Source of the DNA: Selenomonas ruminantium subsp. lactilytica TAM6421
GTDB lineage: Bacteria; Bacillota; Negativicutes; Selenomonadales; Selenomonadaceae
Direction of reading: 5' to 3'
Assembly: GCF_000284095.1 (NCBI RefSeq)
Contig: NC_017074.1
Coordinates: forward strand, 1-35,182
DNA: 35,182 nucleotides
Below are positions 1-35,182 of the stretch, in pieces; within the stretch, counting starts at the first letter, position 1, and each line of letters begins with the position of its first letter. A model generated the notes under the pieces. The model did no database searches, was not told where the DNA came from, and worked only from the letters and a program-made list of their open reading frames with translations. The position numbers and the translations under genes were made by a program.

Positions 1-783
1 ATGGCAATAGTCATTGCAGTGGTAAATGAAAAAGGCGGCGTTGCAAAAACGACGACGAGCTATAATCTGGCTGACGCACTGTATCGGCAGGGCAATAAGG
101 TTCTCGGTGTTGATATGGACGCACAGGGTAACTTTAGTGAAACCTGGGGCAGCGACAGGGCAGTTATGGGGATAGCGGACGTACTGAACGACAATGAGCC
201 GATCACCGACGCTATCCAGGAAAAGGAAGGTCATTTCGACTTATGTGCCGGCGATCAGTTGCTGAAGAACTTTGAGCGCCAGAATGGTTTCCAATTTAAC
301 TTTAGGCTGCGCAAAGCATTGGAAGCTGTGCAGGATAAATACGACTACATTATCATAGATACAGCGCCAGCCATTGCGCTATTGACAACAAACGCAATGA
401 TTGCGGCAGATTATGTCATTATTGCAGCAACTCCCGAATCTTATTCCCTCAATGGTCTGGTTCGCCTAAATGAAAGCATTCAGGCTGTTCGTGAATTTTC
501 TGCTGGGGAACGCATGGTGGAAATTCTCGGCATTCTTTTGACTCGTTACAGGAAACGCACAAAGCTAACAGAAACAATGAGTGACGTATTCGCAGAAGTG
601 GCAACAAGAATCGGAACTACATTATTCAGCGCAAAGATACGCGAAAGCATGAGTATAAAAGAAGCCCAGGCTAATGGCCAGAGTTGTTTTGAATACGACA
701 AGAATTCCGCCGGCGCAGAGGATTATGCGGTCCTGGCACAAGAAGTTATTGAACGGATAAAGGAGGCGCGCAAACATGGCTAA
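1..783 (+). CDS. parA: ParA-family partition ATPase
   Basis: This is a 260-aa ParA/Soj-type P-loop ATPase that would segregate the element to daughter cells together with a centromere-binding partner. A deviant Walker A motif (KGGVAKTT, residues 11-18, with the signature lysine at 11 and the P-loop lysine at 16) and a Walker A' motif (GVDMDAQGN, near residue 37) are visible. It lacks the long N-terminal DNA-binding extension of P1-type ParA, so it resembles the short type Ib/Soj forms. The SD (AAGGGGAGGG, 35166-35175) is at the other end of the window, which implies a circular molecule. Its stop overlaps the next gene, so the two are co-translated. Regulation by the heptamer cluster over its promoter is inferred. 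Confidence 0.95.
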   Translation: MAIVIAVVNEKGGVAKTTTSYNLADALYRQGNKVLGVDMDAQGNFSETWGSDRAVMGIADVLNDNEPITDAIQEKEGHFDLCAGDQLLKNFERQNGFQFNFRLRKALEAVQDKYDYIIIDTAPAIALLTTNAMIAADYVIIAATPESYSLNGLVRLNESIQAVREFSAGERMVEILGILLTRYRKRTKLTETMSDVFAEVATRIGTTLFSAKIRESMSIKEAQANGQSCFEYDKNSAGAEDYAVLAQEVIERIKEARKHG

Positions 784-1528
784 ACCACGGATAAGCAAAG
801 AAAAGCTGCTGGCCGGCGCAACGGAAGAACTGCTGCAACAGGCACACAGAAGGGAAACAATAAGACTGGAACAGGTTGCGGCTGGTGAAATAGAAGACAA
901 AAAGCCATGGGAATGTTCTCCTGTGGTTCACGAAGTATTTCTGCAGTCGCCACTACCGGCTCAACCCAACGGCGCACAATTTGCCGCGGCCAACCGTGAC
1001 CAGCTCAATGAATATCTGACGCGTGGACCAGAAGACTTTTCTGATCTGAAGAAAGAGGAGCCTTTTTCTCGTATCAGTGTTTTTGCCTATACAGACATTG
1101 TTGAACGCATTGAAGCCATAGCATGGAGCGAGCACAAAGCAAAAAACAAAGTCGTAACGACACTGCTGGAACGGCTGGTAAAAGAACCAAAATACATTGA
1201 AGTTTATCTGCAATACCTGCGCAGTGAGGAATATCAGCGCAAACAGCTGGAGAAACGGAAGAAGCAGCGGTTCAACGAGATCAGTCTGGAAGGCAAAATG
1301 AGGCTGTTCTTCCTGGATAACTATGACACTGCGCTCTTCAAAATGAAACTCGAGGACGCAGGGCGTGACGCCGACAACAATCGTACGGGGATCAGGTTGT
1401 TGGTATTCAAAAAGGATCTCAAGCACAAAAAAGCTGACGGACAAAGGGTTGCTACTTACGAATACTTCGCGGGCGACAATTTCTGCATTTGTGTCGAAAC
1501 GCGCAAACGGCATAAGCTCATGAAATAA
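776..1528 (+). CDS. ParB-like partition partner (putative centromere-binding protein)
   Basis: This 250-aa protein starts inside the end of parA (ATG at 776, SD AAAGGAGG), the usual arrangement for the DNA-binding partner of ParA. No canonical ParB ParB/Srx fold or central helix-turn-helix is recognisable. Residues about 100-138 (SRISVFAYTDIVERIEAIA, then a helix) look like a ribbon-helix-helix unit: a strand followed by two helices. The middle (about 140-175) is highly charged and helical; the C-terminus is not recognised. Identification as the ParB analogue rests mainly on position. The CTAWTAG heptamer clusters are its candidate binding sites. It could instead be a plasmid protein of other function co-transcribed with parA. 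Confidence 0.6.
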   Translation: MAKPRISKEKLLAGATEELLQQAHRRETIRLEQVAAGEIEDKKPWECSPVVHEVFLQSPLPAQPNGAQFAAANRDQLNEYLTRGPEDFSDLKKEEPFSRISVFAYTDIVERIEAIAWSEHKAKNKVVTTLLERLVKEPKYIEVYLQYLRSEEYQRKQLEKRKKQRFNEISLEGKMRLFFLDNYDTALFKMKLEDAGRDADNNRTGIRLLVFKKDLKHKKADGQRVATYEYFAGDNFCICVETRKRHKLMK

Positions 1529-1706
1529 AACACTGTAAAGTCCACGGCCAAGGAGACAAATACAATTAGTCCCAATCTATAGATAAGAGTGTAAACTTTG
1601 TCTATTCTCAGAATACATTTGTTATATGCAACAACTAACAAGTATTGAGTTGTCATACATACGACGACAAAATTCGCATTTTTCATAACTGGCGATAGAG
1701 ATAGAT

Positions 1707-1770
1707 TATCGGAAGTTATGGGTAACTATGGTTAATTGTACTTTTGCACAGTTGAACACAACTTCCGATA
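1707..1770. repeat. 11-bp inverted repeat downstream of the partition operon
   Basis: TATCGGAAGTT (1707-1717) and AACTTCCGATA (1760-1770) are exact inverted copies 42 bp apart, in the gap between parA/parB and the end of the convergent homing endonuclease gene. No T-tract follows on either strand, so a simple terminator is not obvious. It could be a protein site, a terminator of unusual form or a scar of the endonuclease gene insertion. Confidence 0.5.
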
Positions 1771-1787
1771 GCCTTCTTGAATCAAAA

Positions 1788-2816
1788 CTAATTCGCTACA
1801 GCTTTTTCACGATACGGCTGAGTTATACTAGCCAGTATGTCGTATTTTCTCTTTAGAAAAACCGTTGCTCCACCGTAAAGGTAATTGAAAACTTTTGTCA
1901 GTTGAATATTCCCGCCCAGATTTAATGTGCCTGTATTTTCACAATTCTTTTTTTTATTTATTTTTACGTCATTCGTTTTATTGATCCCCTCAAATAAAAT
2001 CCGCTTAAGTTCAGTAACGAACTGTATATTGCTCGTTACGTGAAACATATTTACATTGGTACGCTTTTTTCTTGGGTAAAAGCCCCCGTCGCCGTCAATA
2101 TATCCGCGTATAAAATGGACACGCAAATGTTTTGGAACCTGTTCTTCAGTCGGGAACCTAATTAAATCCGTTTTTCTTGGCATGCAGCCAAGCCTGACAA
2201 GGTCTTGCACCATTTTCTTTGAATTAAAGTATATTAGATAAGAATTCTCCTCTTCTCTATACCTCGGCTCTTTATCAAAACCACGCAGAGCGTCTCGAAA
2301 CTTGATTAAATGGTCAAGATCTTTTGCTTGTAAGTCTAAACGTACTGACTTCTCTGTAATCGTGGAGTCAGCGTAAAGAAAACCAAGCCAATATGCTTTT
2401 TCTTCGGTATCTATTGTTTCAAAAAAATCAAAATCGAATTCGTACTTACGGTGACGAATCATATTTTCCTTTCCCTCAACTTCCAAGGAATACTGGATAG
2501 GAGACCTTTCTATATAGGTATGAATGATATACTCTGCAGTACTATGGCCAATGCCTTCCGCTTTCTCAATAGCTCTGAACGACATACCGCTCTGATACAT
2601 TTTTATGACGCGCTCGTTGCGCGCAACCTTCTCCTTGTTCATGTGCAATTTAGACCTTTCCGGTTCGTACAGATTAAACTTCTTCAGTGTACGAGTGACG
2701 GTGTGACGTCCAATGGCTAGAGCCTTTGCGATCGCACCAATTAGATCGCCGTCTTGATAAAGCTTAATAATTTTTTCGTCTCGTATCTTCTTCTTGATAG
2801 CGGTTGGCGTCAACAT
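1788..2816 (-). CDS. LAGLIDADG homing endonuclease with N-terminal helix-turn-helix repeats
   Basis: This is a free-standing homing endonuclease of 342 aa. The start chosen is the ATG at 2816, because AAAGGAGGG lies 8 nt upstream; a longer reading from 2861 has no SD. Two LAGLIDADG helices are seen: WLGFLYADS (about residues 143-151) and RGYIDGDGGF (about 236-246), each ending in the acidic metal-binding residue, so a single chain may act as a monomer. The first about 95 residues contain two helix-turn-helix-like repeats (KIIKLYQDG...GRHTVTRTL and RVIKMYQSG...GHSTAEYII), probably for DNA recognition. It is not inside an intron or intein. It has its own consensus-like promoter and faces the partition operon, so it is probably a selfish insertion that cuts an unknown target. 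Confidence 0.9.
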   Translation of the reverse strand: MLTPTAIKKKIRDEKIIKLYQDGDLIGAIAKALAIGRHTVTRTLKKFNLYEPERSKLHMNKEKVARNERVIKMYQSGMSFRAIEKAEGIGHSTAEYIIHTYIERSPIQYSLEVEGKENMIRHRKYEFDFDFFETIDTEEKAYWLGFLYADSTITEKSVRLDLQAKDLDHLIKFRDALRGFDKEPRYREEENSYLIYFNSKKMVQDLVRLGCMPRKTDLIRFPTEEQVPKHLRVHFIRGYIDGDGGFYPRKKRTNVNMFHVTSNIQFVTELKRILFEGINKTNDVKINKKKNCENTGTLNLGGNIQLTKVFNYLYGGATVFLKRKYDILASITQPYREKAVAN

Positions 2817-2899
2817 AATAGGTTTCCCTCCTTTGTGTTTGTATTTTGAAAATTGCGTCAATAATATTTAGATTTTACAAAACCAAAAACTCTAACTCT

Positions 2900-2930
2900 A
2901 TTATAAGCCTCATTGCCATTCATATGTCAA
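2900..2930 (-). promoter_or_regulatory. Sigma-70 promoter of the homing endonuclease gene
   Basis: On the minus strand TTGACA (2930-2925) and TATAAT (2905-2900) are both perfect consensus hexamers, separated by a slightly long 19-bp spacer. It points into the endonuclease gene, leaving an untranslated leader of about 80 nt. Confidence 0.7.
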
Positions 2931-3019
2931 GTGTATTGTGCTTACTAAAGAGCCTTCGATAACTAACAGTATACCTATACAAAAGCCTGTCAGATTCCCC
3001 CCGTCAGGACCGTCTCCCT

Positions 3020-3048
3020 TTGCCGCTTAAATGAAATTGTGCTATAAT
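3020..3048 (+). promoter_or_regulatory. Sigma-70 promoter of the secreted-protein gene
   Basis: TTGCCG (3020-3025), a 17-bp spacer and TATAAT (3043-3048) lie about 100 bp upstream of the 120-aa secreted-protein gene. The transcribed leader contains an imperfect hairpin at 3074-3109. Confidence 0.75.
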
Positions 3049-3073
3049 GAATATATCCATGACAACAATACGA

Positions 3074-3109
3074 GAAGAGGCTATTGGCTGATTACTGAAG
3101 ACTCTTTTC
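3074..3109 (+). other. Leader hairpin related to the downstream terminator
   Basis: An imperfect stem-loop (GAAGAG at 3074-3079 against CTCTTTTC at 3102-3109) lies in the leader of the secreted-protein gene. Its loop and 3' arm (GGCTGATTACTGAAGACTCTT) closely match the terminator after the same gene at 3560-3599 (GGCTGGTTACCGAAGACTCTT). It lacks an uninterrupted U-run, so it may be an attenuator or a decayed terminator copy. Confidence 0.45.
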
Positions 3110-3148
3110 TGAGAAGCCGGAAAAAAGGAAAAGAGGAGAATTTTGCTT

Positions 3149-3511
3149 ATGTCTTTCACCAAAAACACACTTAGAACATTTTTAATGATCGGGACCATAT
3201 TGACAGGCTGCTTATTCGTAAACACCAATACAAGTTATGCGCAAGATATTTATTGCGGTACTCATAATGGATATGACTACTATGTAGACAGCAATGCCAA
3301 GTCTGGTACTAGGAGTGGGTTAAAATACATTGGAGTAAAACGCTCTGACGGCAGTTACTATACATATTGTTTTAGCCATTACAATAATGTTTGGAAATTC
3401 AATTATTCTAATGGAGGAAGCATATACAACTCTGTATTCAACGAATTCCAGCCTGTAAACCGCAACAAATTGGCTAACGATATTTTGTATACGCTTTTGC
3501 AAATTTGGTAA
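3149..3511 (+). CDS. Small secreted protein, unknown function
   Basis: This is a 120-aa exported protein. The ATG at 3149 is preferred over the TTG at 3143 because AGGAG then sits at normal distance. Residues 1-29 form a classic signal peptide (basic start, hydrophobic core, cleavage after SYA). The mature part is rich in Tyr, Asn and Ser, with two Cys (in YCGTH and YTYCF) that could pair. The arrangement YYVDS...KYIGVKRSDGSYY recalls the YVDRS...LKVVKANGEYS segment of the two secreted proteins at 33994-34910, suggesting distant relatives. It has its own promoter and terminator, typical of a lysogenic-conversion (moron) gene. A surface-adhesin-like role is only a guess. Confidence 0.75.
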   Translation: MSFTKNTLRTFLMIGTILTGCLFVNTNTSYAQDIYCGTHNGYDYYVDSNAKSGTRSGLKYIGVKRSDGSYYTYCFSHYNNVWKFNYSNGGSIYNSVFNEFQPVNRNKLANDILYTLLQIW

Positions 3512-3559
3512 ACATGAACATACAGAATGAAGTGAATATGTGATCCATGCGATTACCCG

Positions 3560-3599
3560 GAAGAGTCAAGCGGCTGGTTACCGAAGACTCTTCTTTTTT
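3560..3599 (+). terminator. Rho-independent terminator of the secreted-protein gene
   Basis: GAAGAGTC (3560-3567) and GACTCTTC (3586-3593) form a perfect 8-bp stem followed by six T residues. It ends the transcript begun at 3020-3048. Its sequence is related to the leader hairpin of the same gene. Confidence 0.85.
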
Positions 3600-3600
3600 G

Positions 3601-3629
3601 TTGCACATATCCTTTTTTCGTGTTACAAT
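3601..3629 (+). promoter_or_regulatory. Sigma-70 promoter of the antitoxin RNA
   Basis: TTGCAC (3601-3606), a 17-bp spacer and TACAAT (3624-3629) predict transcription starting near 3636. No open reading frame follows before the terminator at 3675-3716, so the product should be a short untranslated RNA. Confidence 0.75.
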
Positions 3630-3635
3630 ATCTAT

Positions 3636-3716
3636 ACAAAGAAGAGAGCATACGCGCTTCGGCGCAGCACCGGGAAAGACGCTTTGGGTTTGGTCACCTG
3701 AAGCGTCTTTTTCTTT
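3636..3716 (+). ncRNA. Predicted type I antitoxin RNA (about 80 nt)
   Basis: This short untranslated RNA is bounded by a good promoter and a terminator. Its 5' end (AAAGAAGAGAGCATA, 3638-3652) is almost identical to the plus strand over the start codon of the 27-aa toxin gene (AAAGAAGAGAACATA, 3866-3880; 14 of 15 match). It can therefore pair with the toxin mRNA over AUG and the first codons; the one difference becomes a G-U pair. Next comes a GCGC-UUCG-GCGC tetraloop hairpin (3654-3665), then a perfect 10-bp terminator stem (3675-3684 with 3701-3710) and T-rich tail. Convergent placement with the toxin gene resembles the Fst/RNAII par locus of pAD1, in which direct repeats provide the antisense contact. 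Function is inferred from sequence only. Confidence 0.75.
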
Positions 3717-3721
3717 TGCAC

Positions 3722-3749
3722 AAAAAACTCCCGATATTGCTATCGGGAG
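3722..3749 (-). terminator. Rho-independent terminator of the toxin mRNA
   Basis: Read on the minus strand, CTCCCGATA (3749-3741), loop GCAA and TATCGGGAG (3736-3728) form a perfect 9-bp stem followed by six T residues (3727-3722). It ends the minus-strand toxin transcript next to the 3' end of the antitoxin RNA. Confidence 0.85.
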
Positions 3750-3795
3750 CTGTGGCTTAGACGCGAATGGTCAGTCCGGTCGTCCGCCAAAGGAA

Positions 3796-3879
3796 TTATT
3801 TGCCGCGCTTGCGGAGCCAATCGTAGAGCCACGCTGCTACTAGACTACTCGCAATACCCACGATAAAAGAAGAGAACAT
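3796..3879 (-). CDS. Fst/Ldr-like type I toxin, 27-aa membrane peptide
   Basis: This 27-aa peptide starts MFSSFIVGIASS, continues as one membrane helix (to about residue 18) and ends with WLYDWLRKRGK, a Trp-rich boundary and basic tail. That pattern matches Fst/Ldr-type toxins, which damage the membrane when the plasmid antidote is lost. SD GGAGGGAGGT (about 3897-3888) is very strong. It has its own promoter and terminator on the minus strand, giving an mRNA of about 215 nt. A plus-strand antisense RNA complementary to its start codon region is encoded convergently. Its probable role is post-segregational killing that stabilises the element. Confidence 0.75.
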   Translation of the reverse strand: MFSSFIVGIASSLVAAWLYDWLRKRGK

Positions 3880-3941
3880 ATCTCGCACCTCCCTCCCGTG
3901 CCAGGATTAAACCTTGGTCACAGAGGTTCGCGGCAGATACT

Positions 3942-3971
3942 ATTATATCATGCAATGGACGTTCCTGCCAA
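3942..3971 (-). promoter_or_regulatory. Sigma-70 promoter of the type I toxin
   Basis: On the minus strand TTGGCA (3971-3966), an 18-bp spacer and perfect TATAAT (3947-3942) predict a start near 3935. The toxin mRNA would have a leader of about 55 nt. Confidence 0.7.
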
Positions 3972-4126
3972 AAGATATGACGACGGCAATCAACATATTT
4001 CTGCAGCAGGCACTGATAAGGAAAGGACTGCTGTTCGAAATCAGCATAGGCGGCGCAGATCCGGTTCTGCTGCAGAAACTGTTGGAAGCAGATAACGACA
4101 AAGATATCCTTGGGCCTTTGTTATAG
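3950..4126 (+). pseudogene. DinJ/RelB-family antitoxin remnant
   Basis: Residues MTTAINIFLQQALIRKGLLFEIS match the signature of DinJ/RelB antitoxins (GM-MSTAIN-FL-Q----LPFEI), the helix and linker that follow the N-terminal ribbon. The N-terminal DNA-binding strand and first helix are missing: the frame upstream gives unrelated sequence and no SD precedes the ATG at 3950. No RelE/YafQ-type toxin follows. The remnant overlaps the toxin promoter on the other strand (3942-3971). It therefore looks like a decayed type II antitoxin gene left in a region that gains and loses toxin-antitoxin modules. Confidence 0.6.
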
Positions 4127-4251
4127 GCCGAGAACAGCGGCATACCTTGAGAATGAATACGCGCCTGCAGTTATCTCCTCAGAAACGGAAATGCTTTGTG
4201 TTATATTTTATTCAGGAGAAGACAATTCCGTAGTTGAGGAGGTGAAAAACC

Positions 4252-4377
4252 ATGTACAAGAAGTTCCTTCTCCTGCTCGTATTTGTGACGGTCGTCGCTG
4301 TGCTGTTCTCCTATGGCTTTGTGGCTATCGACACTGACATTCTCTCCACCGCAACAGACGCAGTTGCAAAACTCTGA
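4252..4377 (+). CDS. 41-aa single-pass membrane or exported peptide
   Basis: A strong SD (GAGGAGGTG) stands 8 nt before ATG 4252. The peptide begins MYKKFLLLLVFVTVVAVLFS, a basic start and long hydrophobic helix, then a short polar tail with two Asp and a final Lys-Leu. It could be a membrane peptide or an uncleaved leader. The gene is followed at once by a terminator, so it is a self-contained small transcription unit. An 11-bp inverted repeat (TCCTGCTCGTA at 4271-4281, TACGAGCAGGA at 4379-4389) would fold the 3' end of the mRNA back onto the coding start, as in some type I toxin mRNAs. No antisense RNA was recognised, so toxin identity is speculative. Confidence 0.65.
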   Translation: MYKKFLLLLVFVTVVAVLFSYGFVAIDTDILSTATDAVAKL

Positions 4378-4398
4378 TTACGAGCAGGACAAAAACAG

Positions 4399-4435
4399 AA
4401 GCAAGGGTGACATTTTCGTTGCCCCTTGCTTTTTC
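4399..4435 (+). terminator. Rho-independent terminator of the 41-aa peptide gene
   Basis: AAGCAAGGG (4399-4407) pairs with CCCTTGCTT (4423-4431), and a T-tract runs to 4434. The -35 region of the next promoter (4419-4424) lies inside the hairpin. Confidence 0.8.
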
Positions 4436-4448
4436 TCATGGGTATAAT
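4419..4448 (+). promoter_or_regulatory. Putative promoter of the replication-control region
   Basis: TTGCCC (4419-4424), an 18-bp spacer and TATAAT (4443-4448) would start transcription near 4455 and produce a highly structured leader of about 600 nt ahead of the winged-helix gene at 5056, unless stopped at the terminator 4759-4784. Confidence 0.55.
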
Positions 4449-4521
4449 TGGCAGCATTGTTGAAAAGCTATGAGGTCGTCGGCTCCGCCTCCTCCAACCA
4501 AAGGTACAGGGCGTGCGTTGT

Positions 4522-4571
4522 TGTTCAGTTGCTGAACATTTTGGGGGCCTCTTTTGTTCAGTCACTGAACA
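4522..4571. repeat. Pair of 17-bp palindromes TGTTCAGnnnCTGAACA
   Basis: TGTTCAGTTGCTGAACA (4522-4538) and TGTTCAGTCACTGAACA (4555-4571) are two copies of the same palindrome, centred exactly 33 bp apart (about three helical turns). They look like operators for a dimeric DNA-binding protein that binds cooperatively on one DNA face. The protein is unknown. Confidence 0.7.
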
Positions 4572-4714
4572 TGGCTTTAAAAGCCGCCGAGTCGCACCAG
4601 CACTGGCTTCATTGTGCTTTGGGGGCCGATTTTTGGCGTAGACTTTCTATATAAGATATAGAGCTAGAACCCCGGGGGTTCTCTGCAAAGGGGAACGGGC
4701 GCGCTTCGCGCTTT

Positions 4715-4758
4715 AACCAAAGGTAGAAGAAAAAGCATGCACCTGTTAACCTTTGGTT
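4715..4758. repeat. AACCAAAGGT inverted repeat
   Basis: AACCAAAGGT (4715-4724) and its complement ACCTTTGGTT (4749-4758) form a 10-bp stem. A further direct copy is at 4496-4505, so the RNA could form alternative hairpins directly before the terminator at 4759. Attenuation is possible. Confidence 0.5.
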
Positions 4759-4784
4759 CGAAGGAGCGCAGCTCCTTCGTTTTT
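4759..4784 (+). terminator. Rho-independent terminator or attenuator
   Basis: CGAAGGAGC (4759-4767), loop GCA and GCTCCTTCG (4771-4779) form a perfect 9-bp stem followed by five T residues. It lies between the putative promoter at 4419 and the winged-helix gene at 5056. Confidence 0.8.
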
Positions 4785-4929
4785 AAGAGGCTCGGCTGGT
4801 GAGGAAGGAAGAAGTTTTTCATGGAAGCTGCGAAGAGTCTTGTATATACTTATAGAAATTTACGCAAAATCAGCCGCCAAAAACCTCTATGAAGCTAGTA
4901 ACTACGCGGATAGAAGGCTATTTCAGACA

Positions 4930-4980
4930 TGTAAAGAATTCTTTACAAAAGTATATATAGAATGTTAAAGATTCTTTACA
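4930..4980. repeat. Pair of 18-bp palindromes TGTAAAGAATTCTTTACA
   Basis: A perfect palindrome TGTAAAGAATTCTTTACA (4930-4947) and a near-perfect copy TGTTAAAGATTCTTTACA (4963-4980) are spaced 33 bp apart, just upstream of the winged-helix gene at 5056, with an AT-rich tract (GTATATATAG) between them. Likely operators of that gene or initiator-binding sites. The 33-bp period is the same as in the 4522-4571 pair although the sequence differs. Confidence 0.7.
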
Positions 4981-5055
4981 TACTTTTATAGGCAGATAGG
5001 GTTGAAAACCTTTCTGGCAGAAGGTACAATGGCAGATAGATTGGAGGAGACATTA

Positions 5056-5457
5056 ATGGATAAGCTGAACGGACACTTTGAAGACGGCAGGTACATGCTC
5101 GACATAGACGAAAGCAGCAGGGTACATGTTGCTGACAACATATTTGAACTAGTTGACGAAAAGAAGGACTTTTTGGTGCGCCTACTTGTTCCAATCTACC
5201 AAAGCATAGACCAGCGCAATCTCTTAACCAGAATGGATAAGCAGGAGGGATATATCGACGATCAAGAAGACCTTGCGCGACTCTTTGGCTTTAAGAACCC
5301 TTCAGCTGGTAACTGGAAGAGGTTCTTGAAGAACATACTGCAGAAGGATATCATTCGGGAGATACAGGTAGACGGTGAAACCCGTTATCTTCTGCATCCG
5401 CGCATAGCCCATAGAGGCAACTTCGACGAAGCATTCTGGAAGCAGCTGAACGAATAA
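5056..5457 (+). CDS. Small winged-helix replication-control protein, paralogue of the Rep N-terminus
   Basis: This protein has 133 aa from ATG 5056, chosen because GGAGGAG lies 8 nt upstream; a longer reading from TTG 5002 lacks an SD. Its order of features (a short strand ending VHVADNIFELVD, a helix, NLLTRMDKQ, then WKRFLKNILQKDIIREIQVDGETRYLLHP) matches the first about 150 residues of the replication protein at 6027 (WADVDYIELMD, NMLTKWDKK, FRKFWDRIEKKDIVKEIKI, SRYYVNP). Both look like winged-helix domains of plasmid initiators. It may be a copy-control factor, a second initiator or a repressor acting on the palindromes just upstream. Direct function is not known. Confidence 0.7.
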   Translation: MDKLNGHFEDGRYMLDIDESSRVHVADNIFELVDEKKDFLVRLLVPIYQSIDQRNLLTRMDKQEGYIDDQEDLARLFGFKNPSAGNWKRFLKNILQKDIIREIQVDGETRYLLHPRIAHRGNFDEAFWKQLNE

Positions 5458-5469
5458 CCATAGCAAAAG

Positions 5470-5510
5470 AGCCGGCACATACCAGACTAAAGATACCGGC
5501 TTCATTTTTT
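5470..5510 (+). terminator. Terminator after the small winged-helix gene
   Basis: AGCCGG (5470-5475) pairs with CCGGCT (5496-5501) across a 20-nt loop, followed by six T residues (5505-5510). It stands a few bases after the stop codon at 5457. Confidence 0.6.
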
Positions 5511-5662
5511 CATATAATAGACTGAATGTTGTGACATATAAGCTGCTGGAAAGGCAGTCAACATGGAGAAAGCCGTCGTTGAAAAAATTTTTTTTGAGGC
5601 GAAAAATGGCTTTGTATAGCCTCCAAATCACTTTATCCACAGGTTAAGCGGGGATAAGTACC

Positions 5663-5691
5663 TTGCCAGCGTCATAACGTTTTGCTATAAT
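5663..5691 (+). promoter_or_regulatory. Sigma-70 promoter upstream of rep
   Basis: TTGCCA (5663-5668), a 17-bp spacer and TATAAT (5686-5691) predict a start near 5698. The leader of more than 300 nt to the rep ATG contains the 16-bp inverted repeat and a terminator-like hairpin, so attenuation control of rep is possible. Confidence 0.75.
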
Positions 5692-5801
5692 GAACGTACA
5701 GACAACAAAAAAGCACTGAACAACACCGATACAATGAAGATTGCCGTCTTCAAGGTATCCCGCTCCGGAACCTTACCTTCCGAATTAGTTGTGCGCTCAA
5801 T

Positions 5802-5851
5802 GCCTTTCTTATATGCTTTTTACATAGACTATTATAGCATATAAGAAAGGC
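5802..5851. repeat. 16-bp perfect inverted repeat (possible origin hairpin)
   Basis: GCCTTTCTTATATGCT (5802-5817) and AGCATATAAGAAAGGC (5836-5851) are perfect inverted copies around an 18-nt AT-rich loop. No T-run follows on either strand. As single-stranded DNA it could be a primase initiation hairpin, and as RNA an antiterminator. Confidence 0.7.
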
Positions 5852-5879
5852 GCGGACAAGCATAATTCGTCATATAATG

Positions 5880-5913
5880 AGACTTTCCGGAAAAAGTTCG
5901 GGAAGTCTTTTTT
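5880..5913 (+). terminator. Terminator or attenuator in the rep leader
   Basis: An 11-bp stem with G-U pairs (AGACTTTCCGG at 5880-5890 with TCGGGAAGTCT at 5898-5908) is followed by a T-run to 5913. A TATAAT-like box (5873-5878) lies immediately before it but has no good -35. Confidence 0.65.
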
Positions 5914-6026
5914 AGTGTCTCCGTGAATAAAAGAAACACAGCCGCGTAATATGGTTAGCAGAGGGGTAAGAAAAAGACTTCTCGGGACAACAAAAAACTA
6001 GCCACAGCAAAAGGAGAACACAGATT

Positions 6027-7784
6027 ATGGCGATTACAACAAACTCTTATGAAGCAGGATCAAACATTGGACAGGTACGGTATACTGCAACGACGGACAT
6101 GAACTACTGGGACGAAAAAAAAGGCAAGTACGCAATTTGGCTGAATCGCGGCGCACAGCGCTTGTGGGCTGACGTCGACTACATTGAATTAATGGACAAC
6201 AATCTGCTGGACTGCGGCCGGTTGCTTGCAATTATGCATGCAATCAACAAGGACAACATGCTGACGAAATGGGATAAGAAGACTCGTCACAATGTCCCGC
6301 TCGCAAGCACGGCAGAACTCATGGAGTTGGTTCAGATCGGCAATCGCGGCACGTTCAGAAAGTTTTGGGACAGGATCGAAAAGAAGGATATCGTCAAAGA
6401 AATCAAGATCCCGTCGTTGACGGAAAAAGGGAAGAGTTATAGCCGGTACTATGTAAATCCGCTCCTGACGTTGGCCGATAAGGGCATTACAATCGCGAAC
6501 TACTTATTGTTTAAGGAGTCACTCGATCCATTCCTGACAACGCTCGCAAAAGAAAATCTCATGGCGCTGGCTGACGCGGAATTTGGCACACAGAAAGAGG
6601 AAGAAGTGGCTCAGGAGGTAGCTCCGGATATGACTCTAGAGGTTGTTCAGGAAGAAGCCGAGGAAGCACCGGAAGAGCAACAGACGGACGAATTCAAGGA
6701 ACATATCCTTCAGGACGTCATTTACGAAGGAAAGCAGCCGCAGTTCTATTCTATTGGCAAGTATGGTGCACAGCGCGCTGAATATACGGATAGCACGGAT
6801 ATGTATGTACAGTTCAACTGTCTTACCGGCATTGCGGGCAAAAACAGCCAGGCAAAGGCTGAGGAAGTCAACACTTACAACGTGTGGTTCGCAGATATCG
6901 ACGCCGGCAAGGACGCTGACGGCCACTATCTGAGCGACGAGGAAGTTGCCAAGCGCAAGGCTCATATGCTGGATATCATTCATAAGCTGCCGCTCAGCAC
7001 TTACATTAATGAAACGCGGAACGGCTTCCATGTGCTCTGGAAGACTTACGGCGTGAACAGCTTCGAGGAATGGAATAAGGTCCAGCAGAAGATTATGAGC
7101 GTCTTGGCTGTCACGGACAAGGGCGTCAAAGATCCAGGGCGTCTTCTGCGCGTCCCGAACTCCATGTGGAGCAAGGCCAACAATAAAGCCGCTGCTGGTA
7201 TCAGCGCCTTCCGCTGCCGTTGTGCCGAGGCTCATGATCAGGCTTGGGATATCATGAGCATTATGTCTCAGCTTGACGCTTGCGAAACTGAAGTGCATGA
7301 ACTCTGCGCAGCGTATATGAAAGAATTCGGGATCGAAGAAAAGAAGCCTGTAGCAAGCAATAAGGCCGCTACCACCCGCAAAGCAAGCAGCCAGCCGAGC
7401 GCAGTCGTCAACACACTTCGTACCATGGCTATCAGCAACCTCAACACAACTTCATTCGCCATTCCGGCCACAACAACTTATGTAGACAACGTTGCGTATG
7501 CCGTCAACCACAACGTTGACATGGCAGGTCTGCTCGACCTTAGCATTAGCAACGGCCAGAGCTTCTGCGACATTTTCCACGCCGAGAAACACCCCTCAGC
7601 CAACATTTATTCAAACACGGACGGCAGCCAGCAGTATGTATGTGCCAGCGGCCCTATGGCAGGCCGTTCACTCTCAAACATTGACTTGGTTATGGAACTG
7701 GCACACTGCGACGCGCGCAAAGCCATTCGCTTCCTCGCGCAGGTGGCGAATATCAAACAGCGCCGTGGCGCCAAGGTAGCATAA
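6027..7784 (+). CDS. Replication protein: winged helix + AEP primase + CHC2-like C-terminus
   Basis: This 585-aa protein (SD AAGGAG) is the likely replication initiator and primase. Residues 1-150 look like a winged-helix initiator domain, paralogous to the protein at 5056. About 190-225 is a Glu-rich linker. About 235-400 carries the three AEP primase motifs: FADID (D290, D292), RNGFHVLW (H335) and VKDPGRLLRVPNS (D369). Residues about 510-575 resemble the DnaG CHC2 zinc-binding region (CDIFHAEKHPSANIY, then RKAIRFLAQ). Only C514, H518 and C539 remain of the expected ligands, so metal binding may be lost. The neighbouring non-coding region is the probable origin. Primer synthesis is inferred from the intact AEP motifs. 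Confidence 0.85.
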   Translation: MAITTNSYEAGSNIGQVRYTATTDMNYWDEKKGKYAIWLNRGAQRLWADVDYIELMDNNLLDCGRLLAIMHAINKDNMLTKWDKKTRHNVPLASTAELMELVQIGNRGTFRKFWDRIEKKDIVKEIKIPSLTEKGKSYSRYYVNPLLTLADKGITIANYLLFKESLDPFLTTLAKENLMALADAEFGTQKEEEVAQEVAPDMTLEVVQEEAEEAPEEQQTDEFKEHILQDVIYEGKQPQFYSIGKYGAQRAEYTDSTDMYVQFNCLTGIAGKNSQAKAEEVNTYNVWFADIDAGKDADGHYLSDEEVAKRKAHMLDIIHKLPLSTYINETRNGFHVLWKTYGVNSFEEWNKVQQKIMSVLAVTDKGVKDPGRLLRVPNSMWSKANNKAAAGISAFRCRCAEAHDQAWDIMSIMSQLDACETEVHELCAAYMKEFGIEEKKPVASNKAATTRKASSQPSAVVNTLRTMAISNLNTTSFAIPATTTYVDNVAYAVNHNVDMAGLLDLSISNGQSFCDIFHAEKHPSANIYSNTDGSQQYVCASGPMAGRSLSNIDLVMELAHCDARKAIRFLAQVANIKQRRGAKVA

Positions 7785-7836
7785 AACTTTTTCAAAACGA
7801 TATAGTAAACAACATGAAACGTATAGCCGGCTCAAT

Positions 7837-7868
7837 CTAATAGCTATCAGACCTATTAAACCTATTAG
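7837..7868. repeat. CTAWTAG heptamer cluster 1
   Basis: Four heptamers related to CTAWTAG (7837-7843, 7844-7850, 7853-7859, 7862-7868) lie with spacing 7-7-2-7-2-7 just before the 7898 gene. They are candidate binding sites for the ParB-like protein or another regulator. Confidence 0.75.
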
Positions 7869-7897
7869 GTATTGAGACCGGCAAGGAGGAAATAGAC

Positions 7898-8842
7898 ATG
7901 ACAACAGAAATCATTATTGCAGATATTCATATCAAAGCCGCACAGATTGAGTTGAATGAACTTATGGTACGACAGGCCAAAGAACTGGCTGCAGCAAAAG
8001 TAAAGGTTGCCCAGGCCCGCATTGCCAAACTGGACGCACAGCAGGCAGAACGTCCGGCTAAGGCCTTGCAGTATGAGCAGGCGAAGCAGAAGCAGCTTGA
8101 CATTCAGGCCAAGGCCAAAGCCGCAGCTGACAAAAAAGAAGCAACAAAATCGGCGCAGAACGAGAAAATCAGTGCCCGCCTGCAGGATCTTTCGGCAAAA
8201 GTGCCCCAGGAAGAGCTGGCATCCGCCACGGTCAACGAGAACGAACAGATCAGCAAGCAGTTGCCGGCCGCGGAGCAGTACCGTCGCGACCTTTGTGACA
8301 TTGTGTATGAACACAGTCTTGATCTGGAAATTCTTGACATGACGGTCAACGAATTCTATGACACTTATTACAATGAACTGTCGCGCAATCTTGACCAGCG
8401 CTGGAATGAAATGAGTGCAGACCTTATGGCGCCTAGCTTTGAATGCCCAATCGATATGGGTATCTATGAACCGTCGCGCGCCGGGCTGGAAACCTTTGCA
8501 GAACCATGGCTGGAAACTGTACTGGACAATGACCTTGCTGTACTCCATGCCAGCAATGGCGACATATTCGCCAGCAACGTCATTGCGTATATCAACGGCT
8601 ACTGGCATAGCCTTGGTTGCCCTGACAGCGTTCCTGTACAGTGCGGTGGAATCTGGTATAACATTCGCGTTGCTCACCCCGCTAATGACCGGACGCACCA
8701 TTGCGAGTTGTCATTCCTCGACACTGCCGGCCGCGAACACTGCATTGTCATGGAATATACGGCCAACAACGCTGAAATCGACGGGAGTTATGACGACGAA
8801 AGTTATGCAGTTTATGACAGCATTGTAAGCTGCGCCGCCTAA
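7898..8842 (+). CDS. Coiled-coil early protein, unknown function
   Basis: This is a 314-aa protein with a strong SD (AAGGAGG). Residues about 12-130 are an Ala/Lys/Gln/Glu-rich coiled coil (AKELAAAKVKVAQARIAKLD, AKAKAAADKKEATKSAQNEK). The C-terminal about 180 residues form an acidic globular domain with several Trp and Cys (CPIDMGIYEPS, NGYWHSLGCPDSV, HHCELSFLDTAGREHCIVMEY). I do not recognise it. It follows rep and heptamer cluster 1, and ends at a terminator that faces the converging minus-strand gene. A role in replication, partition or host interaction cannot be decided from sequence. Confidence 0.75.
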   Translation: MTTEIIIADIHIKAAQIELNELMVRQAKELAAAKVKVAQARIAKLDAQQAERPAKALQYEQAKQKQLDIQAKAKAAADKKEATKSAQNEKISARLQDLSAKVPQEELASATVNENEQISKQLPAAEQYRRDLCDIVYEHSLDLEILDMTVNEFYDTYYNELSRNLDQRWNEMSADLMAPSFECPIDMGIYEPSRAGLETFAEPWLETVLDNDLAVLHASNGDIFASNVIAYINGYWHSLGCPDSVPVQCGGIWYNIRVAHPANDRTHHCELSFLDTAGREHCIVMEYTANNAEIDGSYDDESYAVYDSIVSCAA

Positions 8843-8865
8843 TCAACCAAACACAATAGCGCAAG

Positions 8866-8912
8866 AAAGGCACTAGAGCGTCGGTATTCACCGAATCCCC
8901 AGTGCCTTTTTT
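8866..8912. terminator. Terminator between converging genes
   Basis: AAAGGCACT (8866-8874) pairs with AGTGCCTTT (8901-8909), with an inner hairpin TCGGT-ATTC-ACCGA (8881-8894) and a six-T run (8907-8912) on the plus strand. The minus-strand gene ending at 8914 meets the same hairpin, but its T-tract is weaker there, so bidirectional use is possible. Confidence 0.8.
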
Positions 8913-8913
8913 A

Positions 8914-9612
8914 TCATTCATTGAAGCCTTTATCAAAAACCTTGTCTGTGAATTTCATTCCGCCACTGGTTCGTTCAAACGAAACTTTGGCGGAGCCATT
9001 CAAATAAGGAACTGTCCAGAATACGGCAAGTTCCTGTACGTCAGGCAGGTCTTCATACGCCTTTGCTGCCATATCGGAGCTAAACATTTCCAGCATTTCC
9101 CTGGACATTTTGCCGCTGTTCTTGCGGTTCCATGTAAGTCGTACAAGGGCAACATAATCGCCGTCCTTCTCCGTCCCCAGATCTGGATTTAGCGTTATGC
9201 TGTCAATAGTTGTCTCGTCGTATCCCTTGACATACTCCCTGAGCTTATCTTCAATCTTGCCTTCTGGGGTATTCCTCCGGGCTTCGGCAGCAGCCCTGGC
9301 TTCTTCCTCCAAAGCCTTTTGTTCTTCAAGGGCCTTTTTATCGGCTTCTTCTTTGGCTTTCTTTTCGGCCAACTGTTGCTGCTTTTTCTGCTCCTGCACT
9401 TGACGCTGAGCTTCATTTGCGGCTTTCCGTTCTGGAGACTGCGTGGCGGCGGCACCAATCCCGCCAATAAGAAATACAACAACAGCAATGGCTAATCGCT
9501 TACTGTAAAACTTTTTGTCTCCGCCTTTTAGGACGCAGATTATCAACTTTACCAAGAAATAACCGCCAGCGACCATTGCCAGCAACACCAACAGACCAAA
9601 AAATGTATTCAT
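8914..9612 (-). CDS. Membrane-anchored coiled-coil protein (probable moron)
   Basis: This 232-aa protein is encoded against the surrounding genes, with SD GGAGGAGG. It has two N-terminal membrane helices (residues 2-27, and about 44-60 ending GGIGAAATQS), then a long Lys/Glu/Ala coiled coil (about 65-125, KKAKEEADKKALEEQKALEE), then a compact C-terminal domain (about 130-232, with DSITLNPDLGTEKDGDYVALVRLTW and ELAVFWTVPYLNG). The C-terminal domain resembles small cystatin-like or DUF4878-like envelope domains in outline only. Single-gene minus-strand placement suggests lysogenic expression. Envelope modification or exclusion of other phages is possible but unproven. Confidence 0.75.
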   Translation of the reverse strand: MNTFFGLLVLLAMVAGGYFLVKLIICVLKGGDKKFYSKRLAIAVVVFLIGGIGAAATQSPERKAANEAQRQVQEQKKQQQLAEKKAKEEADKKALEEQKALEEEARAAAEARRNTPEGKIEDKLREYVKGYDETTIDSITLNPDLGTEKDGDYVALVRLTWNRKNSGKMSREMLEMFSSDMAAKAYEDLPDVQELAVFWTVPYLNGSAKVSFERTSGGMKFTDKVFDKGFNE

Positions 9613-9715
9613 TTAAAAAATCCTCCTCCAGTTCTCTAAACGCAGAACCCTGCAATATCATATATTCTGCTGTGAAAGTGTTTTCCCTTCCCAGCAGGGC
9701 CTCTTTTTATTATTT

Positions 9716-9742
9716 GAAATAATCTGAAAATTATTTCTTTTT
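9716..9742 (+). terminator. AT-rich hairpin with T-tract
   Basis: GAAATAAT (9716-9723), loop CTGAAA and ATTATTTC (9730-9737) form a perfect 8-bp stem followed by a T-tract. It stands between the minus-strand gene promoter region and the structured leader at 9758; as a terminator it would stop plus-strand read-through. Confidence 0.45.
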
Positions 9743-9757
9743 ATTTTCTTTGGGAAT

Positions 9758-9847
9758 AGCCAGAAGCAATCCGAGTAATAAGTTTTTAGAACCACCTCGC
9801 AAGGGGCGGGCTAAAAGTTCATTACGAGCTGGCTTTCAGATAGCCAG
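9758..9847 (+). ncRNA. Structured leader RNA with mutually exclusive helices (riboswitch-like)
   Basis: Four nested helices can be drawn: P1 AGCCAG (9758-9763) with CTGGCT (9829-9834); P2 GTAAT (9775-9779) with ATTAC (9821-9825); P3 TTTTAG (9784-9789) with CTAAAA (9811-9816); P4 CCACCTC (9792-9798) with GGGGCGG (9803-9809), which has one mismatch and a GCAA (GNRA) tetraloop. A second AGCCAG (9842-9847) can take CTGGCT from P1, forming an alternative hairpin just before the SD of the 9873 gene. No known riboswitch class was recognised. The frame through it is open but has no good start. Confidence 0.5.
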
Positions 9848-9872
9848 AGAAAGTATAAAAGAGGTATATATA

Positions 9873-10523
9873 ATGGGAACATTTCATAACGCAAACAGCA
9901 GAATCGGTAAGCTGGGCGAAGGAGCAGCAGCAGAGTATTTCATAAATGCTCTTGACGCCACCAAAGTCGAAGACCTCAGCAAAATCCCTGAGTGGCAGGC
10001 AGTTGACGTTGACATGCGCGTCACCCTTGCGACCGGCTTCCAGTTCCTTGCCGAGGTCAAAGCCGACAGCAAAGACTTCGGCTCAATCTTGGTTGAAATC
10101 GTCAGCAATGACACAAAGCCGCTTGACGATCCGAAACGCCTCGGCTGGATTTACAAGACCAAGGCCGATATCATTTATGTCTATAAATCCTGGACCATGA
10201 GTTTATACGCATTGAACCGCCGCCAGCTTCTTGAATTCGTCCAGAAAGTCGGCAGCAATTATCACTGGTGCTATGGTTACACCAACGACAAAAACGGCCG
10301 CCTCCTGTACCGTTCCAAAAATTTGATTATCCCACGCAAAGAACTGATTGACGCCGGCATTCTTCGCGAAGTTGCCATGCACACCACTGCGCCCATCCGT
10401 CAGAAGGACGGCGAGTATGTGGGTTTCGGTTCCTGGTATCGTTATAACCCCGGCTTTACCTGCAGCGAAAATGTATTCCGTGCCATTGCCCTGAGCACCA
10501 ACAAAATTGTGCCGGCGGCGTGA
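9873..10523 (+). CDS. PD-(D/E)XK nuclease-like protein
   Basis: This is a 216-aa protein from ATG 9873 (SD AGAGG); the open frame extends upstream through the structured leader but lacks an SD there. An N-terminal helix (IGKLGEGAAAEYFINAL) is followed by VDVDMRV (D45, D47) and FLAEVKAD (E61, K63). This spacing matches the D-E-x-K core of PD-(D/E)XK nucleases such as Holliday junction resolvases or VRR-NUC-like enzymes. The C-terminal half (WYRYNPGFTCSEN, IIPRKELIDAG) is unrecognised. It may act in replication-intermediate or packaging-DNA processing, or host DNA attack. Catalysis is inferred from the motif only. Confidence 0.6.
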   Translation: MGTFHNANSRIGKLGEGAAAEYFINALDATKVEDLSKIPEWQAVDVDMRVTLATGFQFLAEVKADSKDFGSILVEIVSNDTKPLDDPKRLGWIYKTKADIIYVYKSWTMSLYALNRRQLLEFVQKVGSNYHWCYGYTNDKNGRLLYRSKNLIIPRKELIDAGILREVAMHTTAPIRQKDGEYVGFGSWYRYNPGFTCSENVFRAIALSTNKIVPAA

Positions 10524-10596
10524 ATAAGAAAAACTGATCTCCGTAATATAGATAGTGTAGAACAAAAACAAAAACTTTTTCCTGGAGGAATCAAAA

Positions 10597-10884
10597 ATGT
10601 ACGAAAATCTTGACCTGAACAACGAGAACGACCTTTTCACCGCAGTCCTGGTGGCCCTGGACGAACACCGCTATGCTGACGCCGTTGAGCTTTCCACCAC
10701 CTTCCTGAACGAAAGCGACAACATTGAACGGCGCCTGGCTATCTACCAGTTATATCAGTTAAGCCTTAAAGCATTAAAGAGAAAAAGCCATGACAAAGCC
10801 GCCAAAGAACTTGACGAAATCCTCGACGTTGCCTATGACGAGAACCATGACGTCTATGAGTTTGCTTTTACCCATACCTGTTAA
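10597..10884 (+). CDS. Small helical protein, unknown function
   Basis: A 95-aa acidic protein (SD CCTGGAGGAA) made almost wholly of predicted helices: NENDLFTAVLVALDEHRYADAVEL, ERRLAIYQLYQLSLKALKR and KAAKELDEILDVAYDEN. The helix-turn-helix pairing recalls a TPR-like unit, suggesting a protein-protein adaptor. It sits in the early gene block between the nuclease-like gene and heptamer cluster 2. I cannot assign a function. Confidence 0.7.
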   Translation: MYENLDLNNENDLFTAVLVALDEHRYADAVELSTTFLNESDNIERRLAIYQLYQLSLKALKRKSHDKAAKELDEILDVAYDENHDVYEFAFTHTC

Positions 10885-10886
10885 AC

Positions 10887-10916
10887 CTAATAGCTAATAG
10901 ACCTAGTAGCTATTCA
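10887..10916. repeat. CTAWTAG heptamer cluster 2
   Basis: Heptamers CTAATAG (10887-10893), CTAATAG (10894-10900), CTAGTAG (10903-10909) and a degenerate CTATTCA (10910-10916), with 7-7-2-7-7 spacing, lie 27 bp before the 10944 gene. Confidence 0.75.
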
Positions 10917-10943
10917 CTCTATATATAAGGAAGGAAATGCATA

Positions 10944-11123
10944 ATGACAACAACAACCTCAGCTCCTCAAAATCCCTCTTCAATACAGAACATGCTTGAC
11001 CTTATCCAGCAGCAATCTGAACAGCTCGACGCTGAGATCCGGCGTCTTGCCGAAGTCGAAAACCGTCTGGCAGAAACCTGCAGACGTATCACCACCAACA
11101 CCAACAATAAGGAGGACAAATAA
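10944..11123 (+). CDS. 59-aa coiled-coil protein
   Basis: ATG 10944 is preceded by AAGGAAGGAAATGC. The product has a Thr/Ser/Pro-rich start and then one long amphipathic helix (SIQNMLDLIQQQSEQLDAEI, then RRLAEVENRLAET), likely a dimeric coiled coil, and an Asn/Thr tail. Its 3' end carries the SD (AAGGAGG) for the sigma-like gene 2 bp downstream, so the two are translated together. A cofactor of that regulator is a reasonable guess. Confidence 0.75.
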   Translation: MTTTTSAPQNPSSIQNMLDLIQQQSEQLDAEIRRLAEVENRLAETCRRITTNTNNKEDK

Positions 11124-11125
11124 AA

Positions 11126-11518
11126 ATGTTCGTCGCAAAAACAACCGAAGGGAATAAACATAAGAATGGCCCCGTTTCCCAGCCACTATATAACCATTAT
11201 GAATATGACCGCATAAATGACAGTGTTGACGTTCGTATCCGCGAAATTCAACACTTTGCCGAATTCCTTCACTCCACTGACATTTCTTCCCGCATAGTTG
11301 CGGACGAAATCGTTCAGATCCTGAAAAAAATTCCGCGCCTTGAAAGAGCGGCCATTTTCTTCCGCCATGGTCTTGACCTTAAATGGGAAGACGCGGCCAA
11401 AAAGCTCAACATGAGCCGCAGCTCTACCCAGCGCTTAACCAACAGCGCTTTGCAGCATTGCCGTGAAATTCTTGAACAACAGTTTAAAGAGCAACAACAG
11501 CAGAAGGAGAGAGAATAA
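11126..11518 (+). CDS. Sigma region-4-like late transcription regulator (ArpU/RinA-type)
   Basis: This is a 130-aa protein. Residues about 70-115 (RLERAAIFFRHGLDLKWEDA, AKKLNMSRSSTQRLTNSAL) form a sigma-70 region-4-like helix-turn-helix, as in ArpU-, RinA- and other phage late activators; no region 2 is present. The N-terminal half is a helical domain without recognised features and the C-terminus is Gln/Glu-rich (EQQFKEQQQQKERE). It lies two genes before the end of the early operon, directly before the first 39-bp late element and the packaging genes. It is the obvious candidate to recognise those elements with host RNA polymerase. Binding is inferred. Confidence 0.75.
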   Translation: MFVAKTTEGNKHKNGPVSQPLYNHYEYDRINDSVDVRIREIQHFAEFLHSTDISSRIVADEIVQILKKIPRLERAAIFFRHGLDLKWEDAAKKLNMSRSSTQRLTNSALQHCREILEQQFKEQQQQKERE

Positions 11519-11521
11519 AAA

Positions 11522-11797
11522 ATGACCTGGTATAAAGACACTACTTCGTATTTTTACATGAATCGTAAAGTGCAGAGAGCAAAATCAGCTAACCATTATT
11601 CCGCCGCTGAAATAACTAAGCTGTTCAATTCCTGCACAAACGACTTCCAGCGCGACTTCCTGATTGACCGTTTGTATTTTCTTGACGGCTCGTCCCGCTA
11701 CCCAGCAAAAGATCGAGGCATTATGACTGCCCGCCAAATGTTATCCGATCAGTATCTGGCCGAGAATTATTCCACTACCCTCGACAATTTCAAATAA
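11522..11797 (+). CDS. 91-aa protein, unknown, last early gene
   Basis: This gene starts 3 bp after the sigma-like gene's stop, with an SD (GGAGAG) inside that gene's end. The product is basic at the start (MNRKVQRAKSANHY) and helical (SAAEITKLFNSC, DFQRDFLIDRLYFLD), ending acidic. No family recognised. Tight coupling to the sigma-like gene and to the terminator at 11804 suggests a regulatory partner of the late switch. Confidence 0.65.
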   Translation: MTWYKDTTSYFYMNRKVQRAKSANHYSAAEITKLFNSCTNDFQRDFLIDRLYFLDGSSRYPAKDRGIMTARQMLSDQYLAENYSTTLDNFK

Positions 11798-11803
11798 TTA
11801 TCC

Positions 11804-11836
11804 ACGCCCTCAAAAAACGAGGGCGTATTTCTTTTC
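11804..11836 (+). terminator. Terminator of the early operon
   Basis: ACGCCCTC (11804-11811), loop AAAAAAC and GAGGGCGT (11819-11826) form an 8-bp perfect stem followed by a T-rich tract. It ends the early operon just before the first late element at 11838. Confidence 0.8.
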
Positions 11837-11837
11837 T

Positions 11838-11876
11838 GGGCGTTTCGCGCTATCCCGACGTATTTCATATATTGAG
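11838..11876 (+). promoter_or_regulatory. 39-bp late element A (packaging operon)
   Basis: GGGCG (11838-11842), then CGACGTATT (11857-11865) and CATATATTGAG at the fixed spacing shared by all copies. Read as a promoter, GGGCGT and the TATTTC/TATATT region could be -35 and -10. This copy precedes HNH and terminase genes and directly follows the early terminator. The AT-rich part is the most divergent of the intact copies (TATTTCAT instead of TATTATAT). Confidence 0.65.
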
Positions 11877-12002
11877 AGTATTTATGTATTCCAACAGCAA
11901 CACACAACACTTATATATATGCCGGCGCCCTAAACCTGTCTACTTTTGCTTAACCCTTGCCGGCTGAATCTACAACAAATCAAGAAGAAAGGAGCAATAT
12001 AC

Positions 12003-12335
12003 ATGGCAGCACCATGGGCAAAGACCTTCTACAACAGCAAACAGTGGAGATACCTTGCAAGAGTATACCGCGAATCCCACTTCCATGTGTGTGAGCGGTG
12101 TGGAAAACCGGGAGCAAGAGAAGTCCACCACAAGATACACCTTACCCAACGTAATGTATCTGATCCAAATATAGCTCTTAATCCTGATAACCTCATACTC
12201 CTTTGCTATGACTGCCACAACGAAGAACACGAACGAATGAAGTATCGTAAGCCTGTCATTAGAACATATACCTATGACAGCCGAGGCAATATAGTATCCG
12301 TTACTGAGCCTGAAACATATCCCCCCCTACCCTAA
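12003..12335 (+). CDS. HNH endonuclease adjacent to terminase
   Basis: This has 110 aa from ATG 12003 (SD AAAGGAG); the frame upstream to 11946 has no SD. The protein shows FYNSKQWRYLAR, CERCGK, the HH of REVHHKIHL, NPDNLILLCYDCHNEEH: a complete HNH motif with two CxxC zinc knuckles. HNH proteins of this size next to terminase genes are known packaging cofactors that help the terminase cut cohesive-end sites in cos-type phages (for example HK97 gp74). The gene order HNH, small terminase, large terminase supports that role. Confidence 0.9.
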   Translation: MAAPWAKTFYNSKQWRYLARVYRESHFHVCERCGKPGAREVHHKIHLTQRNVSDPNIALNPDNLILLCYDCHNEEHERMKYRKPVIRTYTYDSRGNIVSVTEPETYPPLP

Positions 12336-12469
12336 GTCTTTTATTTATCTCCCAAGACCTGCGCGCCCCCTCGTTCGCGAAAAATCCTTAGTTTTCAGCA
12401 TAGGGGGTACTTATAGAACAGCCTATAACTATAATTTTTTGTTATACCTCTCAGAAAGAAGTGATACCC
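12336..12469. other. Possible cos site region
   Basis: This gap between HNH and small-terminase genes has a G/C-rich block (GCGCGCCCCC at 12361-12370, then TCGTTCGCG) and an inverted repeat CCCCCTA (12323-12329) / TAGGGGG (12401-12407). In HNH-encoding cos phages the cohesive end is often close to these genes, so this is the best visible candidate. It has no direct proof. Confidence 0.35.
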
Positions 12470-12820
12470 ATGACCACAGCAACAAGAAGAGCTGCGGCAA
12501 CCCGTTACCAGCATAAACTAGAAAAGCTTTTCACCAATGCTCCTGAAACCAAGCGCGAAGCCGCCAATCTCCTCATTAAACGGGCAGCATTTTTGCTTGC
12601 CACTGAAGACGAGCTTCAGAGCCTCATGCAGCAAGAGGGGCCAATCGGCGTGTATGAGAACGGCAGTCAGAGCGGCGTTTGTATTTCCGCTTACCTGAAA
12701 TCCTATACAATGGCTAACCAGCAGCTGCTGTCAACGATAAAGCAGCTCACCGTATTCCTGCCGGCTGACGACAGTGCTTCGCAGTCGGCCTTAAATAAGT
12801 TTTTTGCCGATCATAAATAA
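12470..12820 (+). CDS. terS: Terminase small subunit (P27-like, putative)
   Basis: The ATG at 12470 is used; a GTG at 12461 in the same frame is possible. The 116-aa product is helical and begins with a basic stretch (TTATRRAAATRYQHKLEKLF). It ends with a region typical of small terminases of the P27 type (SAYLKSYTMANQQLLSTIKQ, then LTVFLPA). It would recognise the packaging site and recruit the large subunit. Identification depends on both this pattern and its place between HNH and TerL. Confidence 0.7.
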   Translation: MTTATRRAAATRYQHKLEKLFTNAPETKREAANLLIKRAAFLLATEDELQSLMQQEGPIGVYENGSQSGVCISAYLKSYTMANQQLLSTIKQLTVFLPADDSASQSALNKFFADHK

Positions 12821-12835
12821 AGGAGAACGCTATTC

Positions 12836-13000
12836 ATGACATTATCTGAACAGATTGCTTACGCCAAGAAGAATTTGCCGAATCTGTTGACCAACTACTT
12901 GCGCCAACAGGAAAACGAAGCCTATATGCGAGGTTATAAAGACGCCCTTCATTGCCAGCCGCCAGTCTATGACGACGACGACAACATGATCCATGCTTAA
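12836..13000 (+). CDS. 54-aa protein between terminase genes
   Basis: It has SD AAAGGAGAA, ATG 12836 and stop TAA at 12998-13000, which overlaps the ATG of the large terminase (TAATG). The peptide is helical (LSEQIAYAKKNLPNLLTNYL) with a terminal run of four Asp. It is not recognised. Its translation probably couples to terL, which has no SD before its first ATG. Confidence 0.7.
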   Translation: MTLSEQIAYAKKNLPNLLTNYLRQQENEAYMRGYKDALHCQPPVYDDDDNMIHA

Positions 13001-14682
13001 TGTATTTTGAAAAAGGAGGAATTGCCACGAACTATATAGAGCAATATAACGACGAAATCCAGAGCGGGCGAATTCCTGCCTGCAAAAAACTTATAGCCGT
13101 TTACCAGCACGTTGTCAACAACATGCATAATCCTGACCTTCCTTATGAATATAACGACAAGCTTGCTCGTAGAGCGGTCGACTTCATAGAGCAGTTTTGT
13201 TACATTCCAAAGCACAGCCCCAGGACGTTAATGAAGTTGGAATTGTGGCAGCGGGCGTTTATAAGCTGTATTTTTGGCTTTGTCCGCAAAGATAACGGCG
13301 CCCGTCAGTATCAAGAAGCTGTGCTATATGTTGGCAGGAAGAATGCCAAGAGCTGCCTAGCAGCCGCTATAGCTGTTTATGTGTTACTGTCCGATAATGA
13401 ACCGACGGCTGAGGCATATTGCGCCGCAACGACCAGACAGCAGGCTCAAATCCTTTGGAAATACGCCTGCGAGCTTGTGAAAAGCTCTCCTGATCTGCGC
13501 GGGTATTTTAAGAAGAAAGTAAATTCCCTTGAGATACCGTCCCTTGACGCTTCTTTTGTACCTCTGAGCAAAGACAGTGGCAGTCTAGACGGCCTGAGCC
13601 CCAGTCTTATCCTTATCGACGAGCTACACGCGATAAAAGACGTCAATATGTACGAAGTTTTACGCGGCGGAACGTATTCCAGACGCCAGCCGTTAACCAT
13701 AATCTGTAGCACGGGTGGTTATATTGAGCCGAATTCTATCTTTGACCAGAAGTATGCCGAGTACCAGCAGATTATTGACGGATATAAAAGTGGCGAATAT
13801 GTCGACGAAACCACGCTCCCGATTTTATACGAGTTAGACGATAAGAGCGAAATGAACGACGAAAAAGCATGGCTGAAAGCAAATCCGAACTTGGGCGTGT
13901 CAAAGAGTATTGAAATCCTGCGTCAGGAAGTGAATAGAGCTTCCTTGTCAGATAGAGCCTGGGCAGATCTGGCATGTAAGCAATTTAATGTTCGTCAGAG
14001 TAGCAGAGAGGCTTTTTTCCAGCCTAATGACGTCATTCAATGCAAATGCGAAAAGCTGGATTATGCTTCTTTGGACGGTTGCAGCTATATCTGCGGAATC
14101 GATTTAGGCACCACAACCGACCTGACCTGCGCTACGGCAATCGTCAAGCAGCCAGGAGACGACGTCTTAAAGGTGCTTCAAATGTACTGGATACCCGAAA
14201 GCACTATCGAAGAACACGAGGAACAAGACAAGGCGCCTTATTCAACTTGGATTAGCAATGGTTATATGAGGACCGTTGAAGGCAGCATTATTGACACAGA
14301 CGTTGTTTTGGCCTGGTTCCGTGAAATCGAGCAAAAACATGGCTTATATATGTATAAGTGCGGCTATGACCAGTACCACGCCACCTACCTTGCCAAAACC
14401 CTGCGCGAGAGTTATGGCAATGACATGATAGAAGCCGTGGGCCAGACTTTCAAAGCTCTTTCTGCACCAATGTATGCTTCCAGGGCCATGTTCAAGGACA
14501 AGAAAATTCTTTTCGACAATCCTGTTTTCACTTGGAATCTGCTGAATACCCAAGTGCAGTACGACCAAAGCGGCAACGTAAAACCATTCAAAAACAGAAA
14601 CCTGCATGTCAGGATTGACGGCTATAGCTCTTTTCTATCCGCCTTTGCCGTATACCAGAGCGTAAAAGACGACCTGGCGTAA
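13000..14682 (+). CDS. terL: Terminase large subunit
   Basis: A 560-aa packaging motor. The ATPase domain has Walker A VGRKNAKS (about residues 112-119) and Walker B LILIDE (about 203-208) followed by LHAIKD. The nuclease domain begins CGIDLGTTTDLTCA, with D368 as first catalytic aspartate. The DNA is pumped into proheads and cut to length. It starts by TAATG overlap with the previous gene. A strong AAAGGAGG lies inside the reading frame (about 13013-13019) with no ATG/GTG/TTG in frame after it, which is odd. Family: P27/HK97-like Terminase_1. Confidence 0.95.
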   Translation: MYFEKGGIATNYIEQYNDEIQSGRIPACKKLIAVYQHVVNNMHNPDLPYEYNDKLARRAVDFIEQFCYIPKHSPRTLMKLELWQRAFISCIFGFVRKDNGARQYQEAVLYVGRKNAKSCLAAAIAVYVLLSDNEPTAEAYCAATTRQQAQILWKYACELVKSSPDLRGYFKKKVNSLEIPSLDASFVPLSKDSGSLDGLSPSLILIDELHAIKDVNMYEVLRGGTYSRRQPLTIICSTGGYIEPNSIFDQKYAEYQQIIDGYKSGEYVDETTLPILYELDDKSEMNDEKAWLKANPNLGVSKSIEILRQEVNRASLSDRAWADLACKQFNVRQSSREAFFQPNDVIQCKCEKLDYASLDGCSYICGIDLGTTTDLTCATAIVKQPGDDVLKVLQMYWIPESTIEEHEEQDKAPYSTWISNGYMRTVEGSIIDTDVVLAWFREIEQKHGLYMYKCGYDQYHATYLAKTLRESYGNDMIEAVGQTFKALSAPMYASRAMFKDKKILFDNPVFTWNLLNTQVQYDQSGNVKPFKNRNLHVRIDGYSSFLSAFAVYQSVKDDLA

Positions 14683-14687
14683 GGTTT

Positions 14688-14726
14688 GGGCGTTTTGCGG
14701 CACCTCGACGTATTATATATATTGAA
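14688..14726 (+). promoter_or_regulatory. 39-bp late element B (portal/capsid operon)
   Basis: GGGCG (14688-14692), then CGACGTATTATATATATTG at the fixed distance, ending GAA. It lies in the 93-bp gap between terL and the portal gene, oriented with them. It probably starts the head-tail structural operon. Confidence 0.7.
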
Positions 14727-14775
14727 TGAAAACGTTAATTAAAAAAATAAGGAAAGGAGGAAAAACCTTTTCTAT

Positions 14776-16053
14776 ATGAATATCACAAAAGAATTACGTT
14801 CAACATATAACCGCATTTTTCACCACGACGACGAACCTCCAGAAGTTGTGCAGAATACGCAGCGTCTCCAGTTCTTAAATGACTGGCAAAATGTGTTCAG
14901 CATGCGCAGCGACTATTCCAACGACATTGTTGTTCAGAGCTGTGTCCGCACAATCGCGCGCCATATCAGCAAACTGCGGGCCAATCATGTTGTCCTTACC
15001 GATAACACTAAAAAGCCGGCCGACGACGATAATCTGCGTTATATGCTACAAGTTGCACCTAATCCTTATATGACTGTGTCTGACTTCCAATATCGTATGT
15101 GTATCAACGCATTGACCACAAACAATGCTTATGCCGTCATTGTTCGTGACGACCGCGGCAAGCCTGTTGAGCTGTGGCCGATTGAGGGCCAGGAAGTTGA
15201 AGTCAGAGAGGTTGAAAACGAGCCATACCTGACGTTCAGGTTCAGCACCGGCAAAAAGAAAACTGTTGCTTATTCTGACCTCCTCCATATCCGCTATAAC
15301 TTCGCGAGTGGCGAACTGATAGCCAAGAGCAATGACAACCTTACCGAGAACCTGCGTCTATTGGATACTTTGCAGCAGAGTTTTAGGAATTCGGCCGTCA
15401 ACAGCGGGAAAATCCGTGGCGTCGCTTCAATCGCAGGCCAGATTGGCTCTGACCAGTGGGCAAAGAAGTCTGAAGCGCTGAATGCACAGCTTCAAAATGC
15501 TTCAAGTGGCGGCATTGTGGCCACGGACGGAACCATTACTTTTACACCGTATAATGGAGCGCCCATTCCGGCAGACCATAGCCAGCTGGACTATCTTCGG
15601 CAGAATATCTACCGTTTGTACGGCGTATCGGACGCCATAGTCAGTGGGAAGTACAACGAGGCTGACTGGACTGCTTTCATGGAAAGCGTGCTGGAGCCTT
15701 TAGCACTGCAAATGAGTCAAGAGTACAGCAGAAAGCTATTCAGCCGTAAAGAGCAGTTGCAGGGCAATCAGATTGTCTTTGACATGAACCGCCTTGCCTA
15801 CTGCGACACCCGCACAAAAACAGAGCTTATCCGCCAGTTGCGGCCATTGGGTATCCTGACGACGAATCAATGTTTGGAAATCATGGATTTACCGCCTGTT
15901 GAGAACGGCGGCGACGACCGCGTACAGACTCTGAATGTGGCCAACACAAATATCGTTAGCAACTATCAGTTGCAGAACAGCTCCGGCCGTGGCCCTGGAC
16001 GCCCCGCAAATCCACCACAGCCTGATAGAGAGGAGGGAAAAGATAATGGATAA
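14776..16053 (+). CDS. Portal protein (HK97 family)
   Basis: A 425-aa portal that forms the 12-subunit ring at the DNA-entry vertex. Typical HK97-portal text: DIVVQSCVRTIARHISKLRA, MTVSDFQYRMCINALTTNNA, LLHIRYNF, then YGVSDAIVSGKYNEADWTAF and a C-terminal RQLRPLGILTTNQCLEIMDL, PPVENGGDD. The SD (AAGGAGG) is unusually far (15 nt) from ATG 14776, but a small hairpin (GGAAAGG with CCTTTTC) between them could bring them closer. Its end overlaps the protease gene by 8 bp. Confidence 0.93.
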   Translation: MNITKELRSTYNRIFHHDDEPPEVVQNTQRLQFLNDWQNVFSMRSDYSNDIVVQSCVRTIARHISKLRANHVVLTDNTKKPADDDNLRYMLQVAPNPYMTVSDFQYRMCINALTTNNAYAVIVRDDRGKPVELWPIEGQEVEVREVENEPYLTFRFSTGKKKTVAYSDLLHIRYNFASGELIAKSNDNLTENLRLLDTLQQSFRNSAVNSGKIRGVASIAGQIGSDQWAKKSEALNAQLQNASSGGIVATDGTITFTPYNGAPIPADHSQLDYLRQNIYRLYGVSDAIVSGKYNEADWTAFMESVLEPLALQMSQEYSRKLFSRKEQLQGNQIVFDMNRLAYCDTRTKTELIRQLRPLGILTTNQCLEIMDLPPVENGGDDRVQTLNVANTNIVSNYQLQNSSGRGPGRPANPPQPDREEGKDNG

Positions 16054-16618
16054 ATCCGAATACCGCAGCACCTCCGCCTCTAGTATTGAATCTGCAGATA
16101 AAAAGCTGACTGTCCATGGCTATGCCGCAGTCTTTAACAGTCCCAGCGTTGCAATGCCGGCCGCAGCTTATGACTATGAAATCCTTGAGCAAACAGCCTT
16201 TGACCATTGTGACATGAGCCGCTGCGTTTTCCGTTATAACCACGACGACAGCCATGAGCTGCTGGCAAGAACCTCGAACAACACCCTGCAGCTTAGTGTT
16301 GACGAAAAAGGCTTAAAAGTTGTAGCAGAATTCGCTGACACGCAGGCCGGTAACGACCTCTATAAGCTTATCCAGCGCCGCGACGTGTCAGCTATGAGCT
16401 TTGGTTTTATCGTCAGGAAGGACTATATTGAGCACCGTGTTCGCCATATAACTGACATTGCTCGTTTGATTGACGTATCTGCCGTTGACGATCCTGCATA
16501 TCAGTCCACTTCCATTGACGTTGTTCAGCGCAGTATAAAAGCTGCCGAAGAAGCTGAACGCCGTCAATGGAAGGACGAAACATTGCGCCAGCGCATGTAT
16601 ATTCAGTCTTTATACTAA
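16046..16618 (+). CDS. Prohead maturation protease (HK97 type, S78)
   Basis: The 190-aa product starts at ATG 16046 (SD GGAGGG); the frame is open far upstream inside the portal gene but without a start signal. Motifs: FRYNHDDSHELL with probable catalytic H66, and DVSAMSFGF with probable catalytic S118, followed by DVSAVDDPAY. It would remove the scaffold domain of the capsid protein during maturation. It lies between portal and capsid genes, the canonical place. Confidence 0.92.
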   Translation: MDKSEYRSTSASSIESADKKLTVHGYAAVFNSPSVAMPAAAYDYEILEQTAFDHCDMSRCVFRYNHDDSHELLARTSNNTLQLSVDEKGLKVVAEFADTQAGNDLYKLIQRRDVSAMSFGFIVRKDYIEHRVRHITDIARLIDVSAVDDPAYQSTSIDVVQRSIKAAEEAERRQWKDETLRQRMYIQSLY

Positions 16619-16623
16619 TCTAC

Positions 16624-16653
16624 CTAATAGCTATTAGACCTATTAGCTATTAG
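16624..16653. repeat. CTAWTAG heptamer cluster 3 (before the capsid gene)
   Basis: Four near-perfect heptamers (CTAATAG 16624-16630, CTATTAG 16631-16637, 16640-16646 and 16647-16653) with 7-7-2-7-7 spacing make an overall near-palindrome 18 bp before the capsid ATG. This is the most regular of the five clusters. Confidence 0.85.
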
Positions 16654-16671
16654 GAATAAAAGGAGAATACA

Positions 16672-17844
16672 ATGGATAGAATTCACGAAATCGAAGTCCG
16701 CATGGCTGCCATTGTCGAGGCCTCCAAAGAGGCCGAAGGCGAAGAACTAAAAGCGCTGGCGGACGAGGCTGACAAGTTGACAGCCGAAAAAGAAGAGCTG
16801 CGCAAGGCTGCTGAAGAGGCAGAACAGCGCAAAGCTATTGCTGAAAAGTTAAACGCTGGCGAAATTGCTGGCAACCACATTGACATTGCAAAGGAGAACA
16901 AAAAAATGGATATCAATTCTACCGAATACCGTTCCGCATTTAAGGATTATGTTGAAACTGGCGTTATGAACGAGGAGTTCCGCGCAGTTGCTATGACGGC
17001 ACAGAATTCCGCAGTAATCCCGCCGACCGTCATGAATCAGATTGTTGAGAAAATGACAAAAGAAGGTTCTGTACTTAGTTTGGTGCGTCGTATTGCGTTC
17101 CCGGCTGGTGCGGCAATTCCAAAGTCTGAACTGGCAGCAACGGCAAACTGGATTGCAGAAGGTGCTGAAATCAAAGCAGACGGCAAGGGAACGACGCAGG
17201 TAACGTTTGCAGCATTCCCGCTCGCGGCTGCTATCGGCGTATCCTTCAAGTTACATGTTCAGTCTCTCAGCGCCTTTGAAAATAGCGTTGTGGAGAATGT
17301 GTCTCGCGCAATGGTCCGCGCTCTTGAATCCGCTATCATTTCTGGTGACGGCAACGGTAAGCCGCAGGGCATTGTAACGGCGAGTGTTCCTGCAAACCGT
17401 ATCGTAGAAATCAAGCAGCCGAAATACACTGACCTCATTGCAATGCTCAAGGCAGTACCTGCTGCTTACAAAGCTGGTTCTGTTATCGTCATGAATGAGA
17501 ATACATACCTTGACTTTGAAGGCATGGTTGACAACAATGGACAGCCGATTGCTCGTACGAACTATGGCCTGAACGGCGCAGAGAATTTTGTACTCAAAGG
17601 CAAGAAAGTTGTGACGACCGACTTCCTGCCGAGCCTTGACGAAGCTGGCGCAGGTGACGTCGTTGCGTTTGTTTACAACCTTGACAACTACGTCCTGAAT
17701 ACGGCTTATGACATGGATCTGCAGGTATATCAGGACAACCCGACTCGCAATAAGGTATTCCAGAGCTACATGCTTGTTGACGGTAAGCCGGTAGACACAG
17801 AAGGCTTAGTGCTGGTTAAGAAAGCCGCTTCCGCTAAAGCCTAA
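16672..17844 (+). CDS. Major capsid protein (HK97 fold)
   Basis: A 390-aa capsid precursor. Residues 1-78 are a charged coiled coil (EELKALADEADKLTAEKEEL) equal to the HK97 delta/scaffold domain. The mature part starts near STEYRSAFKDYVETGVMNEE and contains IPPTVMNQIVEKM, NWIAEGAEIKADGKGTTQ and ISGDGNGKPQGIV, all usual in HK97-type capsids. The prohead protease upstream should remove the N-terminal domain. An internal SD (AAGGAG, 16891-16896) with ATG 16906 sits exactly at the scaffold/capsid boundary. SD for the full-length form: AAAGGAG. Confidence 0.95.
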   Translation: MDRIHEIEVRMAAIVEASKEAEGEELKALADEADKLTAEKEELRKAAEEAEQRKAIAEKLNAGEIAGNHIDIAKENKKMDINSTEYRSAFKDYVETGVMNEEFRAVAMTAQNSAVIPPTVMNQIVEKMTKEGSVLSLVRRIAFPAGAAIPKSELAATANWIAEGAEIKADGKGTTQVTFAAFPLAAAIGVSFKLHVQSLSAFENSVVENVSRAMVRALESAIISGDGNGKPQGIVTASVPANRIVEIKQPKYTDLIAMLKAVPAAYKAGSVIVMNENTYLDFEGMVDNNGQPIARTNYGLNGAENFVLKGKKVVTTDFLPSLDEAGAGDVVAFVYNLDNYVLNTAYDMDLQVYQDNPTRNKVFQSYMLVDGKPVDTEGLVLVKKAASAKA

Positions 17845-17862
17845 GAATTGTTGAAAACACCG

Positions 17863-17898
17863 ATACCGCTGGCCATGTTTGAGCCAGCCGGTCGGTAT
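17863..17898 (+). terminator. Hairpin after the capsid gene (partial terminator)
   Basis: ATACC-GCTGGC (17863-17873) pairs with GCCAGC (17883-17888) and GGTAT (17894-17898), with a 5-nt bulge. No good T-run follows, so it may slow polymerase or protect the abundant capsid mRNA rather than terminate. Confidence 0.5.
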
Positions 17899-17933
17899 TA
17901 TCCATTGAGTTTTAAAGAAAGGAGCTTCGGGCA

Positions 17934-18230
17934 TTGGACGAGTTAGCACAAATCAAGTCGTACCTGCGAATTGACGAAGACCTTGTTGAAGACGACGAGC
18001 TCCTCAAGGCTTTAGTCGAGGCAGGCAAGCGCTACATTACTACAGCGACCGGCAAAGCATATAAAGATAACGACGCCGTTATGCGGCTTTGCCTGACGTT
18101 GTTCGTAGCGCACCAGTATAATGACCGTACCATGGTTAGCAAAAACAACGTGCAGGAATATAGCCATTCGTTGTCTGACATTCTGAAGCACATTGAATCC
18201 TCTGACGACTATGAGAAGGTGGCCAAATGA
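17934..18230 (+). CDS. Head-tail connector (gp6-like adaptor)
   Basis: This has 98 aa from TTG 17934 (SD AAAGGAG). The product, LAQIKSYLRIDEDLVEDDEL, LKALVEAGKRYI, then LTLFVAHQYNDR, matches the helical Phage_connect/gp6 family that forms the first ring below the portal. It overlaps the next gene by ATGA, as expected for the connector cluster. Confidence 0.88.
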   Translation: MDELAQIKSYLRIDEDLVEDDELLKALVEAGKRYITTATGKAYKDNDAVMRLCLTLFVAHQYNDRTMVSKNNVQEYSHSLSDILKHIESSDDYEKVAK

Positions 18231-18610
18231 TACTGAATCCTGGCTTACTGAATAAGAAAGTTGACGTTTGGGGCGCCAAATCTGCTGAAAAAGGCGGTTT
18301 TGACAGCACAAAGCCTGTCAAACTGTATTCGCGCATATCGGCCGCAATCCAGCCGGTGCGTGGCAGTCAGTTCTTTATTAGCCAGCTCACCGCCAACAAA
18401 GAAAACGTCAAGATTACAATCCGCTACCGCAGGGGCATTACAGAAAGCTGTACTGTTACCTATCATAACCATGTATATGACGTTCAGAGCATTGTCGATC
18501 CAGACATGGCTCATGAGTCGCTTGAGTTGTACTGTGTTGAGCAGGTGGTCGGCAATACTCCCGCAGAAACGCCTCAGCAGAAGATAGACGAAGGAGGCTG
18601 GGAGCCTTGA
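18227..18610 (+). CDS. Head closure / head-tail joining protein
   Basis: A 127-aa protein: LNPGLLNKKVDVWGAKSAEK, YSRISAAIQPVRGSQFF, ITIRYRRGITESCTVTYHNH, YDVQSIVDPD. This is the beta-barrel pattern of SPP1 gp16-like head closure proteins, which seal the portal after packaging. Start ATG overlaps the upstream stop; its own stop overlaps the TTG start of the next gene. Confidence 0.85.
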   Translation: MILNPGLLNKKVDVWGAKSAEKGGFDSTKPVKLYSRISAAIQPVRGSQFFISQLTANKENVKITIRYRRGITESCTVTYHNHVYDVQSIVDPDMAHESLELYCVEQVVGNTPAETPQQKIDEGGWEP

Positions 18611-19047
18611 GCGACGACGGAATTGAATTCGCGAATCTTGACCAGTTCCTGCAGAACATTGAATATGCTGCAAATCAGGCGCCAGCAACTGCCGAAAAAT
18701 ACCTGAAAAAAGCGGGCAATAAGCTCCGAAAGGCCGCAAAGGACGCCAGCCCTGAAAGCCATGACCAGAAAAAGAAGTCAAAGCACCTCAAAAACCGCTG
18801 GTCTGGAAAAATAAAAGGCATGTTTGGCCATGACCTTGAATATGACCTGCGATCCAAAGCGCCGCATTACCACCTCGTCGAGCGAGGGCATGCAAAAGTG
18901 ACGCCAAACGGCAGAGTTGTTGGCTTTACGCCTGGTACACACTTCTTTGAAAAAGCAGTCCAACAGTTCCAGAGCTCTGGAGAAGTAGATAAACAGCTCG
19001 AAAAGTTCTTCGAGGAATTCAAGAATCAGGTAGAAGGAGGGCACTAA
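18607..19047 (+). CDS. HK97 gp10-like tail completion protein
   Basis: A 146-aa basic protein from TTG 18607 (SD AAGGAGG). KYLKKAGNKLRKAAKDASPE, LKNRWSGKIKG, the HYHLVERGHAK segment and TPGTHFFEKAVQQF are the hallmarks of the HK97 gp10 / minor tail family that joins heads to tails. It is tightly packed with both neighbours. Confidence 0.88.
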   Translation: MSDDGIEFANLDQFLQNIEYAANQAPATAEKYLKKAGNKLRKAAKDASPESHDQKKKSKHLKNRWSGKIKGMFGHDLEYDLRSKAPHYHLVERGHAKVTPNGRVVGFTPGTHFFEKAVQQFQSSGEVDKQLEKFFEEFKNQVEGGH

Positions 19048-19482
19048 ATGCTAAAACAATCCGACATACTCAAAGCGGTTCGTGCAGAGCTTAAGCGCCA
19101 TTATCCGTCTACCCCTGTTTATCTGAACGAAGCTACTGAAGGCGCCGCTATCCCGGCGTTTGTCATTGAACTGGTAACCACAGCCAGTCCGGACGGCTGC
19201 AGGACACTGAATATCTGCACCCTGCATATCAACTACATTGACCAGCCGCGAAAACAGAACGCTCTGGCCCTGTATGATATCCGCGACCAGATAAATGCGT
19301 CTTTTGCTCATGGCTTTCAGGTAGCTGACCGCTATATCCATGTTTCTTCTGTAGCGTCCAGTATAACAACGGACGAAGCTAACATGGTACAGACCGATAT
19401 ACCATTCCAGTATTATGACGCACCAGAAGAACAGCAACCTGAATGGTTGATTGAGCATATTTATAACAATATTCATTCATGA
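19048..19482 (+). CDS. Tail terminator protein (putative)
   Basis: A 144-aa protein starting directly after the previous stop (SD AAGGAGG). LKQSDILKAVRAELKRHYPS at the start and the alternating strand pattern IPAFVIELVTTAS, LHINYID, then ALYDIRDQINASF fit phage tail terminators (DUF6838-like), which cap the tail tube. Position between tail completion and sheath genes supports this. Confidence 0.75.
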   Translation: MLKQSDILKAVRAELKRHYPSTPVYLNEATEGAAIPAFVIELVTTASPDGCRTLNICTLHINYIDQPRKQNALALYDIRDQINASFAHGFQVADRYIHVSSVASSITTDEANMVQTDIPFQYYDAPEEQQPEWLIEHIYNNIHS

Positions 19483-19498
19483 AGGAGAGAACTAACAT

Positions 19499-20674
19499 AT
19501 GAAAATGCCTTCTGTTATTGTAACGTTCAAAGAGTTGGGCATTGCCGCCATTGAACGTTCCCAGCATGGTACTATTGCCATGGTTCTGCCTAATGATCCA
19601 GAAATCGACGGAAAAGTTATCTATACTGTAGACGACATTCCTGAAAAAGCTTTGGATTATTCCAAGGAACAAATTAAACTGGCTCTGATTGGCTACCAGA
19701 CCACCCCGCGTTCTATTCGCCTGTTCAACATTGCTCCAACTGTAACCACCGTTGAGCAGCCGGTACTGGACGAAAACGGAGAGCCCAAGAAGGACGAAGA
19801 AGGAAATCCGCTGACGACCACAACCAGCGTTACCTCTTATGACTATACGCAGGTTGAACGCCGCCTTGAATCCGCACAGTTTGACTGGTTGGTTGTCCCT
19901 GGCATTGCGCCGGAAAAAGTCCAGGAAATCGCAACGTGGATAAAGGGTATGCGCACCAATAAGGACCGCATGGTGAAGGCAGTTCTTCCGCATTGCGCTG
20001 CTGACCATGAAAGCGTTGTCAACTTCACAAACGACGTCATTAAGACGAAGGACGGCAAGAATTACAGCACAGCAGATTATTGCGCACGCATTGCTGGCAT
20101 TATTTGCGGCACCCCTGCAACCATTTCCTGCACTTATGCTCCGCTGCCGGAAGTTATTGAGTGCGACCAGTTCACCAAGGAGGAAATGGACAATAAAGTT
20201 GACCAGGGCGAGCTGTTCTTCTACGGCGACGGCCGCAAAGTCAAGATTGCACGCGGTATCAATTCGTTCGTAACGACCGTGCAGGGAAAAGGCGAGGATT
20301 ATCGCAAGATTAAGCTCGTTGACCTCCTGGATATGATCCACGACGATATCGTAAAAACTGGCCACGATAGCTATGTTGGTAAGTACGCAAACAGCCTCGA
20401 CAACCGCATGCTGCTTGTAACCGCAATCAATGGCTATTTTCACCAGCTTGAAACTGAAGGCCTGCTGGAACGTAACCAGAACAATGCCAACATTGACATT
20501 GAGGCCGTTCGTAACTGGCGCGAATCCAACGGCCTGAACACTCGTGCAGAGCTTATGGCTATGAAAGATCAGGACATTGCAGCACTCAACATTCACGACA
20601 ACGTCTTTATCAAAGCAGAGCTTTCGCCATTGGACGCTATCGAAAATATTACGGTCAACTGCAATATTCAGTAA
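19499..20674 (+). CDS. Tail sheath protein (contractile, PBSX XkdK-like)
   Basis: This 391-aa protein (SD GAAGGAGA) defines the phage as a myovirus. MPSVIVTFKELGIAAIERSQ at the start, the middle segment FDWLVVPGIAPEKVQEIATW, IKGMRTNKDRMVKAV, GIICGTPATISCTYAPLPEV and the end YVGKYANSLDNRML, then FIKAELSPLDAIENI are typical for sheath proteins of the XkdK type. The sheath contracts to drive the tube through the host envelope. It is followed by a small hairpin at 20684. Confidence 0.93.
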   Translation: MKMPSVIVTFKELGIAAIERSQHGTIAMVLPNDPEIDGKVIYTVDDIPEKALDYSKEQIKLALIGYQTTPRSIRLFNIAPTVTTVEQPVLDENGEPKKDEEGNPLTTTTSVTSYDYTQVERRLESAQFDWLVVPGIAPEKVQEIATWIKGMRTNKDRMVKAVLPHCAADHESVVNFTNDVIKTKDGKNYSTADYCARIAGIICGTPATISCTYAPLPEVIECDQFTKEEMDNKVDQGELFFYGDGRKVKIARGINSFVTTVQGKGEDYRKIKLVDLLDMIHDDIVKTGHDSYVGKYANSLDNRMLLVTAINGYFHQLETEGLLERNQNNANIDIEAVRNWRESNGLNTRAELMAMKDQDIAALNIHDNVFIKAELSPLDAIENITVNCNIQ

Positions 20675-20683
20675 TTTGGCTGC

Positions 20684-20707
20684 GACATTGTCTTAGGCAA
20701 TGTTTTC
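20684..20707 (+). terminator. Weak terminator after the sheath gene
   Basis: GACATTG (20684-20690) pairs with CAATGTT (20698-20704) across a 7-nt loop, followed by a short T stretch. It could reduce read-through between sheath and tube genes. Confidence 0.5.
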
Positions 20708-20727
20708 AAAAGCTAGTGAATATCTAC

Positions 20728-20766
20728 CTAGTAGCTATCAGACCTATTAAGTTAATAGCCTATTAG
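20728..20766. repeat. CTAWTAG heptamer cluster 4 (before the tail-tube gene)
   Basis: Five heptamers (20728-20734, 20735-20741, 20744-20750, 20752-20758, 20760-20766) are enclosed by a perfect 10-bp inverted repeat TATCTACCTA (20721-20730) / TAGGTAGATA (20764-20773). The right flank (TAGGTAGATAC) is also found at the parA-proximal cluster. Confidence 0.8.
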
Positions 20767-20829
20767 GTAGATACAATACCTAGCATATACAGCATTAACT
20801 CTCTACTATATATAGGAGTGAACAACAAT

Positions 20830-21264
20830 ATGGAAAATATGGAATCCAAAAGAGTCTTCTACGGCACTTATGGCCAAATGTGGCTCGACGGCGAGCTGCT
20901 TGGTGAAGTTGAAGAGCTGAAAGCTACCGTAAAACTCGACAAGATTGAAGTAAAAATGTCCCGCCACTTGGGCAAATGTTATAAGTCTGTTGGCTGGACT
21001 GGCTCTGGCTCATTCAAACTGCATAAGGTATCCAGCTTCATGATTGAAAAGCTTGCCCCTCATATGAAGGAAGGTAAGCAGGTTCTCGTTACTATCGTCA
21101 GCAAAATGTCCGATCCTGACGCCATTGGGACGGAGCGTGTAGTTCTTCGTAACTGCCAAATTGATAGTGTCGACCTCATTAACTGGAAACTGGGTGCACT
21201 GTCCGAGGAAAGCTATAACTTCACCTTTGAAGACTACGACATTCTCGAAAGCGCAGACGCTTAA
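20830..21264 (+). CDS. Tail tube protein (XkdM-like)
   Basis: This has 144 aa from ATG 20830; an in-frame GTG at 20818 overlaps the SD (AGGAG) and is unlikely. YGTYGQMWLDGELLGEVEEL, KATVKLDKIEVKMSRHLGK, YKSVGWTGSGSFKLHKV match XkdM-type inner-tube proteins, whose rings stack inside the sheath. It lies next to the sheath gene as in PBSX. Confidence 0.92.
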   Translation: MENMESKRVFYGTYGQMWLDGELLGEVEELKATVKLDKIEVKMSRHLGKCYKSVGWTGSGSFKLHKVSSFMIEKLAPHMKEGKQVLVTIVSKMSDPDAIGTERVVLRNCQIDSVDLINWKLGALSEESYNFTFEDYDILESADA

Positions 21265-21280
21265 CTGAAAAACGGAAAAG

Positions 21281-21298
21281 GGCCGGGCTCTTCCGGCC
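21281..21298 (+). terminator. GC-rich hairpin after the tube gene
   Basis: GGCCGG (21281-21286), loop GCTCTT and CCGGCC (21293-21298) form a strong stem; the T-tract (CTTCTTTTTG) is 12 nt further on. It may be a partial terminator that keeps tube mRNA above chaperone and tape-measure mRNA. Confidence 0.55.
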
Positions 21299-21345
21299 TC
21301 CTAATTACTTCTTTTTGACTATTTCTGAAAGGACTTGAAAACATT

Positions 21346-21762
21346 ATGTCTACAATGATTGACAAATTGCTCGCAGCAGACGCAAAGAAAATTACCGAAC
21401 TCCAGACTCGCAAATACGAGGTAAAACGCCTGACAGAGGCGCTGGGAGAAAAGTTTGAGCTGACGCTTCGGGCTATTCCCGCACAGCGCTATGCAGAAAT
21501 CCAGAGTGACGCCGTGGATATGAAAGGCGGCAAAATCGGCAACGTTGACCTGTACAAAATGCAGATTGAAACCTTGGCTGCTGGCATTATTGATCCAGAT
21601 ATCAAGAATAAAGAACTGCTCAAACACTTCGGCGCAGTAACCCCGCATGACCTGATTGCTACACTGCTTAATCCGGCTGAGATTACCGAAGCAGCAGGCG
21701 TGGTTAGCGAGCTCTGCGGTTTCAAGGCCCAGAAAGACGTTGACGAAGAAGTAAAAAACTGA
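21346..21762 (+). CDS. Tail assembly chaperone (XkdN-like, short form)
   Basis: A 138-aa acidic protein with MIDKLLAADAKKITELQTRK, YEVKRLTEALGEKFELTLRA, KQMQ-type helices and ITEAAGVVSELCGFKAQKDV. It occupies the place of the first tail assembly chaperone, directly before the tape measure gene, as in PBSX (XkdN), P2 (E) and lambda (G). It binds the tape measure while tube subunits polymerise. The last codons hold a slippery heptamer that yields a longer form. Confidence 0.88.
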   Translation: MSTMIDKLLAADAKKITELQTRKYEVKRLTEALGEKFELTLRAIPAQRYAEIQSDAVDMKGGKIGNVDLYKMQIETLAAGIIDPDIKNKELLKHFGAVTPHDLIATLLNPAEITEAAGVVSELCGFKAQKDVDEEVKN

Positions 21763-21941
21763 TTGAAGGAGACGGGACGACGCAGCTGGAATACTACGCA
21801 TTCCGTCTCCATAACATTATGCCTGGTGAGTTCTACCGCATGGGTATGGGGGAGCGGCAGGTTACGCTTGCCTTTATGAAATACGAGCTACAACAACGCC
21901 AGGAAGAATATGAAAAACAACAACGGGAGGCGCAGCAATAA
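21346..21941 (+). CDS. Tail chaperone frameshift fusion product (-1 PRF)
   Basis: Codons GTA AAA AAC TGA at the end of the short chaperone contain A_AAA_AAC in the correct frame. A -1 slip bypasses the stop and reads 60 further codons from 21759 (LIEGDGTTQLEYYAFRLHNI, MPGEFYRMGMGERQVTLAFM, then KYELQQRQEEYEKQQREAQQ) to TAA 21939-21941, giving about 198 aa. The extension has no start codon or SD of its own, yet is cleanly protein-like and ends just before the tape measure TTG. Frameshifted chaperone fusions of this kind are conserved in long-tailed phages (lambda G/GT, P2 E/E'). Confidence 0.85.
21753..21810 (+). promoter_or_regulatory. Programmed -1 frameshift signal
   Basis: The slippery heptamer AAAAAAC (21753-21759) is followed, after an 8-nt spacer, by a stem GGAGACGG (21768-21775) with CCGTCTCC (21803-21810). 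A G-U and an A-T pair lengthen it to 10 bp. Spacer length and stem position are those of known bacterial -1 frameshift stimulators. Confidence 0.85.
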
Positions 21942-24797
21942 TTGGCAACAGTAATCGACGCTGTACTGCGTCTGCGTGACCAAATGTCTGCACAGCTTGA
22001 GCATGTACGAAACGAGCTGCAGCAGACCGAACGAGTAACACAACGAATGAGCCGTTCTGTTCGCAGTGTTGGCTCTTCATTGAAGAGTATGGGCGAAACC
22101 CTTGCTCCGATTGGCGCCGCAGCTGTAGCCGCAGGCACTGGTGCAGCCATGGCATTCAGCCAGTTTGAGGACGGCGCCGCAAAAGTACAGGCCAAGTTAG
22201 ACCAGACCGATTGGGGCAAAATGCCTGAACTGAAAAAGCAGGCATTGGAACTTTCAAAAGAATACCGACAAAGCGCAACGGAAATCGAAAAGATCCAGGA
22301 AGGGTTGGCTTCAGCCGGCCTTAGCGCGAATGATACATTGACAGCCACCGAAGGTGTACTACAAGGCGTTGACGCCAGTGGAGCTCAGGCAGAAGTTGTT
22401 GTTTCGCTCGCAACCAACACCTTAATGGCTTTTGGTTTGCAAGCCAAGGACCTTGGCGGCGTTATGGATCAGTTAGTCGTGACCGCCAATGCGACGGACA
22501 CGTCCATGGACCTTATGGCAGAAACTTTGAAATACTGCTCGTCAGCTGCGCATATGGCGGGTGTTGATCTTTCAGAAGTCAACACGGCGGCAGGTTTATT
22601 GGCAAATGTTGGTCAGACGGGGAGTCAGGCAGGCACAGGCATTAAAGATATGCTGACACGCTTGCAGCTGCCAGCACACATTGAAGAGCTGAAACAGCTG
22701 GGTGTCAATGTAATCGACAATAACGGCAAATTCGTTGGTTTGCGCAACACAATAGCGCAGTTAGCTCCAGTATTCAACAAAATGACTGACTCTGAAAAAG
22801 CGGCGGCGGCCCATAGTATATTCGGGGACGTGGCTAGTCCGGCTGCCATTGCGCTGTTACAACAGGGTGTAGATAAATTCGACCAGTTGCATAATCAGAT
22901 AAAGAATTCGTCAGGAGCTGCCGAAAAAGCTGCTGAAGTCCTGAATAACACTTTGGCAGCAAAGCTCGACAAGCTGAAGAATAACGCGTTTGCTGCAGGC
23001 GTTGCCCTTGGTGAACAGCTGGCGCCATATATTGAGCAGGCAGCTGCTTTCCTTGGCAATCTCGCAAAATCTCTCAGCGCACTGACTCCAGAGCAAACAA
23101 AACTGATTATTGTCATTGCAGGCATTATAACGGCTATCAGCGGACTGCTGGTGGTTGGTGGTTCAGCCATTATCTTCTTCAGCTCTTTTGTTTCCAGTGT
23201 CACTGCACTGGCAGCAGCTGTTGCGGCAGCTGGCGGACCTTTAGCGTTCATTACAACAGGCCTTGCCGCGTTCAAAGGTGCCATTATAGGCGTAGGCAGG
23301 GCGCTCATGACATTATTCATGAATCCTGTTGCGGCAGCCATTGCGGCAGTCATGCTCTTCGCTTTTGCTGCATATGAGGTATATACCCATTGGGACGGAA
23401 TAAAGGAATATTTCAGTGGCCTTTGGGAAGGCATAAAAGCCGGCGTCATGAATAATGTTGAATACATTAGCAACTGCTGGGAATCCATAAAAAGCAGCGT
23501 TGCGAACAACATTGCTTATCTTGGCAACTGCTGGAACAGTGTAAAACAGGGTGCGTTCGACGCATGGAACGGAATCAAAGCCGCAGCAATTCAGGCTATT
23601 ACGGCTATTGTTGGTGAAGACCGGCTGAAAAAACTGATTACCAACTGGAACGCTCTTAAAAAGGCGGTTACGGAATTAGTTACTGAAATCCGGAACGAAG
23701 TAAGCCAAAAGTTCAATGCGCTTGTTGGCGCTATAGCAGAGCCTGTCAGCAAGGCAGCTAAAGAAGTATCGGAACGCTTCAACAGTATAAAAAAGGCTGT
23801 ATCCGATTGGGCTGGCGGCGTATATAAAGCGGTATCGGAGGCTTTTTCGAAAGCAAAAGGATCTGCCAATAACGAGTTGGCGTATATAGGCAAGGTCGTT
23901 ACAAAGGTATTCCAGAGTATAGTTTCCTTCCTGAAGAGCACCGGTTCAGCGGTTTTGAATGCCATAACGACACCATACAAAGTGGCATTCACTATCCTCA
24001 AAGGTTTATTCTCCGCATGGCTTGGAACGGTCGTCGCAGTATTCACGACTATTGTTAGAACGGGCGTGGATATCCTCAGCGACCTTCTTGCTTTCCTGAC
24101 TAACGTCTTTACTGGTAACTGGGCTGCAGCCTGGGAAGCTGTTAGCAATATCTTCAGCGACGTCTTCCACGGCATTGAAGAAGTTTGCACTGACGTCATG
24201 AATGGTATCAAGGCTGCTATAAATGCCGTTATCGACGGTATCAACAGTATCTCGGTGGATATCCCTGACTGGGTTCCTCAGTTCGGCGGGCAGCATTTTT
24301 CCGTCAATGTCCCACACCTCTATACAGGTACGGAAAACTGGCCCGGCGGCGTGGCCATGATACATGATAAAGGTGCTGAAATCGTCGACCTTCCGCAGGG
24401 AACGCGGGTAATTCCGCACGACCAGTCTATGCAGATTATGTATCAAAACGGTATGGCAGACGCTTTAAATAAAGCAGTTAAGCCGCTCCGTAACATTGGC
24501 AGCCATATTGTCAATGTGGTTACGACGAAAAATACAATGTCGAAGATACTGCAGGATAATCATTCAGAGCCGGTGATTACAAATAACTCTGCAGATAACC
24601 GTCAATTTATATCAAATACAACTGCTATGACTCAACAGCTGCCGCAGCAAGAATCCAACAATGTCAACATTACCATTCCGAAACTGGCAGACTCCATTGT
24701 CGTCAGGGAAGAATCAGACATTGACCGTATCGCAAACGAGCTGGTATTCAAACTGAAGAGTCACGCAATCAATTCCATGGGAGGAGCGCTCGTATGA
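21942..24797 (+). CDS. Tail tape measure protein
   Basis: A 951-aa protein starting at TTG 21942 (SD GGGAGG in the upstream chaperone end). The N-terminal 60 residues are helical/coiled coil (LRDQMSAQLEHVRNELQQTE). A TMP domain follows (TWGKMPELKKQALELSKEYR region, then NTLMAFGLQAKDLGGVMDQL). Hydrophobic membrane-like helices occupy about 385-470, and repeated amphipathic segments with W-N/D-x-I-K (NCWESIKSSVANNI, NCWNSVKQGAFDAWNGIKAA) follow. The end has PGGVAMIHDKGAEIVDLPQG, a common tape-measure C-terminal motif. It sets tail length (length of the protein implies roughly 140 nm by the usual 0.15 nm per residue rule) and probably helps DNA cross the membrane. Confidence 0.95.
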   Translation: MATVIDAVLRLRDQMSAQLEHVRNELQQTERVTQRMSRSVRSVGSSLKSMGETLAPIGAAAVAAGTGAAMAFSQFEDGAAKVQAKLDQTDWGKMPELKKQALELSKEYRQSATEIEKIQEGLASAGLSANDTLTATEGVLQGVDASGAQAEVVVSLATNTLMAFGLQAKDLGGVMDQLVVTANATDTSMDLMAETLKYCSSAAHMAGVDLSEVNTAAGLLANVGQTGSQAGTGIKDMLTRLQLPAHIEELKQLGVNVIDNNGKFVGLRNTIAQLAPVFNKMTDSEKAAAAHSIFGDVASPAAIALLQQGVDKFDQLHNQIKNSSGAAEKAAEVLNNTLAAKLDKLKNNAFAAGVALGEQLAPYIEQAAAFLGNLAKSLSALTPEQTKLIIVIAGIITAISGLLVVGGSAIIFFSSFVSSVTALAAAVAAAGGPLAFITTGLAAFKGAIIGVGRALMTLFMNPVAAAIAAVMLFAFAAYEVYTHWDGIKEYFSGLWEGIKAGVMNNVEYISNCWESIKSSVANNIAYLGNCWNSVKQGAFDAWNGIKAAAIQAITAIVGEDRLKKLITNWNALKKAVTELVTEIRNEVSQKFNALVGAIAEPVSKAAKEVSERFNSIKKAVSDWAGGVYKAVSEAFSKAKGSANNELAYIGKVVTKVFQSIVSFLKSTGSAVLNAITTPYKVAFTILKGLFSAWLGTVVAVFTTIVRTGVDILSDLLAFLTNVFTGNWAAAWEAVSNIFSDVFHGIEEVCTDVMNGIKAAINAVIDGINSISVDIPDWVPQFGGQHFSVNVPHLYTGTENWPGGVAMIHDKGAEIVDLPQGTRVIPHDQSMQIMYQNGMADALNKAVKPLRNIGSHIVNVVTTKNTMSKILQDNHSEPVITNNSADNRQFISNTTAMTQQLPQQESNNVNITIPKLADSIVVREESDIDRIANELVFKLKSHAINSMGGALV

Positions 24798-24830
24798 GCC
24801 TCCTCTTTTTAACTATAGGAGGTTTTCTCT

Positions 24831-25595
24831 ATGAGTCTATTCGGTAATGTGCTTGGAGGCCTGGCAAAGAAAGCCGCCAGCAAAGCACTTTCTGATTTTC
24901 TGGGCGCAGGTTCGGACGCACTGATAACACTTGGCTGTAATGGTTCAACGCTAGTCTTGCCAGTTGATCCTGAAGTGTTTATGTGCCGGGTTGCGCAGAA
25001 AAACAGCATTATCAACATAAATAACAGCGGCGAATATAACATGATTGGCAAAACAGGACTGAAAGAAATCAGTATCAGTTCCTTTTTCCCTGCTCAGGAT
25101 TATCAGTTCAACAATCCTGGCGCCTCCACAGATCCTTATTCATATGTCAACCAGATTGAGGGGTGGCGCACAAGCGGGAATATCTGCCAGATAAATGTAT
25201 CAGGCACCCCTATCCAGTTTAACTGCCTGATTGAGTCTTTTGGCTATGGTGAAAGAGACGGATCGGGCGACGTGTATTACTCCCTGCAACTGAAGGAGTA
25301 CCGTGAAATAGAACCGTCGAAAGGCACCGACGCTTTGACCGGTCTTAAGAAGAAGCCAAAGATATCCTTCCTGCAGAGGGCCGGCGCAAACTTTGCAAAA
25401 GCCGTAATCCAAGGCAAAAGCCCCATGAAAGCACTGACTGGCGCAATAAGCGCAGGAGGACTTACGGGAAAGCAGGCCGGATACCTAAAAGCATTTGAGG
25501 CTGTTACGAAAAAAGGCGGCGTAAAAGCGGGCGACATTATCGACTGTGCTTCCGGCTACATAAAAGTCAACGGTAAATCCATTGGAAAGGGGTAA
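24831..25595 (+). CDS. Baseplate/tail protein, XkdP-like
   Basis: A 254-aa protein (SD GGAGG). NNSGEYNMIGKTGLKEISIS, SSFFPAQDYQFNNPGAST, VNQIEGWRTSGNICQINVSG, the segment YYSLQLKEYREI are the hallmark of XkdP-type hub-adjacent proteins; many of them end in LysM. The usual LysM is not evident; instead an Ala/Lys/Gly-rich tail follows (PMKALTGAISAGGLTGKQAG, and IDCASGYIKVNGKSIGKG). Gene order after the tape measure agrees with PBSX-like baseplates. Confidence 0.85.
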   Translation: MSLFGNVLGGLAKKAASKALSDFLGAGSDALITLGCNGSTLVLPVDPEVFMCRVAQKNSIININNSGEYNMIGKTGLKEISISSFFPAQDYQFNNPGASTDPYSYVNQIEGWRTSGNICQINVSGTPIQFNCLIESFGYGERDGSGDVYYSLQLKEYREIEPSKGTDALTGLKKKPKISFLQRAGANFAKAVIQGKSPMKALTGAISAGGLTGKQAGYLKAFEAVTKKGGVKAGDIIDCASGYIKVNGKSIGKG

Positions 25596-25601
25596 GTATA
25601 A

Positions 25602-27026
25602 TTGTTTAAACTCATGAATAAAACGACAGGAATTGATCTTTCCCCTTATGTTATCAGCTATGACTGGAGCGGCAGTTTAGAACAGGCTGGCAGGAAGCTG
25701 TCGTTTTCCATAGCGTATACCACAACAGATAAGCAATGGCAGAACGTTAAAATTGACCTGGGTGACAAAGTGGAATTCAGTTATAGTCCAGACAATGCGC
25801 CAGGAACAGAATTCAAGCTGTTTGCCGGCAGAGTATTCATGCAGGACCGTAAGAGCCGTTCTACCTCCATGGAATTCGTAGCCTATGACAATCTGATTTA
25901 TCTCAGCAAAAGCCATATGACCTGCAAGTTTGACCACCCTGTCCGGGACATTATAACCAGTGTCTGCAATAACCTGGGCGTTACTCCTGGGGACTTATCC
26001 TGCAAAGACCTCGACCAGAAATACAAGGAAATTGAGGACAATAAGGCCGGGAGTGAGATTATAGCCGACGCGTTGAAATCCGTTACAGCTACAACCCATA
26101 AAAGATATCATGTCTTCATGCATGTCGACCAAAAGACCGGCGAACAAAAACTGGACGTCGTTGCAGCTGGCAACGTAATAGAAGACTTTGTTCTTAACGA
26201 CGCCCATAATGTCACGAGTGCCAGCCATTCCGCCAGCATTGAGGATATGTGCAATCAGGTCCTGATAGTCGACAAGGACGGCAATGATACCCATGCCAGC
26301 GTAAAAAATGAAGCCGATATAAAGAAGTATGGACTGCTTCAGCAGGTGTACAAGGTAGACGACAAGGTTGCTACACAGCAGGGTGCCGCAGCATTGCTTA
26401 AAAAGGTGTCGGAGCATAGTTCATTGGAAGCTGTTGGCAATATACAGTGCATTTCCGGCTATTCCGTCACTGTACAGGAGGAACAGATTAAGGGAACTTT
26501 CCTGATAACGTCCGACAGCCACAAAATCCAGAACAATGTTCACACTATGAGTCTGACGCTTGACTATCTGGAGCCTACCAACGCAGCTGCTACCGCTACA
26601 GTAGACGGGAATATGAATACAACTAACAATACTGGAATGAACAACATTCAGGCTGGTATTGAGGCTGGATACCAAGCCTGGGCAGGCAAAACCATGGACA
26701 ATGGTACGGCAGGCTGCGCCGAAGCGGTTGGCAAGGTTGGCAGCTGGTATTCGCCGTTTTTGAAAAAAGAGTGCCAGAACGGAGTATGTTATGTTCCAAC
26801 TATGGTCAAAGACGCTGGCGCAAACTGTATCCCGTTTGACTGCTCAAAGGTTGAAGCCGGGGACGTTATTGTATACGGTGACGACGACCATGTTGTTATT
26901 GCAGCTGGTCCTGACGGAAGTTATGTCGGCAATTCCAGCAGCCAGAACTGTGTAGTTAAAGGCGGATCGTTCTATGAAATGGGTGGCCTTTACCCGACTA
27001 AGATAATTAAAACCAGCCATATGTAA
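25602..27026 (+). CDS. Baseplate hub (XkdQ/gpD-like) with NlpC/P60-type hydrolase domain
   Basis: A 474-aa protein from TTG 25602. Residues 1-330 correspond to the XkdQ/gpD hub (DLSPYVISYDWSGSLEQAGR, FAGRVFMQDRKSRSTSMEFV, then VQEEQIKGTFLITSDSHKIQ, NNVHTMSLTLDYLEP), which caps the tube. After an Asn/Thr linker, residues about 350-474 look like an NlpC/P60 or CHAP-like cysteine peptidase (GTAGCAEAVGKVGSWYSPFL with C372; DDDHVVIAAGPDG with H430). This would cut peptidoglycan cross-bridges as the tail penetrates. Fusion of hub and lytic domain in one chain is the notable feature. Confidence 0.88.
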   Translation: MFKLMNKTTGIDLSPYVISYDWSGSLEQAGRKLSFSIAYTTTDKQWQNVKIDLGDKVEFSYSPDNAPGTEFKLFAGRVFMQDRKSRSTSMEFVAYDNLIYLSKSHMTCKFDHPVRDIITSVCNNLGVTPGDLSCKDLDQKYKEIEDNKAGSEIIADALKSVTATTHKRYHVFMHVDQKTGEQKLDVVAAGNVIEDFVLNDAHNVTSASHSASIEDMCNQVLIVDKDGNDTHASVKNEADIKKYGLLQQVYKVDDKVATQQGAAALLKKVSEHSSLEAVGNIQCISGYSVTVQEEQIKGTFLITSDSHKIQNNVHTMSLTLDYLEPTNAAATATVDGNMNTTNNTGMNNIQAGIEAGYQAWAGKTMDNGTAGCAEAVGKVGSWYSPFLKKECQNGVCYVPTMVKDAGANCIPFDCSKVEAGDVIVYGDDDHVVIAAGPDGSYVGNSSSQNCVVKGGSFYEMGGLYPTKIIKTSHM

Positions 27027-27031
27027 GCATT

Positions 27032-27070
27032 GGGCGTTACGACAGGCGCCGACGTATTATATATATTGAG
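27032..27070 (+). promoter_or_regulatory. 39-bp late element C (baseplate operon)
   Basis: GGGCG (27032-27036), then CGACGTATTATATATATTG and GAG at the fixed spacing. It lies in the 71-bp gap between the hub gene and the XkdR-like gene, in the same orientation, and probably provides an internal late start for baseplate, fibre and lysis genes. Confidence 0.7.
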
Positions 27071-27097
27071 ACTACGAGTTATGAAAGGAGGACGTCA

Positions 27098-27520
27098 ATG
27101 CACGAAAATCCATACGACACAATACTTGGACTTATGACGAATGCGGCACAATGCAATCAGTCTCCAGGTATTGAAATTGGCACAATTCTTGCTTCTCCTC
27201 CGAATATAAAAGTGTCCTATAAGGGCATAATTCTTGAATCCGAAGAGCTATATATTTCAGAATATCTGCTGACCGATTATATGAGAACAGCAAAAGGGCA
27301 TATAGTAAGCGCCACGCAAAACCGTGGAGGCGGCGGTGGTTATGCAGAATATGAAAGCCATAACCATGACATTGACAACGACTACACTGATACGGTCATT
27401 ACGACGGACACATTGAAGCCTGGCGACAAAGTAAGCATTATGCCATTTCGTCCGGAAGGCGGCTCTCAACAGTATATTATTCTCGACAAAATAGTTCGGC
27501 CGGACAGGAGGAAGTTTTAA
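27098..27520 (+). CDS. Baseplate protein, XkdR-like (DUF2577)
   Basis: A 140-aa protein with SD AAAGGAGG. NPYDTILGLMTNAAQCNQSP, GIEIGTILASPPNIKVSYKG, then LLTDYMR and the C-terminal LKPGDKVSIMPFRPEGGSQQ, YIILDKIV are the pattern of DUF2577/XkdR. The central part has a Gly run and His pair (ESHNHDIDND). It ends in a TAATG overlap with the next gene. Role: baseplate hub/spike adaptor in PBSX-type tails. Confidence 0.88.
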   Translation: MHENPYDTILGLMTNAAQCNQSPGIEIGTILASPPNIKVSYKGIILESEELYISEYLLTDYMRTAKGHIVSATQNRGGGGGYAEYESHNHDIDNDYTDTVITTDTLKPGDKVSIMPFRPEGGSQQYIILDKIVRPDRRKF

Positions 27521-27978
27521 TGAGCAATCCATTTGTTGCAGGAATACAACCCGCAAAAATAGATAGTACGCAAGATAACCTGCCACTGCTGCAGGAATTC
27601 GCCTGGGATATGGAGCATGACACATTTTGTTATGACAGCCGTGGCCGCCATTATATTGTCACAGAAAATGAGGCGCTGAAAATCTGGATATATAAGTGCC
27701 TTAAAACAGAAAGATACCGTTATGAAGCTTACCGCCACGGCATTTATGACGCAGACGGTGACTACGGTATTGAACTAGAAGAATATATCGGCACACACCC
27801 GAATAACGAGAAAACTGCTGCTGAAATCTGCCAGATTATCCGCGAATCCTTAGCTATTAATCCATATATTGTAAAGATAAATTCTATAGACATTACAGAA
27901 CGCAAGGGTGACAAACTTGCTCTGCTTATCAATCTTACGTCAATTTATGGCGAGCTTATTCAGGAGGTGAAAATATAA
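27520..27978 (+). CDS. Baseplate wedge protein, XkdS-like (DUF2634)
   Basis: A 152-aa protein starting in the overlap with the preceding stop. LPLLQEFAWDMEHDTFCYDS, YIVTENEALKIWIYKCLKTE, RYRYEAYRHGIYDADGDYGI, EL-type text is characteristic of DUF2634/XkdS, a relative of gp25-like wedge components that connect sheath and wedge. The next gene follows after 1 bp. Confidence 0.9.
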   Translation: MSNPFVAGIQPAKIDSTQDNLPLLQEFAWDMEHDTFCYDSRGRHYIVTENEALKIWIYKCLKTERYRYEAYRHGIYDADGDYGIELEEYIGTHPNNEKTAAEICQIIRESLAINPYIVKINSIDITERKGDKLALLINLTSIYGELIQEVKI

Positions 27979-27979
27979 C

Positions 27980-29044
27980 ATGAGTTTTAAAATGCAGGAA
28001 AAAGACCAAATTCAGAAACGTATGGTCAAAGAACTGGAAAAGGTCAACGATAAGGCTACTATGGAAGGTGCTTTTGGCCGCGACGTTATAAACGCTTCTT
28101 CTGTTGAGTTTACCAACGCTTATGCTGAAATGAGCCTTATGTTGCAGGCTGCATTTGCTGACACTTCCTGGGGCAACTACCTGACCATGATAGCCGCTCA
28201 GTTTGGGGTAATCCGTAAGCTACCGACGCAGGCAGTTGGTGCGGTTACAATCCAAGGGCAGGCAAATAGTTATGTCCCTGTCCGCACCATTTTCGACACA
28301 AAAGACGGCAGTGTTCAATATGAAACGCGCCAGGCTGTAACACTTGACGCAAAAGGGACTGCTACAGTTGCGGTTGACTGCCGCGTTCCTGGCGAAATTG
28401 GAAACGTTGCGGCTGGAGCTATCTGTCATATTCCTTTCAGTATTCCTGGTATCCAATCAGTCAAAAACGAAAACGCTACCCATGACGGATATGCGGGTGA
28501 AAATGACGAACAGCTGTTAAAACGTTATCTGGAGTTTGTTCGGAAGCCGAGCACCAGCGGAAACGCTAATCATTATAGGCGCTGGGCTTTAGAGACTGCT
28601 GGCGTAGGTGACGTAAAAGTCGTCCCGCTCGCTTATGGGCCTGGCAGCGTAAAGGTCATTATTGTAGATCCGCAAAAGAATGCAGCCAGCGCAGACTTGC
28701 TGAAAAAATGCAAGGAACATATTGAACAGGAGCGTCCGGTCGGCGCTTCAGTCACTGTTACAACTCCTTCCTATTTTGTTATCAATGTATCGGTTACGGT
28801 TGATCCGGCCAATGCCAATGACGACTATAAAACGGCTATAAAGAACGCTATCAATAAGTATTTTGTCGAGCAGAGTTTTCAGAGCGACCATGTAAGTATT
28901 GCGCAGGTTGGCGCCGCCATGCTGAACACTGGTATGGTGCTTGACTATTCCGGGCTTACGCTGAACGGAAAAGCGGAAAACATTACACTGACAGTCGACC
29001 AGCTGCCGAGACTGGGAACATTGGAGGTTAAGGCCAGAACATGA
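27980..29044 (+). CDS. Baseplate J-like protein (XkdT)
   Basis: A 354-aa wedge protein, SD GGAGGTG. FADTSWGNYLTMIAAQFGVI, RKLPTQAVGAVTIQG, VPGEIGNVAAGAICHIPFSI, GYAGENDEQLLKRYLEFVRK, PSTSGNANHYRRWALETAGV, GDVKVVPLAYGPGSVKVIIV are the standard baseplate J (gpJ/XkdT) landmarks. It links hub to fibre network and triggers sheath contraction. ATGA overlap joins it to the next gene. Confidence 0.95.
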   Translation: MSFKMQEKDQIQKRMVKELEKVNDKATMEGAFGRDVINASSVEFTNAYAEMSLMLQAAFADTSWGNYLTMIAAQFGVIRKLPTQAVGAVTIQGQANSYVPVRTIFDTKDGSVQYETRQAVTLDAKGTATVAVDCRVPGEIGNVAAGAICHIPFSIPGIQSVKNENATHDGYAGENDEQLLKRYLEFVRKPSTSGNANHYRRWALETAGVGDVKVVPLAYGPGSVKVIIVDPQKNAASADLLKKCKEHIEQERPVGASVTVTTPSYFVINVSVTVDPANANDDYKTAIKNAINKYFVEQSFQSDHVSIAQVGAAMLNTGMVLDYSGLTLNGKAENITLTVDQLPRLGTLEVKART

Positions 29045-29637
29045 GTAAGGAGCAAGAAATAGAAGAAACAAAACTCCGCAAAGTACACAATCTCGGCGCC
29101 GAATTTATTCGCCAGGGAAGGGTGGATATCAGCGAATATCTTCCCAGTTTCCTGCAGAAAGACGAAGAATTCAAAGCAACATGTGACGCAGAAAGCTTTG
29201 AACATGAAAAGGTACTAGCCGGCATAAAAGACGTTTTCAATCAGCTGTTTGTTGAGACGGCAACTTGGGGACTAACTATGTACGAACGAATCCTCGATCT
29301 TCACCCAGCTCCGGACGCAACATATGAGTACCGGCGCGCGCAAATTCTTATCCATATGCAGGCAGCAAAAGTCAGTACCGTTGAGGTTATGAACGCCATT
29401 GTAAATACATATGGCAGCGGATACATTGTCGAGCAATCTGAACGGTATTATTTTGAGGTTTTCTGCTCCTGCAACGATAAAGCGGCACTCAAAGCAATGA
29501 AAGAAGACATTTTAACGTATAAGCCCGCTCATTTGGGAATTTCCATTTATTTAGGCTATTCCTGGGACGGGCAGATAACATTCGACGGTACATACTCATT
29601 CGATACAACGCAAAAAGACTGGAGTGACGAAGTTTAA
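29041..29637 (+). CDS. Baseplate protein, XkdU/gpI-like (DUF2313)
   Basis: A 198-aa protein. YLPSFLQKDEEFKATCDAES at the start, NQLFVETATWGLTMYERILD in the middle, YEYRRAQILIHMQAAKVSTV and the end YKPAHLGISIYLGYSW match the XkdU/DUF2313 family, the last wedge component and fibre attachment site. It overlaps both neighbours (ATGA upstream, TAATG downstream). Confidence 0.9.
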   Translation: MSKEQEIEETKLRKVHNLGAEFIRQGRVDISEYLPSFLQKDEEFKATCDAESFEHEKVLAGIKDVFNQLFVETATWGLTMYERILDLHPAPDATYEYRRAQILIHMQAAKVSTVEVMNAIVNTYGSGYIVEQSERYYFEVFCSCNDKAALKAMKEDILTYKPAHLGISIYLGYSWDGQITFDGTYSFDTTQKDWSDEV

Positions 29638-31988
29638 TGAGTACAACGGTAAACAAAAAATGGGAATCCACATTCCCGACCACTATTGGAAATCAGACGC
29701 GGCCGGATAAAGGCGTTGACGACACTCTGTCTTTTGAGACTGGCGCATTTCCGCAGTTTATGAGCACAGATCCGGTTCGCTATGACAAGCAGAATGCGGC
29801 CATGAGTCAAGCAATGAGTAACGACGCCCGACTCAACGAGAAAATAAATAATTCCAATGCCGAACTGGATAAGCATAAAAAAGATCCTGCCGCTCATACT
29901 GCTGGAATCGGCGGTAATGCGGCCACGGCAACAAAGCTAAAAGAAAAAAAAGCACTGCGGTTGTCTGGAAAGGCCAAAGGCGAGGCAGAATTTGACGGTT
30001 CTGCGGACGCCAACATAAGCGTAACCGACGTAACTGCTGACCGCTGCACCGGCAACTCCGCCACGGCTACGCAAACGACCGCTACCGCCGCGAACGGAGG
30101 AGCAGCCGACCTTGTTAAAGGCAGTATGGCTGGTGGTGACAGCTTCCGCATTCGCGTTGGCGGAAAGGACGACAATAGCTGGGCTGAAATTGCCACAGGA
30201 GACAATGGCAACGAGACCATTACTGTAGCACAATACAGCGGCGCATTTGCTACGAAAGTCAAAGAAGCTACACTGTTGGACGGAGCCGGAAACACCGCAT
30301 TTCCTGGCAGGGTGAGCGCTTCAAATGGTTTCAAAGGCCACCTTTATGACAAGGCAGATACGGCAGGACGCGCGGACGTTGCAACAACAGCAGACAGACC
30401 AACCGGTTTTACTGGATCAGACGCTGGCGAATGGGGCAACACTGTAGGCACTCATGTAGCTGGCTGGAGCACTAAAAACGGTGGTTCTATTGACTTCCGC
30501 GAAAACGGCAGCCAGGTCAACATGAAGGTTGACGGCGTTATGTACCAGCGCGAAGGAGCGCGTTTGGTTATCGACGACAGCACTGTCAACAATTATGCTC
30601 CGACGAAAACTGGCGGCGGTGCTTCCGGAACTTGGGGAATAAGCGTAACAGGAAATGCCGCAACAGCAACGAATGCCGGACATTTGAGTGACTTCAATGG
30701 CGGACATGTTGTAAATGTTGCGGATAAGGCAGCAGACGCGTGGGCCAGCCTTGGCAGTTCAAATTCAGGTTGGTGGCTTAAGAGCATACATACCAATGCA
30801 AACACTCCAGCTTGGCTTTCTAATAACTATTCAGCCGGCATTGCGTTTGGCGGATCAGATACAAAAGGCGTAATCAGTACAGCTTACAACGGCCCAAGAG
30901 TTAAATTTGCAGGCGGCAATGGCACCAAACCGGTTTGGTGGTACGGTCTCAATGGTACAAGCGGTAAGACATACGACCTGAACAATATGCCGTCTTCCTG
31001 GAATAATGTTGCGGGCAAACCGGCCACTTTTGCGCCTTCGCCACATAACCATGACAGTTCATATCCTTCTACGACTGGAGCTAGAGCCAGCGGCACTTGG
31101 GGCATTAATATAACAGGCAACGCCGGTTATTCTGCTCACAGTGGCAAGGTAGACAATGACAACGCACAAATGCGGTTCCATTGGGACGGTTCAAAAGGCA
31201 ACCAGCCAACCTGGGTATGGGGAAGTAACGACTCAAGTAATGCGTATGTCTTTAACCCAAAAAATTTCAGCGTGAACTACTCAAACAGCGCGGGAAATTC
31301 TGACAAACTGGACGGTTATCATGAAAATAGCTTCCTGCGCTACCGTGACGCTCAGGGCAATGGTGTTGGAACATTATGGAGCCAAATAGGTATTCGTCAG
31401 TACAGTAACGGACGACCAGACGGTTTGGGCGAAGGATATAACTACGGCGCGGTCGTTTCACTGCCCGGCAAGGACTCCCGCCTTGATCTTTGGTACAATA
31501 GCCAGAGCAGCAGCAACGGTGACGGACTTTACTACCGCAGCGGGTGGGGATCAGGTAAGAAGGGCTGGCGGCGTATTCTCGACAGTGGCAACTTCAACAA
31601 CTGGGCGCCGACCAAGACTGGCGGTGGAGCCAGCGGAACTTGGAAAATCAATGTCACTGGTTCAGCTGGCAGCGTAGCGTGGAACAACGTCACGGGTAAA
31701 CCGGGCTGGACCACAGACTCAACTAAAGCTGCAAAAACGGGGTGGACGCGACTCCCTGGCAACTTGATTATGCAGTGGGGCGTCGTCAGCGGTAAAGGTA
31801 CGCTGACTATCACATACCCCATTGAATTCACAACTTTCGCGGTGCCTGTCATGAATGGTACTGCTGACGGAACATGGGATAACGACGACCAAAACCCGGC
31901 AATCATAAAACAGTCTTTGACAGGCTTTACGGCTAATTCGTCTCTTTCAAACCAAGCCACTATCAACTGGATAGCTATCGGTAAGTAA
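29637..31988 (+). CDS. Tail fibre protein
   Basis: A 783-aa receptor-binding fibre. The N-terminal about 100 residues attach to the baseplate (PDKGVDDTLSFETGAFPQFM, then MSQAMSNDARLNEKINNSNA). The shaft is rich in Gly/Ala/Thr/Asn with many GNAATAT and D-type repeats. Three copies of a fibre repeat are visible: PTKTGGGASGTWGISVTGNA, STTGARASGTWGINITGNAG and PTKTGGGASGTWKINVTGSA. The end (GNLIMQWGVVSGKGTLTITY, then NWIAIGK) is the usual tail-fibre tip domain ending. It decides host range. No tail-fibre chaperone of known type is adjacent, though the small genes after it are in that place. Confidence 0.93.
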   Translation: MSTTVNKKWESTFPTTIGNQTRPDKGVDDTLSFETGAFPQFMSTDPVRYDKQNAAMSQAMSNDARLNEKINNSNAELDKHKKDPAAHTAGIGGNAATATKLKEKKALRLSGKAKGEAEFDGSADANISVTDVTADRCTGNSATATQTTATAANGGAADLVKGSMAGGDSFRIRVGGKDDNSWAEIATGDNGNETITVAQYSGAFATKVKEATLLDGAGNTAFPGRVSASNGFKGHLYDKADTAGRADVATTADRPTGFTGSDAGEWGNTVGTHVAGWSTKNGGSIDFRENGSQVNMKVDGVMYQREGARLVIDDSTVNNYAPTKTGGGASGTWGISVTGNAATATNAGHLSDFNGGHVVNVADKAADAWASLGSSNSGWWLKSIHTNANTPAWLSNNYSAGIAFGGSDTKGVISTAYNGPRVKFAGGNGTKPVWWYGLNGTSGKTYDLNNMPSSWNNVAGKPATFAPSPHNHDSSYPSTTGARASGTWGINITGNAGYSAHSGKVDNDNAQMRFHWDGSKGNQPTWVWGSNDSSNAYVFNPKNFSVNYSNSAGNSDKLDGYHENSFLRYRDAQGNGVGTLWSQIGIRQYSNGRPDGLGEGYNYGAVVSLPGKDSRLDLWYNSQSSSNGDGLYYRSGWGSGKKGWRRILDSGNFNNWAPTKTGGGASGTWKINVTGSAGSVAWNNVTGKPGWTTDSTKAAKTGWTRLPGNLIMQWGVVSGKGTLTITYPIEFTTFAVPVMNGTADGTWDNDDQNPAIIKQSLTGFTANSSLSNQATINWIAIGK

Positions 31989-31997
31989 ATTAGGATC

Positions 31998-32090
31998 GTG
32001 ATTGATATAAGCATAATAATAAGTACAGCAGTTTTGCAGGGCTACGACCAGAACAGCGGCATTATTGAAATCTACGGACTCAACTACTAA
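31998..32090 (+). CDS. Possible 30-aa protein after the tail fibre
   Basis: A GTG at 31998 opens 30 codons (IDISIIISTAVLQGYDQNSG, IIEIYGLNY) to TAA at 32088-32090, in the same frame as the fibre gene after its stop. The SD is weak (TTAGGAT). The ending QGYDQNSGIIEIYGLNY looks protein-like. It may be a small gene, or a fibre extension reached only by stop read-through; it could also be chance. Confidence 0.35.
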   Translation: MIDISIIISTAVLQGYDQNSGIIEIYGLNY

Positions 32091-32104
32091 TGGAGGTATT
32101 CAAC

Positions 32105-32383
32105 ATGACTCAGGAAGAAATTGATTATATGAACGATCCATTCGTGCAGAAGGCAGGCGAGGCTATCGCCCCCTCTTATTTTGAGCTTGTATTCAGGTTT
32201 AAGTGCCAGCCTTTTGAATCCGTGCCTGTTTACTGGCGCAAACAGGTTCGCGACTACTACGAGGCGCATAAACATGAATTGTATGACTACAGCCCGGCCA
32301 CGGATTATTTTAACCCTATCCTGCCGGACGAAGCACCTGCTGACGTAGAAAAGAAAAAAAACGAGGACAACGGCAATGAGTGA
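32105..32383 (+). CDS. 92-aa fibre-associated protein, unknown
   Basis: ATG 32105 is chosen because GGAGG (32092-32096) lies 8 nt before it; an upstream reading at 32090 overlaps the SD. The protein (TQEEIDYMNDPFVQKAGEAI, FRFKCQPFESVPVYWRKQVR, DYYEAHKHELYDYSPATDYF) is acidic with several aromatic residues. It is in the place of a tail-fibre assembly or XkdX-like protein. Function unknown. It overlaps the next gene. Confidence 0.65.
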   Translation: MTQEEIDYMNDPFVQKAGEAIAPSYFELVFRFKCQPFESVPVYWRKQVRDYYEAHKHELYDYSPATDYFNPILPDEAPADVEKKKNEDNGNE

Positions 32384-32651
32384 CAGGGAACTGCACGACG
32401 TCGTTGTACAACAGTTAAACAGTATGAGCGCATGGCAGCATGACACCACCGAACTGCTGCGCTCAATGTCAGAGCGGCTGGCTCGTCTTGAGAATAGTGT
32501 CGACAATCTGGAGAAGCGCCGGGAAGCAGACGACGGCAAGCTGACAGAACTGGAAGCTCTTAAAAATCAGGGCATTGGTGCCAAAGGAGTAGTTGCAGCG
32601 ATTGTTGCAGCTATTCCTGGCATTGTTGCTCTACTGAAACTGTCTTTGTGA
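32376..32651 (+). CDS. XhlA-like lysis membrane protein
   Basis: A 91-aa protein starting inside the end of the preceding gene. Residues 1-65 form a coiled coil (LLRSMSERLARLENSVDNLE) and the C-terminus is a single membrane helix (GVVAAIVAAIPGIVALLKLS). This is the layout of XhlA of PBSX, which works together with a holin to release the amidase. It is followed 10 bp later by the holin-like gene. Confidence 0.8.
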   Translation: MSDRELHDVVVQQLNSMSAWQHDTTELLRSMSERLARLENSVDNLEKRREADDGKLTELEALKNQGIGAKGVVAAIVAAIPGIVALLKLSL

Positions 32652-32661
32652 GGAAGTAAAA

Positions 32662-32877
32662 ATGAAAGCGATTATGTATATTCTTCAAAACTGGACGCTT
32701 ACTCATACTTTTGTACTGGCTTTTCTTGCCGGCTGGTTCGCCAATGGTTTTGGCGCAGGCCTAGATCTCACGGCCCTGGCCACAGCTTACGGCGTAGCTG
32801 CTGGCGTCAATGTTACAAAGTACGGCATTGCGTCCACATTGAATTCAAAACCTGGAGAAAAGCCAGAGGTGAAGTAA
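32662..32877 (+). CDS. Holin-like membrane protein
   Basis: A 71-aa protein (SD GAGGAAG) with two hydrophobic segments (LTHTFVLAFLAGWFANGFGA; TALATAYGVAAGVNVTKYGI) and a charged C-terminus (KPGEKPEVK). Size, topology and place before the amidase fit a class II holin. No specific family was recognised, so an alternative small membrane role is possible. Confidence 0.7.
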   Translation: MKAIMYILQNWTLTHTFVLAFLAGWFANGFGAGLDLTALATAYGVAAGVNVTKYGIASTLNSKPGEKPEVK

Positions 32878-33390
32878 ATGGTAGATCTGGAAAATCCATT
32901 CCGAGACGGCAGACCTGGCAAGGACGGCAAGGACGGCCTGTCAGCTTATGACATAGCAGTAAAGCATGGGTATGTCGGCACAGAAGAAGAATGGTTGGCC
33001 AGTCTGCATGGCAGGGACGGGCGTGACGGTTTAAGCGTTCAAGGGCCAGCAGGCGTTCAAGGGCCGCAGGGTGAAAATGGCTTATCCGCTTATGAGCTTG
33101 ACTGTCAGGAAGGTTTTGTTGGTACAAGGCAGGAATGGCTGCAGAGCTTAAAGACACAAGGAAAAAAGCTGCCAGAGCTGCAACAGGACATACTCAATAT
33201 GGCCTTACCTGCCACTGCGGAGAAAAAGTTTCTCACAGGCGCGCAGGACGTAATCGGCGCAGTCAATGAAACAAAAAGCTCAACGCAGGCAGCAGTACAA
33301 ACACAAACCGCTATAACAAACATGCTGACCATTCAACTCGCCCAGCTCAATGCTAAGGTGAAAATGATAGAACAGCAACTGAAGAAGTAA
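32878..33390 (+). CDS. Collagen-like protein between holin and amidase
   Basis: A 170-aa protein starting directly after the holin stop. It contains Gly-X-Y runs (DGRPGKDGKDG; GRDGRDG; QGPAGVQGPQGENG) between two copies of a motif: SAYDIAVKHGYVGTEEEWLA and SAYELDCQEGFVGTRQEWLQ. The C-terminal 60 residues are a coiled coil (TNMLTIQLAQLNAKVKMIEQ, QLKK). Such collagen-like modules with SAY...GTEEEWL repeats occur in phage fibres and cell-surface proteins of Bacillota. A trimeric rod attached to virion or used at lysis is likely. Confidence 0.75.
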   Translation: MVDLENPFRDGRPGKDGKDGLSAYDIAVKHGYVGTEEEWLASLHGRDGRDGLSVQGPAGVQGPQGENGLSAYELDCQEGFVGTRQEWLQSLKTQGKKLPELQQDILNMALPATAEKKFLTGAQDVIGAVNETKSSTQAAVQTQTAITNMLTIQLAQLNAKVKMIEQQLKK

Positions 33391-33406
33391 AAAGGGAGAA
33401 TTATTC

Positions 33407-33955
33407 ATGAAAGTATTTTTGAATCCAGGACATGATAGAACTTATGACTCCGGCGCTTGTCACTGGAGCGGCACACGCGAGGCAGACATTGCCTGGCTGA
33501 TCGGCTGCAAAGTACAGGAGTATCTGGAAGCTGCCGGCGTAGAAACAATGATTATGCAGAGCGACAACCTTTGCGGCTGGGACTGTGACCGCGAGGATCG
33601 CCCCAAGGCTGTATGCAAGACTTCTGATAACTGGGAGGCCGATCTCTTCGTATCAATTCACTGCAACGCATTCAACCAAGAAGCCAAAGGTACAGAAGTG
33701 GAGTATATTTCCGCCGCTGGCGCAAAGGCTGCCCAGTGCATTCAGGATCAGATTGTGGACGCACTTGGCACTGTAGACCGCGGCATAAAAGTTCGTCGCG
33801 ATCTCATGGTTCTAAAGCATACGGACGCCGTAGCTGTGCTGGTCGAATGTGCATTCATTGATAACGACGAAGATCATGAAAAACTGGTTAACCGTACGGA
33901 CGAATTCGCCGCAGTTATTGCACGAGGCATTACGGATTACGAACTGACTCTGTAA
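33407..33955 (+). CDS. N-acetylmuramoyl-L-alanine amidase (Amidase_3 endolysin)
   Basis: A 182-aa zinc amidase (SD GGGAGAA) that cuts the bond between MurNAc and L-Ala in peptidoglycan. Motifs: LNPGHD (H9), TREAD (E25), FVSIHCNAF (H85) and VLVECAFIDN (E147, catalytic). It is a single catalytic domain without binding module or signal peptide, so it depends on the holin for release. It ends the late operon. Confidence 0.94.
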   Translation: MKVFLNPGHDRTYDSGACHWSGTREADIAWLIGCKVQEYLEAAGVETMIMQSDNLCGWDCDREDRPKAVCKTSDNWEADLFVSIHCNAFNQEAKGTEVEYISAAGAKAAQCIQDQIVDALGTVDRGIKVRRDLMVLKHTDAVAVLVECAFIDNDEDHEKLVNRTDEFAAVIARGITDYELTL

Positions 33956-33965
33956 ATATAGAAAG

Positions 33966-33995
33966 CCCCCATGCGCGCGCATGGGGGAATTTTTT
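33966..33995. terminator. Terminator at the end of the late operon
   Basis: A 22-bp perfect palindrome (CCCCCATGCGC with GCGCATGGGGG, 33966-33987) is followed by six T residues (33990-33995) on the plus strand. The minus-strand gene ending at 33994 meets the same hairpin; its T-tract is poorer, so it may act in both directions. Confidence 0.9.
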
Positions 33996-34404
33996 ACCAA
34001 GGTATATTGTTCGCTTTTTTAAACCCTTCTTGGTATATGTGAAACAGAGTAAGGGCGATAAATTGACCAACAGTATTAGGTTTCACCAATTGCCAGTCTT
34101 TGTCAGAAGTAGTTTTAACATAACGACCATTTTTATCATAAACAGCCACTGCTTCATTTTTCAAAAATATACTGTCTACACTTCCATACCAAACCGCAAG
34201 GTTAATGAGTTCATAATCTCCGTCCGCTTTCACATTTTTCAATTTCACGCGAAGTTCCTTCTTGTCCCATTTCCCGGTATTGCGGTCAACATAGAACTTT
34301 GAATATTCATTTGAAAACAACGGGCACCAATCCGCAGCAGAACAGTGGGAAAGCGGCAAAAACAACGAGAACAGCAACGTAACAACTACAAATACTTTTT
34401 TCAT
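33994..34404 (-). CDS. Secreted moron protein, copy 1
   Basis: This has 136 aa from the ATG at 34404 (SD GGAGGTC); an in-frame start at 34428 lies upstream of the SD. A signal peptide (MKKVFVVVTLLFSLFLPLSH, cleavage near CSAA-DW) is identical to that of the next gene. The mature protein has YSKFYVDRNTGKWDKKELRV, KLKNVKADGDYELINLAVWY and YDKNGRYVK. The W-(x)-YVDR-(x)-VKVVKADG-(x)-DKNGRY plan resembles surface-adhesin-E-like small secreted proteins. It is probably expressed in the lysogen to alter the host surface. Tandem copy of 34500-34910; the two have diverged mostly in the middle. Confidence 0.8.
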   Translation of the reverse strand: MKKVFVVVTLLFSLFLPLSHCSAADWCPLFSNEYSKFYVDRNTGKWDKKELRVKLKNVKADGDYELINLAVWYGSVDSIFLKNEAVAVYDKNGRYVKTTSDKDWQLVKPNTVGQFIALTLFHIYQEGFKKANNIPW

Positions 34405-34474
34405 AAAGACCTCCAGCAAAAATGACATGACTCATTCCATATTAGCAGTATTTCATGGCCATGTCCATTTTTCT

Positions 34475-34505
34475 GGGCGAAATGTTGAGGGCCGACGTAT
34501 TATTC
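34475..34505 (+). promoter_or_regulatory. 39-bp element D, truncated copy
   Basis: GGGCG (34475-34479) then CGACGTATTATT, after which the consensus is lost (TCAGG) at the stop codon of the downstream minus-strand gene. It lies upstream of moron copy 1 in the opposite orientation. The match to element E shows that it was duplicated together with the moron gene. Confidence 0.55.
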
Positions 34506-34910
34506 AGGAATTTTGTTATCTCTTTTGAAATGTCCTTGGTATAATTCAAACAGCTTAAAGGCGAGAACTTGACCTGCCGTATTCGGCTTCACCTCAATCC
34601 AATTGTCGTCCGAGAAGTGGAGAATATAACGGCCATTTTTGTCATAAACAAACACTGTACTGTTTTGCAAATATATCTCATTTCCACTTTCGTATCTGGC
34701 AATGAGGTTAATGAGCGAGTATTCGCCGTTTGCTTTCACAACTTTTAATCCTACATGGAGGTCCATTCCGTCCCATATTCCACTGCTACGGTCAACATAA
34801 ACGGTTTTCTTATCGTCAGACAGTATCCAGTACCAATCCGCAGCAGAACAGTGGGAAAGCGGCAAAAACAACGAGAACAGCAACGTAACAACTACAAATA
34901 CTTTTTTCAT
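34500..34910 (-). CDS. Secreted moron protein, copy 2
   Basis: This has 136 aa, SD GGAGGTC. The same 25-residue signal peptide as copy 1 is followed by ADWYWILSDDKKTVYVDRSS, GIWDGMDLHVGLKVVKANGE, YSLINLIARYESGNEIYLQN and VYDKNGRYILHF. The two copies agree at the start, in the YVDR and DKNGRY blocks and at the end (FKLFELYQGHFKRDNKIPE against FHIYQEGFKKANNIPW). About 95 bp upstream is also conserved. The middle parts differ strongly, consistent with diversifying selection or an old duplication. Confidence 0.8.
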   Translation of the reverse strand: MKKVFVVVTLLFSLFLPLSHCSAADWYWILSDDKKTVYVDRSSGIWDGMDLHVGLKVVKANGEYSLINLIARYESGNEIYLQNSTVFVYDKNGRYILHFSDDNWIEVKPNTAGQVLAFKLFELYQGHFKRDNKIPE

Positions 34911-34956
34911 ATAGACCTCCAGAAAATGACATGACTCATTCCATATTAGCAGTATT

Positions 34957-35025
34957 TCATGGCCATGTCCACAATTCTGGGCGAAATGTTTGGTCCCGAC
35001 GTATTATATATAGTGAGAATGCCAT
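34957..35025 (-). CDS. Possible 22-aa leader peptide before moron copy 2
   Basis: On the minus strand AAGGAGG (35040-35034) stands 8 nt before ATG 35025 and opens 22 codons (MAFSLYIIRRDQTFRPELWT, then WP) to TGA at 34959-34957, about 45 bp before moron copy 2. It runs straight through element E. It may be a leader ORF that controls the downstream gene, or a remnant. The truncated duplicate at 34475 keeps the frame but lacks start and SD. Confidence 0.35.
   Translation of the reverse strand: MAFSLYIIRRDQTFRPELWTWP
34979..35017 (+). promoter_or_regulatory. 39-bp element E (before the parA terminator)
   Basis: GGGCG (34979-34983), then CGACGTATTATATATAGTG and GAG: one change from the consensus. 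On the plus strand the only thing downstream is a terminator at 35051-35076, so as a promoter it would make a roughly 60-nt RNA. On the minus strand it is upstream of moron copy 2. Confidence 0.6.
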
Positions 35026-35050
35026 AACCTTTTCCTCCTTATTTATATGA

Positions 35051-35076
35051 AACCACCCTGCTCAGGGGTGGTTTTT
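35051..35076 (+). terminator. Terminator upstream of parA
   Basis: AACCACCC (35051-35058), loop TGCTCAG and GGGTGGTT (35066-35073) form a perfect 8-bp stem running into a T-tract (to 35076, then GTTTTG). It insulates the parA promoter from upstream transcription. Confidence 0.85.
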
Positions 35077-35090
35077 GTTTTGTCCGCAGC

Positions 35091-35119
35091 TTCCCTTCTA
35101 TCGCAAGTTGTTGTATAAT
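35091..35119 (+). promoter_or_regulatory. parA promoter
   Basis: TTCCCT (35091-35096, weak), a 17-bp spacer and perfect TATAAT (35114-35119), about 60 bp before the parA ATG across the circle junction. The -10 box is inside the first heptamer of cluster 5, so binding there would block transcription. Confidence 0.65.
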
Positions 35120-35153
35120 AGCTACTAGGTTTAATAGGTTAATAGGCTAATAG
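35115..35153. repeat. CTAWTAG heptamer cluster 5 (parA operator / candidate parS)
   Basis: Five heptamers (ATAATAG 35115-35121, CTACTAG 35122-35128, TTAATAG 35131-35137 and 35139-35145, CTAATAG 35147-35153) cover the parA -10 box and leader. By analogy with other type I partition loci, a site next to parA is the expected binding site of the partner protein. The flank TAGGTAGATAC recurs at cluster 4. Confidence 0.8.
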
Positions 35154-35182
35154 GTAGATACACATAAGGGGAGGGCAACAGA

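Follow-up and report, generated by a model that had tools for sequence, protein, structure and literature searches.

Dispersed heptamer arrays as a likely partition centromere of a putative phage-plasmid in Selenomonas ruminantium

Why should five arrays of a palindromic heptamer be scattered among the genes of a phage-like element that also encodes a partition ATPase, and which protein reads them? The 35,182-nucleotide stretch of Selenomonas ruminantium subsp. lactilytica TAM6421 analyzed here (the window; contig NC_017074.1) carries parA, a gene for a ParB-like protein, and head, contractile-tail and lysis genes, with most genes on the + strand. This gene content makes a circular phage-plasmid the most likely identity of the element, the circle and plasmid replication being what we infer from it; no integrase was recognized among the scanned proteins. 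Its landmarks include a sigma-70 region 4-like protein, a candidate late regulator (11126 to 11518, + strand; PHROG_36, E 8.5e-8; Pfam Sigma70_r4_2, E 1.2e-5, at 25.3 bits just under the curated cutoff of 25.7), the major capsid protein (16672 to 17844, + strand; PHROG_10, E 2.9e-58) and a tail protein (20830 to 21264, + strand; PHROG_365, E 4.2e-46, for the frame from 20818). The first-pass annotation had called the last of these the tail tube; the PHROG match supports a tail protein, and the tube identity itself follows from its position after the sheath gene. The PHROG scan covered 40 protein regions (39 genes), a part of the open reading frames (ORFs) in the window, and 11 of the 40 had no match at all; within that scope the reported lack of a visible CI-like repressor stands, as no region matched a CI- or Cro-like repressor family.

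With the array unit defined as CTANTAG with at most one mismatch, and three to five units per array, all five clusters were found where they had been reported, with the shared 7-7-2-7 spacing: the first steps are 7 and then 9 bp in every case. C1 (7837 to 7868; four units, steps 7-9-9) lies 29 bp ahead of the ORF that begins at 7898. C2 (10887 to 10916) consists of three units (10887 to 10909, steps 7-9) and, one 7-bp step further, a unit with two mismatches (10910 to 10916); from its end at 10909 it is 34 bp to the start codon of a 59-amino-acid ORF at 10944, after which the sigma-region-4 gene comes next. C3 (16624 to 16653; four exact units, steps 7-9-7) is 18 bp ahead of the capsid gene. 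C4 (20728 to 20766) and C5 (35115 to 35153) both have five units with steps 7-9-8-8; the former occupies the gap between the sheath and tail-tube genes, 63 bp from the start codon, and the latter lies between parA, 29 bp from the start codon, and a terminator-like hairpin (35049 to 35075, + strand; consensus scan only) that separates C5 and parA from the upstream region. These distances agree with the reported range of 18 to 63 bp upstream of a gene.

Single exact CTAWTAG heptamers are modestly enriched (10 against 3.66 expected, a count reached in 1 of 100 shuffles), and there are five clusters of at least three units, whereas 200 first-order Markov simulations averaged 0.02 and never gave more than one; the signal is the clustering, rather than the single-heptamer count. 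These enrichment figures are post hoc, because the pattern came from the same sequence, and a pattern search of the host genome is a better control than simulations of the window. When three YTANTAR units with spacers of 0 to 3 were sought in the 3,631,933 bp of that genome, all six forward places fell within the element, inside four of the five clusters; the same pattern written backwards gave two forward places.

The partition genes have several traits of type Ib ParABS systems. ParA (1 to 783, + strand; PHROG_164, E 1.9e-63; Pfam AAA_31, E 1.1e-42) is a small ATPase of 260 amino acids, ParA-Ib-like, with a Walker motif (KGGVAKTT) from residue 11 and without an N-terminal HTH extension; the gene for the ParB-like protein (776 to 1528, + strand; 250 amino acids) directly follows and overlaps the last bases of parA; and C5 places a short-repeat array in the putative parA promoter region, as judged by position. 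The ParB-like protein had no Pfam or PHROG match at E 0.001, and neither Pfam (E up to 10) nor the PHROGs (E up to 0.001) gave a ParB-family domain; Pfam found no RHH domain. An RHH profile run on 11 window ORFs ranked the protein third, at a nonsignificant E of 1.5, and recovered neither it nor its relative in G174 from 14,829 ORFs of 181 sequences at E 0.5. Alignment with hhalign paired residues 92 to 139 with RHH-like ParB proteins of other plasmids at a probability of 21 to 47% (E 0.0002 to 0.001, for a single comparison), and structure models had a mean pLDDT of 41.1 for the protein alone and 38.4 with one relative, too low for a fold search. An RHH fold is a candidate, with a candidate segment at about residues 97 to 136.

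Searched as a single sequence, the ParB-like protein matched its own record alone in IMG/VR and nothing in genome_contigs, plasmids or 21 other genomes of the genus; a search of 189 genomes at E 0.01 matched four, namely, its own genome, G174 and, weakly, G114 and G115. By sequence comparison, the G174 protein is the sole convincing ParB relative found (36% identity over residues 85 to 160; 41% over 37 residues by BLASTP), and it directly follows a ParA protein that is 55% identical to that of the window and is its best relative. A profile made from the two ParB proteins matched 2 of 380 genomes, which were those two themselves. The same profile weakly lists an ORF of another locus, L158, directly after ParA (E 0.06).

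The G174 locus carries arrays of its own in a different spelling. It has 25 TKAWTMA heptamers in five groups, and 23 of the 25 lie in the 3.0 kb that surround parAB; simulations gave a mean of 5.1 heptamers and a maximum of 12 (200 runs) and no groups in 500 runs. One group (1174 to 1237) is flanked on both sides by the 3' ends of converging ORFs, a place at which a promoter would not be expected. The two array types are not shared: CTANTAG arrays are absent from the G174 element and TKAWTMA arrays from that of the window, and arrays of either motif were found in none of three other host contigs that bear parA. One of those three (C9) has an array of repeats with a 9-bp period before its parA, which is followed by a small gene whose product has an RHH-like segment. 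When 37 window proteins were compared with the G174 contig at E 1e-5, ParA alone matched. The pairing of ParB with its motif rests on one relative, whose motif was derived from that same DNA. In two relatives of the structural module (L090 and L091), the protease-capsid and sheath-tube junctions measure 13 to 16 bp and are array-free, and no heptamer arrays were found anywhere in either locus; none of the three records behind L090, L091 and L092 had a ParA match, in a search that is not proof of absence. Among the ORFs of the two end pieces of the record behind L091 (G189) are, by eye, a serine recombinase-like and a Cro/CI-like HTH protein.

The location of the arrays upstream of genes says little about regulation, because C3 to C5 cannot sit in genes and most genes are on the + strand. 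In each of C3, C4 and C5, stop codons leave none of the six reading frames open, so that these arrays must be intergenic; two of the six frames are open in C1 and two in C2 (one if its degenerate unit is counted). No + strand sigma-70-like promoter was found inside any of the five clusters in a consensus scan. The earlier suggestion that C5 covers the parA -10 box is only partly sustained: a TATAAT overlaps the start of C5, but the single promoter that the scan gives at that place is on the - strand (35142 to 35115) and overlaps C5, and none is given on the + strand.

It is improbable that the clusters are operators of an unrecognized phage repressor or regulator, with parA as merely one target and no centromere. 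Such operators would suit the position of all five clusters ahead of genes, the open frames in C1 and C2, where stop codons alone do not push the arrays into gaps, and the existence of window proteins without a PHROG match at E 0.001 (for example, 5029 to 5457, 7898 to 8842, 9873 to 10523 and 10597 to 10884); however, arrays of the same build, one of them between convergent ORF ends, occur at the G174 parAB genes, on a contig where only ParA matches among the 37 proteins, and the structural-module relatives L090 and L091 are without arrays. The sigma-like regulator (11126 to 11518) appears to be better fitted by a separate motif, TGGGCG-N13-CGACGTATTATATATA, which has sigma-type spacing and occurs at 11837, 14687, 27031 and 34978 (three copies exact, one with 2 mismatches in the 16-base core), all four on the + strand and in gaps. 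The gap of the 34978 copy is the sole one with both this motif and heptamers, and the terminator-like hairpin lies between them. It is exceedingly improbable, given these observations, that the clusters serve the regulator as late promoters or activator sites, even with two of them ahead of late genes and one ahead of the regulator's own gene pair.

Heptamer runs do occur elsewhere, which lends something to the explanation that the clusters are heptanucleotide simple repeats, expanded in gene gaps without a protein partner. CTANTAG runs are present in 4 other genomes of the 380 in the class, none of which matched the ParB profile; among the matches listed, tandem runs lie in five contigs of G112, two of G077 and one of G104, and a heptamer run is also found in G366. 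We nevertheless consider this explanation very improbable. The second step is 9 bp (a 2-base spacer) in all five clusters, which is not what slippage would make of a 7-bp unit, and the triple pattern is confined to the element within the host genome. A search of viral contigs for arrays returned four stretches, two of which were the window's own record. The other two do not appear to be related elements: L023 encodes proteins judged unrelated from its ORF list, and its three heptamers lie inside an ORF; L024, a phage contig whose proteins were likewise judged unrelated, has a dense array, with groups of three and seven heptamers between two ORFs, and no relative of the window ParB was found in the part examined.

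The explanation that we consider likely as a whole is that of a phage-plasmid in which the ParB-like 776 to 1528 product binds five arrays that form a dispersed centromere, C5 being an operator as well. Dimers of the protein would lie side by side on the palindromic heptamers, three to five per array, and the five arrays jointly would constitute the centromere moved by ParA at cell division. Judging from the position of C5 between the hairpin and parA, and from RHH-type partition systems, binding there may also repress parAB. More speculatively, transcription through the gaps of the other four arrays could be slowed, and C2, which precedes two genes, the second of them for the sigma-like regulator, would be the likeliest of the four to matter. 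The first-pass annotation had proposed that the ParB-like protein binds all five clusters and combines segregation with repression of lytic genes. The G174 arrays lend indirect support to ParB sites that together make up a dispersed centromere, the parAB promoter region included, but the repression of lytic genes in the plasmid state is conjectural, upstream position saying little and the structural junctions of L090 and L091 being array-free.

The arrays might still control phage genes. A doubtful extension is that ParB is also the prophage repressor, with C2 holding the sigma-like gene pair in check and C3 and C4 acting as roadblocks before the capsid and tail-tube genes, so that segregation sets the choice between lysis and lysogeny. 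If so, segregation and late transcription would be freed together once ParB left the DNA, without a CI-type repressor, and the sigma-like regulator, otherwise kept down via C2, would drive late genes from TGGGCG promoters. Among the matches listed in a literature search, in which subscription journals are thinly covered, no title concerned ParB control of late phage genes. A phage-plasmid whose structural operon bears such arrays, with no integrase or CI-type repressor recognized among the scanned proteins, would offer a test case for whether a single system can govern both segregation and lysogeny, and the window and G174 parAB loci, related but with differently spelled heptamers, are useful for mapping how such ParB proteins read DNA.

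The arrays resemble those of known multisite partition systems (pSM19035 omega, KorB and N15), and for the plasmid proteins omega and KorB repression of genes from several sites is described as well. KorB operators are scattered over RK2, and the centromere sites of N15 are dispersed in its genome. In pSM19035, the RHH ParB protein omega is described as binding 7-bp repeats over three promoters, and interrupted arrays as not fully activating ParA (PMC9499535); its delta/omega system resembles ours in the 7-bp units and in several separate arrays that overlap promoters, the parA promoter among them (PMC9499535, PMC5016525). The omega units are nonpalindromic (WATCACW) and stand in consecutive runs of 7 to 10 (PMC9499535, PMC5016525), whereas the heptamers here are palindromic around the middle base, number three to five per array with 1- to 2-bp gaps, and lie among phage genes, with a candidate ParB protein of 250 amino acids whose RHH fold is putative. 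Runs of at least four contiguous gapless heptads are absent, the 2-bp spacer following the first two units in all five arrays. KorB of RK2 (IncP) is likewise one partition protein that also represses plasmid transcription, and it is described as a DNA-sliding clamp (PMC5577506, PMC11790492); it is, however, an HTH-type ParB (PMC5016525), and no such domain was recognized in the 776 to 1528 product. The N15 phage-plasmid, whose SopB partition protein uses several inverted-repeat centromere sites (IR1-4), differs in its linear prophage (PMC7205306) and in that SopB is an HTH-type ParB (PMC5016525).

The stoperators of L5-clade mycobacteriophages are similar in being spread genome-wide, most of them away from promoters (PMC6550527). 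They are described as 13-bp sites, up to about 30 in number and mostly in one orientation, at which a bound immunity repressor blocks elongation (PMC6550527); in contrast, no immunity repressor was recognized among the 40 protein regions scanned here. Dispersed arrays are not mentioned in the part of the source that describes the circular phage-plasmids phiCD38-2 and pVv01, which, compared by description only, have a ParA-Ib protein with a ParB-III or RHH partner, like the partition type of this element (PMC8026635). Four records of a phage collection encode ParA proteins 36 to 40% identical to that of the window.

The first-pass annotation had proposed that five palindromic heptamer clusters form a dispersed centromere bound by the ParB-like protein (776-1528; 250 aa), which would combine segregation with repression of lytic genes. 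All five clusters, C1 to C5 (at 7837, 10887, 16624, 20728 and 35115), were confirmed in place, with 4, 3, 4, 5 and 5 heptamers, respectively (21 in total, at most one mismatch to CTANTAG); C2 has an extra unit with two mismatches. The steps were 7-9-9, 7-9, 7-9-7, 7-9-8-8 and 7-9-8-8 bp, the opening two (7 and 9 bp) being common to all clusters. Across 200 windows simulated under a first-order Markov model, such clusters averaged 0.02 per window and never exceeded one; the enrichment of exact CTAWTAG alone was modest (10 versus 3.66 expected). A search of the whole host genome (3,631,933 bp, 10 contigs) for a YTANTAR triple with 0- to 3-base spacers found six forward places, all within the element and in four of the five clusters, and the backwards control found two; C1 escapes this search because one of its units reads CTATCAG. 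Tandem runs of CTANTAG heptanucleotides in other genomes of the class (L182 to L188, from G077, G104, G112 and G366) are a confounder for pattern searches. A phage contig (L024, 5867-5950) has groups of three and seven CTANTAG-similar heptamers between two ORFs, and no relative of the ParB-like protein was recognized in the examined part of it.

The closest ParA relative among 189 family genomes is encoded by G174:C63 (55% identical; the rest of the matches listed are at 44% or below), and the one convincing ParB relative found lies directly 3' of it (36% over residues 85-160). G174:C63 is probably a conjugative plasmid, since inspection of its ORF list by eye, rather than by profile, picked out transfer proteins, among them relatives of VirB4, VirB11 and VirD4. 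When 37 window proteins were compared with this contig, ParA was the sole match at an E value of 1e-5. The 17,790-bp contig contains 25 TKAWTMA heptamers, 23 of which lie at 1174-4159 around parAB in five groups; in 200 simulation runs the heptamer count averaged 5.1 and peaked at 12, and none of 500 runs produced a group, statistics that are post hoc because the motif was derived from the same DNA. One group (1174-1237) occupies the gap in which two convergent ORFs (472-1164 and 1310-2386) terminate, a place where a promoter role is unlikely. No CTANTAG arrays were found in G174:C63, no TKAWTMA arrays in the window and neither type in three other parA-bearing contigs of the host (host contigs C3, C6 and C9).

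From residue 97 onward (FSRISVF...), the ParB-like protein resembles a strand-helix-helix pattern, and only in this stretch does BLASTP align it well with the G174 relative. Profile tests left a ribbon-helix-helix (RHH) fold unconfirmed for both proteins, as did two failed structure models for the ParB-like protein; we regard an RHH fold as probable for the latter. A profile built from RHH-like segments at 11 of the 17 ParA loci inspected across the family retrieved the gene downstream of parA at every one of these 17 loci except that of the G174 relative. Upstream of its parA, host contig C9 carries a 9-bp-period ATGTACATA-like array (contig end; L174, 11606-11726), probably that contig's own centromere; the same search of host contigs C6 and C3 found only inverted repeats and no direct-repeat array upstream of parA. 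Scans with looser motifs need caution, because groups appeared at several places in host contig C6 far from parA, and one appeared within the parB gene of host contig C9.

We consider it likely that the arrays constitute a dispersed ParB-binding centromere with parAB autorepression; the centromere sites of N15 and the operators of KorB are also dispersed. A further role for ParB in controlling the late regulator and the structural genes is possible but, in our view, doubtful, and it is this role that would be surprising if true. No reading frame of the six stays open through clusters C3, C4 and C5, whereas two do so through each of C1 and C2 (one through C2 if its degenerate unit is included); therefore, the former are forced between genes and the latter are not. 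The structural-module relatives L090 and L091 have 19 and 20 genes, respectively, in common with the window, in identical order. Their protease-capsid junction is 13 bp, versus 53 bp in the window, and their sheath-tube junction is 16 bp (L090) or 15 bp (L091), versus 155 bp. Searches of L090, of L091 together with both end pieces of its record, and of the examined part of L092 turned up no CTANTAG array. Since the L090 and L091 junctions are short and lack arrays, C3 and C4 fall outside the shared late-gene plan; they may have arrived together with the parAB module.

A second motif, TGGGCG-N13-CGACGTATTATATATA, lies on the plus strand in gene gaps at 11837-11875, 14687-14725, 27031-27069 and 34978-35016, with a partial copy near 34474. 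Among 17 gaps of at least 30 bp, counted from a gene list that excludes genes on the minus strand and some of the ORFs, arrays occupy five and this motif four, with both in one gap. Three of the four copies place TATTAT 18 bp from TGGGCG (the 11837 copy has TATTTC instead), a spacing that likens the motif to a sigma-type promoter, and it looks like a phage late promoter. For the sigma-region-4 protein (11126-11518), it would be a better candidate target than the heptamers.

The element combines parA and the overlapping ParB-like gene with terminase, portal, protease, capsid, connector, sheath, tail, tape-measure, baseplate and endolysin genes, and a 585-aa protein encoded from 6027 weakly matches a CHC2 zinc finger. 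In 40 protein regions (39 genes) compared with PHROGs, there was no match to an integrase or CI-type family, and 11 had no match at all at an E value of 0.001. The 35,182-bp contig has a ribosome-binding-site-like GGGGAGG at its far end and the parA start at base 1, which fits a putatively circular element. Few convincing genes occur in 1529-6026, where the product of a minus-strand gene (1788-2861) carries HTH and LAGLIDADG-like segments and matches a PHROG endonuclease family. A small-protein gene plus flank is tandemly duplicated (33994-34428 and 34500-34910; spacing, ~506 bp) on the minus strand, its product having a signal-peptide-like start. By eye, the end pieces of the L091 record (L124 and L125, G189) encode serine recombinase-like and Cro/CI-like HTH proteins, as well as a protein resembling a reverse transcriptase close to a repeated set of similar genes, which may represent a diversity-generating element.
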